Shown here in pieces: positions 1-64,000 of a DNA stretch of 64,000 nucleotides. Position numbers and translations under genes: made by a program. This DNA comes from Anodontia alba (taxonomy: Eukaryota; Mollusca; Bivalvia; Lucinida; Lucinidae): the NCBI GenBank assembly GCA_964016985.1, contig OZ024828.1, positions 86,382,308 through 86,446,307 of the forward strand. Direction: 5' to 3'. The first letter of the stretch is position 1. Every line of letters starts with the position of its first letter. The notes under the pieces were generated by a model. That model made no database searches. It saw only the letters and a program-made list of their open reading frames with translations, and had not been told where the DNA came from.

Positions 1-25
1 TAAAGAGATAAAACATCATTTGAAT

Positions 26-720
26 GACCTGGCACTAGTCTACGAACTGCTGCCCGGTAAGAATTTTGTTATAGTCGGAAGTTTAACTCTTTCTAGCGGA
101 TAAAAAGAGATAAAACATAAGTTAATTTAAAATATTAATGGAATTACACACCTATAATAAGTCAATGGAATATTAAAAATTCTAGTCTGATTTGGGAAAG
201 ACTGTACAGAATTTTTTGTATAAAAAGTTATTATGTATTTCACTTAATAACCTATATCCATTGACTTAAACGTGAATGGAGCTCTATGAACGATAATAGA
301 TTGTTCGGGAATTAGTAATCATTATTTTGACACTAGTTACCCGACACAATGACCGGACACTAATATTCGTAACTGTTGCCCGGTAAAGTTACAAGTAATT
401 TGACAAATTGATCGGATAGTAGTATTCGTAACTCTAGTCCGATGAAAAAGGGAAATTATATATGAAAACTGAGCGGGCACAAGTATTCGAAACTTTTTCC
501 CGAAGATAATTAATTATTAGGCAAAAATTGACCAGACACTTTCTGTAAAAGTTTGCCTGGTGAAAAATCAGAAATAATATAATAATATGACCGGGTATAA
601 GTATCAGAAATATTACTGATACTTTGCCCAGTGAAAATTTTTTTTTTTTTTTTTTAATAATTAGACATAATGACCGGAAGTTAGTATACGTGACTATTTT
701 GTCCGGTGAAATATGTCAGA
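26..720 (+). repeat. Array of degenerate CCGG-armed hairpin repeats (copy 1)
   Basis: About eight units are spaced roughly 55-110 bp apart. Each starts near GACCGGRCACTAG, passes through TATTCGTAACT and ends near TTGCCCGGTGAA, so ACCGG and CCGGT can pair as a short stem around a loop of about 20 nt. The units differ in their inner bases while the arms are better kept. Spacers are AT-rich. The same array lies in copy 2 with further units to the left. Confidence 0.75.
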
Positions 721-744
721 AACTAAGTCTTTCCAGAAAATAAT

Positions 745-1006
745 TAAATTATTGACTGGAGACTAGTTGACTGGTGACTGGTGACTGGGTGACTGGTGAC
801 TGGTGACTGGGTGACTGGTGACTGGTGACTGGTGACTGGGTGACTGGTGCCTGGTGCCTGGTTGACTGGCACCTGGATGACTGGTGACTGGTGCCTGGTT
901 GACTGGCACCTGATTGACTGGTGACTGGTGAAGCTGATTGACTGGAGCCTGGTTGACTGGTGACTGGTGACTGGTGACTGGATGACTGGTGACTGGTGAC
1001 TGGTGG
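745..1006 (+). repeat. GACTGGT minisatellite (copy 1)
   Basis: Dozens of GACTGGT / GACTGGGT units, with GCCTGGT and GACTGGCACCTG variants, form one tract inside the element. Unit number and variant order differ from the matching tract in copy 2, as expected for replication slippage after the copies separated. Confidence 0.9.
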
Positions 1007-1698
1007 ACTTAGACTTTATAGGATACTAAGTACCCAAAGATGCCACCTTGATGGGTCTTACCCCGGCAGTATAGCCATATGGGGTGGGGCTCCCATCAGT
1101 AAAGAATTGTCTTATAACCCATCAAGGGTTGACAAGTTCTTTACAATCAGCTTCTCCACCATGAGAATCTTTAGCCAACTGAAGATCTCTGCAAACAAAA
1201 GTCCAGGAAAAAACATATCGTAATTGCTGAATAACCTGGAACGAAAAGAACAAAAATATTCTGCATATATAAACACGACTATCGAACCGATCGCGCACGA
1301 GCGTTGTGCCGAAAAGCGAGAGTCGCCAAAACGCATGTGGAAAAAGACCAGTCAAAAATACATGAAATCGAAAATTGAAAATTTTAAATAATAACACAGA
1401 AAGTGAAAGGAGTGATAAATAAACAAAAGAAACACAAGGATACATAAATTTATCCGTGAGGAAAGAAATAATCCAAATTTCTATCACAGGTAAATAATCC
1501 TTGTTGAATTTCTTTGTCCACAGAAAAGAAACTGGCACGTGGTCAATTGAGCGGGAAGAGTTACGTCACACAGGTAACTGCCTAAGGGACCTTCTGGTTT
1601 AAGACTTTAATTAACGACTGAATGGTCGTTTTTTCTGTGGAAGGTGTGAAAACAGAATAGAATAGCACATTATCTATAGGTTAATGTATTATGAAGTT

Positions 1699-1912
1699 AA
1701 AATTACTAAGTTCACAATGTGGAAAAAGGGACAAAAAATGTTCTAACAATTATACCCAAACCACATGCACATCCTCATACCATGAAGAAAACACATGCAA
1801 AGTTTCAAAACAATCAGTATAAAACTGTAAGAGGACTTGTGCTCACAAGAGGTACCCACTCTCTATATATTGAGGTGAAAAATGACTCTTCACAATGTGG
1901 AAAAAGTGACAA
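1699..1912. repeat. Outer ~180-bp tandem repeat, left of an inserted element
   Basis: TTCACAATGTGGAAAAAG occurs at about 1710 and again at about 1889. The block 1738-1850 (ACCACATGCACATCCTCATACC and onward) recurs at about 3050-3155. The array is interrupted by the element at 1913-3040. No coding signal is credible in the 86-aa frame at 1719-1979, which runs across the insertion border. Confidence 0.65.
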
Positions 1913-3040
1913 ACAAGAATTGTCAGAAGACAACGCAACTCACTGGAAAGGGCTGATCGGAGAAGAAAACAATCTTTAAATAGTAAAGATTAAATGCAGA
2001 ACTCAAACACAGCTGTAAATGACAGAGTACGACCTGACTTTGACGTCGGAAGAATGTCAAACTGAGGGATGGGGTATATGCCATTGAAACATCTTCCCTT
2101 AGGTTGGTGTAGACAAAATATGAAAGTTATATCTTACATGCTAAATCCCTTAGGTTGGTGTGGACGAAATATGAAAGCTATATCTTATATACTTCAGCAG
2201 TCATGTACACTTTTCAAAACTTTAACACAGCTGTAAATGACAAAGTATGACCTGACCTTGACCTAGGCAGAAGGTCAAACTGAGGAAGGGGTGTGTAAGC
2301 TAAAGTAGGTATAGGCCAAATATTAAAGCGGCATCTTGAATACTTCAGCAGTTATGAACACTTTCAAAACTTAAACGCAGAACTCAAAAATGGGTTTCAA
2401 TGACAAAGTATGACCTGACGTTGACCTAGGCAGAAGGTCAAACTGAGGAAAGGGTGTGTGCTATTGAAAGGTCTTATCCTAACATTGGTGTGGGCCAAAT
2501 ATTAGAGTGGTATCCTGAATACTTCAGCAGTTACAAACACTTTCCAAAACTTAAACAGAACTCGAACATGGGTTCAAATGACAAAGTATGACCTGACCTT
2601 GACCTAGGCAGAAGGTCAAACTGAGGAAGGGGTGTGTGCTATTGAAAAGTCTAACCCTAAGGCTGGTGTGGGCCAAATATTAAAGCGGTATCTTGAAATC
2701 TTCAGCAGTTATGTACACTTTTCAAAACTTAAACGCAAAACTTAAACATGGGTGTAAATGACAAAGAAAGAACTGACCTTGACCTACATAATGGGTCTAA
2801 CTTGGGGATGGGGGTGTATGCTATTGAAAATTCTTATCCTAAGGTAGGTGTAGGCCAAATATGAAAGCAGTACCTTAAACAGTTAAAAAAATATGCACAC
2901 CTTTGAAAACATTGTGCTAACGCGGACGCAGACGCTGATGCAGACGCAGACGCCGATGTGGACGCAGATGCCGACAGACGCCAACGCCAACAACTGGGTG
3001 ACAACATAAGCTCTCCAAGGACATAGTCCCAGTGAGCTAA
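1913..3040 (+). mobile_element. Pearl/Helentron-like tandem-core element (HINE type)
   Basis: The 5' end resembles the ACAAGAGCTGTCGGAGG ends of other elements here. Inside are five units of about 165-220 bp, each with TGACAAAGTATGACCTGACC and TGACCTAGGCAGAAGGTC. A G/A/C-rich GACGCAGACG stretch follows at 2922-2990. The 3' end has an imperfect hairpin (GGACATAGTCC) and finishes in GTGAGCTAA. Tandem cores with hairpin 3' ends are typical of bivalve pearl elements, now regarded as Helentron-associated non-autonomous elements. Membership is inferred from architecture; no Rep/helicase is present. Confidence 0.65.
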
Positions 3041-3160
3041 AAATAATCTAACAATTATATTCAAACCACATGCACATCTTCATACCATGAAGAAAACACA
3101 TGCAAAGTTTCAAAACGATCGCTATAAAACTGTAAGAGGAGTTGCGCTAACAAGACACCC
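3041..3160. repeat. Outer tandem repeat unit, right of the inserted element
   Basis: This resumes the 180-bp unit cut at 1912: CTAACAATTATAYYCAAACC and the following 100 bases match 1738-1850. Joining 1912 to 3041 restores a unit like the intact one at 1710-1760. Confidence 0.65.
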
Positions 3161-3214
3161 AGGGTAAATGTTGACGGAAAGATTCTCTCTAATCAAGGGA
3201 ATAAATTTTGCGTT

Positions 3215-3241
3215 GGGAGGCAATTAATTTAATTGCCTCCC
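3215..3241. repeat. Perfect 27-bp palindrome in intron
   Basis: GGGAGGCAATTAA is followed by its inverse, centred on an AT-rich core. It lies about 100 bp beyond the donor site of the APEVLAQ exon on the transcript side. No flanking duplication was identified; it may be the core of a decayed palindromic element. Confidence 0.6.
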
Positions 3242-3338
3242 TTTGCAAAACTGTTTACTTCCCTCAAAGAATTCTACATACTTTTCTTGTTTTACAACAA
3301 GATTTTAGTGTTCAATGTTTAAACATTTACCATACTTA

Positions 3339-3676
<338 letters not shown>

Positions 3677-3810
3677 TGGACAGGCAAGTCTGAGCAAAAA
3701 ATACAGACCAAGGTCACAAGCAGCAGAGCTTGGTATCTGATCAGGGTCTACACGGTTTGCTACTCACCCTATAGTTATTAGACACATCAACAGGTAGTAA
3801 AACAGACTTT
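3677..3810. mobile_element. Remnant of the TA-flanked palindromic MITE family (TA1)
   Basis: GGACAGGCAAGTCTGAGCAA, CAGGGTCTACACGGTTTGC, and CTCACCC...TAGACACATCAACAGGTAGTAA match, in order, the body of better copies at 31264-31483 and 59098-59316. Terminal repeats are lost or decayed. Confidence 0.6.
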
Positions 3811-3879
3811 CAAACAAACGAATCGGTGAAACCGAAGGATGCTCCCCAGAGATGCGCAATAGTGGGAGGGTTATGTTAG

Positions 3880-5208
3880 TGAAAGAGTAAAATACTTTAA
3901 GAGATATGCTATGGACAAGCTTATTATTGCAAAAATTAAGACGGGAAGTAACAGTAATTACTTGTAACAGAGTTACAGTTCTTGCATTCTGCACTATCTC
4001 TGATGGCCGTCTCTCAATTTATCAAGTTTCATTTGATTCTTTTATACTTTCAGAGATATGCACCAGACAAATTTAATATTGCAAAAATTAGAAAGGGAAA
4101 TAACTCCATAAATACTGATGATAGGGTTATAGTTCTTGCATTCTGTACTTCCCCTTATAGCCCTCTATCACTGTATCAAGTTTCATTTATTTATTTTCAA
4201 TACTCTTTGAGATATGCTCCAGACAAGCTTACTTTTGCAAAAATTAGGAAGGAAGGTAACTCTGTAATTACTTGTGATAGAGTTACGATTCTTGCACTGT
4301 GCACTTCCTCTGATGGCCATATATCAATGTATCATTTAATTCCCTTCAATACTTTCAGAGACATGCTCCTGACAAGCTTTTCATTGCAAAAATTAAGAAG
4401 GGAAGTAACTCCATCAATACTGGTGATAGGGTTATGGTTCTTGCATTCTGAATTCCCCTTATGGCTCTCTATCAGTGTATCAAGTTTTATTTATTTATCT
4501 TCAATACTTTTAGAGATATGCTCGGGATAAGTTTACTATTGCAAAAATTAGAAAGGAAAATAACTCTGTAATTACTTGTGATAGAGTTTCGGTTCTTGCA
4601 CTATGCACTTCCTCTGATAGCCTTCTATCAATGTATCAAGTTTCATTTAATTCCCTTCTATACTTCCAGAGATATGCTCCAGACAAGCCTTTTTATTTAA
4701 AAAATTAAGAAGGTAAGTAACTCCGTAAATACTGGTGACAGGGTTTTGTTATTGCATTCTGCACTTCCCCTCATAGCCCTCTATCACTGTATCAAGTTTA
4801 TTTATCTTCAATACTTTTAGAGATATGCTCTGGACAAGCTTACTATTGCAAAAATAAGGAAGGGATATAACTCTGTAATTACTTGTGATAGAGTTATGGT
4901 TCTTGCACTGTGCACTTCCTCTGATGGCAGTCTATCAATGTACAAGTTTCATACAATTTCCTTCTATACTTTCAGAGATATGCTCTGGACAAGCTTTTTA
5001 TTGCAAAAAATTAAGAAGGGAAGTAACTCCATAAATACTGGTGACAGGGTTATGGTTCTTGAATCTGAAATTCCCCTCATGGCCCTCTATCAGTGTATTA
5101 AGTTTCATTAAATTACCTTCAATACTTTTAGAGATATACTCCGGACGGACAGACAGAGGGATGGTCGGACAAAGCGGCGACTATATGCTCTCCCTTCGGG
5201 AAGCATAA
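3880..5208 (+). mobile_element. Tandem-core element with dimeric ~155-bp repeats
   Basis: About eight units, each with GAGATATGCTCCRGACAAGCTT, TTGCAAAAATTAGAAAGG, and ATAGAGTTACGGTTCTTGCA. Two subtypes alternate: one with CACTTCCTCTGATGGCC and AATTACTTGTGATAG, the other with CTTCCCCTCATAGCCCTC and AATACTGGTGAYAGGG, giving a higher-order period near 310 bp. The 3' part has GGACGGACAGACAGAGG, then GGCGACTATATGCTC and a hairpin (TCCCTTCGGGA) before GCATAA. The 5' border is uncertain. The long frame at 3982-4530 is an artefact of the repeat period. Confidence 0.65.
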
Positions 5209-5214
5209 TTAAAG

Positions 5215-5379
5215 GGTGGTTGGTTTGGTCTGTTAAACAGCCCAGTCAACATTATCAAGGTCATGTCGAGCTGATCAGTTTACCAAACCACACTTTTCCT
5301 CTACAGACTTAGTCCTCTAAGCAGTTACCAGTAATTGTGCACATTCATTTGCTAGAAACTGACACCTGCCCTTCTTGAA
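5215..5379 (-). mobile_element. tRNA-derived SINE (SINE1), 3' half of a split copy
   Basis: Reading on the minus strand this is the tail side of the SINE seen whole at 37272-37577: matches include CAGTCAAC, GGTCATGTCGAGCT, AGTTTACC, CTTAGTCCTCTAAGCAGTTA and the CTGCCCTTCTTGAA block. It stops exactly at CTTCTTGAA, where the tandem-core element begins. The rest of the SINE resumes at 7151. Confidence 0.75.
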
Positions 5380-7150
5380 CTAGACAAAGTGCCCAGTGGG
5401 GCACATATACCCCCGATCAGCGCTACCGCCACTTTTTAAAGAGCACAAAGTATGTAGCTTTGACTCTGGAGATGGCAGTTGTATGCTGTATGTTATAACA
5501 TTGAAAAAATTCAATCACACATAATATGAAGCCCTTGACCTCATAGGTCAGGCACAGGTGCAGGGACTGAGCTAAATAAAACTTTAGCCCTATAACTATC
5601 ACCATATACCAGTGAAATCAGTCTTTATAATATAAGCAAACATGACATTTGTATGAAATGTCTGTGACCTTGACTTAAAAGCCATGCCCCAGCTTGGGGA
5701 TGATGCCGAGAAAAACTTCAGACCTATATATACCATCATGCTTAATATTAATGAAACCAACAAAAGAGTCTTCATAATATAGCTATATAAACTTAGATGC
5801 AATTTTTTTTTTTTACTTTAATATGAAATTTCTAAGTCTGTGACCTTGACCTCAAGGTCATACCCCAGGATAAGGATGATGCTGAGTAAAACTCTAGACC
5901 TATATCTACCAACATGTAAAATATAAATGAAATTCCTCAAAGGGTCTTGATGGTATAGTATATAAACATAAACACAAAAATTTTGACTTATTTATGAAAA
6001 TTCTAAGTCCGTGACCTTGACCCCAACGTTATTCCCTGGGATAGGGATGGTGCCAATAAAAACTTTAGAGCTATATCTACCACCATGCTAAATATGAATG
6101 AAATCCATCAAAGGGTCTTCAAAATATGAGGTCTTATAAACTTTAACGTAAAAACTTTGACCCTAAGACAAAAATAAAGTATGAACGAATAATGCTTCAC
6201 CGGATGGACGGACAGACCAACAGATTCCTTGCTCAATTAGGGAATACTGAAATTTAACAAAAGGTCTTGATGATATGGCTATATAAACTTAAACGCAAAA
6301 ATTTTTTACTTTTATATGAAAATTCTAAGTTCGTGACCTTGACCTCGGTCACAACCTGAGTGGGGATCATGTGGAGTAAGACTCTAGGCTGATATCTAGC
6401 AACATGTCAAATATAAATGAAATTCCTAAAGAGTCTTGATGATATAGCTATATAAACTTAAACACAAAAAACTTTGACTTTTTTATGAAAATTCTAAGTC
6501 CATGGCCTTGACCCCAAGGTCACCCCCGGGGTGGGGATGGTGCTGATAAAAACTTTAGACCTATATCTACCATCATGCCAAATATGAATGAAATCCATCA
6601 AAGGGCCTTCAAAATATGAGATCTTATAAACTTTAATGCAAAAACTTTGACCCTGACTTTTTTATGAAAATTCGAAGTCCGTGACCTTGACTCCAAGGTC
6701 AGCACTGGGGTGGGGATGGTGCTGATAAAAACTTTAGACCTATATCTACCATCATGCCAAATATGAATGAAATCCATCAAAGGGTCTCCAAAATATGAGG
6801 TCTTATAAACTTTAACGCAAAAACTTTGACCCTGACTTTTTTATGAAAATTCGAAGTCCGTGACCTTGACCCCAAGGTCACCCCTGGGGTGGGGATGGAG
6901 CTGATAAAAACTTTAGGCCTATATCTACCATCATGCCAAATGTGAATGAAATCCATCAAAGGGTCTTCAAAATATGAGGTCTTATAAACTTTAACGCAAA
7001 AACTTTGACCCTGTGACGGAAAGATGAACGAACGAACGTACGAACGAACGAACGAACGAACGAACGAACGTACGAACGAATGAACGAACGGACGAACAAA
7101 AAGCAAAAAAAAACTATATACCCCCACATACTTCTTATGTCGGGGGTATA
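5380..7150 (+). mobile_element. Tandem-core Helentron-like element inserted in SINE1
   Basis: It begins CTAGACAAAGTGCCCAGTGG with a GTGCCC/GGGCAC hairpin and CATATACCCCCGA, followed by a unique region of about 250 bp and then units of about 165-210 bp (ACTTTAGACCTATATCTACC, GTCCGTGACCTTGACC, TGGTGCTGATAAAAACT). A run of CGAACGAACG tetramers follows, then the 3' hairpin TACCCCCACATAC / GTCGGGGGTATA. The start and end share TATACCCCCG, i.e. subterminal inverted repeats. It sits between the two halves of one SINE1 (CTTCTTGA and TCAGCAGAAGG) with at most one ambiguous A and no target duplication. Another copy with the same start is at 55933. Confidence 0.8.
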
Positions 7151-7297
7151 ATCAGCAGAAGGGAGAGAATGACCAAAGGAAATATTTCATGATCTATCTC
7201 CACGAAAGAATGTTGTCAGACCCGGTGGGGAACGAACCCGCAACCTCCCAATCACCAGTCAGAGGTACATCCGACTGAGCTATCAAGACCTGCTCAA
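7151..7297 (-). mobile_element. SINE1, 5' (tRNA-like) half of the split copy
   Basis: Continues the SINE cut at 5379: TCAGCAGAAGGGAGAGAATG, TATTTCATGATC, CACGAAAGAATGTTG, then the tRNA-like head with GAACGAACCCGCAACCTCC (B-box side) and CCGACTGAGCTATCAAGACC (A-box side) on the minus strand. It is diverged from the consensus but collinear. Confidence 0.75.
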
Positions 7298-7321
7298 ACT
7301 GAATAACAAATATGTAAGGGC

Positions 7322-7532
7322 TTAACCCTAGTCCTGTTGGACCCAGATATGCCCTTTTGCAAACAGTGTAGATCCAGATCAGTTGGCTTCTTCAGAAGTC
7401 AACTGATCTGGATCTGCACTGTTCATCATTAATTATGTGAAATTGTATCAACAACCTGGATCAAGTAATCTGATTGGCTGAAAATTAGAAGCGGGTGTGG
7501 CATCTTAATCTATTCAGCATGATAAGGATTAA
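7322..7532 (-). mobile_element. TTAA-flanked MITE, family P1
   Basis: Bounded by TTAA (7322-7325 and 7529-7532) with inverted ends CCCTAGTCCTG / CATGATAAGGAT. Inside is the palindromic core GATCCAGATCAGTTGGCTTC followed by its inverse, flanked by AAACAGTG words, and a conserved arm CTGATTGGCTGAAAATTAGA. TTAA targets with CCC-starting ends are the mark of piggyBac-type elements, so I infer a piggyBac-mobilised MITE. Confidence 0.75.
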
Positions 7533-7616
7533 GGTATCCAAAATATCTAGGCTAAAATCCCACCTATCTGCAGGAAAAAAGCAACATTCTAATAGTATGG
7601 TAAACATCCTAAAATT

Positions 7617-7862
7617 TTAACCCTTAAAGCACCAATCACAACTATTGTCGTCTGCTTTGTCATCTGCTTGTGATTTTAAAAGTCATTTTTGCAAACAGTG
7701 TGGACCCAGATCAGACTGCTCCTTTAGGAGCAGTCTGATCTGGGTCCACACTGTTTGCCTGTATGCAAAAAATAGGTTTGAAAAGTCTGCAAGAATATTC
7801 AGCAGACAACATAAACAGATGACATTTTCAGATGCAGTTTTTCTTGGCGCTTTAAGGGTTAA
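7617..7862 (+). mobile_element. TTAA-flanked MITE, family P2
   Basis: TTAA at both ends; inverted termini CCCTTAAAGCACCAA and TTGGCGCTTTAAGGG. Core palindrome GTGTGGACCCAGATCAGACT / inverse, with a GCAAACAGTG flank also found in families P1, P3 and TA1. Open frames read through it on both strands only because of the palindrome. Confidence 0.8.
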
Positions 7863-8094
7863 GCACTCTATTTCCATACTTTTTTGGTTCTTAAAATACT
7901 TAGTGGAATTGCAAATAATGTAGACTCTGATCAGACTGCTCCTGAACTGCACTGTTTGTATGTACTATTTTGTCAGAAACTTTGGTGTATGAAATTTTAG
8001 GACAGTTACCATAGTCCTTGCTTTAACAGTTAGTTGTCCCTAGTCTCATTTAGAAACCTGGTATTTCTGGATGGGGAACTGCTTAACCAGACCG

Positions 8095-8247
8095 AACTTC
8101 AAACTGTTGCAGTTCTTCTTTGTTTGAGTGTCTGTGGTTTCATATATGGCCTTTGTTTGGTTATTATTTGTTCCTCATCTCTCCTTCCTTCAGTGCCTCA
8201 GGTGGGCTTTGCTTCGTGATTGTGGCATTTCCTGGGTAACTACACAT
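8095..8247 (+). repeat. Dispersed repeat shared with 54321-54490
   Basis: GTGGTTTCATATRTR, CCTCRTCTCTYCTTC, GTGCCTCAG and TTCGTGATTGTGGCATTTCC occur in the same order at 54321-54490. No transposon ends recognised. In both places the repeat lies next to a TA-flanked MITE (8269-8490 and 54108-54310), but on opposite sides of it. Confidence 0.6.
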
Positions 8248-8268
8248 ATTTTTATATCCCAATTTCAG

Positions 8269-8490
8269 TACACTACAACTTCCTTATAACAAGACTCATT
8301 ATAACATGGTTTTGGATATAACACAGTTCAAAGATGGATCCCAAAAATGAAGAGATTATATTGAAAAATGATCATTAATGGTTTTTTCAATATAATCTAT
8401 ACATTTTTGTTTGGCTATAACATGGTTGATTAACTAACACGGTTCATGCTATGGACCCCAACACTAGTGTTATAAAAAGGTTGTGGTGTA
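8269..8490. mobile_element. TA-flanked palindromic MITE, Tc1/mariner-like
   Basis: TA at 8269-8270 and 8489-8490. The inverted ends are CACTACAACTTCCTTATAAC and the inverse of GTTATAAAAAGGTTGTGGTG. The centre is a palindrome of GATTATATTGAAAAATGAT type. TA duplication and near-full palindromy suggest Tc1/mariner-type mobilisation (inference). A sister copy is at 54108-54310. Confidence 0.75.
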
Positions 8491-8534
8491 ATTTTGTCTA
8501 ATTACATATTTAAGACACTCTATGACAGTCCTAT

Positions 8535-8600
8535 AAGGTTAACCACCTAGAGGACTAAGCCTGCCCAGTAACAGTGTTGACTGGGCCGTAAATTTCCACT
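8535..8600 (+). mobile_element. SINE1 3' fragment
   Basis: GGTTAACC, TAGAGGACTAAGCCTGCCCA, GTTGACTGGGCCGTAAA match the tail end of SINE1 in plus orientation. An internal deletion joins GCCCAGTAA to GTGTTGACTGG. A CA-rich tract follows at 8712-8757. Confidence 0.65.
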
Positions 8601-8711
8601 CAACTATATGCCAGTGATTGCAGTAAAATGAGTATATTACAACCATTCCTATTATTTCACATATCAAGTCTCTGTATTTTGACTGCATAAATTTATTTTC
8701 TAATAGCAGCA

Positions 8712-8757
8712 CCCCACCCCCCCACACACTCACACACACACAGACACAGACACACCC
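8712..8757. repeat. C-run and CA-rich simple repeat
   Basis: A C-rich run leads into CACACACTCACACACACACA and CAGACACAGACACACC. Simple-sequence tract; the minus-strand frame at 8539-8739 reads through it and is not a gene. Confidence 0.85.
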
Positions 8758-8763
8758 TCAAAA

Positions 8764-8939
8764 TTGCTCAGATACATGGCCCCTGATTTGCCCAGAGACT
8801 GTTAAAGATTAACATGTGATGCCTACAGGAGGGTAATAGTTACAATTTATCAGTTCTCCAGATGCATCGGTCCACATAAGGCACTTTTTTTCTACAAAAA
8901 AGTATTGATATTTTCCTTATACATGTATCTCCATGAAAA
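8764..8939. repeat. Duplicated segment, sister 1, left part
   Basis: From TTGCTCAGATACATGGCCCC to CTCCATGAAAA this matches 15812-15982 almost base for base. The match is broken at 8939/8940 by the large insertion and resumes at 15067. A small indel (ACATGT) distinguishes the two near 8922. Confidence 0.85.
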
Positions 8940-9260
8940 TGAAGTTTTTTAAAAGTAAAACATATTTTAACGAGTAATACTTAACCTATAGATAATGTGC
9001 TATTCTATTCTGTTTTCACACCTTCCACAGAAAAAACGACCTTTCAGTCGTTAATTAAAGTCTTAAACCAGAAGGTCCCTTAGGCAGTTACCTGTGTGAC
9101 GTAACTCTTCCCGCTCAATTGACCACGTGTCAGTTTCTTTTATGTGTAAAACAATAGACACAATTAGGAGAGATAAGCGAGGGTGGGCGGAGGGAGATAA
9201 TTGATTATCTATAGGTTAAGTATTACTCGTTAAAATATGTTTTACTTTTAAAAAACTTCA
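8940..9260. mobile_element. Short TIR derivative of the large element (element A)
   Basis: About 60-bp inverted ends: TGAAGTTTTTTAAAAGTAAA ... ACTTAACCTATAGATAAT on the left, its inverse on the right. The inner left part (GTGCTATTCTATTCTG through CACGTGTCAGTTTCTTTT) repeats, in inverse orientation, the subterminal 150 bp of the large element's right end. The outermost 45 bp of the TIR differ from element B, while the inner TTAACCTATAGATAATGTGC is shared. It is best read as an internally deleted relative sitting at the left edge of element B. Confidence 0.7.
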
Positions 9261-12200
9261 TTTTAACTTCATAATACATTAACCTATAGATAATGTGCTA
9301 GAATTTGCAGAATAGGAGGGAGGTGCTCTCCTAATTCTAACACCAATAATATCTCACCACTTCTGGTTAAGACTCAGGAAACTCAAAGGAATCAGATACA
9401 TTCTAATTCTATATTTAATAGAAAGAATGGTCTAGATTCACAAAATAGCTTTAAGGTGTTATGATCTAACAACCTTATATATATTAGTAGACTCTAGAGG
9501 AAGCCAGTTCTTAAGTCTCAGAGACCTAACATCGGCCCCCCCTTCTTTTTTTCTTTTTGGGAAACAACAATTGGCTTCAAAAAGAAAAGGGAGTCATTGA
9601 GACATAACATAAATATTCCATCGCAAAGTAAGCTAGGAATATAGAAATATTTTGAAAACAAAATTTGTAAAACAAAAAGCCAAGACCATACACTGTAAGT
9701 AGTCTATGTAGGATCTTGAATAAATAAGGAAAAGTCTACTCGGTGGAGTTTCCTATAGATAACTGACATATGTAGATATTTTGGATAAAATTCTAGATAT
9801 GTGAAGCTATGTAATTGTAATAGTCTAAGCTATTAGAATTATAAACTAATTAAATTCTGTTAATTGGAGCGACAGGACAGTTTCCGATGAACAGACACAG
9901 ACTTAAAATAACCATAATGTGTAATTATTTCCCTTGATCAAATTAAAGAAGGGGAGATAATAAAAGTAGATGGAGTTAACTTAACTATAACTAAGTTATC
10001 CATCAGAAGAAAAAAGGTATAGACAAACATAATGGTTAAAACTATTGCTAGACTAATTGTATAACGAATTTTTAGTCAAGCAATAAAATAATACAGAGTT
10101 TGCATATAACTGCTGGGAAGAAAAAACAACTTAAACCATTGATAATTAGTTTTGTCATAGACATATAAAAGCGTTTGATGTCCTGACAAAAAAATAAAGA
10201 ATAAACTGTCAACATCATAACTAAAGAGTTTGACAGACAATAAAAGAGATAAGAATAAGGTTGATCGCAGCAAACTGTATGACGGTCATAGTTTGGCTAA
10301 ATCTTACCGTATTGATAAGATTAAGCAATAATAAATAAGCTGGATAGAATCTTTCTATACCAGAAGATTGCCATGAAAAGTACTCCTGAGTAAATAATCA
10401 TGGAAATCAAGAAATGTTAAAAATCCACTTTGATACGAATCAAAATGTTCATAAAAAGAGAAGGACTCAGAGAAAAAGTAATAGTGTGATAATCTCTGAA
10501 GAAAGATTATACAATAATACTGATTATTAATCTCAAAAAACACTTAATTTAAAAGTTAAGAGATAGTATTACTATTCTATACGCATATTTAAGAATAGTA
10601 AGAAAAATATTAATACTAAATAAAAATTATACTACTGAACAAAATTCCCGCTATAAATCATAGGTTAAGCGTAACTATTATTTAAGCAAGGAATTATTAA
10701 ACATATAACTCTCTATAAAATTACTGCCCAGAAATTTTATAGATAAACATTCAATCAAATTTTTAGAATTGAATATTAATAGAATAAAATCTATGTCTGC
10801 ATAATTGGTAATTCCTGAAATATCAAATTACGTACTCGCAAATGAGTTCAGGAAGAAAATACATATATATACTCTCGAGATCTATGTGTAAACCATAGAG
10901 AGTAATAATATTATTACCGCGATCCCTGACGGAAGGGTAAAAAAATGTATATGAAAGAGATAATAATTAATTTAACGTCATATAGGTTTAAGATAAAATT
11001 TGTTTAATCTTTAACCAATATGCAGCAACAGTGACTCGATATTCTGTATTCGTACGTAGAAAAGGAGTACTTAGTCATTAGAATTTTGAATGATTGAAAT
11101 AGAGATAATGGGATCTAAAAGGATGTATCTCCATGAACTGAATCGAAGGATAATATCCATTCTAAAAAACTAGGGCTTGTTTTAGACTTAGTTTAACAAG
11201 CGTAGAATTGAATTATTTTCAAGTATTCATGAAGTCGTTATGCTCTGAATACTGAGAAAAAAGTTAAAATATTGTTTAGGAAATAAAAAAGTGACTGTTC
11301 CACAATGTTAGCTAGATTTAAACCTGGAACGTAGCGAGAAGGTCAATCTAATTTAAAAGTAAGATGAGAAAGATAAATAATGAAGATAGATATATAAATA
11401 TCGGAATAATATATTATCTCCAACAATTATCAAATAATCTGAATGTTTAAAGGCATAAATACTACTCGAAAGTTTATTTACCGAATGTATAATCGGAGAA
11501 AACTTTCAGTATGTTCAAAAACGTATCACAAAAGTAAGATCTGACCAGGAACGTAGGTGCAGCACTTACTAAGTTGTGAAGTTAATATAAACATATTTTA
11601 TATTATAAATTGAAGCAGTGCATTTCAAAAACATCGACATCTTGAAATGACTTATTGTGTGGAAAAATAAATAAATATCCAGTTTCGGAAAGATATTTAT
11701 CTATATATATAGACCATTTTTGATGCGGACTGGAAATCAAGATATTAATCTTTGCATTATTCGCAAACTGAACTTGAACTCTTAGCGAGAATTACTATGA
11801 TCCCTTTAACGAATGTAAACATAAAGGAGGGGTAAAGAGATAATTAAGAGTGTCTTAATTCTTTACCGGCTCGTAATTAAGGATGTTTTCCCTTTTGTCT
11901 AAGCCTAGACTATAGATTGATTAATATAATTATAATAATATCTGCTATTATGAGGTAAACTCTCGTTAATTAACCTCTAAGCATATATCAAAAATATATA
12001 TCAACATAATCTAGAGCTTCGGTAAGTTTAGAGGAAGGAAATGATTGACTTTGGCAGTTTCTGAATAGTTACAAAGTCAATAAAACAAAATATCAAAAGG
12101 AAAGTATTGTATATAAAATCTAATTTAGGCAATAATAATCTGTCACGTACTGAATAATTAATGCCTTTACTAAATATGTATCCATTGTCAATACCAAAGT

Positions 12201-13256
12201 GCAAGAAAATTTTGATTGACATGGACTCTAGTTATAAATAAAATATTAGAGGTATAGAGCTAGTCGAAGCAAAACTATTCCTCAATAAGATAAAGTAGAC
12301 CTATAATATACGAGGATTAATTGGGTCTAGAATTATAATCATAATAAAATTATTATTCCAATATGAAGAATCTTCAGCGTAATAGATTCTTACTGAGGCA
12401 AAAATATCTGGTATATTGCTATCGTAGTCTTAAATGATCCAGAAGAAAAAATAAAACAGGCAAAGTAAAGAACGTATCGAATTATATCTATGCCTAAATA
12501 TAAGATTTATTTCTTATTTATTATTTTATAGCAGAGTTTAGACAGAGCACGACTGACCTAGACTCTTATATAATCAATCAAAAGATAGTATAAAATAGAA
12601 TAATAGCTTATCGGATCAACTATTTTCCATGTAGAAAAGGCAAAAGGAAAATATGTACCTCAACTAGAATTTTAAATCGTAGTAATCTAGAGAGGTAGTG
12701 AATAAATAAATAAACTGTTAATATATTTATCTGGTTGGTGTAAATTTCCGATACCTTAAGAATGAAAAATTAATAGAAAGTAGAAAAGATCGATTGCTAC
12801 TTTCTTGTCAATTTACTCCTTAGATTACATGTTGATTACATATCGGAGCATGTAGAAGAAAAACAGGGGAGGAAAGAAGAAAAATTTTTATATTTCGTGT
12901 ATATTTTTCTTCTTATAAATAACGATAGTTTTATAGTTCACCTTTGCCCTAGAGCCGAATAAGGTGAATATGTAAGAAGTTAATCTCTTTGTAGCGAATA
13001 AAACGAGATATAATTATAGCTGGAAGTATCTTCTACACTTAGTGAATGAATTGCGAATTTGATCGTAACCGATAATTCTTAATTCATTTTCAATAATAAA
13101 TATATATATAGAATTTAAGTCAAGTTCAAAAGTAACTGGACAGAATTCAACAATATAAATGGCTACTAGGTATTAGAACCCATCGCTGTCATTCAATAAC
13201 CTATAATCCAAGACTATACATGTCTATAGTGGTTATATATGAATATATGTTGAGCC

Positions 13257-14100
13257 TGGAACACACTAGTAATCCGACACAAAGTCTACGAAACTACTGC
13301 CCGGTGGAATTTCGTTAGAATGACCTGGCACTACTCTACGAAGTGCCTCCCGATGAAATTTTCGTTAGAGCCGGAATTTAAACGCTGTCTAGCGAATTAA
13401 AGAGATAAAACATCATTTGAATGACCTGGCACTAGTCTACGAACTGCTGCCCGGTAAGAATTTTGTTATAGTCGGAAGTTTAACTCTTTCTAGCGGATAA
13501 AAGAGATAAAACATAAGTTAATTTAAAATATTAATGGAATTACACACCTATAATAAGTCAATGGAATATTAAAAATTCTAGTCTGATTTGGGAAAGACTG
13601 TACAGAATTTTTTGTATAAAAAGTTATTATGTATTTCACTTAATAACCTATATCCATTGACTTAAACGTGAATGGAGCTCTATGAACGATAATAGACTGT
13701 TCGGGAATTAGTAATCATTATTTTGACACTAGTTACCCGACACAATGACCGGACACTAATATTCGTAACTGTTGCCCGGTAAAGTTACAAGAAATTTGAC
13801 AAATTGATCGGATAGTAGTATTCGTAACTCTAGTCCGATGAAAAAGGGAGATTATATATGAAAACTGAGCGGGCACAAGTATTCGAAACTTTTCCCGAAG
13901 ATAATTAATTATAAGGCAAAAATTGACCAGACACTTTCTGTAAAAGTTTGTCTGGTGAAAAATCAGAAATAATATAATAATATGACCGGTTATAAGTATC
14001 AGAAATATTACTGATACTTTGCCCAGTGAAAAATTTTTTTAATAATTAGACATAATGACCGGAAGTTAGTATACGTGACTATTTTGTCCGGTGAAATATG
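13257..14100 (+). repeat. Array of CCGG-armed hairpin repeats (copy 2)
   Basis: Roughly ten to twelve units of the GACCGG...TATTCGTAACT...GCCCGGTGAA type, extending further left than copy 1 because the window does not cut it. Examples start near 13275, 13321, 13418, 13746, 13806, 13866, 13924, 13983 and 14057. Only ACCGG/CCGGT arms and the TACGAACT or TTCGTAACT loop are well kept. Most units are about 55-65 bp from start to start. Confidence 0.75.
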
Positions 14101-14139
14101 TCAGAAACTAAGTCTTTCCAGAAAATAATTAAATTATTG

Positions 14140-14380
14140 ACTGGAGACTAGTTGACTGGTGACTGGTGACTGGGTGACTGGTGACTGGTGACTGGGTGAC
14201 TGGTGACTGGTGACTGGGTGACTGGTGACTGGTGACTGGTGCCTGGTTGACTGGCACCTGGATGACTGGTGACTGGTGCCTGGTTGACTGGCACCTGATT
14301 GACTGGTGACTGGTGAAGCTGATTGACTGGAGCCTGGGTGACTGGTGACTGGTGACTGGTGACTGGTGGACTTAGACTTT
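14140..14380 (+). repeat. GACTGGT minisatellite (copy 2)
   Basis: Same tract as 745-1006 with a different number and order of GACTGGT, GACTGGGT and GCCTGGT units. Confidence 0.9.
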
Positions 14381-15066
14381 ATAGGATACTAAGTACCCAA
14401 AGATGCCACCCTGATGGGTCTTACCCCGGCAGTATAGCCATATGGGGTGGGGCTCCCATCAGTAAAGAATTGTCTTATAACCCATCAAGGGTTGACAAGT
14501 TCTTTACAATCAGCTTCTCCACCATGAGAATCTTTAGCCAACTGAAGATCTCTGCAAACAAAAGTCCAGGAAAAAAACATATCGTAATTGCTGAATAACC
14601 TGGAACGAAAAGAACAAAAATATTCTGCATATATAAACACGACTATCGAACCGATCGCGCACGAGCGTTGTGCCGAAAAGCGAGAGTCGCCAAAACGCAT
14701 GTGGAAAAAGACCAGTCAAAAATACATGAAATCGAAAATTGAAAATTTTAAATAATAACACAGAAAGTGAAAGGAGTGATAAATAAACAAAAGAAACACA
14801 AGGATACATAAATTTATCCGTGAGGAAAGAAATAATCCAAATTTCTATCACAGGTAAATAATCCTTGTTGAATTTCTTTGTCCACAGAACAGAAACTGAC
14901 ACGTGGTCAATTGAGCGGGAAGAGTTACGTCACACAGGTAACTGCCTAAGGGACCTTCTGGTTTAAGACTTTAATTAACGACTGAAAGGTCGTTTTTTCT
15001 GTGGAAGGTGTGAAAACAGAATAGAATAGCACATTATCTATAGGTTAATGTATTATGAAGTTAAAA

Positions 15067-15664
15067 CATATGCTGTGGTACCTACAACATGTGTTTTTTT
15101 TTGTGGAGAAATAAGAACATAGCCAAAGGGCAATGATCGCTCACCTGAGTACTCATACCTACATTCATATTTAAACTACAATTCTTCTTGAACAAGAGCT
15201 TCGCAAGCGGCGCATTTTCGCCCGTTTGCTGAGACAGTGGTGCCAACATTTTTAAAGGAATTGTAACCAATGTACACTATATGTATGGCTAAAAGATGGA
15301 CAGCCAGACAAACACTAATAGCAACAATGATTACACCTATATTAAAACAATTAACATATTAAATACTGTTAGTATAAATAAATAAAAAAAAAAAAGCTTC
15401 CAGGATGAAATGACACAGATGTTCAGAAATGCAGAAGTCAAACAAGGGAAATAATTTATAAACTAAGTATACTAGAGTTACCATTCTTGGTCCTTATGTA
15501 TTCCCCTTGGCAATATACACACCACCATTAAGTTTCATTAAAATATCTAAAATGGTTGAGGAATTAGAGAAGTGTTAAAATATTTAAAATGGTTGAGGAA
15601 ATAGAGAAGGAAAAGAAAATTCAGTTATACAGCAAATAATTCAGGACATAAGTAAGCCAGAGTT
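15067..15664. repeat. Duplicated segment, sister 1, right part
   Basis: From CATATGCTGTGGTACCTACA to AAGCCAGAGTTG this matches 15983-16585 with only a few substitutions and a poly-A length change. It carries TCGCTCACCTGAGTACTC, resembling the 5' subterminal end of tandem-core elements, and a poly-A stretch near 15385. The minus-strand frames 15082-15270 and 15889-16185 are the same sequence twice and look non-coding. Confidence 0.85.
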
Positions 15665-15811
15665 GGATTTCGGATCAGAATGATTTTAGCTATTTTTTCA
15701 TCCCTATGCTTCCTACCAAGTTTCGAGTCAATTGTCCTTTCAGTTCAGGAGTAAAAGGAAAACAAGAGGCCCACGGGCCACGGGTCGCTTACCCAGATAC
15801 ATGGCCCCTGT
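15665..15811. repeat. Linker copied from a nested-insertion junction at 19.79-19.91 kb
   Basis: From TTTCGGATCAG through TTTCAGTTCAGGAGTAAAAG to ACGGGCCACGGGTCGCT it matches 19785-19908, which spans the join between an outer tandem array and the 5' end of the inserted element at 19877. It then passes into ACCCAGATACATGGCCCC and the second sister segment. The junction sequence has therefore been copied between two sites about 4 kb apart. Confidence 0.7.
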
Positions 15812-16585
15812 ATTGCTCAGATACATGGCCCCTGATTTGCCCAGAGACTGTTAAAGATTAACATGTGATGCCTACAGGAGGGTAATAGTTACAATTTATC
15901 AGTTCTCCAGATGCATCGGTCCACATAAGGCACTTTTTTTCTACAAAAAAGTATTGATATTTTCCTTATATCTCCATGAAAACATATGCTGTGGTACCTA
16001 CAACATGTGTTTTTTTTGTGGAGAAATAAGAACATAGCCAAAGGGCAATGATCGCTCACCTGAGTACTCATACCTACATTCATATTTAAACTACAATTCT
16101 TCTTGAACAAGAGCTTCGCAAGCAGCGCATTTTCGCCCGTTTGCTGAGACAGTGGTGCCAACATTTTTAAAGGAATTGTAACCAATGTACACTATATGTA
16201 TGGCTAAAAGATGGACAGCCAGACAAACACTAATAGCAACAATGATTACACCTATATTAAAACAATTAACATATTAAATACTGTTAGTATAAATAAATAA
16301 AAAAAAAAAAAAGCTTCCAGGATGAAATGACACAGATGTTCAGAAATGCAGAAGTCAAACAAGGGAAATAATTTATAAACTAAGTATACTAGAGTTACCA
16401 TTCTTGGTCCTTATATATTCCCCTTGGCAATATACACACCACCATTAAGTTTCATTAAAATATCTAAAATGGTTGAGGAATTAGAGAAGTGTTAAAATAT
16501 TTAAAATGGTTGAGGAAATAGAGAAGGAAAAGAAAATTCAGTTATACGGCAAATAATTCAGGACATAAGTAAGCCAGAGTTGTGG
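15812..16585. repeat. Duplicated segment, sister 2, with preserved empty site
   Basis: Collinear with 8764-8939 plus 15067-15664. At 15971-15990 it reads TCTCCATGAAAACATATGCT without interruption, so it lacks the 6.1-kb insertion. About 0.77 kb long and nearly identical to sister 1. Confidence 0.85.
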
Positions 16586-17032
16586 TTCTTGCTCATTAGA
16601 TATTGTCTCATTATTATATACAAAATTTCATTAAGATATTTCAAAGGGTTATGGCATTATGGATTGAATGAGAATAGCCTAAACAATTAATTTGAGTATG
16701 GGTAGTTATGGAATATTAATAAATAGCTCCGACCACTGGTAACTAGAAAGGAGGAGCAATCATTCTTGTATGCAACACGTCGTCCTGACCTAATACACAT
16801 TCCTATAAAGTTGCATGAAAATATCCCTAACCGTAAGTGAGTTATGGCGCATACAAGAATGTTTGAAAAAAATTAATCAAACATTCTGCGGCATCTGATC
16901 TGGGTCTGCACTGTTTGCCAATTGTCCATTTGGGGTCTCCAGACTAAAACTGGTTAATTCATAGCTCCAGATAAGATAATAATTGTGGCAACAATTTTGG
17001 ATAATAAATTTAATTTTAATTAAGATAAGAAG
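16586..17032 (-). other. CaMKI intron with a P3-type MITE remnant
   Basis: Mostly unexplained AT-rich intron. At 16880-16957, TGCGGCATCTGATCTGGGTC, TGCACTGTTTGCCAATTGTC and GGGGTCTCCAGACTAAAAC match one arm of family P3. Nothing coding seen. Confidence 0.5.
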
Positions 17033-17248
17033 TTAACTCTTTGCATGCTGGGTAATTTTGCATACTTTTTTGTGGTGTGTGGATTTTCTAAACAAAAATT
17101 TAACTTTCTCGAAAATATCTTTCAGGGATACCATCAGCGTGTCAAACAGTTTGGATTTAGATCAGGCCAGATGTTTTGTCAGGCCAGATCTGGGGCCAAA
17201 CTGTTTGCAAAGGTTATCAGCAGACGACAAAAGTGGGGAAAGAGTTAA
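17033..17248. mobile_element. TTAA-flanked MITE with CTCTTTGCATGC end
   Basis: TTAA at 17033-17036 and 17245-17248, with CTCTTTGCATGCTGGG at the left and GTGGGGAAAGAG at the right. Core carries an inverted pair around CAAACAGTTTGGATTTAGAT and GATCTGGGGCCAAACTGTTT. Plus-strand frames 17045-17248 and 17058-17378 lie in it and are not supported as genes. Confidence 0.65.
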
Positions 17249-17455
17249 AGTATCTGAATATTTATCAGTAAATATGGTACCGGCAAAAATTGCCTCACTG
17301 ATGAGCACCCAAAAAGGTATGTTTCAGACCAAAAATAACATAACATTTCTTCTTAATAATCTCTTGATCTTGAGCTAAGCCCATTAGCGAGTGAGTGATT
17401 ATTTAGCAACTTGTGTAACTGTGACAAACTACATATATTACAGTTTTTTTTTCTA

Positions 17456-17602
<147 letters not shown>

Positions 17603-17697
17603 TTAATGGTACAATTAAACAAGAAACAGAAATGGCTGGTAACAGTTATAATGAAATAAAGGAGAGTTATGACTGACTGACTGTCTGCGAAATCAAT

Positions 17698-17937
17698 CCT
17701 TATAGCACCAATCACAACTGCAGCAGATGACATTTTAAACATATTCAAAATATTTTTTTTTCTACTTTATTTTTTTTTACAGGATATAAGTCTTCAAATT
17801 TCATGTGAATTGTCAGCCAAGAAACAATTCACATGAAATGTAAAGACTTATTTTCTATGAAAATATATATATATATATATAAAAATAATAATAAAATGTC
17901 ATGTGCAACAAATTTTGTTTGGTGCTTTAAGAGTTAA
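17698..17937. mobile_element. P2-ended MITE with CATGTGAATTGTC core
   Basis: Ends resemble P2 (TAGCACCAATCACAACTGCA; GGTGCTTTAAGAGTTAA) with TTAA at the right end. The core is CATGTGAATTGTC / GACAATTCACATG, not the GACCCAGATCAG core of 7617-7862. A TA-dinucleotide run lies at about 17865-17881. Confidence 0.65.
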
Positions 17938-18125
17938 CCTTTATCTAATTGGTGATATTTTTCATACTTTTCCCAGGAAACAAGACTAGACAGTTCATGC
18001 TATTGTCCCCATTGGAGACAATTTGCATGAAATTTCATATCCTGTTTCCTGGGAAAAAATAAGAAACATATTTCAAAATGTTGTCTGCTGAAAATTTTAC
18101 CCAGAGTGCTTAGCATTAAGGCCCA
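17938..18125. mobile_element. Palindromic MITE, family P4
   Basis: Core AACAAGACTAGACAGTTCAT with its inverse around TTGTCTCCAATGG, flanked by TTTTCCCAGGAAAC / GTTTCCTGGGAAAA, then TGTTGTCTGCTGAAAATTTT and ACCCAGAGTGCTTAGCATTAA. Matches many other copies in the window. Confidence 0.7.
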
Positions 18126-18254
18126 TTCTGCAGTTACAAAATGATTATCTCTTATTTCAAACATTTAACTGTAAATTAATAAATAAATTGTATTTCTACA
18201 TTATTTCAGGTTAACAATCTTTTTGCATGTTTATGAGAGAAAGACATCATAATA

Positions 18255-18610
18255 GAGCTTTGCATGCTGGGTAAAGATTTCAGCAGACAACATTTTGAAA
18301 TATTTTTTCTTATTTTTCCCAGAAAACAGGAATCAACATTTCATACAAATTGTCTTCTTAGCAGACAATTTGCATGAAATGTCAAATCCTATTTTCTGGG
18401 AAAAATAAGATCAATACTTTGGGCTGGAAACAATGCCTAAATTGGAGTTATGTTATTTTTTCTTATTTCTGCACCAAAATGTGCAAATTGTGCAAGGTGC
18501 TTCTGATGAATACTCCATCATGTCAAAGCCTATTTTCTTGGAACAATAAGAAGAATTATGATCAATTTGTTGTCTGCTGAATCTGCCCAATTTAGGCTTA
18601 CTTTTCTGCA
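18255..18610. mobile_element. Palindromic MITE, family P4, possibly two overlapping copies
   Basis: GCTTTGCATGCTGGGTAAAG, TTTCAGCAGACAACATTTTG and a core AATTTGCATGAAATGTCAAA with its inverse. A second, weaker arm follows to 18600 (CATCATGTCAAAGCCTATTT; TTGTCTGCTGAATCTGCCC). Confidence 0.65.
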
Positions 18611-18714
18611 GAAGTATAGTATGAACCCTATTATTGAAAACACATGATTATCCAATGTGCTTATATACACCTTTGTTTCATGAATAATAAGGCATTACTA
18701 TCATTCAAACAATT

Positions 18715-18927
18715 TTAACCCTTGTCATGCTGAATAAATTAAGATGCCACGCCCACTTCTAATTTCCAGCCAATTAGATTATTTGATCCAGGTTTTTGAT
18801 AGAAATTCACATATTTAATGACAAACTGTGCAGATCCAGATCAGTTGGCTTCTTTAGAAGCCAACTGATCTGGATCTACACTGTTTGCTGAGACAGGGCA
18901 TGTCGTGTTCAGCAAGAGAAGGGTTAA
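18715..18927 (+). mobile_element. TTAA-flanked MITE, family P1
   Basis: TTAA at 18715-18718 and 18924-18927; ends CCCTTGTCATGCTGAATAAA and AGCAAGAGAAGGG. Contains CCAATTAGATTATTTGATCC and the core palindrome GATCCAGATCAGTTGGCTTC. Well-preserved copy. Confidence 0.8.
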
Positions 18928-19876
18928 AACAGAAACTTAAGCAGACTATCAAACTGATAAACAAGCTCTTAATCTTTTAACCTACTGTCCTTTTGACATC
19001 ACTCAGAAAGATGTTTTGTGTGTGGCATTTTCTTTAAAATGAAAATATTTCTTTCTGATTGACCAGATCTTATCAGACACCATAATTATGGATTTTTCTG
19101 TTTCTGTGTTTTAATCTCAAATATTTATCCTAAATTGAATTCACTGCCAAAAATTGTTTAGATCTATATATTGCATATTCTATAGTAAATATTTTTTTGC
19201 CTCTCTTTGATCAGCTGATTTTCAATTATTTTCCTCATGCTTTTTACAAGAGGGCCAAGATGGCCCTGTTTCCTCACCTGATGACCAGACAAGTCTGAGT
19301 CAATTGGCCTTTCATTCAAGAGAAGAAGTTCAATATTGATTTTCAAGATGGCAGCCATCTTGGATTTCCAATCAGAACGATTTTAGCTACTTTTGATCTA
19401 CAAGTCACCTGGATACTTCCAATGAAGTTTGAGTCAATTGCCCTTTTGAGTTCAAAATAGACTTTCAAAATGGCTGCTAGGGAAACCATCTTGGATTTCC
19501 AATCAAAATAATTTTAGTTATTTTTTATCTACAAGTCACCCCAATACTTCCTATCAAATTCTGAGTCAATGGAACTTTCTATTTAGGAGAAGAAGTTCAA
19601 AACAGATTTTCAAGATGATAACTGTGGCAGCCAACTTGTATTTCCCATCTGAACAATTTTAGCTATTTTTGATCTACTAGTCACCTCAATGATTCTTACC
19701 AAGTTTCAAGTCAACTGGCCTTTCGGTTAAGGAGAAGAAGTGAAAATAGATTTTCAAGATGGCTGCCATGGTGGCCATCTTGGATTTCGGATCAGTGATT
19801 TTAGCTATTTTTTCATCCCTATGCTTCCTACCAAGTTTCGAGTCAATTGTCCTTTCAGTTCAGGAGTAAAAGGAAA

Positions 19877-21880
19877 ACAAGAGGCCCACGGGCCACGGGT
19901 CGCTCACCTGAGTGACATAGCCACTGCAGATATGCAGATGTTATGCAACATTTTTCCAATCCTGTCATCGCAACTAATGAAAAGATCATCATTTAAGCAG
20001 TTCTTTATTTTGAAGAAGAAGATATATGGCATGCCAGTCAATTGAGCGTGATCATTTGAACAAACTCTAAATGGCAGCCAGCTTCGATTTACAATCGGCA
20101 TGATTTTAGCTGTTTTTGATCTACGAGTCACCACAATACTTCCTACCAAGTTTTGAGTCAACTGGCCTTTCAGTTCAGGAGAAGAGGCCAAAAATAGATT
20201 TTCAAGATGGCTGCAATGGCGGCCATCTTGGATATCCGATTGGCATGATTTTAGCTATTTTTGATCTACAAGTCACCCCAATGTCTCCTACGAAGTTTGG
20301 AGTCAATTGGCCTTTCGGTGCAGGAGAAGAAGCTAAATATAGATTTTCAAGATGGCGGCCATGGTGGCCATCTGGGATTTCTGATCAGAACGATTTTAGC
20401 TATATTTGATCTACAAGTAACTCTGATGCTTCCTACTAAGTTTCGAGTCAAGTGACTTTTGGGTTTAGGAGAAGAAGCGAAAAATAGATTTTCAAGATAG
20501 CTGGCATGGCGGCCATCTTGGATTTACAATCAGCATGATTTTAGCTATTTTTGATCTACAAGTCACCCAAATGCTTCTTACCAAGTTTCGAGTCAACTGG
20601 CCTTTCGGTTCAGGAGAAGAAGCGAAAAATAGATTTTCAAGATGGCGGCCATGGCGACCATCCTGGTTTTACGATCGGCATGATTTTATCTTTTTTTGAT
20701 CTACAAGTCACCCCTATGCTTCCTACCAAGTTTGGAGTCAATTGGCCTTTCGGTTCAGGAGAACAAGTGAAAAATAGATTTTCAAGATGGCTGCCATGGC
20801 CGCCATCTTGGATTTCCGATAGGCACGATTTTAGCTATTTTTGATCTATAAGTCACCTCAATGCCTCCTACCAAATTTGGAGTCAATTGGCTTTTGGGTT
20901 TAGGAGTAGAAGTGAAAAATAGATTTTCAAGATGGCGGCCATCTTGGATTTCCGATCAGCACGATTTTAGCTATTTTTGATCTACAAGTCATCCTGATGC
21001 TTCCTAGCAAGTTTGGAGTCAACTGGCCTTTCGGTTCAGGAGAAGAAGCAAAAAAATAGATTTTCAAGATGGCAGGCATGGCGGCCATCTTGGATTTCCA
21101 ATCGGCACGATTTTAGCTACTTTTGATCTACAAGTCACCCTGATGCTTCCTAGCAAATTTGGAGTCAATTGGCCTTTCAGTTCAGGAGAAGAAGTGAAAA
21201 ATAGATTTTCAAGATGGCGGCCATGGCGGCCACCTTGGATTTCCGATCGGCACGATTTTAGCTATTTTTGATCTACAAGTCACCCTGATGCTTCCTAGCA
21301 AGTTTGGAGTCAACTGGCCTTTCTGTTCAGGAGAAGAAGCGAAAAATAGATTTTCAAGATGGCGGCCATCTTGGATTTCCGATCGGCACGATTTTAGCTA
21401 TTTTTGATCTACAAGTCACCCTGATGCTTCCTAGCAAGTTTGGAGTCAACTGGCCTTTCGGTTCAGCAGAAGAAGCGAAAAATAGATTTTCAAGATGGCG
21501 GCCATGGTGGCCATCTTGGATTTCCGATCGGCACCATTTTAGCTATTTTTGATCTACAAGTCACCCTGATGGTTCCTAGCAAGTTTGGAGTTAATTGGCC
21601 TTTCTGTTCAGGAGAAGAAGCGAAAAATAGATTTTCAAGATGGTGGCCATGGCGGCCATCTTGGATTTCCGATCGGAACGATTTTAGCTATTTTTGATCT
21701 ACAAGTCACCCCGATGCTTCCTACCAAGTATCAAGTCAATTGGCCCAGGGGTGTAGGAGGAGTAGGCTTTTAAAGCAATTGTTGACGCCGCACGACGGAT
21801 GACGCACGACGCACGACGGACGACGGACATTGACTGACCACAATAGCTCACCATGAGCACTTCGTGCTCAGGTGAGCTAA
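19877..21880 (+). mobile_element. Inner tandem-core element of the same family
   Basis: Starts ACAAGAGGCCCACGGGCCAC and GGGTCGCTCACCTGAG, then about 150 bp of unique sequence, then about eleven units of the 145-bp GATGGCGGCCATGGCGGCC repeat. The 3' end is GCCGCACGACGGATGACGC, the hairpin GAGCACTTCGTGCTC and AGGTGAGCTAA. GCTCACCTGAG near the start is the inverse of CTCAGGTGAGC at the end: subterminal inverted repeats as in Helentrons. Units near 20.9-21.7 kb are more alike than the outer array's, suggesting recent amplification. Confidence 0.75.
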
Positions 21881-22288
21881 AAAAGATGTTCAAGATGGCA
21901 GCAATGGCAGCCATCTTGATTTCTGATTGGGACAATTTTAGCTATTTTTGATCCACAAGTCACCCTGATGCTTCCTACCCAGGTTCAAGTCAACCGGCCC
22001 TTCGGTTCAGGGGAAGAAGTGAAAAATAGATTTTCAAGACGGCCACCATGGTTGCCATCTTGGATGTCCAATCGGAATGATTTTACTTTTTTTTTGATCT
22101 ACAAGTCACCCTGATGCTTCCTACCAAGTTTCAAGTCAACTAGCCTTTCGGTTCAGGAGAAGAAGTGAAAAATAGATTTTCAAGATGGCCACCATTTAGG
22201 CCATCTTGCATTTCCGGTTGGAATTATTTTAGCTATTTTTGATCTACAAGTCACCCTGATGACTCCTACAAAGTTTCAAATCAATTGG

Positions 22289-22561
22289 TTGATTTTGTTG
22301 GAGTTTAACGACACGTCAACCCTTATGGGTCATTTTGTGTCGTCTCCCAGAGGAAGGGAGAAAAGAGACAGAAAAGATATGGAGGAGATGAAAGAGAGGG
22401 ACAGGGAAAAGAAAGGCACAGGGGTGAAAGTGCAGTAACAGAAGAAATAAAAACATTCTCCCTTTATCCTTACCAGCTATAAGGATAGAAGGCCTTGCCC
22501 AACTCTAAGCCAATATTAGTTGGACGCCCTGGTGACACCTTTGTCACACCAGACCAACCTC
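22289..22561. mobile_element. Second short interspersed element (SINE2) in the array
   Basis: Flanked by a perfect 13-bp duplication TCAAATCAATTGG (22276-22288 and 22562-22574). The body has AACGACACGTCAACCC, GGGTCATTTTGTGTCGTC, purine-rich GGGAGAAAAGAGACAG and CTAAGCCAATATTAG. Another copy is at 61024-61322. I see no clear A/B box, so the pol III origin is unproven; target duplication length supports L1-type or similar retroposition. Confidence 0.7.
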
Positions 22562-23619
22562 TCAAATCAATTGGCATTTTGGTTCAGGAGAAGAAGCGAA
22601 AAATAGATTTTCAAGACGGCCCAGCATGCCAGCCTTCTTGGATTTCCAATAGGAATGATTTTAGCTATTTTTGATCTATGTCACCTTGATGCTTCCTATC
22701 AAGTTTCAAGTCAATTGGCCTTTCAGTTCAGGAGAAGAACCCAAAAATAGATTTTCAAGATGGCCACTATGGTGGCCATTTTGGATTTCCCATCCAAACG
22801 ATTTTAGCTATTTTTGGTCTACAAGTCACCCCGATGCTTCCTACCAAGTTTCAAGTCAATTGGCCTTTTGGTTCGGGAGAAGAAGCAAAAAATAGATTTT
22901 TAAGATGGCTGCCATGGCCACCATCTTGGATTTCCAATCAGAATGATTTTAGCTATTTTTGATCTACAAGTTACCCCGATGCTTTCTACCAAGTTTCTAG
23001 TCAAGTGGCCTTTCTGTTCAGGAGAAGAAGAGAAAAATAGATTTTCAAGATGGCCGCCATGACAACCATCTTGGATTTCCGATTGGAACGATTTTAGCTC
23101 TTTTTTTTATCTACAAGTCACCCCGATGCTTCCTACCAAGTTTCAAGTCAAGTGGCTTTTCGGTTCAGGAGAAGAAGTGAAAAATAGATTTGCAAGATGG
23201 CAGCCATGGTGGCCATCTTGGATTTCTGATTGGAACGATTTTAGCCTTTTTTGATCTACAAGTCACCCCGATGCTTCCTACCAAGTTTCTAGTCAACTGG
23301 CCCAGGGGTGTAGGAGGAGTAGGCTTTGAAGCAATTGTTGACACCACACAATGCATGACGGATGACGGACGACGGACGACGTATGACGGAAAGTGGATAT
23401 TGATTGACTGACCACAATAGCTCACCTTGAGCACATTGTGCTCAGGTGAGCTAATAAAATGGGTTTTTTCTTCCAAATCAATTCAAAAGATCAAGATCTG
23501 TCTTGCAAGATGGATCTAGATCTTTAAGATTGTTTTGGAATGGAAATCCGCCCCATCATGGCCAAAGAATTATGGTAAACCACTAGGCAGAATCTAACCA
23601 AACATTATCCCTCGTGCTC

Positions 23620-25215
23620 TCTCCTACTTAACCTCTGGGCAAAATTTAACCAAACTTACTACATGACTTCCCCCCATGGTAAGGGTGTGTCAGAGCAACA
23701 TTATTTTTCCATCCTTCCATCGTCTGTCCATCTATCTGTCATGCTATCTCCTTCTAAACCACTGGGCAGAACTTAAACTTGCTACATGACTTCCTTTCAT
23801 GGTCAGGGTGTGCAAGAGCAACAGCCCATTCAACCATCAGGTATCCCTCCACCTTTTGGTCATGCAATCTCCTCCTAAACCACTAGACGGAATTTAACCT
23901 AATTTACTTGCTACATGACTTCCCCTCATGGTAAGGGTGTGCGAGAGCAACATTATTTTTCTGTCTGTCAGTCTGGCATCCAGCCATCTGTCAATCATGC
24001 TATCTCCTCCTAAACCACAGGGTGAAATTTAACCAACTTACTACAGGACTTCATCTGATGATAAGGGTGTGCAAGAGCCACATTATTTTTCTGTCTGTCC
24101 ATCCATCCATCCAGCTTCCATCCATCTGTCCGTCATGCTACCTCGTTCTATTCCATTGGGCGGAATTTAAGCAAACTTGCTACATCTCCTCATGGTAAAG
24201 AGTGTGCTACAGCAACATTTTTATTCTGTCCTGTGTCTGTCTGGGGTCCATCTACCTGTATATCATGCTATCTCCTCCCAAACCACTGGACAGAATTAAA
24301 CCAAACTTGCTACATGACTTCCTTGCAAGGTATGAGTGTGTGAGAGCGAATTTGTCCGTCCATCTGTCTGTCATGCTATTAGCAACATTAGCACAGAGGT
24401 TTGGGATTTGCAATGGCGTGCCATCCACTCCGCATTCAAGTTGATCTTACATGACAATATCGTGAGAATTTCAGAAGATTTGGATAAGTGGAACTTGTTG
24501 AAAACCAATTTACCTATTCTAACAATTTCTGCATAACTTACACCCATTTTTACTATGAAAAAAAATGAAAAATATTTGATTACCCCACGCTTTTTAAAAA
24601 AGTGATGAGGAAATTGTGACCACATCATTTCGTCCATCTGTCCGTCATGCTGTCTCCTCCTAAACAACTGGGAAGAATTTAACCAAACTTGCTACATGAC
24701 TTCCCCACAAGGTAAGGGTGTGCTAGAGCATTAATACTTTTCCGTACATCCATCTGCTGTCCATTACACTATCTCCATCTAAACCACTGGGCAGAATTTA
24801 ACCAAACTTACTACATGACTTCCCCTCATGGTAAGGGTGTCCATCCAGTTGTCTGTCTGTCATGCAATTCGCAACACTAGATTGCCAAAGTGATGGCACA
24901 CCATTGTAAAATCCCCACACTTAGTGCTATGTTGCTGATAGAGTGACAGACAGATGGACCAAAAATAATGTTCCTCTTGCACACCCTTACCTCTTGGGGA
25001 AGTCATGTAGCAAATTTTGTTAAATTCCACCCTGTGGTTTAGGAGATAGCCTAACTAACAGATGGACAGACTGATGGACGCTTGAATAATAATGTTGCCC
25101 TTGCACACCCTTACCAAGTGGGGAAGTCATGTAGCAAGTTTGATTAAATTCTGCCCAGAGGTTTAGGAGGAAATAGCATGATGGACAGATGGAGGTATTC
25201 ACAATATCCCCATTG
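23620..25215. repeat. Tandem array (~125 bp units) with an inverted right arm
   Basis: About ten plus-oriented units to 24870: TTGCTACATGACTTCCCCTC, GGTAAGGGTGTGCGAGAGC, CATCTGTCATGCTATCTCCT, AAACCACTGGGCAGAATTTA. From about 24940 to 25190 the same unit runs in inverse orientation (GCACACCCTTACC, GAAGTCATGTAGCAAATTT, GATGGACAGA). The two orientations meet near 24900 around TAGCAACACTAG. The end reads CACAATATCCCCATTGCTAA. Fold-back tandem-core element is my reading. Fragments recur at 46432 and 56960-57430. Confidence 0.65.
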
Positions 25216-25219
25216 CTAA

Positions 25220-25452
25220 AGCGTGGGGATAATTAACATGGAGCGTGGGATTTTTGTGATGGCATGGCACTGACTGCGCATTGTAGTTTTGCTTTTTTTT
25301 TCAAATTAATGAACAGCATAAAACTGTTTGCGCACAGGTAGTTACGACAAAAGATTTTGCATTAATCATGACACAAGTTTGCAAGTTCACTTCCTCTGTG
25401 TCTAGCAACAGGCAAAAAACAACTTGCTGAAAGATGTCAAAAGCAGAGTAAA
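25220..25452 (-). other. CaMKI intron between repeats
   Basis: Non-coding, AT-rich. I see no repeat family or exon in it apart from the end of the preceding array (GGCATGGCACTGACTGCGCA, similar to the stretch near 24410). Confidence 0.4.
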
Positions 25453-25809
25453 TACTGTATTCGACCTAATTACCGCACAGTGCATTTAGGTTTTTCAAAA
25501 TTACTTGAAATTTGTAGTTAAATATCCACCTTATAAGGGCACGCTTTAAAGAAAGATCAACAGAGGATTTCATGAGGGGCATATTTTATGATGCTCATGT
25601 GATATTTGTTTCCGATTTTCTTTATAAAACATACGTTGTTGGAACTCATTTGAAATGTCTTGACTTGTCGAGGCAGTTCCAGTGAGAAGCCACAGCATAA
25701 TGCTTTTACAAATAAGTGAATAAAAGTACAGGGATTGTCATCTGAAGACTACAATATTATTGACTGTGCACTTATAGGAGTATGTACTGTAATTAGGTCG
25801 AATATGGTA
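25453..25809. mobile_element. TIR MITE, family R
   Basis: Ends TACTGTATTCGACCTAATTA and TAATTAGGTCGAATATGGTA are mutual inverses. Subterminal ACCGCACAGTGCA / TGCACTTATAGG also recur in 31726-32007 and 33584-33946. The centre carries a decayed form of the family-H palindrome (CATTTGAAATGTCTTGACTT / GAGGCAGTTCCAGTGAG). Confidence 0.75.
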
Positions 25810-25959
25810 CTGGTTTTCAGTAGGCAGGATTTTTCAGTGCCTGTCAAATCTCCAGGAATGTGGCTCACCCTGTAACTGGAGATTCTACCAGGAGGGGGAA
25901 GTACTTTCAACCAAACCTTAATTTTTTCCTCATTCAGAATCAAACATTTTTAAACATGT

Positions 25960-26186
25960 TTTAGTCTGGAGACACCAAAAGGGTAATTTGCAAACAATGC
26001 AGACCAAGATCAGATGCCGCATTCTGCAGCATCTAATCTGATCTGCGGTATCTAATCAGGGTCTCTACTGTTTGCAAATAGTTTAGCCATTTTTGTCTAG
26101 GAACATCTAAATCATATAACCTGACATACCTAAAATTGAATTTGGAATCTTCAAATATATAGTTTGGGGAGTTTAAAATGGGTTAA
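25960..26186 (+). mobile_element. TTAA-type MITE, family P3
   Basis: Right end AAAATGGGTTAA; left end decayed (GTCTGGAGACACC). Core GCAGACCAAGATCAGATGCC with its inverse, then TTTGCAAATAGTTTAGCCAT and CTGACATACCTAAAATTGAA, as in 63373-63599. Confidence 0.65.
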
Positions 26187-26402
26187 GTTGTATGGGAGTT
26201 CCTGTCAGACTTTATCTTTTCGTAATGGATTGTTTTGGCTAGTTTTGTCATCCTATATACAATATTTCAAGAAACAAGTCAACAATTCTGTGTAATATGT
26301 CTAATTTATGCCTTTATGACATGCATTTCAGGCTCTTGAACCACAAATATGCAGTACTCAATAATATGTCTATTATACTTCCTTCCATCTTTGTGATATT
26401 CA

Positions 26403-26646
26403 GGGCCCAGTTGTTCAAAACTAACAATGTTGTTAGTTAACGTATCATTAAATCTTTGATCATTAAATACCAGATATATGCTAAATTTTTGCTGAAAAAA
26501 TGTGAGTAGCTTTTGCATTTGCAAAAGCTACTCACATTTTTTCAGCAAAAAATACCTGAGAATTAGATATTGTACTTACTAGAACAGTTGACATTTTGAC
26601 CACTAACAAGCTCGTTAAGCTAACGACGCTTTAAACAACTGGGCCC
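26403..26646. mobile_element. Palindromic MITE with GGGCCCAGTTGTTCAAA ends (family G)
   Basis: Starts GGGCCCAGTTGTTCAAAAC and ends TTTAAACAACTGGGCCC. The centre is a perfect palindrome, AAAAAATGTGAGTAGCTTTT and its inverse. Sister copies at 43663-43906 and 52615-52848 share ends and centre. A 72-aa minus-strand frame lies within it only because of the palindrome. Confidence 0.75.
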
Positions 26647-26689
26647 AAAGCTTCAGATAAAGGATGGAACAGAGGACTTGTCAACGCTT

Positions 26690-26928
26690 TGCATGCTGGG
26701 TAAAAATTTCAGCAGACAACATTCTGAAATAATTTCCTTATTTTTAGCAGAGGACATTTTGAAATAGTTTTCTTATTTTTCTCAGAAAAAGGATTTGACA
26801 TTTCACAAAAATTGTCTGCTTAGGGGACAATCTGCATGAAATGTTAGATCTTATTGTCTAGGAAAAATAAGAAAAATACCATCAGTTTGTCGTCTGCTAA
26901 TTTGCCAATAGCATGGTAAAAGTTAAGG
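26690..26928. mobile_element. Palindromic MITE, family P4
   Basis: GCTTTGCATGCTGGGTAAAA, TTTCAGCAGACAACATTCTG, core GATTTGACATTTCACAAAAA with an imperfect inverse, then TTGTCGTCTGCTAATTTGCC. A second AGCAGAGGACATTTTGAAAT block suggests a small internal duplication. Confidence 0.6.
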
Positions 26929-27345
26929 CCAAAAAAAGTTATTAGATTCTCAGGCATTTTTTTTTTTCAAAAAATAGATGCATGTGGACAGCTTTTTTTA
27001 TTTTTCATGGGGTACATTCTTGGACATTTGGGTTAGTTTGGCAAAACAAAATGGAGGTAGTTTTACCGGAAGTTTCTAAAATGCAAGTTTAAAGTCTCAA
27101 ACAACATAAACAGATTGTAATTTACCGATTTTCTTTTGCAAGAAAGTAAGAATGCCATATGTTTGTGGTCTAGTTTGCAATTTGGCTAGAAATGATTCTC
27201 ACATAAGCGAACAAAATCCAGTGTCACGTATTTTCATGGGTCGGAAAAAACTTACCACTGAAAAAGAGACATACATGCAGGACCTTTTGGACAGATGGGG
27301 CGGTGCCTGAGAATCTAATATATATATATATATTTTTTTTTGGCC
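26929..27345. mobile_element. TIR element with a small open frame
   Basis: GGCCAAAAAAAGTTATTAG and ATTCTCAGGCA at the left; TGCCTGAGAATCTAATATAT through TTTTTTTTTGGCC at the right. These are inverse matches interrupted by an AT run. At 27152-27310 (plus) there is a 52-codon frame beginning MPYVCGLVCNLARN and ending DLLDRWGGA. It could be a piece of a transposon protein; I recognise no family. Confidence 0.45.
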
Positions 27346-27375
27346 TAAGGAGGAGTATTTTTTGGGGGGATTTTT

Positions 27376-27668
27376 GTTTGTTTGTGTTGAGGTTTTACGG
27401 CCCAGTCAATCAAGTGTGGTCAGTTTACCTAACCACACTTTTACTGGGCAGGCTTAGTCCTTTAAGCGGTTAACCAGTATTGTGCACATTCTTTCGCCAG
27501 AAACTGGCAACTGCCCTTCTTGAATCAGCGGAAAGAAGAGAATGACCATAGAAAATATTTCATGATCAAATCTCCAGGAAAGAAGTCGCTGACCTGGCGG
27601 GGGTCGAACCCGCAACCTCCTGATCACCAGTCGGACGCACATCCAACTGAGCCACCAAGGCCGGCCCA
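27376..27668 (-). mobile_element. SINE1, near full length
   Basis: On the minus strand: tRNA-like head GGCCGGCCTTGGTGGCTCAG (A-box region) and GCGGGTTCGACCCCC (B box), then body AGGAAAGAA, GAAATATTTTCTATGGTCAT, TTCAAGAAGGGCAGTTGCCA, and tail TTACGG-type GGCCGTAAAACCTCAACAC. No target duplication could be confirmed. Confidence 0.85.
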
Positions 27669-27699
27669 TTTATTTGGTGATTATTCAAGGACTGTTCGT

Positions 27700-28991
27700 C
27701 GTATTTTTCCTTAAAAACATACATAGTGGATAATCAGAAGCGCCTCTCTGACATCAAACATTTTTATGGAGAACTGGAGAAGATTATCCCAGAATTATCA
27801 TCTAATATATATGCTATATATAAAGATTCTGCCTCAAAGCTTTCTTGGTTGTGGAGAAGAAGCTTTTTTTTACCATATACGGGCATGTTCAATGGTGTGG
27901 AATCATTAGAATAAATTATCAATTTTCGAGAGAGAGAAGGCCCCATTTAAAATCTGGTGAAAATTGGTCAAGTGATTTCAAAGAAGACATTTAAAGATGA
28001 CATAATTTTATACATGTATATAGCCCAGGTGCAAGGGCAAATAACTCCTGGGGGACAACATTTCTACTGTAACTAAAACGTTTTTCTACTTTAATCATAC
28101 ATTGTAAATTTCAGCCATTAATCTTTAATACATTTTGAGAAAATGATTTTTTAACATTTTCCCCATACAAAAGTATGGGGAGGCAAATTTGATCTTGCCA
28201 TAAAGAAGGTCAAAGGTCATCCTAGGATCATCATTTGATCAAACTTGACAGATCTTGAGTCCCCGATGCTAGATACGAAGATTCACCCTCAAAGCTTTTT
28301 TTTAATTCTAGAGAAGACGATTTTCAAGAAGATTTTATACCATATATGGGCATGGCAGCCATCTTGTTCAGTGATGCAAAACCACTTGAACAAACTGACA
28401 GTACCCCTTCGACAGAAAGCCCTATGTGAAATCTGGTGAATATTGGTCAAGCTGTTTCAGAGAAGATGACATTTAAGGATTATGTGATTTTATACATGTT
28501 TATAGCGCAAGGCAAGAGAATATAACCTTGGGGACAAAATTTTAACTTTAACTAAAAGGGGTTTGCTACTTTGATCATACATTGTAAGTTTTAGCCATTA
28601 GTCTTTAATTACATTTTGAGAAAATGATTTTTCAGTATTTACCACATACAAATGCATAGGGACGCAAATTTGACCTAGGGTCATCATTTGAACAAACTTG
28701 GTAGATCTTAAGTCCTGGATGCTAAATACTAAGATTCAGCCTCAAAGCTTTCTTAGTTCTGGAGCTTTCTTAGTTCTGGAGAAGATTTTTAAGTGTTTTT
28801 ACCATATATGGGCATGGCGGCCATCTTACTTCACGGACCATAACCATTTTTGATAGAAGGATTCATATGAAGTTTGAAGAAAACTGGCACAAGGGTTTCA
28901 GAGGAGCCGTTGTTCAAAAGTGTTAACGAATGACTGACGGATGGATGACGGATGGGGAGAGATCACAATGGCTCATCCTAAGGTGAGCTAA
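27700..28991 (+). mobile_element. Tandem-core element with ~500-bp units
   Basis: Two to three long units with TTTTACCATATATGGGCATG, GGTGAAAATTGGTCAAG, TTTCAGCCATTAATCTTTAA and CATTTTGAGAAAATGATTTT. The 3' end has GACTGACGGATGGATGACGG, CAATGGCTCATCCT and AGGTGAGCTAA. Left border not resolved; small frames at 27726-27946 fall in the array. Confidence 0.6.
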
Positions 28992-29027
28992 AAAGTTTAT
29001 TAAAAACATGTTTTATAAATAAGAAAC

Positions 29028-29988
29028 ATGACCAGAGGACCAATCCTGTAGCTCACCTGAGACTATTTGTGTATGGTAGCTGGCACAGTTTGAAAAGCCT
29101 TTGGTCTCTGTATCCTGTGGTAACTTGGTATGGAATTTAGCTTTGATTGAATTGGCGAAACACACTTCACATAAAATATGGCTTTGATGAAGCTATATAC
29201 CAAATATGAAAAGTCTGGGCTTTTTAATTTCAGACAAGAAGATTTTTAAAAGTTTGCCTATGTAAAAAAATTTGACCTTTTCATAAAAAAGGTCAAAGTC
29301 AACCCACTCATTTTTTCAAACTTTATTGGACCCATGGCCCCAATGCCGCATACCAAGCCCCAGGCCTATTGGCCCACTGGTTCTGGAGAAGAAGATTTTT
29401 AAACGTTTTTTACCATAATGGGGCGTGGCAGCCATCTTGGTCAAATGATCCAGATGTCGCGAACAAACTTTCATTCTCCCTACCCATCAAGGCTCTATGT
29501 GAAATTTGGCTTTGTTTGGCCCAGTGGTTTCTGAACAGAAGACCTTTAAAGCATTTTTCCTACATGAGTCTATCTATGAAAAACAAGTGACCCCTTGGGC
29601 TGGGCCACTTTAATCCCAGGGCTATAATTTGAACAATCTTGGTAGAGGTTCACAAGATAAAGCTACATATCAAATATCAAAAGCCTGGGCCTTCTAGTTT
29701 CAGACAAGAAGATTTTTAAAGTTTTGCCTATAGTCCTCAATGCTGCACACCAAGCCCCCAGGCCAATTGCCCTTTGGTTCCGGAGAAGATTTTTAAATGT
29801 TTTTACCATATATGGGCATGGCGGCCATGAAGATGCCATATGAAATTTGGCTTTAATTGGCCCAGTGGTTTCTGAGGAGAAGACCTTTGAAGAGTGTAGA
29901 TGACGGACGCAAAGACTGCAGATGGACGGATGGCGGAGCCTGCCTACACTATAAGCTCATCTATGAGCCTAAACGCTCAGGTGAGCTA
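29028..29988 (+). mobile_element. Tandem-core element, related to its left neighbour
   Basis: Starts near AACATGACCAGAGGACC with GTAGCTCACCTGAG; ends GACGGATGGCGGAGCC, AACGCTCAGGTGAGCTAA. CTCACCTGAG at the start is the inverse of CTCAGGTGAG at the end. Inside, two units with GCCTGGGCYTTYTAGTTTCA, GACAAGAAGATTTTTAAA and CCAAGCCCCAGGCC. The gap to the previous element is only about 35 bp. Confidence 0.6.
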
Positions 29989-30097
29989 ATAATATATATT
30001 TATTTGGACAGGTCATACCAGTAAAACAATTTAAAGGTTTGATTATGGTTTGATTAAACATCCCTGATGATTTCAAATATCAAGCATTGTACTTAAC

Positions 30098-30290
30098 GCT
30101 TAACACTCTGTGTAAAATTTTCAGCAGACAACATTTTGAAATATGTTTATTATTTTTCCCAGGAAACAGGATTTGACATTGCACGCAAATTGTCTCCAAT
30201 GGAGACAATTTGCATAAAATGTCAAATCCTGTTTTCTGAGAAAAATAAAAAATATTAATTTGTCATCTGCTGAATTAGAGAAGTGCAAAC
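30098..30290. mobile_element. Palindromic MITE, family P4
   Basis: TTAACACTCTGTGTAAAATT at the left, TTTCAGCAGACAACATTTTG, then the core ATTTGACATTGCACGCAAAT and inverse around TTGTCTCCAATGG, then TTTGTCATCTGCTGAATTAG. Confidence 0.65.
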
Positions 30291-30295
30291 ATTAT

Positions 30296-30480
30296 TTGTA
30301 GCTCCAGATAAGAGTGGTCCACATAATATGTTTCTTATATCTCCATGAAAACATATGCTGTGGGTACTCATTAGAAACACCTTGCCGAGGCACTTCTAAT
30401 GAATGCCCATAATATACGTTTTCGTGGAGAAATAAGAAAAATATCAACACTTTGCGGCTGAAAAAGAATGTCTCATCTGA
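30296..30480. mobile_element. Hairpin MITE, family H
   Basis: TAGCTCCAGATAAGAGTGGT, ATCTCCATGAAAACATATGC, GTGGGTACTCATTAGAA and its inverse, then CGTGGAGAAATAAGAAAAAT. The same core recurs at 34290-34560, 41850-41970, 42838-42985, 53155-53240 and 58900-59045, and inside family R at 33584-33946. Confidence 0.65.
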
Positions 30481-30904
30481 AGCTAGGAAGTCAATTATGT
30501 AATTGTTTCCTTGGAGTGCAGAAAAGACTCATGGGAAGCAATAAAATGCATCTGATCATAAACAAGAATGAAACAAGAGACCCAATCTGAGTGATTGGAA
30601 TCAGTTAATAACTTGCAAGATAGTAATCAGAAATTGATATGCCTGCACATGACTACAACACTCCTCTGCAAACAGCCTACACAGACCATCTCTGTAAATT
30701 TAAAGCTTCTAAACTTTCATCTTAATGCTTATTTGTACCAACACATATCTCTTAAGTACTCATGAAAAAAGCCTCACCAAGGCTATTTCAGTGACTACCC
30801 ACAAGATATGCTTTGCTGCAAAAATAAGAAAATTTCATATGAAAGATTCTGATGAAATATTGTGCCTTATTTTCTTGAAAAAACAATGCAATTTTTAACA
30901 GTGC

Positions 30905-31560
30905 TTTAAGGGTCAGGTAGAGAAAACTGTCAAAAATAAATTTCTAAAGTAATCAGACTAAGACTTGGGCTGACCTAAATAATGACTGTCGGTGAACAGT
31001 GAAATGTAGACCAAGGTCACAGAATTATTCAATAGTGCAGATGTTCCCCTTCTGAAAGAAGTGTATACCATATTTGATTCACTTTTTTAGAGATGAAAAC
31101 AAGAATTCTGCTGTCCCTGCTATAGCCATTATCAAAAATAAACTTTTGGAGTCATCAGACTAAGACTAGGGCTGACCTACATAATAACAAAGTGGACAGT
31201 GAAATGTAGGCCAAGGTCACAGAATTATTCCATAGTAGAGGAGTGCCCCTTAGTAAAGAAGAGTACCGTATTTACCATATGTATTCGGACAGACAGGCCT
31301 GAGCAAACAGTTTAGACCCAGATGAGACGCCGCAAAATGCGGCGTCTCATCTGGGTCTACACTGTTTGCCACTCATCCAGCAGTTTTTAGACACAACATC
31401 GGGTAGTGAATTGTACTGGTTCAAATGTTAGAACATATATGGTAAGGAGTTGAGGTGTCCGAATACTTAGGGTAAATACGGTATACTGCATTTGATTCAC
31501 TTTTTTAGAAATGAAAACAAGAATTCTGCTGTAAGAGTCTTTGCATCTATCCTGTCTTTG
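30905..31560. repeat. Two tandem ~200-bp units, second one interrupted by a MITE
   Basis: Units share CAAAAATAAAYTTYT, TAATCAGACTAAGACT, GGGCTGACCTA and CAAGGTCACAGAATTATTC, then TTTGATTCACTTTTTTAGA and GAAAACAAGAATTCTGCTGT. Unit 2 is split at 31264-31483 by a TA1 MITE. Truncated tandem-core element is likely. Confidence 0.65.
31264..31483. mobile_element. TA-flanked palindromic MITE, family TA1, with empty-site control
   Basis: Ends CCGTATTTACC and GGTAAATACGG with TA on both sides. Core GTTTAGACCCAGATGAGACG then CCGCAAAATGCGG and the inverse. The neighbouring unit reads AGAAGTGTATACCATATTTG; removing the MITE and one TA from unit 2 gives AGAAGAGTATACTGCATTTG, which directly supports TA duplication. 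Confidence 0.85.
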
Positions 31561-31609
31561 TATGGAAATGGGAGCAATCACTTTTGAAGGACAATATTCT
31601 TCTATGGTT

Positions 31610-32065
31610 TAACCATTACAACTCTCTGGGCCAATTTAGCAGATGACAAATTGATGACATTTTTCCAAGAAAACAGAATTTGCCATTGCATGAAGTGTCA
31701 AATCCTATTTTCTGGAAAAAAAAAATACCGTATTCGACCTAATTACCGCACTGTGCGCTAAAGTTTTTCAAAATTTCTGGGGACACTCAGTGGTGGTAAA
31801 ATATGTATCTACCTGCTAAGGATACACTATAAAAAAGATCAGAAAAGGACTAATTTGATGCAAGTCGATGCAATTCAAATGAGTACCCACAACATATGCC
31901 TTCATAAAGAAGTAAAGAAAAAGTACACTGGCTATAATCTGAACTCTACGGAATTTCTTGACTGTGCGCTTATAGGGGTATGTGCGGTAATTAGACCGAA
32001 TACAGTAAGAAAAATATTTCAATGTCATCTACTGAAAATTTTACCTAAAGTGCTAAGCATTAAGA
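31610..32065. mobile_element. Family P4 MITE split by a family R insertion
   Basis: Left part: CTCTGGGCCAATTTAGCAGA, TGCATGAAGTGTCAAATCCT. Right part from 32008: AGAAAAATATTTCAATGTCA, CTACTGAAAATTTTACC and AAAGTGCTAAGCATTAA. The pieces join as in the intact copy 63840-64000 and its relatives. Confidence 0.7.
31726..32007. mobile_element. TIR MITE, family R, inserted in P4
   Basis: TACCGTATTCGACCTAATTA at the left, TAATTAGACCGAATACAGTA at the right, with CCGCACTGTGCG and CTGTGCGCTTATAGG subterminal. Centre contains GCAATTCAAATGAGTACCCA and CAACATATG, one arm of the family-H core. Confidence 0.8.
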
Positions 32066-32105
32066 CAACAATACAGTGACCATGTTTTGTGGGAAATGTA
32101 CAAGA

Positions 32106-32592
32106 ATGGTGTGATGTATGCATAAGAGTGGTGTGATGTATGCATAAGAGTGGTGTGATGTATTCATAAGAGTGGTGTGATGTTTGCATAAGAGTGATGG
32201 AATGTATGCATAAAAGTAATGAGATGTACGTATAAGAGTGATAGAATGCATGCATAAAAGTGGGGGATGCATGCATAAGAAATGTGGGATGTATGCAAAA
32301 GAATCGTAGGATGTATGCATAAGTGTGGTGGGAAGTATGCAAAAGATTGGTGGGATGTATGTAAAGAGTGGTGTGAAGTATGCATAAAAGTGGTAATGTA
32401 TGCAAAAAAAAAAGTAGAATGTATGCATAAAAGTAGTGGGATGTATGCCTAAGTGGTGGGATAGATGCAAAAGAGTGGTGGAATGTATGCAAAAGAGAGG
32501 TGGGATGTACGCATAAGTGTGGTGGGAAGTATGCATAAAAGTGGTGAATGTATGCAAAAAAAGTTGTGGGATGTACGCATAAAAGTGGTTGG
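32106..32592. repeat. ~22-bp minisatellite
   Basis: About 22 units of TGGTGTGATGTATGCATAAGA with variants (AAAAGAG, TACGCATAAG, extra A-runs). The minus-strand frames of 194 and 165 codons spanning it (His/Tyr/Thr/Ser-rich) arise because a stop-free motif is repeated in all phases; they have no gene signature. Confidence 0.9.
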
Positions 32593-32615
32593 ATATTTTT
32601 TTCGATCAAAAATTA

Positions 32616-32735
32616 TTTGGTATTTTCTTATTCCCCAAGGCATTTCTTATGAGTACCCACATATTATGTTTTCAAGGAGAAATAAGAAAAATATTTACCT
32701 CTTATCTAAAGCTTTGCATAACATAAATTATCAAC
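32616..32735. mobile_element. Family H remnant
   Basis: GGCATTTCTTATGAGTACCC, ACATATTATGTTTTCAAGGA and GAAATAAGAAAAATATTTAC match the right arm of family H. The left arm is missing, perhaps replaced by the minisatellite. Confidence 0.5.
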
Positions 32736-32739
32736 TTAT

Positions 32740-33013
32740 CTGGAAGTGTGCTTATTCTCACAAATGGTAAAATACCTTTTTCACACATATATTTTACAGA
32801 ATGATTATAGACAGTTTCCAATCAATACCAAGCTGGAGTTACAGCAATTAGATAATTAACTTTGAAGCTTAACTTGCTGCTGGCATCCCACATAAAAATA
32901 GGACAAGCTGGCCAAGATTCTTTAACAAATCTATTCTCAGAATCTGGCCTTCTGTCCTGTACCATAGCTGTAGATAAAGCACATTTTTTCAACAAAAGTA
33001 TTGATAACAGCAC
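32740..33013 (-). other. CaMKI intron, nothing recognised
   Basis: Unique-looking AT-rich sequence. A 63-codon minus-strand frame (32822-33013) has no recognisable motif and no supporting splice context that I can see. Confidence 0.4.
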
Positions 33014-33222
33014 TTAACCCTTGTCATGCTGAATAAATTAGGATGCCACGCCCACTTCTAATTTCCAGCCAATCAGATTACCTGATCCGGGGTTTTGATA
33101 GAAACTCACATATTTAATGACAAATAGTGCAGATCCAGATCAGTTGGCTTCTGAAGAAGCTAACTGATCTGGATCTACACTGCTAAGACAGGGCATGTCT
33201 TGTTCGGCAAGAGAAGGGTTAA
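33014..33222 (+). mobile_element. TTAA-flanked MITE, family P1
   Basis: TTAA at 33014-33017 and 33219-33222; ends CCCTTGTCATGCTGAATAAA and GGCAAGAGAAGGG; core GATCCAGATCAGTTGGCTTC. Very close to 18715-18927, including the TGTCTTGTTCGGCAAGAG arm. Confidence 0.8.
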
Positions 33223-33583
33223 GGCATTTTTTCCCACCAAAAAAGTACATGTCTTCATATTTATTCCTTATTTATCCATGAAAACTACTGTATTTACCTA
33301 ACTTTAGAACAAGCAGGATAAGGAATTAAGATGTCTTATATTTACAGCAAATATGATCTGTTAAAAGTACAACAAATATGGTCTGTTATAAGATTGCCTC
33401 TCTAGACTTATATACATACAATAGGTAGCAGTCTGCTAAATATTCATGAGATGTGGCACCGCCCTTTTTGAGGAGATTTGGCAAAAAGAAAAATACACAA
33501 GGAGCCTCTCACTGCTCTCATGCACCTTGAATTTTAGGACATGGTGAGATCAGGCCAGTTAAGATAAATAAACTGTTTTTAAA

Positions 33584-33946
33584 TACCGTATTCGACCTAA
33601 TTACCGCACTGTGCACTTAAATTTTTCAAAAGCACTGGGGAAACTTGTGGTAAAATATCCACCTAATAAGGGCACACTTGAAAGAAAGAGCAACAGAGGA
33701 CTTCATGAGGAGCGTATTTAATGATGCTTATGCAATGTTATTTTCTGTTTTCTTTATAGAATCATATGTTGTGGATACTCGTTTGAATTGCCTCAACTTG
33801 TCGAGGCAATTCAAATGAGTACCCACAACATATGTCTTTTTCATAAAGAAGTAGATAAAAGTACACTGGGTGTAATCTTTTAGATTACTAAATTGTTTGA
33901 CTGTGCGCTTATAGGAGCATGTGCGGTAATTGGGTCGAATACGGTA
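33584..33946. mobile_element. TIR MITE, family R, with intact H-type core
   Basis: Ends TACCGTATTCGACCTAATTA and AATTGGGTCGAATACGGTA. The centre holds CATATGTTGTGGATACTCG, TTTGAATTGCCTC, AACTTGTCGAGG and the inverse, i.e. the same palindrome that fills family H, inside completely different termini. Confidence 0.8.
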
Positions 33947-34099
33947 AGAGGGATTTGGTAAACATTGTAATGGTGGTTTATTAGGAGGAGTTGAAAATGT
34001 TACTATTATCATCTATTATCATGACTGTGGAAATATTTAGTGGTAAGCACCCAGTTCCATTCCCTCCTGATATGCAACTCTAAAAGTTTTAGTGATAAT

Positions 34100-34285
34100 A
34101 CCTTGCCATGCTGAATAAATCAGATGCCACACAGACTTCTAATTTTCAGCCAATCAGATTACTTGATCCAGGTTGTAAATACAAATTCACAAAATGACAA
34201 ATGGTGCACATCCAGATCAGTTGGCCAACTGATCTGGATCTACACTGTTTGCAAAGGCAGGGCATATCTTGCTTCAGCTGGACAA
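34100..34285 (+). mobile_element. Decayed family P1 MITE
   Basis: CCTTGCCATGCTGAATAAAT, CCAATCAGATTACTTGATCC, a shortened core CATCCAGATCAGTTGGCC with its inverse, and GGCAGGGCATATCTTGCTTC. TTAA ends not preserved. Confidence 0.6.
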
Positions 34286-34289
34286 TATT

Positions 34290-34560
34290 TAATCTTAGCT
34301 CCAGAGTAGACACTTTTTCCAAACAAAAAGTATCAATATTTTTCTTATTTCTGCATGAATATGTATGTTGTAGGTACTCATTAGAAGCAGCTCAATGAGG
34401 CACTTCTAATGAGTACCACATCATACATCATGCAGAGATGAGATAAATATCTATTTCTTATTTCTGCATGAATATGTTGTGTGTACTCATTAGAAGTGCC
34501 TCATTGAGGTGCTTCTAATGAGTACCACATCATACATATTCATGCAGAAATAAGACTAGA
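34290..34560. mobile_element. Family H, two adjacent hairpins
   Basis: TTAGCTCCAGAGTAGACAC, then TTATTTCTGCATGAATATGT and GTACTCATTAGAAG with inverse, repeated twice (34343-34436 and 34455-34556). A further right-hand arm of the same type sits at 38410-38515 beyond the tandem-core block. Confidence 0.6.
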
Positions 34561-34779
34561 TATGTGTCAATATAACACAGATACCCCCACCCAGGGCCAT
34601 TCTCACGCACACTCAGGCATTTTGCAAAAAATGAAGTTGAAACTAGAGCTGGTGTTTGTAAAACACTATGCACCCAACTGCTTGACTCTAAAACTGCTTG
34701 ACTCCCAACACTGCTTGCCCATGATGGTAACAACAGTACAAATATACGAGATTTAAATGTTATTTTATCAAAAGGGAAA

Positions 34780-36898
34780 TAACTCTAAATAAAAAAAAAT
34801 ATATGCCAGACAAGAAAAAAATATGGGTCAGCTATTTTTTCATGGGGAACCCATACATAAAATTTCAAAACCCTAGCATGCATGGTTCTTAAGATATGGC
34901 ATGCAAAAAAAAAACGTGACAAATGGACAAACAGATGGATAGACGAATGAAGGCAAAATAATAAAAGTTAATCAGGTTGTCTACTCATCACCACCAGTCT
35001 ATTCATCAAGTTTCAAGGCTCTAGCTCAAACAGTTTTTGAGATATTTTGCTGACAAGGTAAAAATGCCCAAAAGTACAAAGGGCCATAACTCATGATGTA
35101 TTTTCAGAATTTATTCAAAAGTTAATCAGGTCATCTATACATCACTACAAATCCATTCACCAAGTTTCAAGGCTCTAGCTCTAGCAGTTTTTGAGATATT
35201 TTGCTGACAAGGTTTTTGTTTGTGTTGAGGTTTTACGGCCCAGTCAACCCAATGGGGTCATGTCGAGCGCGGTCAGTTTACCCAACCACACATTTATTGT
35301 GCACATTCTTTCGCCAGAAACTGACAACTGCCCTTCTTGAATCAGCGGAAGGGAGAGAATGACCGTAGAAAATATTTCATGATCAATCTCCATGAAAGAA
35401 TGTTGCCGACCTCGACGGGGGTTGAACCCGCGACCTCCTGGTCTCTAGTCGGACGGCGCATCCAACTGAGCCACCGAGGCCGGCTGCTGACAAGGTAAAA
35501 ATGTCCAAAATTACAAAGGGCCATGACTCAAGAAGTATTTTTTTAAAATCTATTCAAAAGTTAATCAGACTGTCTACTCATCACTACCAGTCTTTTCATC
35601 AAGTTTCAAGGCTCTAGCTCCTACAGTTTTTGAGATATTTTGCTGACATGGTAAATATGCCCAAACTTATAAAGAGCCATAACTCATGAAGTATTTTTCA
35701 GATTTTATTCAAAAGTTCAACAAGTCATCTACTCATCACTACAAATCAATTCACCAAGTTTCAAGGCTCTAGCTCTAGCAGTTTTTGAGATATTGTGCTG
35801 ACAAGGTAGAAATGTCCAAAATTACAAAGGGCCATAACTCAAGAAGTATTTTTCAAAATTTATTCTAAAGTTAATCAGGTTTACTCATCACTACCAGTCT
35901 ATTCATCAAGTTTCAAGGCTCTAGCTCAAACAGTTTTTTGAGATATTTTGCTGACAAGGTAAAAATGCCCAAAATTACAAAGGGCCATAACTCATGAAGT
36001 ATTTTTCAGAATTTATTCCAAAGTTCATCAGGTCATCTACTCATCACTTCAAATCCATTCACCAAGTTTCAAGGCTCTAGCTCTAGCAGTTTTTGAGATA
36101 TTTTGCTGACAAGGTAAAAATGCCCAAACTTACAAAGGGCCATAACTCAAGAAGTATTTTTCAAAATTTATTCAAAAGTTAATCAGGTTGTCTACACATC
36201 ACTACCAGTCTATTCATCAAGTTTCAAGGCTCTAGCTCAAACAGTTTTTGAGATATTTTGCTGACAAAGTAAAAATGCCCAAAATTACAAAGGGCCATAA
36301 CTCATGAAGTACTTTACAGAATTTATTCAAAAGTTAATCAGGTCATCTACTCATCACTACAAATCCATTCGCCAAGTTTCAAGACTTTACCTTTAACAGG
36401 TTTTGAGATATTTTGCTGACATGGTCAAAATGCCCAAAATTTTAAAGGGCCATAACTCAATAAGTATTTTTCAAAATGTACTCAAAAGTTAATCAGGTTG
36501 TCTACTCATCACTACCAGTCTATGGACAAACAGATGGATAGACGAATGAAGGCAAAATAATAAAAGTTAATCAGGTTGTCTACTCATCACCACCAGTATA
36601 TTCATTAAGTTTCAAGGCTCTAGCTTTAATACTTTTTGAGATATTTTGCTGACAAGATTGCATCAATATTTTTTCAAAGGTCCTTAACTCAGGAAAGGGG
36701 CATAATCCTGTGAAGAAAAAAAAATACATGTCAGCTATTTTTTCATAAGGAATCCATATAAAAAAATTCAAAACAGTAGCATGCACGGTTCTAAAGTTAT
36801 GCTATCAAAAAATGTGAGGAACGGATGGACAGATGGAGGGATGGATGAACACCCCAGAAGCAATATGCCCCTCCAACTTCTTGAAGTTGGGGGCATAA
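34780..36898 (+). mobile_element. Tandem-core element with alternating ~155-bp units, carrying SINE1
   Basis: Units contain AAGTTTCAAGGCTCTAGCTC, TTTTTGAGATATTTTGCTGA, CAAGGTAAAAATGCCCAAAA and GGGCCATAACTCATGAAG. Subtypes CAGGTTGTCTACTCATCAC + CCAGTCTATTCATC and CAGGTCATCTACTCATCAC + CAAATCCATTCACC alternate. The 3' end has GGATGGACAGATGGAGGG, ATGCCCCTCCAACTTC / GAAGTTGGGGGCAT. A DNA stretch GACAAACAGATGGATAGACG occurs near both ends (34926 and 36524). Confidence 0.7.
35214..35484 (-). mobile_element. SINE1 with 12-bp target duplication
   Basis: Flanked by TGCTGACAAGGT at 35202-35213 and 35485-35496, inside a tandem unit. Minus-strand head GCCGGCCTCGGTGGCTCAG and CGCGGGTTCAACCCCC give A and B boxes. 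About 40 bp are missing after the ACCACAC block compared with 37272-37577. Confidence 0.9.
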
Positions 36899-38403
36899 AA
36901 ACGGCCATAACTATCATAATAATTGGCAGATTTTACCCTAAATCGAACTTGACCTATATTTTATGATTATATACCTGTGATAAAATATAACCAATCTTTT
37001 TAAAAAAAATTTCGATAGGAAAACATTTTTTGAAGGTGAAAAAGAGCCATAACTCCCATAATAATGGGTGGATTTTATCATGAATCGATCTTCACCTCTA
37101 TTTTATGATTATATATACCTGTGTATTAAATATAAATCCAGTATTTAAAATATGAATATATGAATCCAATACACTAATGTTTTCAAAAAGATATCAACAG
37201 AAACTATTTTTCAAAGTTGAACAAAGGGCCGTAATTCCAAAAATAATTGGTGGATTTTACCCTAAATTGAAGCCGGCCTCGGTGGCTCAGTTGGATGCGC
37301 CGTCCGACTGGAGACCAGGAGGTCGCGGGTTCAACCCCGCTGAGGTCGGCAACATTCTTTCGTGGAGATTGATCATGAAATATTTTCTGCGGTCATTCTC
37401 TCCCTTCCGCTGATTCAAGAAGGACAGTTGTCAGTTTCTGGCGAAAGAATGTGCACAATACTGGTTAACCGCTTAGAGGACTAAGCCTGCCCAGTAAACG
37501 TGTGGTTAGGTAAACTGACCGCGCTCGACATGATCCCATTGGGTTGACTGGGCTGTAAAACCTCAACACAAACAAAAACCCTAAATTGAACTTGACCTAT
37601 ATTTTATAATTATATGCTCGTGTATAAAATATGAATCCAATTCACTAATCTTTTCAAAATTTATGGAACGGAAACCATTTTTCAAAGTTGAAAAAGGGCC
37701 ATAACTCCCAAAATGGTGGATTTTACCCTAAATCGAACTTGACCTACATTTTATGATACCATAACTGTGTATAAAATTTGAATCCAATACACCGATCTTT
37801 TCAAAAGATATCGAACGGAAACCATTTTTCAACTATTTTTTCAACATTGAAATAGGGCAGTAACTCTAAAAATAATTGGTGGATTTTACCCTAAATCAAA
37901 CTTGACCTATATTTTATAATTATATGCTTGTGTATAAAACGTGAATCCAATATACTAATCTTTTTAAAAGTTATGGAATGGAAACCATTTTTCAAATTTG
38001 AAAAAGGGCCATAACTCCCAAAATAATAGGTAGATTTTACTCTAAATCAAACTTGACCTATCTTTTATAATTATATTCCTGTGTATAAAATTTCAATCCA
38101 ATACACCAATCCTTTCAAAAGATATTGCAGGGAAACCATTTTTCAAAGTTGAAAATTTTTCAAAGTTGAAAAAGGGTCATAACTCCCAAAATAATTGGTG
38201 AATTTTACCCTTAATCAAACTTGACCTACATTTTATGATTATATACCTGTGTATAAAATTTTAATCCAATACAACAATTCTTTCAAAAATTATCGCAGGG
38301 AAACCAATTGTGTTACGTACGGGACGGACAGACGTACATATGGACAGCGGCGATACTATATATGCCCCCCCTCCCACCCCACCCAAAATGGTGGGGGCAT
38401 AAA
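36899..38403 (+). mobile_element. Tandem-core element (~165-bp units) carrying SINE1
   Basis: Units hold GGGCCATAACTCCCAAAATA, GGTGGATTTTACCCTAAATC, AACTTGACCTATATTTTATG and CAATACACCAATCTTTTC. Ends GGGACGGACAGACGTACAT, GCGGCGATACTATATATGCC and a C-run / GGTGGGGGCAT hairpin. Same 3' end type as its left neighbour but a different core, directly abutting it. Confidence 0.7.
37272..37577 (+). mobile_element. SINE1, full-length reference copy
   Basis: Flanked by ACCCTAAATTGAA at 37259-37271 and 37578-37590 (13 bp, perfect). Head: A box TGGCTCAGTTGG (37283-37294) and B box GGTTCAACCC (about 37328-37337), as in a tRNA-derived pol III promoter. Body: TTGATCATGAAATATTTTCT, TTCAAGAAGGACAGTTGTCA, GGCGAAAGAATGTGCACAAT, GAGGACTAAGCCTGCCCAG, GCTCGACATGATCCCATTGG. 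Tail: CCTCAACACAAACAAAA. About 306 bp. A tRNA-related bivalve SINE; I cannot assign the named family without comparison. Confidence 0.92.
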
Positions 38404-38409
38404 AAATAT

Positions 38410-38515
38410 TTATCTGCTATGAGGCACTACTAATGGGGTACCACATCATACATATTCATGCAGAAATAAGAAAAATATTTATCTGCTCTCCCCTCTTATC
38501 TGGAGCTATGGTTAA
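38410..38515. mobile_element. Family H right-arm fragment
   Basis: GAGGCACTACTAATGGGGTA, CATCATACATATTCATGCAG, AAATAAGAAAAATATTTATC and CTTATCTGGAGCTATGG match the right side of the hairpins at 34290-34560. Confidence 0.55.
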
Positions 38516-38525
38516 ATTATAACAC

Positions 38526-40445
38526 AACAAGAGCTGTCGGAGGACAGCGAGCTCGCCTGCTGGGTACATTTTATATTGTAACATTTTTATCATTAAGCCA
38601 TATAATATAGGTCACACTGACCTAGATGTATTTGTATGTAAATCATTTTGTCACTTAGATATAATAATCCAGGTATGACAATTCTCCATGAAATAGTAAT
38701 AAAAATAAAAGGCAAAATCACTGACGCATGAAATATAGGTCACAATGACCTAGATATAGTAAGTGGTCATTCATTGTGTCACATGAACTAATATCCCAGG
38801 TGTGACATTTATCCAACAAATATTCAAGATATAAGGCAAAATCACTGAACCATGAAATATAGGTCACACCAACAGAGATATATTTTGACGTCAATAATCG
38901 GGTCACAAGGAACTAATATCCCAGGTGTGACATTTATCCAACAAATAGTTTTCAAGATATAAGGCAAAATCACTGAACCATGAAATATAGGTCACAATGA
39001 CCTAGATATAGTAAGTGGTCATTCATTGGGTCACATGGAACTAATATCCCAGGTGTGACATTTATCCAACAAATAGTATTCAAGATATAAGGCAAAATCA
39101 CTGAACCATGAAATATAGGTCACACCAACAGAGATATATTTTGACGTCAATAATCGGGTCACAAGGAACTAATATCCCAGGTGTGACATTTATCCAACAA
39201 ATAGTATTCAAGATATAAGGCAAAATCACTGAACCATGAAATATAGGTCACACCAACAGAGATATATTTTGACGTCAATAATCGGGTCACAAGGAACTAA
39301 TATCCCAGGTGTGACATTTATCCAACAAATAGTATTCAAGCTATAAGGCAAAATCACTGAACCATGAAATATAGGTCACAATGACCTAGATATAGTAAGT
39401 GGTCATTCATTGGGTCACATGGAACTAATATCCCAGGTGTGACATTTATCCAACAAATAGTATTCAAGATATAAGGCAAAATCACTGAACCATGAAATAT
39501 AGGTCACAATGACCTAGATATAGTAAGTGGTCATTCATTGGGTCACATGGAACTAATATCCCAGGTGTGACATTTATCCAACAAATAGTATTCAAGATAT
39601 AAGGCAAAATCACTGAACCATGAAATATAGGTCACAATGACCTAGATATAGTAAGTGGTCATTCATTGGGTCACATGGAAGTAATATCCCAGGTGTGACA
39701 TTTAACCAACAAAAAGTATTCAAGATATAAGGCAAAATCACTGAACCATGAAATATAGGTCACAATGACCTAAATATAGTAAGTGGTCATTCATTGGGTC
39801 ACATGGAAGTAATATCCCAGGTGTGACATTTATCCAACAAATAGTATTCAAGATATAAGGCAAAATCACTGGACCGTGAAATCTAGGTGACCTTGACCGT
39901 AAAATGTAGGTCACCATGACCTTCACTCTCTTACACTTAAACTGATGTCACATAGTTAGCTGATGTATAACCAGTTGTGTCTATAACCTGTAGGCATATA
40001 AGATTTTACAAATGTGTCCTAGATTTTGACCCCTAGCCCAACCCCAAGGCCCACCCTGAGGTATGAACCCAGGGGTATGTTCTTTTGGAATCTCAGAAGA
40101 CTCGTCCAGGTACCCAAATTCTAAATATGAATGCTCTATGAGGAGTGAAAGTCAAGATATAAGAATTTGAAAAACTTTAACACAGTATTACAAAGGTGTC
40201 CTAGATTCTGACCCCTAGCCCCACCCAGGGGCATGAACCCAGGGGTTTATTCTCTTGGAATCTCAGAAGACCAAATTTGATGCCTCTGTGAGGAGTGACT
40301 GTTGAGATATAAGCATTTGAAAAACTTTAACACAGTGTGACGGGAACGGGAACGCAAACGCAAACGCAAACGCAAACGCAAACGCAAACGTGGACGACCG
40401 GGGTGACTACAATAGCTCTCCTTGTACTTCGTACAGGCGAGCTAA
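38526..40445 (+). mobile_element. Tandem-core element with two unit types
   Basis: Starts AACAAGAGCTGTCGGAGGAC with AGCGAGCTCGCCTGC. About nine units of 125-130 bp share ATAAGGCAAAATCACTGAAC, ATGAAATATAGGTCACA and CCCAGGTGTGACATTTATCC. Type P has ATGACCTAGATATAGTAAGT; type Q has CCAACAGAGATATATTTTGA. Order from 38728: P Q P Q Q P P P P. Then a 3' region with CCTAGCCCCACCC words, GGGAACGCAAACG hexamers (40340-40395) and the end AGCTCTCCTTGTACTTCGTA, CAGGCGAGCTAA. GAGCTCGCCTG at the start inversely matches CAGGCGAGCT at the end. Confidence 0.8.
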
Positions 40446-40515
40446 AAACTATCCTATCTGCTGATCTTGCTTCCCCTGGATCCCTGATTACAGAACATAC
40501 ATTGTATTAATTTTA

Positions 40516-40723
40516 TACAGTAAAACCTGTGTAAGACAGCTACCTTTGAAACTGACTTTAGTGGTTGATGTGGAAAGGTGGTTGTCTTATAAAGGTACAT
40601 GTCATGTAATTTTGCTAGCAAAATTACATGACATGTACCTTTATAAGACAGACAACTTTTTCCACATCAACCACTACTTAAAGTCAGTCTAGAAGGTGGC
40701 TCTCTTACACAGGTTTTACTGTA
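40516..40723. mobile_element. Long-palindrome MITE, Tc1/mariner-like
   Basis: TA target on both sides; CAGTAAAACCTGTGTAAGA at the left and its inverse at the right. Almost the whole 200 bp folds on itself: AGGTACATGTCATGTAATTT meets its inverse at the centre GCTAGC. Termini beginning CAGT next to TA are typical of Tc1-like elements. Confidence 0.85.
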
Positions 40724-40734
40724 AACACCCTTTT

Positions 40735-40990
40735 CATATCTAGCCTTGTCAACTGGGCTGCATCAAGTGAAAAAGTGCCTTCTAACATGCACAAAATGTG
40801 CAGATTCAGATCATCCTGCGCATACGCAAAATATCATACAGGCCTTTGCTCTCCATTCTAACATTCTGCAGTGTCCAATGATTTTTGAGGTGGACATAGA
40901 AGGCCCTGATCAGACTATGCAGATGTGCAGGCTGATCTGAGCCTTCCCTGTCTGCATATGCCCCAAGACACGTTTTCGCATGTTCAGCCC
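40735..40990. repeat. Dispersed repeat shared with 48620-48850
   Basis: ACATGCACAAAATGTGCAG, GATCAGACTATGCAGATGTG and CAGGCTGATCTGAGCC resemble GATCAGACCGCATGAATGTG, CAGGCTGACCTGATTC at 48780-48830. Ends not defined. Confidence 0.5.
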
Positions 40991-41128
40991 ATATTAATTT
41001 TCAAATTAATTCTTATCATTTATTCAAATTTATGTATTAATTTTGAAAGAAAAAAAAATTGTCCTACCCTAAAATTAACTGGTATAAAAATTACCTCAAT
41101 TCAGAATCCTGAAATACAGAACACTAAA

Positions 41129-41331
41129 CCTTAGCATGCTTGGAAAAAACTTCAGCATACAAAATTTTGAAATATTTTTTCTCCGTTTCCAGGAAACAGG
41201 CTTTGATATTTCATGCAAATTGTCTGACAATTTGCATGAAATGTCAAAGCCTATGTTCTAAGAAAATTAGAAAAATATCATAAAAAAATTTGTTGATCGC
41301 TGAATCTGCCCAGAGTGCAGAAAAGGTTAAA
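41129..41331. mobile_element. Palindromic MITE, family P4
   Basis: TTAGCATGCTTGGAAAAAAC, TTCCAGGAAACAGGCTTTGA, TTTCATGCAAATTGTC directly followed by GACAATTTGCATGAAA, then TGAATCTGCCCAGAGTGC. Confidence 0.7.
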
Positions 41332-41485
41332 GGAAGTCATTTTTCTTAGAGAATTTTACAGTAAGAGATTGCAGTAGTCTGCATTGTCAATGGTGGGGTA
41401 TCAGGAAGAATAATTTCATAGAAAATATATTTCATCTACAGGTCCTGCAGCAGAATCTATGTTTAATGTCATTCTTAGACAAATT

Positions 41486-41760
41486 TTGTTCAAGTTCTTC
41501 TTTAACAACATGTCAACCTTTGCAGGTCATCCCCGAGATAGGGACAAAAGCCTTAATAGAGGAGAGGAAAGAGAAATAGAGGAGGGTAAGGGAAAAAGAG
41601 ACTGAGTGTCCAAAAACAGAGAATACTAACATGCCCCTTTCCCCCATATTCTGCAAGTACAGCAGACACTTACCACCACACTACCACCCATATTTTTAGA
41701 AAAAACCATCAAGCACTTTAAAAGGGACTTGTTCAATTTTTTATAAGTACTGAAAGCAGC
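41486..41760. mobile_element. SINE2-like element
   Basis: CTTTAACAACATGTCAACCT, GCAGGTCATCCCCGAGATAG, purine-rich GGAGAGGAAAGAGAAATAG and CCCCCATATTCTGCAAGTAC parallel SINE2 at 22289 and the copies near 47160 and 47730. No duplication identified. Confidence 0.5.
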
Positions 41761-41782
41761 AAAATGTCCCAGAGGACTTGTT

Positions 41783-41820
41783 GGGGGGTAGGGGATGGGG
41801 GATAAGGGGAGTGGGAGGGG
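41783..41820 (+). other. G-quadruplex-prone G tract
   Basis: G6-TA-G4-AT-G5-ATAA-G4-AGT-G3-A-G4: six G-runs of at least three separated by 1-4 bases. On the plus strand, so the CaMKI transcript would carry the C-rich complement. Confidence 0.75.
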
Positions 41821-41849
41821 TATTTGGTAATAATTCTAGGACAATTTTT

Positions 41850-41970
41850 GTTATTTCTCCATGAAAACAAACATTGCATATACTAAAAAGATACATAGTG
41901 GGTACTCATTAGAATTGCCTCTGAGGCAATTCTAATGAGTACCCACAATGTATATTTTTTATGGAGAACT
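41850..41970. mobile_element. Family H hairpin
   Basis: TTATTTCTCCATGAAAACAA, GTGGGTACTCATTAGAATTG and its inverse CAATTCTAATGAGTACCCAC, then TTTTTTATGGAGAACTG. Confidence 0.65.
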
Positions 41971-41989
41971 GTAGAATTATCATCATATA

Positions 41990-42212
41990 CTCCTCCTTTA
42001 CCTTTACCACTCAATGGGAAAATTCAGCAGACGACAAATTGGAGATATTATTCTTAAGTTTTCAAAAAAAAAAAGGATTCAACATTTTATGCGTTGTCTC
42101 CATTGGAGACAATTTGCATAAAATATCAAAACCTGTTTTCTGAGAAAAAATAAGGAAAGTATTTCTCAATATGTCGTCTGCTGAAAATTTTACCTAGAGC
42201 TTTAAGTGTTAA
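41990..42212. mobile_element. P4 MITE sharing a TTAA with its neighbour
   Basis: CAGCAGACGACAAATTGGAG, core GTTGTCTCCATTGGAGACAA, TTTGCATAAAATATC, then GTCGTCTGCTGAAAATTTTA and CTTTAAGTGTTAA. The terminal TTAA (42209-42212) is also the left TTAA of the next element. Confidence 0.7.
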
Positions 42213-42388
42213 CCCATTGTAGTCAGGAGACAGAACGTGGCGTCTGATCAGGGTCTCCACTGTTTGCAAATAGTTTAGCCTTTTTTCTCTAGAAATATGT
42301 AAATCTTATAGCTGGACATACCTAATATTGAAATTGGATTCTTCCAATATATAGTGTGGGAGAGTCTATTCAGTATACAATGGGTTAA
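42209..42388 (+). mobile_element. TTAA-flanked MITE, family P3
   Basis: TTAACCCATTGTAGTCAGGA at the left, CAGTATACAATGGGTTAA at the right. The core is half-deleted: only CGTCTGATCAGGGTCTCCAC and TTTGCAAATAGTTTAGCC remain, with ATAGCTGGACATACCTAATA after it. Confidence 0.75.
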
Positions 42389-42629
42389 CAAGTCCTCTGA
42401 GTGTCCATCTATTTAGAGTAATTACTGTTCACTTGCCAAAGACTATGTAATGGTCGGTATTCCGATGACGCAATCTCTGCATGATACAGTTCAATTTATT
42501 TCCATAAATATCTGGAGAAATTTATTCTCGGAGTTTATTTCAATCACCAATAATAAAGCAATCATTAAAAAGAGGATACCCTCAAAAATAGCATCAAGTT
42601 CAATACATACAGAACTATGTAAAATGTAT

Positions 42630-42835
42630 ACTTCTAACCCATTTTAAACTGAACAGACTCACCCACACTATATATTGGAAGAGCCCAATTTCAATTTTTG
42701 GTATGTCAGACTACAAGATTTAGACATTCCTAAAGAAAAATGGCTACACTATTTACAAACATGGAGACCCTGATCAGATAGCACTTTCTGTGGCATCTGA
42801 TCTGAGTCTGCACTATTTGCCAACTTTACCTTCGG
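42630..42835 (-). mobile_element. Decayed P3 MITE, opposite orientation
   Basis: AACCCATTTTAAACTGAACA, TATATTGGAAGAGCCCAATT, AGAAAAATGGCTACACTATT, GGAGACCCTGATCAGATAGC, then CATCTGATCTGAGTCTGCAC: the same order as 54499-54725. Confidence 0.6.
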
Positions 42836-42837
42836 TA

Positions 42838-42985
42838 TTGATATTTGTCTCATTTCTTCACAAAAAAAACATATGTTGTGGGTACTCATTCGAAGTGCGT
42901 CTGTGAGTAGTACCCATAACATGTATTTTTGTGAAGAGATTAGAAAAATATTTATGCTGATACCACTCTTATCTTGAGCTATCTA
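42838..42985. mobile_element. Family H hairpin
   Basis: TTGATATTTGTCTCATTTCT, ACATATGTTGTGGGTACTCA and TTCGAAGTGCGTC, with a shortened inverse arm GAGTAGTACCCATAACATG and TGTGAAGAGATTAG. Confidence 0.55.
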
Positions 42986-43000
42986 AGCCATGGATTTTTT

Positions 43001-43268
43001 TTGTGTTGAGGTTTTACGGCCCAATCAACCCAATAGGGTCATGTCGAGCGCAGTCAGTTTACCTAACCACACTTTTACAGGGCAGGCTTAGTCCTCTAAG
43101 GGATTAACCAGTAGTGTGCACATTCTTTTGCCAGAAACTGACAACTGCCCATCTTGAATCAGCAGAAGGGAGAGAATGACAGTAGACACTATTTCATGAT
43201 CAAATCTCCATGAAAGAATGTTGCCAAGTCTGTTTCCAACCCAGTGGAGGTCGAACCCGCAACCTCCT
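43001..43268 (-). mobile_element. SINE1, 5' head truncated
   Basis: Tail TTGTGTTGAGGTTTTACGGC, body GGTCATGTCGAGCGCAGTCA and CTTAGTCCTCTAAGGGATTA, ending in GAGGTCGAACCCGCAACCTC (B-box side). The A-box part is absent; CTGAGTATGTTGTGGATACT follows directly. Confidence 0.75.
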
Positions 43269-43375
43269 GAGTATGTTGTGGATACTCAATGATATGGTAT
43301 CACTGAAAAATCCCAACTGTAAACACACTAATGACACTAGCACAATCCAATGAGTACCTCCATTTTCATAGATTG

Positions 43376-43632
43376 ATTGATTGATTGAGTTGAAGTTTTA
43401 TGGCCCACCAGTCAACTTATTAGGGTCATGTCATGCGCAGCCAGTTTACTTAACAACACTTGTCCTGAACAGGCTTAGTCCTCTACGTGGATAACCAGTA
43501 CTTGTGTGCATTCTTTTGCCAGAAACTGACAACTGCCCTTCTTGAATCAGCAGAAGGGAGAGAATGACCATAGAAAACATTTCATGATCAATCTCCACGA
43601 AAGAATGTTGCCGGATCCGATGTGGATTGAAC
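43376..43632 (-). mobile_element. SINE1, diverged and truncated
   Basis: TTGATTGAGTTGAAGTTTTA, GGCCCACCAGTCAACTTATT, CAGGCTTAGTCCTCTACG, CAGAAACTGACAACTGCCCT and GAATGTTGCCGGATCCGATG. The tRNA-like head stops at GGATTGAACC. Confidence 0.7.
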
Positions 43633-43662
43633 CATTTTCATAGATGTAAACAATATTTATCT

Positions 43663-43906
43663 GGGCCCAGTTGTTTGAAACTAATGATGTCGTTAGTTAA
43701 TGATTCGTTAAAATTTACATCGAATGATACTCAAATATGCTGAAATTTTTTGCTGAAAACATGTGAGTAGCTTTTGCAGTGCACAAGCTACTCACATTTT
43801 TTCAGCAAAAAATATCAGAATATTGTATATTGAATCTGCTAAAACAGTTAACGAAATGACCCTTAATAAGCTTGTTAAGCTAACAATGCTTTGAACAACT
43901 GGGCCC
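43663..43906. mobile_element. Palindromic MITE, family G
   Basis: GGGCCCAGTTGTTTGAAACT at the left, TTTGAACAACTGGGCCC at the right; core AAACATGTGAGTAGCTTTTG and inverse. Flanks are CT/CT with no clear longer duplication. Confidence 0.75.
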
Positions 43907-44154
43907 TGGTTATCTTATCTAGAACTATGAAGTACAGCTAACCCAACAGTACATACTATGCTATCCAATTTTCTTGTGCATCCATCTGCAAAACTCAATA
44001 AGGCTAATTTACCACTATCAATTTCAAGTACCTTAATTATCCTAAATATTTACTCTTTGTACTCCCAGTGGACTCTACAACCACAATTCTTTGGACTGAT
44101 CTATTTTTAATAGTGGGTGTCTGGTCAGTTCTTATTATTACTATGTTTTACAGG

Positions 44155-44250
44155 AATTTAAACAGTGTAGACCCTGATCAGATGCCACATTCTGCAGCAT
44201 CTGATCTGGGTCTGCACTGTTTGTCAATTATCCTTCTGGGGGTTTCCCGC
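44155..44250. mobile_element. P3-type core fragment
   Basis: AGTGTAGACCCTGATCAGAT, GCCACATTCTGCAGCATC, TGATCTGGGTCTGCACTGTT, then TTATCCTTCTGGGGGTTTCC. Ends missing. Confidence 0.55.
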
Positions 44251-44517
44251 CTAAAGGCAAAATAAGGGAAATTGATGTCCCTGGAAGATTTCCTACTATT
44301 TTCATTCACAAAGGGGGGACAACTTTTGAGGCTTCCTGTTTGCTTTCCTGCACATCAAGTCTCTTCTGAAAAAGGTCTTCTCTAAAAAGAAAGAATCTGC
44401 TCCCCTTTCTGAAAAGTGGGGTCTATTCCTTTTTTCTTTTACAGTAGACCTTTTCAAAAGGGAGGCAAAAACAATCTGAAAGAGTTGCCTTCCCTGAAAG
44501 TTTATGTATTTATACCC

Positions 44518-44761
44518 TTAACCCTTAAACTGCCAATCACAACAACTGTCATCTACTTATCATCTGCTTGTGATTTTAAAAGTCCTTTTTGCAACCAGTG
44601 TGGACCCAGATCAGATTGCTCCTTTATGAGCAGTCTGATCTGGGTCCACATTGTTTGCCTGTATGCAAAAATAGGTTTGAAAAGTTTGCAAGAGTATTCA
44701 ACAGACAACATAAACAGACGACATTTTCAGATGCAGGTTTTCTTGGCATTTTAAGAGTTAA
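44518..44761 (+). mobile_element. TTAA-flanked MITE, family P2
   Basis: TTAA at 44518-44521 and 44758-44761; ends CCCTTAAACTGCCAATCACA and TTGGCATTTTAAGAG. Core GTGTGGACCCAGATCAGATT and inverse. Closely matches 7617-7862 through its whole length. Confidence 0.8.
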
Positions 44762-44814
44762 CTCCTTACTTGAACACCCTAATTAAAACTTGAACAAGTC
44801 TATTTGGCCTAAAC

Positions 44815-44920
44815 TACAGTGACAGTATCGCAAGCAGTACAGACCCTGATCAAACAGCTCCTTTAAAGCAGTTTGATCTGGTTCTACCCTGCTTACTAAG
44901 GCCTGTCTGTGTGAATAGTT
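44815..44920. mobile_element. Core fragment of a palindromic MITE
   Basis: AGTACAGACCCTGATCAAAC, AGCTCCTTTAAAGCAG, TTTGATCTGGTTCTACCCTG and TACTAAGGCCTGTCTG, matching the family TA1 arrangement without its ends. Confidence 0.5.
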
Positions 44921-45290
44921 TGATCAAATATGTTAATCGATTATACAATCTGATATCCCAGAACTGGCATCAAATAATGAATCATTACAGCATATGCGCT
45001 TTATCTTTCTATATTACTTAAAATGCAACAGCATAATTTAAGATATAGATTGTTTCAAGACAAAGCAGACTTTGCAGCCATGTTTCTAGTCAATGAGTCT
45101 TTCATAATACTCTTTATCTGTATGTCTCATTATATGACCTTTGGCCCATGTTTCTAAAAATAGAATTTCAAATAATCGATATTGAAAAAAAAATATCGAT
45201 AGTTGCCGATAGTGTGCTCATCCGATTAGTTTTCGATTATTTCTATTAATCAGCACAACACTAGTATCGAGTCATTCTTTAATAAGATAT
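44921..45290 (-). other. CaMKI intron with an ATCGATA-rich stretch
   Basis: Non-coding. At 45170-45250 there are ATCGATATTG, ATATCGATAGTTGCCGATAG and CGATTAGTTTTCGATTATTT; this may be the truncation point of the mariner copy or a fragment of another element. No TIR matching the mariner 3' end was found here. Confidence 0.4.
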
Positions 45291-46430
45291 TGAATGTCAA
45301 ACATGCTAGTGGTGCAAAGGCATGCTTTTCATCAAAAGTTGAGAACCGTGCTGTAATTCGGTACTTGTATTAAAAAGGTAAAACAGGTAAGGAAATACAC
45401 GGCGAGATAGCCGCTGTTTATGGGTCTTCTGCACCATCTTATGCTCCGTTTAAATTCTGGGTAGAGGAATTCAAATGCGGTAGAACATCTTTAGACGATG
45501 AAGCCAGATCTGGACACCCACTGGATACTACCGATGAAGAAATGTGTAAGAAAGTTTGGGATCTGGTATACTCTGATAGGCGAATTCAGGTGGAAGAAAT
45601 AGCGCAGGCATTAGGCATTTCACATGGTAGTGTTTTAACAATCTTACATGATTGTTTAGGTATGCGCAAGCTAACAGCCCGTTGGGTCCCCAAATCCCTT
45701 AGCGATGAGCAAATGGCAACCAGAGCATCAGTATGCAGCAACTTGTTGAAGCGTTTTAGGTCAAAAGATGATTTTCTTTTGCATCTGGTGACTGTAGATG
45801 AGACTTGGGTTCATTATTATGAGCCAGAGAATAAAGCTCACAGTTGTCAGTGGGTAGGGCCTGGTTCCCCGAGGCCAAAGAAGTTCAAGACGCAACCATC
45901 TGCTGGCAAGGTGATGGCCACAGTATTTTGGGACGCAAAAGGCGTTATTATGTTAGACTTTTTACCCAAGAGAAGTTCAATAACTGGAGTGTACTATGCA
46001 AACTTGTTAGACCAGCTGAGAACCGCCATCTGTGAAAAACACCGAAGTAAACTCTCTAAAGGTGTTTTGCTGCAACAGGACAATGCGAGAGTCCACACTT
46101 GCAAAGTTGCAATGGATGCTGTAGAGTGAAACGGGTATGAATTAATACCACATCCTGTCTATTCACCTGACCTAGCTCCTAGTGACTTCTTCCTCTTCCC
46201 AAACTTGAAAAAGGATATCCGTGGACTTCATTTCTGGTCTGATGAAGAAGTCGTGCGGCAGTTGAGGAGTGGGTCAATGGAAAGGACCCTGACTTTTTCA
46301 ATTCTGGGCTGATGGCACTTGAACACCATTGGTCTAAGTGCATCACACTAGAGGGCAATTACATCAAAAAGAAGAGGTGGATCTCAACCGGAAATAAGTT
46401 AGGTTGGTTACTTATTGACTCACCCTCATA
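45291..46430 (+). pseudogene. Mariner transposase pseudogene (DD34D), 5' TIR missing
   Basis: Homology starts at about 45338 with VENRAVIRYLY, hits a TAA stop (45371-45373), then continues as KGKTGKEIHGEIAAVYG and EEFKCGRTSLDDEARSGHP, the N-terminal helix-turn-helix half. The open part 45542-46129 holds VTVDETWVHYYEP (first Asp 45797-45799) and LLQQDNARVHT (second Asp 46079-46081), then a TGA at 46127-46129. Beyond it HPVYSPDLAPSDFFLF supplies the third Asp (46184-46186), 34 residues after the second. A frameshift near 46250-46262 moves the end EHHWSKCITLEGNYIKKK to another frame. The 3' inverted repeat TGAGGGTGAGTCAATAAGTA ends at TA 46429-46430. Dead copy. Confidence 0.92.
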
Positions 46431-46431
46431 G

Positions 46432-46475
46432 ATGGACAAACGGAGACATTCACAATATCCCCATTGCTGTTTAAA
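46432..46475. repeat. Fragment of the 23.6-25.2 kb array, flanking mariner
   Basis: GATGGACAAACGGAGACATT and CACAATATCCCCATTGCT match the end of the inverted arm at 25180-25217. Confidence 0.55.
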
Positions 46476-46591
46476 CTAATCTTAAACAGCTACAGAGAAT
46501 AGTTTATAGTTCCAAGTACAGTAATAAGGCAGACTCTGTAGAAGTCTGATCAAGGGCAACACCATTTGCCAATAAAGGTCATATTAAACTA

Positions 46592-46806
46592 CCATATTTA
46601 CCGTAAGTTTTCAGACACCTCAACTCATTACAATACTTGTTCTAAAATTTGGACAAGTACAATATATTACCCGATGCTGTGTCTAAAAATTGCTGGATGA
46701 GTGGCAAACAGTGTCGACCCTGATGAGACGCTGCATCTGTGGCCTCTAATCTGAGTCTACACTGTTTGCTCAGGCCTGCCTGTCTGAATACAAACGGTTA
46801 TTATGG
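46592..46806. mobile_element. TA-flanked MITE, family TA1
   Basis: TACCATATTTACCGTAAG at the left, CAAACGGTTATTATGGTA at the right (decayed). Core GTGTCGACCCTGATGAGACG / TAATCTGAGTCTACACTG, then CTCAGGCCTGCCTGTCTGAA. Confidence 0.65.
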
Positions 46807-46826
46807 TAGTCATCAACTTGCGAACT

Positions 46827-47135
46827 TTGTTTGTTTGTGTTGAGGTTTTACGGCCCAGTCAACCCAATGGGGTCATGTCGAGCGTGGTCAGTTTACCTAA
46901 CCACACGTTTACTGGGCAGGCTTAGTCCTCTAAGCGGTTAACCAGTATTGTGCACATTCTTTCGCCAGAAACTGACAACTGCCCTTCTTGAATCAGCGGA
47001 AGGGAGAGAATGAACGTAGAAAATATTTCATGATCAATCTCCACGAAAGAATGTTGCCGACTTCGGCGGGGGTTGAACCCGCGACCTCCTGGTCTCCAGT
47101 CGGACTGCGCATCCAACTGAGCCACCGAGGCCGGC
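46827..47135 (-). mobile_element. SINE1 with 14-bp target duplication
   Basis: Flanked by TCAACTTGCGAACT at 46813-46826 and 47136-47149. Full length on the minus strand, with A box TGGCTCAGTTGGATGCGC and B box GGTTCAACCCCC, and tail CTCAACACAAACAAAC. Very close to 37272-37577, so a young copy. Confidence 0.93.
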
Positions 47136-47154
47136 TCAACTTGCGAACTATGAT

Positions 47155-47320
47155 TTTGTTTGCTTGAGTTCTTGTTCAATGACATATCAACCACTGTTGG
47201 TCATTTTGAGTCATCTTCAAGAGAAAGGGAGAAAAGGCACAGAAAAACTAGTACATGAGAGGAAAGAGAGTAATAGAGTAGGATGAAGGAAAAAGAGAAT
47301 GACACTTCTAAACAGTATTC
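47155..47320. mobile_element. SINE2-like element
   Basis: CTTGAGTTCTTGTTCAATGA, CATATCAACCACTGTTGGTC, TTTTGAGTCATCTTCAAGAG and a purine-rich GAGAGGAAAGAGAGTAATAG tail. Inserted just beside the SINE1 copy. Confidence 0.5.
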
Positions 47321-47722
47321 AAGATATGGTGCAAAACACTGGACCATGACTGTCACCCTAAACCTATATTCCCCACCCTTGATCCCCACCCCCTTCCAGC
47401 AGGATCTAAAATATTACTGCTAAACTCATGCACAGACAAGCAAATTTGATATATTAACTTTCTAACAATTAGTTAAAGAGAGAAAGAAAAAATGGACAAA
47501 TAAAGGGAATGATAAGCATGAGGATGCTGATTCTCTCTTATATAATACAAGTCATCAATGTTTGTACCAAATTTCAAAATCCTAGGTGGGGTAGTTCCTG
47601 ACAAATCTTTGATGGAAAAAAAAGTTTACATCCAGACAAAGAGATGGACACATAGACAAACATTGTTACGGAAAAGATGCAAACTCTATACCCTTTATAT
47701 AATTCGTATGCTGAGGGTATAA
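47321..47722 (+). mobile_element. Short tandem-core-type element remnant
   Basis: ATTCAAGATATGGTGCAAAA, GACTGTCACCC, GTACCAAATTTCAAAATCCT, ATCCAGACAAAGAGATGGAC and a 3' hairpin TATACCCTTTATATAATTCG / GAGGGTATAATA. The core array is missing or single-unit. Confidence 0.5.
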
Positions 47723-47727
47723 TAATA

Positions 47728-47945
47728 TGTCTATCCTCAGTGTAGTCTCCCACTGAAAGGGAGAAAATGGACAGAAGAACTGGTAGATGAGAAACGATTT
47801 GAAAAAGAGAAAGATGAGTGAAAAAATGAAAGTCAGGGCAGAAACAGAAGAAGTACTAACATGCCCCCATTCCCCACCTGCTGCAAGCACAGCAAACCCT
47901 CTAATCACCACCTACCACTCCACCCCCACCTCTGCAAAAAAAGGC
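47728..47945. mobile_element. SINE2-like fragment
   Basis: GTCTCCCACTGAAAGGGAGA, GATGAGAAACGATTTGAAAA, ACTAACATGCCCCCATTCCC, CTGCTGCAAGCACAGCAAAC. It parallels 41600-41700. The minus-strand 81-aa frame here is a by-product. Confidence 0.5.
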
Positions 47946-47947
47946 AA

Positions 47948-48060
47948 TCAGTGTAGACCCTGATCAAACTGCTACTTTAGAAGCAGTCTGATGACAGTCA
48001 GCACTGTTTTTTTGCGGCCTGTTGCGGCCTGTCTGTTAGAGTATTTAGAATAAATATAGT
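47948..48060. mobile_element. TA1/P-type core fragment
   Basis: AGTGTAGACCCTGATCAAAC, TGCTACTTTAGAAGCAG, TCAGCACTGTTTTTTTGC, GGCCTGTCTGTTAGAGTATT. Confidence 0.5.
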
Positions 48061-48142
48061 AATCTCTAATTCTATAAGTAAAGGTTAATAACTTCGTAAC
48101 TTCCGTCTAAAATGAGGTTGCTGACATTATTGATCCATGAAT

Positions 48143-48346
48143 TAACTCTTTAAGATTCAAGCAAAATCTGTAGCAGATGACATTCTAAATTTTTTTCATT
48201 GAAAATAAGTCTTGACATTTCATGTGAATCATCAAGCAGATAATTCACAATTCACATGAAATGTCAATACACTTACTTTCTATGAAAATAAAAACTTAAA
48301 ATGTTTTCTGCTGCTGCTGAGATTGGCACTTTAAGAAAGTGTTAAA
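48143..48346. mobile_element. P2-ended MITE with CATGTGAAT core
   Basis: TTAACTCTTTAAGATTCAAG at the left, GATTGGCACTTTAAG at the right. Core CTTGACATTTCATGTGAATC and an inverse ATTCACATGAAATGTCAATA, with GCAGATGACATTC and TTTTCTGCTGCTGC flanks. Compare 17698-17937 and 54900-55112. Confidence 0.6.
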
Positions 48347-48429
48347 AAACTCCAGTCTGTATGGAAGATCTAAAACACTTTCTTAAATCATCCATCACAC
48401 TGATTGCATTTTCACTGTTATACATCAAG

Positions 48430-48620
48430 CTTATTATGAGACTGGCTCCAGTCTCCAGTGACTAAACATTTATTCTTATAATCTGGTATGATAATCCACT
48501 ACAATAAAAACAAAATAATATCATCACTAGTGACCAGCCTTTACAGTCATGATATTATTTTGATTTTATTATGATTATAAGAATAAAAACTTTGTGCCTG
48601 GAGACTGGAGCCAGTCTAGC
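48430..48620. mobile_element. Palindromic element with GACTGGCTCCAGTCTCCAG arms
   Basis: GAGACTGGCTCCAGTCTCCA near the left, TGGAGACTGGAGCCAGTCTA near the right; TTATTCTTATAATC / GATTATAAGAATAA and AAAATAATATCAT / ATGATATTATTTT pair inside. Only copy seen in the window. Confidence 0.65.
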
Positions 48621-48850
48621 ATATTATATGAGCTGCAATGTGAAAAAATGTACCTTTCTTACATGTACACCCAGCAAAGGCTCAAATCAGCCTGTGTATC
48701 TGAGCAGTTTGATCAGTCTACCTTGTCCATATGAAGAAAGTTTGCATCCTTGGCTATCCAAAATATGCCCAGTGATGATTCTGATCAGACCGCATGAATG
48801 TGCAGGCTGACCTGATTCTTAGCTGGGTTCACATCCAAAGTAACCTTTTC
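48621..48850. repeat. Dispersed repeat shared with 40735-40990
   Basis: Contains CTCAAATCAGCCTGTG, GATTCTGATCAGACCGCATG and CAGGCTGACCTGATTCTTAG. Function unknown. Confidence 0.45.
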
Positions 48851-49632
<782 letters not shown>

Positions 49633-49649
49633 ACCCTTAATGCTTAGCA

Positions 49650-49990
49650 TGCTAAGCAGGGCTCGAGAAACTGAAAATTGCCAATCGGTCCAGTCATTTT
49701 CGGCCACGTTTCTGGAGTTTGCCAAATCATTTTCGTCCGCATTTATGGAGTTTGCCAAGTGGAGATCTCAGTATTTTCCATAATCCTTGTTACAGAATTT
49801 CTCTATTGCAACTTCCAAACGCAGATGCTGCTTAATTTTTAGCATAACAAATGACATACCAACATTGCTTACACTTGCTGAACTTACATGTGCATAAGTA
49901 TCACGATTATAAACAGCAATATTGCTCATTATCAGACAAGCGCAATTTAATGTACTTTCACTTTGACAACAACCCAACACTCAGTCGGTG
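49650..49990 (-). other. Possible decayed protein-coding fragment
   Basis: A 70-codon minus-strand frame (49768-49980; MLGCCQSESTLNCACL at its start, EVAIEKFCNKDYGKY at its end) with a different base texture from its surroundings. TTTGCCAAATCATTTTCGTC / TTTGCCAAGTGG repeats follow on the plus strand. It could be a scrap of a transposon protein; no family recognised. Confidence 0.3.
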
Positions 49991-50229
49991 AAGAGTGACA
50001 AAGGGAAACAAATGGAATGTCTTTGCGTGTGAAAGTCACGTTTTCGTTTCATGCTGCATTGCAGCTAGCCACTACTTTTCATTTTTCTTTCTTTCTTTTG
50101 ACCAGTAAAAAAAATAGTGTTTCATCCTATTGCTGTGTCTAGGCCAAGCATTTCTGCAGGTGGAGCATGTTAAAATTACAATGAAGGTGAATGAAGCACA
50201 TTAAACATATCTTAAAAAATTAAATAAAC

Positions 50230-52257
50230 AACAAGAATTCCGCGGAAGGCGTCATCGCACCTGCTGGGACAAAAGTCAGAGGAGCCACGATCAGAATGTG
50301 GTTATTAAATAAGTTTATTTCATTCTTAGCAGTGCTTAGTTGGAAAACTGGGTTGAAAAAAATGTAGACAAAGTGCCTAGTGGGGCACATATATTCCAGG
50401 CCAGTGCCATTCCCTCTAATGGCTATATCTTCAGCACTGACTTTTCATATTATACAGCGCAATGATAATGGAATATCGACATAAAATGTGTAAAAGTCAC
50501 TGGAGCGTGAATCATAGGTCAAGGTCATGGGTCAAGGTACCTGCTAATTCAGTACATCAAGGAGAAGCACTATGCAAGGTATGGTGGTTGTAGGCCTTAT
50601 AGTTGAGGAGTTATCAAACATCAACGTAAAATGTATCAAATAAAGGTCAAGGTCACCGGGTAAAGGTACCTGCCAAGCCAGTGCAATGAGGTGAAGCACT
50701 ATGCAAGGTTTAGTGGTTGTAGGTCTTATATTTGAGGAGATACCGAACATCAATGTAAAATGTGTCAAAGTCACCAGAGTGCAAAATATAGGTCAAGGTC
50801 ACCAGGTCAAGGTACCTGCCGAGTCAGTACATCGAGAAGAAGCACTATATAAGGTTTGGTGGCTGAAGGCCTTACAGTTCAGGACATTTGGAAGGGCGAC
50901 GTAAAAGGTGTAAAATTCAATGCAGCGCAAAATATAGGTCAAGGTCACCCAGTCAAGGTACCTGCGGTGTCCGTACATTGAGGAGAAGCACTATGCAAGG
51001 TTTGATGGTTGCAGGCCTTATAGTTGAGGAGATATTGAACGTCGACGTAAAATGTGTAAAAGGCACTGGAGCGCAAAATATAGGTCAAGGTCACCGGGTC
51101 AAGCTACCTGCCGAGTCAGTACATCTAGGAGAAGCACTATGCAATGTTTGGTGGCTAGAGGTCTTACACTTGAGGAGATCTGGAACATTGACGTAAATTA
51201 TGTCTAAGTCACTGCAGCCAAAATATAGGTCAAGGTCACCAGGTCAAGGTATCTGCCAAGTCAGTATATTGAGAAGAAGCACTTTGCAAGGTTTGATGGC
51301 TGTAGGCCTTATAGTTGAGGAGATATCGAACATAAACGCAAAATGTATCAATGTCACTGGAGTGCAAAATATAGGTCAAGGTCACTGGGTCAAGGTACCT
51401 ACAGAGTCAGTACATCTCAGAGAAGCACTATGCAAGGTTTGGTAGTTGTACGCTTTATAGTTAAGAAGATATGGAACATCAACGTAAATTGTGTCAAAGT
51501 CAATGGAGCGCAAAATATAGGTCAAGGTCGCTGGGTCAATGTACCTGCCAAGTCAGGAGGTCAGGGAGATGCGTCATGCAAGATATGATGGATGTTGTAG
51601 AATTGTAGTTGATTAGAATACTAACTGACGCAAATGTCGAACTTCGACATAACAGAACTGTTAACAGACAGACAGACGGACGGACGAACGCACTGACGAA
51701 TGTCGCAAAGTCAGGAGGTCAGGGAGATGTTTCATGCAAAGTTTGATGGTTGTTTAGACTTGTAGTTGATTAGAATACTAACTTTGAATTATAAATGTCG
51801 AACTTCGACGTACAGAACTGTTAACAGAGGGACAGACGGACGGACAAACGGACAGACAAATGGAAAAGCGGGCACCTATGTCGCAAAGTCGGGAGGTCAG
51901 GGAGATGTTTCATGCAAGGTTTTATGGTTGTTTAGTCTTGTAGTTGATTAGAATACTAACTTTGACATAAATGTCGAACTTCGACAAACTTCAACATAAA
52001 TGTTGACAGACGGACAAACAAACGGACAGACGAACGGAAAAGCAGACGCCTATGCCGCAAAGTCAGGAGGTCAGGGAGATGTTTCATGCAAGGTTTGATG
52101 GTTGTTTAGTCTTGTAGTTGATTAGAATACTAACTTTGACATAAATGTCAAATGTCGACATAAATGTTGACAGACGGATGGACGACCGACGGACGAAAAA
52201 TCGGACACCTATATCACACCCTGCTTGTTTCGCACCCTGCTACAAGCAGGTGCGATA
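50230..52257 (+). mobile_element. Tandem-core element with two successive arrays
   Basis: Starts ACAAGAATTCCGCGGAAGGC, CATCGCACCTGCTGGGAC. At 50366 TAGACAAAGTGCCTAGTGGG resembles the 5' end of the 5380 element, so one may be built on the other. Array 1 (50450-51550): about seven units of 140-155 bp with AAATATAGGTCAAGGTCACC, GGTCAAGGTACCTGCC, GAGAAGCACTATGCAAGG. Array 2 (51550-52190): four units with GTCAGGAGGTCAGGGAGATG, TAGTTGATTAGAATACTAAC, ATGTCGAACTTCGACA and GACAGACGGACGGACGAACG. End: CACCCTGCTACAAGCAGGTG, CGATAAAA. GCACCTGCT at the start inversely matches AGCAGGTGCG at the end. Confidence 0.75.
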
Positions 52258-52330
52258 AAAATGAGAAATGCATCAGTTATCGTTGTAATGTGCAGCAAAA
52301 TAGATATGAAGCACTGTTCCTTTTATACTT

Positions 52331-52520
52331 ACTGTAATAAACCCAAGTGTTGGGACAGACAGGCCTGAGCAAACAGTGTAGACCCAGATCAGATGCCAAA
52401 AATCACGTGACTTCTGATCTGCATCTACACTGTCTACCACTCATCCAGCAATGTAAATGATGCAGTATACTAGACTTGTTCAAATTTTAGGACCTGTATG
52501 GTAAGGCGATAAATATGGTA
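52331..52520. mobile_element. TA1-type MITE, decayed ends
   Basis: TACTGTAATAAACCCAAGTG, GGGACAGACAGGCCTGAGCA, core GTGTAGACCCAGATCAGATG / inverse, CCACTCATCCAGCAATG, right end ATAAATATGGTA. Confidence 0.65.
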
Positions 52521-52614
52521 ACAACCGGTATTGATATTTTCATGTCAATGAAATGGGCAGTTATTTATTTTTGAAACACCGATCAAGTGGCATTTGGCAC
52601 AATTTGCTATACCT

Positions 52615-52848
52615 GGGCCCAGTTGTTCAAAGCGCCGTTAGCTTAACAAGCTCGTTAGGGGTCATTTCCTTAACTGTTTTAGCGGATTCAATATACAATA
52701 TTCTGATATTTTTTGCTGAAAAAATGTGAGTAGCTTTTGCACTCTACTCACATTTTTTCAGCAAAAATTTTCAGCATATTTGCGAATCATGATGTAAATT
52801 TTAATGAATCGTTTACTAACAATGTTGTTAGCTTTGAACAACTGGGCT
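52615..52848. mobile_element. Palindromic MITE, family G
   Basis: GGGCCCAGTTGTTCAAAGC at the left, TTTGAACAACTGGGCTC at the right; core AAAAATGTGAGTAGCTTTTG and inverse. Followed by two copies of CAGATTGTTCATTTTGCRCA, a small local duplication. Confidence 0.75.
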
Positions 52849-53154
52849 CAGATTGTTCATTTTGCGCATTGTGGTCGGGCCCAGATTGTTCATTTTGCAC
52901 ATTGTGGTCAGACCCATCCTGGTCATGTATGTGGTATTCTTTTGTTCAGGTTTCAGCTTGCCATTTAGCCTTTTGCTTTTTTTCATCATAGTGTTTGTGA
53001 TTATGTGACACTATGACATTTCATTGAAGAGGTAGAGAACCCCTACATAAACTATAGAAATTTGTTCGAGATATGGGTAGTTTGAACCACTGAGGGTTAA
53101 TTATGGCGCCAGGTCAGAAAACAAATAGGGACAATTTAAGGAAATTTTTTTTGA

Positions 53155-53280
53155 TTTTCTACACAATAATTGTATGTTGAGTATACTCATTAGACTCGCC
53201 TTGATTCTAATGAGTACACACAACTTACGTTCATGCTAAAATAAGTAAATTTCCCTCAATATTTGTTTTCTTGAGCTATT
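53155..53280. mobile_element. Family H hairpin, short
   Basis: TTGTATGTTGAGTATACTCA, TTAGACTCGCC, then TTGATTCTAATGAGTACACA and CTAAAATAAGTAAATTTCCC. Confidence 0.5.
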
Positions 53281-53431
53281 GGAAGAATTTCGTAGGGACT
53301 CAACAAGTTCGAATTAGCCATGGTAAACGAGCCATCTGTGTTCGAGCTATTGAGGTTCGACTAATTTGAAGCTCTATATGAATTAAGAGTAAGGCTTTGA
53401 ATTAAAGGTGAGGCTTTTTGCAAGAAAAACT

Positions 53432-53878
<447 letters not shown>

Positions 53879-53884
53879 ACTGGT

Positions 53885-54098
53885 TTAACCCTAGTCCTGC
53901 TGAACTCGGATATGTCCTGCCTTTGCAAACAGTGTAGATCCAGATCAGCTGGCTTCTGAAGAAGCCAACTGATCTGGATATGCACTGTTTGCAATTAAGT
54001 ATGTGAATTTATATCAACAATCTGGATCAAGTAATCTGACTGGCTGAAAATTTGAAATGGGTGTGGCATCTTAATTTATTCAGCATGGCAAGGGTTAA
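53885..54098 (-). mobile_element. TTAA-flanked MITE, family P1
   Basis: TTAA at 53885-53888 and 54095-54098; ends CCCTAGTCCTGCTGAACTCG and CAGCATGGCAAGGG. Core GATCCAGATCAGCTGGCTTC and inverse. Confidence 0.8.
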
Positions 54099-54107
54099 GA
54101 CCTCAAG

Positions 54108-54310
54108 TACACCACAACCTCTTTATAACACTATTGTTGTTAGTTATACCATCGTGTTATATCCAAACAAAAATGTATAGATTATATAGAAAAATGACCA
54201 TTTATGGTCATTTTTCTATATAATCAATACATTTTTGGGATCCATTTTTGAATCGTGCTGTATCCAAAACCGCTTTATAACAAACCGTGTTATAAAGAGG
54301 TTAATGTGTA
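54108..54310. mobile_element. TA-flanked palindromic MITE, sister of 8269-8490
   Basis: TA at both ends; CACCACAACCTCTTTATAAC and the inverse of GTTATAAAGAGGTTAATGTG. Core GATTATATAGAAAAATGACC and its inverse GGTCATTTTTCTATATAATC is a better palindrome than at 8269. Confidence 0.75.
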
Positions 54311-54320
54311 GTTTTCAACT

Positions 54321-54490
54321 GACTGCTCCAAGGTGGTTCCTTTGCTGCACCTCTTCTTTATTCACGTGTCAGTGGTTTCATATGTACATGAGGCATTTGT
54401 TTTGTCATTGTTTCTTCCTCGTCTCTTCTTCTCTTGGTGCCTCAGGAAAGCTGTGCTTCGTGATTGTGGCATTTCCTGGGTAGCTTCACT
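54321..54490 (+). repeat. Dispersed repeat shared with 8095-8247
   Basis: TTCTTTATTCACGTGTCAGT, GTGGTTTCATATGTACATGA, CTTCCTCGTCTCTTCTTCTC, GTGCCTCAGGAAAGC, TTCGTGATTGTGGCATTTCC. No coding evidence for the 62- and 82-codon frames here. Confidence 0.6.
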
Positions 54491-54498
54491 TGTATTCT

Positions 54499-54725
54499 TT
54501 AACCCATTAAAGACTGAATAAACTCTCCCACATTATATATTGGAAGAGTCCATTTTCAATTTTAGGTATGTCCAGCTATATTATATAGATATTCCTACAG
54601 AAAAATGGTTGAACTATTTGCAAACAGTGGAGATCCTGATTAGATTCCCATTCTGTGGCGTATGAGCTGGGTCTGCACTGTTTGCCAGTTACCTGTTTAG
54701 GGGTCTCCAGTCTTCAATGAGTTAA
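54499..54725 (-). mobile_element. TTAA-flanked MITE, family P3
   Basis: TTAA at 54499-54502 and 54722-54725; CCCATTAAAGACTGAATAAA at the left and AGTCTTCAATGAG at the right. TATATTGGAAGAGTCCATTT and TTTGCAAACAGTGGAGATCC as in other P3 copies. Confidence 0.75.
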
Positions 54726-54899
54726 AAGTATGCCTGGATCAAAAATATTCATGGTGAAATACAAGTTTTTAAAATTTCCTCTTTCAGGAGTATAGACCTG
54801 TTGCTTCACAACCAATAAACACTAAGAACCAATAACTACCTCCTCCATTTTATATGCAACCCTTGACATTATTATTATTATTTTTTTTTTTTTAATTCA

Positions 54900-55112
54900 T
54901 TAACACTCAAACTGCTGCGAAAATTTGTAGAAGAAAACATTCTAAAATTGATTTTGCTATTTTTCAGATAAAACAATACCTGACCTTTCATGTGAATTGT
55001 CTACCAGCAGATAATTCTCATGAAATGTCTATGAAAATCCAAAAAACTAAAAAAAAGAAAAAAATCAAAATATCATCTGCTGCAGCTGTGATTATAGCCC
55101 TTTAAAGATTAA
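54900..55112. mobile_element. P2-ended MITE with CATGTGAATTGTC core
   Basis: TTAA at 54900-54903 and 55109-55112; CACTCAAACTGCTGCG and ATTATAGCCCTTTAAAGA at the ends. Core CTTTCATGTGAATTGTC / AATTCTCATGAAATG. It ends about 50 bp from the donor of the upstream CaMKI exon. Confidence 0.65.
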
Positions 55113-55163
55113 CAATGTCCAGGAATATTTCACTGTGATTTTATAAAACAAGTTTCTACTTAC

Positions 55164-55238
55164 AATTCCATAATTAAGTAGACATATGATTTATCTTCAA
55201 AGACATCTGTCAGTCTCACGATGTTTGGATGATCTAAC
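55164..55238 (-). CDS. CAMK1: CaMKI-like kinase, exon with HPNIV / hinge (partial gene)
   Basis: A 75-bp exon on the minus strand encoding LDHPNIVRLTDVFEDKSYVY then LIME and two bases of Leu. HPNIV precedes beta-strand 4; LIMEL forms the hinge between kinase lobes. Acceptor CTTGTTTCAG, donor GTAAGTAG. It is the most upstream exon I can find: exons for the glycine-rich loop and the ATP-binding Lys should lie further right, beyond 64000. Phases (1 base in, 2 out) agree with exon 49272-49410. Confidence 0.88.
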
Positions 55239-55630
55239 CTGAAACAAGAATAATATATGTAAGGGCAAATTCATAATTAATCTGTTGTTTGATGATTTAG
55301 TGGTCATCCATTAAAGGTAAGCATTTCTTTTCTGAGTACTCCGGTTTCCTCCACTACGGAAGATCACCAAATGCCAACATCTGCATCTTCGAGGATGCAT
55401 TTGTAAGTTCACTGAGTTTTTTGTGTAATTCAAGTAAAATAAATAAAGTTTTAACTTTATTTAAGAAATGGATCAGCTCTAGCAGTGATTTGTTGAGTAA
55501 TAAATCACTGTTTGAAGGTCAGTTTGTAAAGTAGATGAAATAATGAGCGAGCAGCATGAGTGATTTATCTACTTACAACTAATGCACAAACTGTGATTTA
55601 TTGCTCAACAAATCATGCACAAGAACTGAC
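55239..55630 (-). other. CaMKI intron with an inverted repeat
   Basis: AGTGATTTGTTGAGTAATAA (55491) pairs with TTATTGCTCAACAAATCA near 55597. Between them lie ATGAGCGAGCAGCATGAG and AAGTAGATGAAATAATG. Possibly a degenerate MITE. TACTCCGGTTTCCTCCACTA at 55338 is otherwise unexplained. Confidence 0.45.
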
Positions 55631-55932
55631 CTATTTTAATTCTAACACATAGAAAACAACAAAAAAGTAATCGTATCCTTCAGATTCTTCCAACTTTCCA
55701 CCATCGCATAAAGAAATCTCACCAACAGTTTTGACTGTAACGTTGTTGTTTAACATGCACTTCTGGCATTGTTGACAAGAGAAAAATGGCGTTACACTGT
55801 CTAACGTCGTGGAAACAAAGACTGGCATCAATGGAACCACGCCAGATAGCGTCGCGTGCTTCTACCCAGTTATTTGTTGCAGAATAAATCACTGAATTTA
55901 ACCATTGGCTATATAGGAGAGGAGTGTTAGAA
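55631..55932 (-). pseudogene. Possible coding fragment of unknown family
   Basis: Two overlapping minus-strand frames cover this block. One has PFFSCQQCQKCMLNNNV, a CxxCxxC metal-binding-like motif, then GGKLEESEGYDYFF; the other has NNWVEARDAIWRGSIDASL upstream. They would join with a frame change near 55800. Base composition is less AT-rich than the surroundings and it is not obviously repeated here. It could be a decayed transposon or retrocopy fragment. I do not recognise it. Confidence 0.35.
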
Positions 55933-56490
55933 CTAGACAAAGTGCCCAGTGGAGCACGTATACCCCCGACCCCAGTGCTACCGCCACTTTTTAAAGAGCA
56001 CAAAGTATGTAGCTGTGACTCTGGAGATGACAGTTGTATGCTATATGTTATAACATTGAAAAAAATTCAATCACAAATAATATGAAGCCCTTGACCTCAA
56101 AGGTCAGGCACAGGTGCAGGGATTGAGCTAAATAAAACTTTAGCCCTATAACTATCACCATATACCAGTGAATTCAATGAGTCTTTATAATATAAGCAAA
56201 AATGACATTTGTATGAGAAGTCTGTGACCTTGACTTAAAAGCTACGCCCCAGCTTGGGGATGGTGCCAAGAAAAACTTTAGACCTATATATACCATCATG
56301 CTAAATATTAATGAAACCAACGAAAGGGTCTTCATAATACGAACGAACATATGAACAAACGAACAAACATACGAACGAACGAACATACGTACGAACGAAC
56401 GAACAGACAAATGGAAAAGCGAAAACTATATACCCCCACATACTTCGTATGTCGGAGGTATAACCACATACTTCGTATGTCGGGGGTATA
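55933..56490 (+). mobile_element. Short copy of the 5380-7150 element family
   Basis: CTAGACAAAGTGCCCAGTGG, CGTATACCCCCGA, then the unique region up to GGTGCAGGGATTGAGC, matching 5380-5700. Only about one core unit remains, then ACGAACGAACATACG and the 3' hairpin ACATACTTCGTATGTCGG. The hairpin is present twice in a row (56437-56462, 56465-56490). Confidence 0.75.
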
Positions 56491-56496
56491 ACTAGT

Positions 56497-56690
56497 GTTT
56501 CATGTCTCTTTAAACATTATTTGCCATACTGAAGAGATAATGGCCTAATAATGAAAAGCTCTGTGCAATGAAGCACCATACAGTCACAAGTTGAACATCG
56601 CAATTAGCAGGATTCAGAACCAGGACCTCTTGATCAGATGTCAGGAGCACTAATCGCTCAGCCACCCAGACATTTCTAGTATTTCTTTAC
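56497..56690 (-). mobile_element. tRNA-derived SINE (SINE3)
   Basis: On the minus strand GTCTGGGTGGCTGAGCGATT (A box) and GAGGTCCTGGTTCTGAATCC (B box) resemble a tRNA-Leu/Ser-type head. The body includes GTGTTTCATGTCTCTTTAAA and CACCATACAGTCACAAGTTG on the plus strand. Related to 63335-63660. Confidence 0.65.
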
Positions 56691-56955
56691 ACAACTTATA
56701 TCATCTGGAAAACTAAATGAGCTAAAAAATGGTCAAATAAAGCATTTTTCTAGTTCTTTATATGGGGTGAGGGGTGGTACTGTATGAAACTATGGACCAA
56801 TATCTACCAACTGTCCAACTTTGAACTAAATTCCACAAAGGGTTTGGGTAATATGACTTTTTAACTCATCCCCAGAAGGGTAAGTGCCAAATAGACTTTA
56901 CCACTTAGCATGCTCGTTAAGAGTTTAAGTAGTCCAAATTATGTAACATTATCCC
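56691..56955 (-). other. CaMKI upstream intron, nothing clear
   Basis: GGACCAATATCTACCAACTG and GACTTTTTAACTCATCCCC recall tandem-core units, but no array or ends are visible. CTTAGCATGCTCGTTAAGAG at 56905 resembles a P4 end. Confidence 0.35.
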
Positions 56956-57500
56956 CATGGGATATTTTAAATGGCTCCGTCAATCCATCCATCTGTCACA
57001 CTATCTCCACCTAAACCACTGGGCGGATTTAACCAAGCTTGCTACAGGACTTCCCCAAATGGTAAGGGTGTGCGAGAGCAACAGAGTTTTTCCTTCTATC
57101 CATCCATCTGTCCATCAAGCTATCTCCTCCTAAACCACTGGGTTAACCCTTGTCCTGCTGAATAAATTAAGATGCCAGGCCTACTTCTAATTTTAAGCCA
57201 ATCAGGTTACTTGATCCAGATTGTTGCAATAAATTTGCATACTTGATGGCAAACAGTGCAGATCCAGATCAGTTGGCTTCTTCAGAAGCCAACTGATCTG
57301 GATCTACACTGTTTGAAAAAAGCAGGACAAGGGTTAAATTTAAATAAACTTGCTATATGACTTTCTCACCTGGTTAGGGTGTGTGAGAGCAACATTATTT
57401 TTCCATCTGTCCATCCATCCATCATGCTATCAGCAACATTAGCACCAAGCATGAAGATTTGTGATGGTATGCCATCGACTGCCCAATCTAATTTTTTCTT
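56956..57500. repeat. Fragment of the 125-bp array (see 23.6 kb), split by a MITE
   Basis: CCATCTGTCACACTATCTCC, GCTTGCTACAGGACTTCCCC, GGTAAGGGTGTGCGAGAGCA; resumes after 57337 with AATAAACTTGCTATATGACT and GTGTGTGAGAGCAACATTAT, ending at GTGATGGTATGCCATCGACT as at 24410. Confidence 0.7.
57143..57337 (+). mobile_element. TTAA-flanked MITE, family P1, in array unit
   Basis: TTAA at 57143-57146 and 57334-57337; CCCTTGTCCTGCTGAATAAA at the left, AGCAGGACAAGGG at the right (near-perfect inverse). Core GATCCAGATCAGTTGGCTTC. It interrupts AACCACTGGG...AATTTAAATAAACTTGC, a motif uninterrupted in other units. Confidence 0.85.
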
Positions 57501-57955
57501 ATTTTCTGGGATAAAAAAAATATCATGAATTTGTCATCAGCTAAACTTGCCCAGAAAGTGGTAAAGATTAAGTAAATATAAAACTTTTCTTATATTTGTT
57601 CTGATAAAAATGTGTTCATTCAAATCCTCTCATCTGGTAACATACGAAATGATTCATATTGAAAAGCTACATCCCATTTTCTGTGACAATAAATCAGTGG
57701 CTGGGTTGCAGTGAAGTTTCAGGTGGAGTTGTGAAAATTTTCACCTAAAGATTGCTCATGTGGCAGACTACTAGGATAACCGATGCAGACATTTATAGGA
57801 CCAGCCTGAAATATTACATGATGATATCAGGAGATATCTCATAACAAAAGGTTGGTGCTCATAAACTAGAAAAAACAAATCTGACATTCAATAATATCAG
57901 TGGAAACAAACAAACCAATACAATATACACAGTCAAGACCACGACTCCCACTATT
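57501..57955 (-). other. Unexplained sequence upstream of the first visible CaMKI exon
   Basis: Searched for kinase N-lobe motifs on the minus strand without success. CTTATTTTCTGGGATAAAAA, TTTGTCATCAGCTAAACTTG and CCCAGAAAGTGGTAAAGATT at 57495-57570 are the right arm of a P4 element. The rest is unrecognised. Confidence 0.4.
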
Positions 57956-58154
57956 AAACTTTTCCACTCTCTGGGCCAATTCAGCAGATGACAAATTGAT
58001 AACATTGTTTATTTTTTCCAGAAAACAGGATTAGACATTTCTTGCAAAAAGCTAATTTGCATGAAATGTCTAAACCTTTTTCCAGGGAAAACTAAAAAAA
58101 CATATTTCAAAATGTCATCTGCTAAAAGTTTTACCCAGAGTGCTAAGTGTTAAG
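57956..58154. mobile_element. Palindromic MITE, family P4
   Basis: CTCTCTGGGCCAATTCAGCA, TTCCAGAAAACAGGATTAGA, TAATTTGCATGAAATGTCTA, AATGTCATCTGCTAAAAGTT and CAGAGTGCTAAGTGTTAA. Confidence 0.7.
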
Positions 58155-58375
58155 AGCACCATCTGCCAGTCCAAAATGGTTTCTTTCTTCTAATTCAATA
58201 TTCAATATTAAGACCATTCCACTAAGACCACTTTTAGGCAGTCCCAAAGGATTTGATAGCGGAATTTTAGTGTAAAACACAAACTATAACACTTTTTTTT
58301 TATGGAGAAAATATTGCTTGACATTTCAAGTGAATCATCTGCCTAGTAGACATTATACAGAATGCCGTTGTTTCT

Positions 58376-58655
58376 TGGGCACAGTCAATACTGTTAAGAT
58401 CATGTCCAGCTGGTCAGTTTACCTAACCACATTTTTCCTAGGCAGGCTTAGTCTTCTAAGCAATTAACCAGTACTTGTGCACATTCTTTAGCCAGGAACT
58501 GACAACTGTCCTTCTTGAATCAGCAGAAGGGGGATAATGACTGCAGAAAATATTTGATGATCAGTCTTCACAAAAAAAAAAATGTTGCCAGACCCGGTGG
58601 GGGTCGAAACTGCAACCTCCTGATCACCATTGGAAGTGCCTTGGCTGACATATCA
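58376..58655 (-). mobile_element. SINE1, diverged
   Basis: GGGCACAGTCAATACTGTTA, GGTCAGTTTACCTAACCACA, AGGCAGGCTTAGTCTTCTAA, GACCCGGTGGGGGTCGAAAC, then GATCACCATTGGAAGTGCCT. The head is altered and partly lost at CCTTGGCTGACATATCAGC. Confidence 0.75.
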
Positions 58656-58899
58656 GCTGGCATATCTATGTAGCTTGATGAAGGTCTTCACTGATATTTT
58701 ACAGAAAAATTGGATATCGCAGAATATATCATTGGACTACAAAGGCTTAAATGATACTGTGTGTCATTGCTGGCTGAAATGTATCTTTACTATTTACATA
58801 TGTACTAATAACACCTTTTCCCATGGAATTACTATGGTAATAGCAACTTTCATTTCATGTCATAATCCATGATGCTACTTCTAGCAGATGATCCTACAT

Positions 58900-59045
58900 A
58901 GCTCTAGATAAGAGGGGTATTCAGATAAATACTGTACTTATTTCTCCATGAAAATATGTTTTGGGTACTCATTAGAAGTGCCTCAGCGAGGTACTTCTAA
59001 TGAGTACCCACAATATATGTTTTTTAGAATATATTTAGCTGATAC
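58900..59045. mobile_element. Family H hairpin
   Basis: ATAGCTCTAGATAAGAGGGG, TTATTTCTCCATGAAAATAT, GGGTACTCATTAGAAGTGCC and its inverse, CACAATATATGTTTTTTAGA. Confidence 0.65.
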
Positions 59046-59097
59046 CCAACTTCCCTGAACTACTCCTAGTAAACTGCTTTCAAAACCAATAACAGAG

Positions 59098-59316
59098 TAC
59101 CATATTTACCAATTATATTCGGACAGACAGACCTGAGCAAACAGTGTAGACCCAGATGAGATGCTGCAGAATGCAGCATCTCATCAGGGTCTACACTATT
59201 TGCCACTCATCCAGCAATTTTTAGACACAACATCAGGTAGTAAATGTACTTGTTCAAATTTAAGAACAAGTATGGTACAGAGTTGAGGTGTCCAAATACT
59301 AAAGGTAAATACGGTA
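59098..59316. mobile_element. TA-flanked MITE, family TA1
   Basis: TACCATATTTACC at the left, GGTAAATACGGTA at the right. Core GTGTAGACCCAGATGAGATG, CTGCAGAATGCAG and inverse; CCACTCATCCAGCAATTTTT and AACATCAGGTAGTAAATGTA as in 31264-31483. Confidence 0.8.
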
Positions 59317-59535
59317 AAGAACATGCCACAATGACTTTTCAAATATTTTTGTGCATGTGTTCAATTGTTCATTTACAGAAAGAGAATATTTCCTCATTTG
59401 TTTTGTTCATGTAGGCCTAGCAATATCACCTGATAAATACCCTATTTACCTTAAATATTTCTTTACCTCAACTACTCACAGCATATGTTTTCATGAAGAG
59501 ATAAGAAAAATATTGATCTGGATATCCACAACTTA

Positions 59536-59837
59536 TTTGTTCGTTTGTGTTGAGGTTTTACGGCCCAATTAACCCAATGGGGTCATGTTGAGCATGGTCA
59601 GTTAACCTTACCACACATTTACTCTAAGCCATTAACCAGTATTGTGCAAATTCAGAAACTGACAACTGCCCTTCTTGAATCAACGGAAGGCTGTGACTGA
59701 CCACAGAAATTATTTTATGATGAGTCATTATGACTGAAATGGATCTTAACTGTTTACATATGTACTGAGTTGCTGAGCCGGGGTGGGTTGAACCATCACC
59801 AGTCAGACGCACATCCAATGAGCCATTGAGGCCGGCT
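59536..59837 (-). mobile_element. SINE1 with 9-bp target duplication
   Basis: Flanked by CACAACTTA at 59527-59535 and 59838-59846. Tail GTTTGTGTTGAGGTTTTACG; head GGGTGGGTTGAACC and GCCATTGAGGCCGGC. A segment near 59740 (GACTGAAATGGATCTTAACT, TTTACATATGTACTGAG) is not SINE and resembles 58770-58810, a patch of foreign sequence. Confidence 0.8.
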
Positions 59838-59974
59838 CACAACTTAATTTGAACTGTCATAATAACCCCAAGTATTGGGACAGACAGGCCTGGGCAAATA
59901 GTGTACACTCGACTAGACCCAGCAGGCACGACTTTTATTCAATGTCACATGAATGTCATGATGTTGCATCACCA

Positions 59975-60188
59975 TTAACCCTTGTCCTGCTGAATAAATT
60001 AAGACGTTATACTCACTTCAAATTTTCAGCCAATCAGATTGCTTGATCCAAATTGTTGCTATTAATTCACATACTTTATGGCAAACAGTGCAGATCCAGA
60101 TCAGCTGGCTTCTTCAGAAGCTAACTGATCTGGATCTACACTGTTTGCAAAGACCGGGTATATCTGGGTTCAGCAGGACAAAGGTTAA
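59975..60188 (+). mobile_element. TTAA-flanked MITE, family P1
   Basis: TTAA at 59975-59978 and 60185-60188; CCCTTGTCCTGCTGAATAAA and CAGCAGGACAAAGG. Core GATCCAGATCAGCTGGCTTC and inverse. Confidence 0.85.
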
Positions 60189-60359
60189 TGCGACATTGTA
60201 TAAATGCTGTGACACTGCATTGATGTTAATCTCACACTGTATAAACGCCATGTGCCTGCTGGAGATTAGATGCCGCATAAATATTCAACAGGTGGTAAAA
60301 TGCTTGTTGAACAGTGGAATTTACATTCATTCAAATATATATTGGGTAAATATGGTAAC

Positions 60360-60597
60360 CTTTACCACTTACTGGGTTAATTCAGTAGTCAACAAATTGA
60401 TATTTTTCTAATTTTTCCCAGAAAATAGGCTTTGGCTTTTCATGCAAATAGTCTCCTTATTCCCAAAAAATCAGTTTTGGCATTTCTTAGGAGACAATTT
60501 GCACAAAAAGCCAAAGCCTACTTTCAGGGAAAAATAAGAAAAATATTTCAAAATGTTGTCTGCTGATATTTCTACCAAGTATGCTAAGTGTTAAACA
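60360..60597. mobile_element. Palindromic MITE, family P4, with internal duplication
   Basis: CTTTACCACTTACTGGGTTA, TTTTCCCAGAAAATAGGCTT, TGGCTTTTCATGCAAATAGT; an extra TTCCCAAAAAATCAGTTTTG block precedes AGGAGACAATTTGCACAAAA and AAAGCCAAAGCCTACTTTC. Ends GTTGTCTGCTGATATTTC and GTATGCTAAGTGTTAA. Confidence 0.65.
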
Positions 60598-60946
60598 AAC
60601 TGGCAGCAGTATGGCCATCTCTAGTGTGTTTCCCTCAACTATTGCACAGATATCTCCCAAATAAAGTATTTGCTGCAAACAAGAAGTTAATTTAATACTT
60701 GAACAAAATTCCAGCATCATAAATGGCACCATTGTTGAATATACAGACTCATTACTTCAACTACACTATATTCTCATCAATCCCCTCGTCTCTATACAAT
60801 CACAACAAGAGTCTGTCGTAATTTTATAACCAGCATTATTGTTGTCTGGACCAGAAATCCACTCCTGGGAATCACATCTAAATCCCATCTGATTTCAGAC
60901 AAACACTTGTACCATGAAATCTTTCTCTAATACTGTATTTATGACT
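60598..60946 (-). other. Unexplained upstream sequence
   Basis: An 81-codon minus-strand frame (60487-60732) crosses the P4 border and is not supported. I find no kinase N-lobe motif. Looks like unique intron or upstream sequence. Confidence 0.35.
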
Positions 60947-61462
60947 AACCCTGGTCTTGCTGAACCTGGATACACCCTGTCTTTGCAAACAGTGTAGATC
61001 CAGATCAGTTGGCATCTTCAGAATTTTGATTGTGGTGCGGTTTAACAAGACGTCAACCCTTGTGGGTCATTTTGTGTCGTCTCCCAGAGAAAGGGAGAAA
61101 AGATAAAAGAGATACATGTAGTAGAGGAGGTGAAAGAGAGGGACAGGGAAGAAAGAGGAACAGGAATGAAAGGGAAAAAACAGAAGAAATAAAAACGTTT
61201 CCCCTCTACCCCTACCTGCTACAAGGTTAGCAAGCCTTGCCCAATTGTAAGCCAATATCAGTTGGATGCCCCAGTGACGTAAGATACACAACACCTTCGC
61301 CACATCCGACCACCCCCAGGCTTCTTCAGAAGCCAACTGATCTGGATCTGCACTGTTTGTCATTTGTATGTGAATTTGTATCAACAACCTAGATCAAGTA
61401 ATATGATTGGCTGAACATCAGAAGTGGGTGTTGCATCTTAATTTACTCAGCATGGCAAGTGT
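60947..61462 (-). mobile_element. P1 MITE interrupted by SINE2
   Basis: Left part CTAACCCTGGTCTTGCTGAA, GTGTAGATCCAGATCAGTTG, GCATCTTCAGAA; right part from 61323 TCTTCAGAAGCCAACTGATC, GGATCTGCACTGTTTG, CAGCATGGCAAGTG. The SINE2 sits in the palindrome centre. Confidence 0.75.
61024..61322. mobile_element. SINE2, inside a palindromic MITE
   Basis: Flanked by TCTTCAGAA at 61015-61023 and 61323-61331. GGTTTAACAAGACGTCAACC, GGGTCATTTTGTGTCGTCTC, GAAAGAGAGGGACAGGGAAG, AGCCTTGCCCAATTGTAAGC, AATATCAGTTGGATGCCCC. Same layout as 22289-22561. Minus-strand 106-codon frame is spurious. Confidence 0.75.
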
Positions 61463-61464
61463 AA

Positions 61465-61725
61465 GTATTTGGACAGACAGGACTTAGCAAACTGCGGATC
61501 CAGCTCAAAATGTTACAGAATGCAGCATCTGACATAGCTCCATTTAAACGGGGTATCCACAAACATTTTCATGATTTCTCCTTGAGAACATATGTTGTAG
61601 GTACTCATAAGAAGTGCTGGTGGAGCTATGGTCAGGTAGTAAATGGACGTTCAAATTTCAGGACAAGTATGGCCAGGGACTGAGTTGTCTAAATGGGTCA
61701 GGTAAATATGCGAAAGAAGTCTTCA
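61465..61725. repeat. Mixed TA1 and H fragments
   Basis: TTTGGACAGACAGGACTTAG, ATGCAGCATCTGACATAGCT (TA1-like), then ATTTCTCCTTGAGAACATAT, TGTAGGTACTCATAAGAAGT (H-like), then GGTCAGGTAGTAAATGG, AATTTCAGGACAAGTATGG, TGAGTTGTCTAAATGGGTCA (TA1-like again). It reads as an H arm lodged in a TA1 copy. Confidence 0.5.
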
Positions 61726-61877
61726 GTAATTAGTGAATGTAAATGCCTGTTCTAATCAGCATGCTCATCCACACAGACTGGTCAGACAAATACGGCACAA
61801 CCTCTCTACAAGACCAACTCGTTTGTTTATTTGTTTGAGTTTTTGCTTAATATCACATCAACCTTTGTAGTTCAAAT

Positions 61878-62600
61878 TTAACCCTTGCAATGCTGAATAA
61901 ATTAAAGGGGAATGCAACCCTAATACAAAATATTTTCACAGTGAAGAACTTAACAAAATGTAAAAATTGATACCAGTTTGATCAAAATCGGTCAAGAAAT
62001 AACAAAATTATTATTGTTTGAAGGATTTTAAATGGCCAACATTGGCGCTGCCATTTTGAATACTTAATGAGATTTCAAGAACTTTTAAACATTAAAATTT
62101 TGGATTATTTTTATAATCAAAGCATTTGCTTTTAGAATATAAGTTGCTTACCACTTTAGGAAAACATGTTCAGAAACATTAAGACAAAATATCCATCTGT
62201 GTGCTGTTTATTTTAATTATGCATATTTAATTTGGGCTGTGTGATGTCACAAAGTCTAAAAATGGTGGCTTCCATGACAGTTGGTGTTCAAATATTTAAA
62301 CTCCAATAACTTTCTAATTTGCTGGTTGATTTTGTTCAAACTTGTATCAATATTTTTGGCTTGGAAGTTCTATCAAAATAGACATACTTTCTTTCTACAT
62401 TGCTTTTCTCTTTAAGATGCCATGCCTACTTCTAACTGTCAGCCAGTCAGATTGCTTGATCCAGGCTGTTGATACAAACTCACATACTGAACGAAAAACA
62501 GAAGCCAACTGATCTTCATCTGCACTGTTTGTCATTAATTATGATTGTGAATTTGTATCAACAACCTGGATCAAGGAATCTGACTGGCTGACAATTAGTA
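61878..62600 (+). mobile_element. P1 MITE interrupted by another TTAA element
   Basis: TTAACCCTTGCAATGCTGAA to ATAAATTAA, then the insert 61902-62415, then GATGCCATGCCTACTTCTAA, CAGTCAGATTGCTTGATCCA. The core is shortened (GAAGCCAACTGATCTTCATC only). Right end decayed near GTAGCTATGGCATCTTTACC. Confidence 0.7.
61902..62415. mobile_element. TTAA-flanked element inserted in P1
   Basis: TTAA at 61902-61905 and 62412-62415. Ends AGGGGAATGCAACCCTAATA and ACATTGCTTTTCTCT, only loosely inverse (AGRGRAAxGCAA). About 510 bp, no frame of note. Inside, GCGCTGCCATTTTGAATAC and GTCTAAAAATGGTGGCTTCC form a loose inverted pair. Other P1 copies read AATAAATTAAGATGCC straight through. Confidence 0.7.
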
Positions 62601-62616
62601 GTAGCTATGGCATCTT

Positions 62617-62975
62617 TACCCTTGTCATGCTGAATAAATTAAGATGCCATGCCCATTTCTAATTTTCAGCCAATCAGATTACTTTATCCAAGTTGTTCAT
62701 ACAAATTCAAATACTCAATGACAAACAGTGCAGATCCAGATCAGTTAGGTTCTTCAGAAGTCAACAAGAGCTGACCCTGGTCCTGCTGAACCCAGATATG
62801 TTCTGCCTTTGCAAAAAGGGCAGATCAAGATCAGTTCTGAAGAAGCCAACTGACCTGGATCTGCACTGTTTTAAAGTATGCAAATTTGTATCAACAATCT
62901 GGATCAAGGAATCTGACTGACTGACAATTAGAAGTGGGCGTGGCATCTTAATTTATTCAGCATAGCAAGGGCAAT
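62617..62975. mobile_element. Two joined P1 MITE pieces
   Basis: ACCCTTGTCATGCTGAATAA, GATCCAGATCAGTTAGGTTC, TTCAGAAGTCAAC; then CTGACCCTGGTCCTGCTGAA, AGAAGCCAACTGACCTGGAT, TCTGACTGACTGACAATTAG, CAGCATAGCAAGGGCAATGG. Two partial copies in opposite orientation, meeting near 62765. Confidence 0.6.
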
Positions 62976-63334
62976 GGTGTCCCAATATTTAGAATAATTA
63001 TGTTACAACAGACTCTATTTGACTTAGTTTTGGTTCTCATAGCTCAGCCTTGTTCTGTTTTGCTCACCCATCTTCTGACAATTTCCGTAATTACCCAAAT
63101 CATTTTGTCCTTACTGTACTTATTCTAATATTAAAACAAGCTACACTGACCAACTGGTGATGTATCTAAAAAGTACTGACTGGATGCCAAACAGTGCAGA
63201 CCTGATCAAACTGCTCCTAAATCTGTCTGTCTGAATATTTAGGGCAAAAAGTATGATAGTATATAGACTATAACAAACTTCATTCTGCCCTCATGTATTG
63301 AACACCAGAACTGTTTCTATTCTGCTGATAGAAT
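62976..63334 (-). other. Upstream sequence with a core fragment
   Basis: AACAGTGCAGACCTGATCAA and ACTGCTCCTAAATCTGTCTG near 63190 are a MITE core scrap. The rest has no recognisable feature. Confidence 0.35.
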
Positions 63335-63700
63335 GATGACGATTTTTTGTTTCATGTCCCTTTCAACATCATTTAACCCATTGTAGTCAGGAGACCCGTA
63401 AATGGGTAATTGGCAAACAGTGCAGACCCAGATCAGATGCTGCAGAACACGGCATCTGATCAGGGTCTCCACTGTTTGCAAATAGTTTAGCCATTTTTCT
63501 CTAGGAATATGTAAATCCCATAGCCAGGCGTACCTAAAATTGAAATTGAACTCTTCCAATACAAGTGTGGGAGAATTTATTCAGTACACAATGGGTTAAG
63601 TCATAGCAAGATTTGGTGATACAGTGACGCATCCTACAGTCATGAGCTGAACTTCTTGTGTTACATGGTCAGTAGCGCCAACTGCTCGGATATGCAGATG
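63335..63700 (-). mobile_element. SINE3 copy split by a P3 MITE
   Basis: TTTTTGTTTCATGTCCCTTT, CAACATCATTTAA, then MITE, then GTCATAGCAAGATTTGGTGA, CGCATCCTACAGTCATGAGC. Joined, it parallels 56497-56610 (GTTTCATGTCTCTTTAAACA, CACCATACAGTCACAAGTTG). Confidence 0.55.
63373..63599 (+). mobile_element. TTAA-flanked MITE, family P3, best copy
   Basis: TTAA at 63373-63376 and 63596-63599; CCCATTGTAGTCAGGAGACC and CAGTACACAATGGG. Core GTGCAGACCCAGATCAGATG / CATCTGATCAGGGTCTCCAC, GCAAACAGTG at both sides, then TTTAGCCATTTTTCTCTAGG. Confidence 0.85.
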
Positions 63701-63839
63701 CCTTCTGCTCAGAATGTTTCAGCTCATGGGCACAGTGAAGAACTATTTCTAGTCTGGGCAGAATGCTTCTGAAAGCTCACTCTAAAAGCAGAATAGTAGG
63801 GCAACTAGCTATCTGACATCTCAACTTTGGGAGTAAAAC

Positions 63840-64000
63840 AGCACTTTCCATGCTATGAGCAAATTCAGCAAACAAAAAACTGATAATATTTTTCTTACTT
63901 TTCCAAGAAAATAAGATTTGACACTTCAAGCAAATTGTCTCCTTAGGAGACAATTTGCATGAAGTGTCAAATCCTATTTTCTAGGATAAATGAGAAAAAT
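63840..64000. mobile_element. Palindromic MITE, family P4, cut by window end
   Basis: CATGCTATGAGCAAATTCAG, TTCCAAGAAAATAAGATTTG, ACACTTCAAGCAAATTGTCT, then CCTTAGG and the inverse GACAATTTGCATGAAGTGTC. The right end is outside. Confidence 0.7.

Follow-up and report, generated by a model that had tools for sequence, protein, structure and literature searches.

Different TIRs around one conserved 75-bp internal region have been described for the CMITEs of Acropora (Wang et al. 2010; PMC2872659), so the pattern of "different TIRs, shared core" is already known from TTAA families in corals, and the impression given in the initial annotation of our sequence, that modular MITEs were undescribed, was wrong. 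Here we examine that pattern in a 64,000-nt stretch of the Anodontia alba genome (the window), where it spans both TTAA and TA families. As far as the available text of the coral report goes, CMITEs resemble our elements in combining differing TIRs with a conserved interior, in having TTAA targets with piggyBac transposases in the genome, and in including one element that bears the core type of another family. CMITEs form tandem arrays, and the array seen here is one of a 63-bp core and not of whole elements. The two differ in copy number (~1,600 CMITEs in A. millepora against roughly 4x10^5 hairpins here); in size (~100 bp against 195-246 bp for ten elements carrying our core 1); and in targets, as the CMITE families described there use TTAA only, whereas here there are TTAA and TA families, with TA1 ending in TA (PMC2872659). 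The CMITE core and core 1 are likened by description, and palindromy is a feature of core 1 as read here.

Among other described systems, the haemoglobin genes of Lucina pectinata contain a 210-bp MITE-like repeat that has imperfect terminal inverted repeats of 30 bp and includes a palindromic segment of 77 bp, a combination resembling core-1 MITEs by description, although a core common to different ends is not the subject of that paper in its available text (PMC4732748). The pearl-type/tandem-repeat MITEs of bivalves are modular, as here, and core 1 likewise occurs in a tandem array, but their modules are satellite-like repeats, whereas here one conserved hairpin lies within unrelated ends (PMC5139131, available text). 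T2-MITEs/Xmix of Xenopus are abundant TTAA MITEs with a tandemly amplified internal segment, again as here, but are presumed Kolobok elements and are defined, as far as that source describes them, by a common terminal motif and not by a common core (PMC6004289).

Results

Core 1 is a hairpin of 66-68 bp with outer arms GCAAACAGTGNAGAYCCAGATSAG and a variable, self-complementary tip, present in at least seven MITE families: P1, P2, P3, F5 and F7 with TTAA targets, and TA1 and, provisionally, F6 with TA targets. The initial annotation had proposed that P1, P2, P3 and TA1 combine unrelated ends with a common core, and this is borne out by copies read end to end, bounded on either side by TTAA or TA, and by 23 matches in the window to AGAYCCAGATSAG (core 1, at most one mismatch), of which 22 are exact, where ~0.06 exact matches per 64 kb would be expected from the reversed-pattern rate (1,794 per 1.863 Gb). 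The core-1 features of the window are:

57143-57337, minus strand: P1 MITE, TTAA ends; hairpin 57249-57316
59975-60188, minus strand: P1 MITE; hairpin 60081-60148
53885-54098, plus strand: P1 MITE; hairpin 53925-53992
18715-18927, minus strand: P1 MITE; hairpin 18821-18888
7359-7426, plus strand: P1 hairpin, its element having a TTAACCC end at 7322
7617-7862, plus strand: P2 MITE, TTAA ends; chassis of G/core-2 type holding a core-1 hairpin at 7691-7758
44591-44658, plus strand: P2 hairpin
63373-63599, plus strand: P3 MITE, TTAA ends; hairpin 63413-63479
54499-54725, minus strand: P3 MITE; hairpin 54620-54685
44158-44224, minus strand: hairpin whose short flank is P3-like and whose long flank is F7-like, the sole mixed pair of 72
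31264-31483, plus strand: TA1 MITE, TA ends; hairpin 31303-31369
59098-59316, plus strand: TA1 MITE; hairpin 59137-59203
46590-46808, minus strand: TA1 MITE; hairpin 46704-46769
7911-7965, minus strand: F6 hairpin remnant
17142-17208, minus strand: F8 hairpin; TTAA short flank of 40 bp bearing the motif GTCGTCTGCTGA

Genome-wide (1.86 Gb), the core-1 13-mer occurs 290,467 times against 1,794 for the reversed control, and 43 left-arm matches in 18 stretches of 10 kb, hand-placed at round coordinates, give an estimate of roughly 4x10^5 hairpin copies. Core 1 also forms a 63-bp tandem array adjoining a TA1-like flank. Viral contigs and literature text (20-letter spellings) gave 0 matches. The GTDB genomes gave two stretches, of which one (L050) reads, without a gene call, as a chance match inside coding sequence and was rejected; the other (L051), from a Lucina pectinata gill metagenome and probably a clam-derived contig end, has a TTAACCCATTG end, then 41 bp, then a core-1 hairpin. 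When the window was scanned against Rfam with gathering scores as the cut-off, no family fell on the hairpin; the single weak match was to a tRNA, at 27590-27661.

In 45 copies of P1, P2, P3, F5 and F7, 42 short ends were located, 35 of them with TTAA, and 39 long ends, 31 of them with TTAA; these counts are favoured by the searched end motif, which itself contains TTAA (up to four substitutions). TA, likewise contained in the searched motifs, stands at all 16 short ends and at 8 of the 13 long ends located in 18 TA1 copies, and at 4/4 short and 4/4 long ends in five F6 copies (two duplicates, one without clear ends); the F6 target is provisional because copies are few and two are duplicates. 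The terminal motif by consensus is CCCT in P1, P2 and F5 and CCCA in P3 and F7; the piggyBac terminal hallmark is CC[C/T]T, and a piggyBac end of CCCATT is also listed (PMC2872659, available text). A source of piggyBac transposase is present in the genome as 118 PF13843 stretches (best E 6e-88), many within open frames of 549-609 aa. We infer that a piggyBac-type transposase cuts the TTAA families and a Tc1/mariner-type transposase the TA elements TA1, F6 and R.

For comparisons between families we used 72 hairpins, retained from 75 paired hairpins after near-copy removal; loci L001-L030, some of them local duplicates, were selected for matching the core pattern within the initial 0.51 Mb of contig 1, and the consensuses of P2, F5, F6 and F7 were each built from 4-5 copies. 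Three of the 72 rows stood in the wrong orientation in the arm-identity, nearest-neighbour and flank-pairing counts, and were turned before the trees and the end and edge analysis. Left outer arms (51 of 72 hairpins) are 0.83 identical between families and 0.87 within, so cores are alignable across terminal families and not only inside them. Inner arms are 0.81 identical to their own complement partner and 0.46 between families; from family to family, then, the tip and its complement vary in step, which would mean that palindromy is restored or kept at the founding of a family. These arm identities, together with a retained polarity and offset (below) and a similar role suggested by the coral authors (PMC2872659, available text), would fit a functional hairpin (a transposition enhancer, protein site or small-RNA source) kept or re-acquired by selection. 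Single copies nevertheless decay one-sidedly (60 one-sided inner-arm departures against 19 two-sided, 13 of the latter complementary), no Rfam family matched, and MITEs built on cores 2 and 3 have been amplified here too; we regard selection on function, which is compatible with our preferred explanation, as a tentative possibility.

Homology extends beyond the hairpin on its long side. With six families pooled, homology in register, scored against cyclic shifts, is strong over bases 1-35 (z 6.1) and 36-70 (z 4.5) and gone at 61-95 (z 0.3), which gives a common flank of ~70 bp; P2 was omitted because an earlier flank comparison had given no signal for it. By consensus P1, P3, F5, F7 and TA1 have a short flank of 39-40 bp, as do most copies, and hairpin orientation and offset are kept alike across these five families. 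Common flank and offset together imply that much of what is seen is one ancient interior with replaced ends. They also speak for a history with no exchange at all, in which a single MITE lineage kept its hairpin while its ends, tracking changing transposases, diverged beyond recognition. The likeness of P3 and F7 flanks (short z 6.2, long z 5.2), the resemblance of the P3 and P1 short flanks to the L051 end (z 4.3 and 3.4), and the fact that P1 hairpins and P2 hairpins each form a clade of their own in the full tree fit such a history, and gradual divergence could account for P1, F5, P3 and F7. We nonetheless think it rather unlikely as a full account, as a switch from TTAA to TA targets exceeds mere divergence, and the hairpin trees and P2, described next, stand against it.

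The trees comprise 55 of the 72 hairpins (unassigned families, lengths outside 64-69 and one duplicate were left out, as were 76 single arms). Forcing the 19 TA-target rows into one clade costs 50.4 log units (p-AU 5.8e-5), in a test made after nearest-neighbour results were already known and on trees whose bootstraps did not settle and many of whose forks lack resolution. A single TA clade is also rejected by the left (0.0025) and right (0.027) hairpin halves, as is one of the 16 TA1 rows alone (p 0.0012), though only just once two ACTGCTCC-tipped rows are removed (p 0.041); the conflict leans on few rows. TA1 has two tip types, each grouping with different TTAA families. In the left-half tree P1 is split.

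Further cores in the window lie in the following elements:

48142-48345, plus strand: P2-type ends around core 2 (CATGTGAATTGTC type)
54900-55112, plus strand: P2-like ends around core 2
17800-17838, plus strand: core 2 within the decayed element at 17698
30100-30286, plus strand: core-2 element of family G (TTAA), its right end approximate
33584-33946, plus strand: R MITE, TA ends; H-type core at 33764-33840
58954-59025, plus strand: family H core (core 3)

P2-type ends around a different core, as the initial annotation had it, are clear at 48142-48345, where the element ends in CTTAAAGTGCCAATC and the P2 end resembles it, and weaker at 54900-55112; the claim holds only partly at 17698, whose left end is P2-like without TTAA and has no matching right end in the stretch inspected. 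The long flank of P2 shows no likeness to those of the other core-1 families, and AGCAGAYGACA-like motifs (at most two mismatches) occur twice on each side, so P2 seems to be a core-1 hairpin within the chassis of a core-2 family. The suggestion that R at 33584 bears the H core stands as well (79% over 77 bp), R and H having core 3 in common; two further stretches match R, at 25453-25809 and, in two pieces, at 31726-32009. MITEs with cores 2 and 3 are also amplified in this genome.

P2, which seems to have acquired the hairpin alone, is what would be expected if the hairpin were a mobile mini-element inserted repeatedly into existing MITEs, and the 63-bp array and a sharp short-side edge point the same way: across families, 11 of the first 12 bases inside the edge have identities of 0.77-0.95, the remaining one 0.50, whereas 11 of the 12 bases outside it have identities of 0.14-0.44, the remaining one 0.94. 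We consider this very unlikely, since family consensuses read by eye show no target duplication at hairpin edges, offset and orientation are similar in five families, and homology runs past the long-side edge. Nor did empty sites appear: an HMM flank search of 335 kb found all 90 flank pairs spaced at least 30 bp apart (31 of 121 left-flank hits had no partner), and all 45 short-spaced TA1 hits retain a hairpin remnant by eye. With no clean hairpin-less TA1 among those 45, the insertion of palindromes into each other with later loss, offered earlier as a source of such cores, is not favoured for TA1.

Template switching at hairpins, also proposed in the initial annotation, would, if continuing, reshuffle ends and cores freely. 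One chimera and the one mixed P3/F7 pair could be read in this way: relative to L018 and L011, L015 lacks 194 bp (measured against L018), with one breakpoint exactly at the hairpin base. That chimera is the only such joint observed and represents a local rearrangement within duplicated sequence. Both flanks belong to one family in 62 of 72 hairpins, nine more having an unassigned flank, and P3-short/TA1-long and TA1-short/P3-long mosaics number 0 and 0 against 2,791 and 2,760 matched elements (5,551 in all), which counts against a continuing process for this pair and makes free reshuffling extremely unlikely. Exchange between ends and cores looks old and rare.

Discussion

The same hairpin within families of unrelated ends and different targets suggests past recombination of cores and ends. 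The proposal of such exchange survives for the past, given the tree conflict (weaker, at p 0.041, without two TA1 rows) and the P2 hybrid, whereas part of the likeness, hairpin plus ~70-bp flank, is common descent. Going beyond that proposal are the presence of the hairpin in F5, F6, F7 and further families, the homology that extends past it, its offset of 39-40 bp and the occurrence of core 2 in family G.

On balance, and without great confidence, we favour one ancient interior carried by successive terminal repeats, with rare new combinations joined at the hairpin base and amplified chimeras founding families. This interior, a non-autonomous unit made up of a 67-bp DNA hairpin and ~70 bp of long-side flank, would have been borne by a series of differing terminal repeats, some TTAA (presumably piggyBac type) and some TA (presumably Tc1/mariner type). 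Rare new pairs of ends and core would most likely have arisen when deletion or repair at the base of the hairpin fused MITEs that were neighbours or nested, and the few chimeras movable by a current transposase may then have been amplified and become founders. In P2 the hairpin alone seems to have been transferred, into a core-2 family chassis. The order of events in this replacement is our reconstruction.

SINEs with CORE, V and Deu domains retain a conserved central domain under differing heads and tails; they are RNA-mediated, whereas the elements here are DNA transposons. The hairpin could conceivably be a comparable transferable core domain of DNA transposons, handed on between MITEs of two transposase superfamilies, whose part in mobilisation would depend on its lying ~40 bp from one end, though we rate this as doubtful. 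With roughly 4x10^5 hairpins in several families of one genome, the question raised in corals of whether the interior aids transposition is open to counting and assay (PMC2872659, available text). Ends are what define a MITE family; should interiors move between ends served by different transposases, a classification by ends would break a single lineage up into many, and would also mask how non-autonomous elements outlast their transposases.

A hairpin core shared by MITE families with different ends

The initial annotation had seen one core in families with unrelated ends, P2-type ends around another core and the core of family H in family R, and all three observations hold. In consensus elements of seven families, with TTAA and TA targets, we found a 66–68-bp hairpin (core 1) set between a short and a long flank, at distances that match individual copies in most cases, with some outliers. 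TTAA ends bound P1, P2, P3, F5 and F7 and TA ends bound TA1, while the target of F6 is probably TA.

Lengths of short/long flanks in consensus elements (bp)
P1: 40/106
P3: 40/121
F5: 39/106
F7: 40/123
TA1: 39/114
P2: 74/104
F6: 54/99

DNA folding of the hairpins of five window copies gave −14.9 to −41.6 kcal/mol, with 0/200 shuffles as good for each hairpin. Evaluating 51 of 72 hairpins, left outer arms were 0.83 and inner arms 0.46 identical between families, with the inner arms of one and the same copy pairing at 0.81. The tip ACGCCGCAGAACGCGGCGT is common to the P3 and TA1 lists, its variants at CpG sites looking like CpG decay, and ACTGCTCC-type tips are common to P2, F6 and a minority of TA1. 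Across the 1.863-Gb genome (317 contigs, the window falling in contig 8), the core 13-mer AGAYCCAGATSAG had 144,718 + 145,749 matches vs 923 + 871 for the backwards-read pattern. Scaling up from 18 chosen 10-kb stretches (43 left-arm and 37 right-arm matches, ≤4 substitutions) gives roughly 4 × 10^5 hairpins genome-wide.

Core 2 (TTGACATTTCATGYRAATTGTC) is present in the TTAA family G and also with P2-type ends (e.g., 48142–48345), and core 3, common to H and R, is 79% alike between them over 77 bp. Core 1 is therefore not the only one to show the modular pattern.

Relatives, arrays and precedent

At L048:2054–3178, the hairpin unit forms a 63-bp tandem array (17.5 copies, 86% matches) adjoining what looks like a TA1-like long flank; here the core has become a satellite-like array. 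Seven TA1 copies with near-identical hairpins lie at G000:C1:18745456–18784376, perhaps riding on a larger tandem repeat, four of them spaced ~4.2 kb (18753873, 18758071, 18762266, 18766462). A divergent relative outside the named families (L046:8735, L037:7670) carries GGCCTTCACTGT in its arms where GGTCTACACTGT is usual. Window positions 8936–9264 hold a perfect 61-bp inverted repeat with a 207-bp spacer, the direct repeat TAACCTATAGATAATGTGCTA being close by. Recent piggyBac copies are suggested by nine DDE domains with near-equal scores, each in an open frame of 549 aa (e.g., C4:9275097, C4:9282578, C18:42133669); a table of the hard clam assembly paper lists piggyBac shares of 0.00 and 0.01% (PMC8905726).

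In a Spirochaeta MAG, one contig end (L051) has TTAACCCATTG... and 41 bp ahead of a core-1 hairpin. Lucina pectinata is a synonym of Phacoides pectinatus. A 210-bp MITE containing a 77-bp palindrome is described from the former (PMC4732748) and a Spirochaeta-like MAG, P3, from a 2014 gill sample of the latter (PMC6461927). Matched to this MAG by labels only, L051 thus likely contains clam DNA.

The initial annotation knew of no description of such modular MITEs, but the coral (Acropora) CMITEs, which have TTAA targets and form tandem arrays, already combine different TIRs with an internal region that is conserved (PMC2872659). Relative to that paper, what is new is the spread of the core across TTAA and TA families, a tip variable yet self-complementary, a hairpin 39–40 bp from one end in five families, and the scale; the open-licence papers searched gave no further precedent, though one may exist elsewhere in print.

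Probable exchange of cores and ends

In a tree of 55 hairpins (18 rows from P1, 16 from TA1, 1–7 from each remaining family), with bootstraps unsettled and many forks weakly placed, P1 and P2 (4 rows) each formed one clade and TA1 required six changes; forcing the 19 TA-target rows into one clade cost 50.4 log units (p-AU 5.8e-5). To allow for the mirror symmetry of the arms, the test was rerun on hairpin halves, giving p 0.0025 and 0.027 for one TA clade, with P1 no longer a single clade in the left-half tree. A TA1-only clade gave p 0.0012, and 0.041 without two ACTGCTCC-tipped rows, so few rows give much of the conflict signal.

Beyond the hairpin, the hairpin-anchored long flanks of P1, P3, F5, F7, TA1 and F6 were jointly alike over bases 1–35 (z 6.1 vs cyclic shifts) and 36–70 (z 4.5), and not alike over bases 61–95 (z 0.3); P2 was excluded because its pairwise flank tests gave nothing. 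P2 instead has AGCAGAYGACA-like motifs, two per side (≤2 mismatches), and an end, CTTAAAGYGCCAATC, also found on the core-2 element at 48142–48345. The six families therefore share an interior, and P2 is a hybrid.

The exchange proposed in the initial annotation is supported for the past, by tree conflict and the P2 hybrid, but not as a continuing process for P3 and TA1, the one family pair counted. Exact patterns matched 2,791 P3 and 2,760 TA1 elements with matched flanks, and 0 and 0 P3/TA1 mosaics in the two directions. Both flanks came from one family in 62 of 72 hairpins, nine had a flank left unassigned, and one, at 44158, was mixed (P3-like/F7-like). Insertion of the hairpin into a ready TA1 element is also disfavoured: among 45 TA1 flank pairs spaced 0–30 bp, all retain a hairpin piece by eye (shortest ~10 bp), and in 335 kb with 121 left-flank matches all 90 flank pairs were spaced ≥30 bp.

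Two loci that look like duplicates (L009, L010, near 1490) have an F6 element with TA1 sequence on both sides, comprising the TA1 short flank and bases from the hairpin side of TA1, so that it sits in the hairpin region of a TA1. At 60985–61359 in the window, ~295 bp split a P1 hairpin at its tip between 13-bp near-repeats, GGC[A/T]TCTTCAGAA, as after insertion with target duplication.

A chimeric joint occurs among three paralogous loci (L011, L015, L018; 93–97% alike across long aligned parts) with two neighbouring TA1-like elements. L015 is without 194 bp that L018 has, which we read as a deletion because L011 and L018 agree, and one element's hairpin base there abuts the other's long flank, inverted. 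This shows that a hairpin base can serve as a joint, without implying mobility of the product. Exchange between cores and ends is probable, though old and rare, and the origin of these families is best explained by a single interior whose ends were replaced, together with at least one transfer of the hairpin alone.
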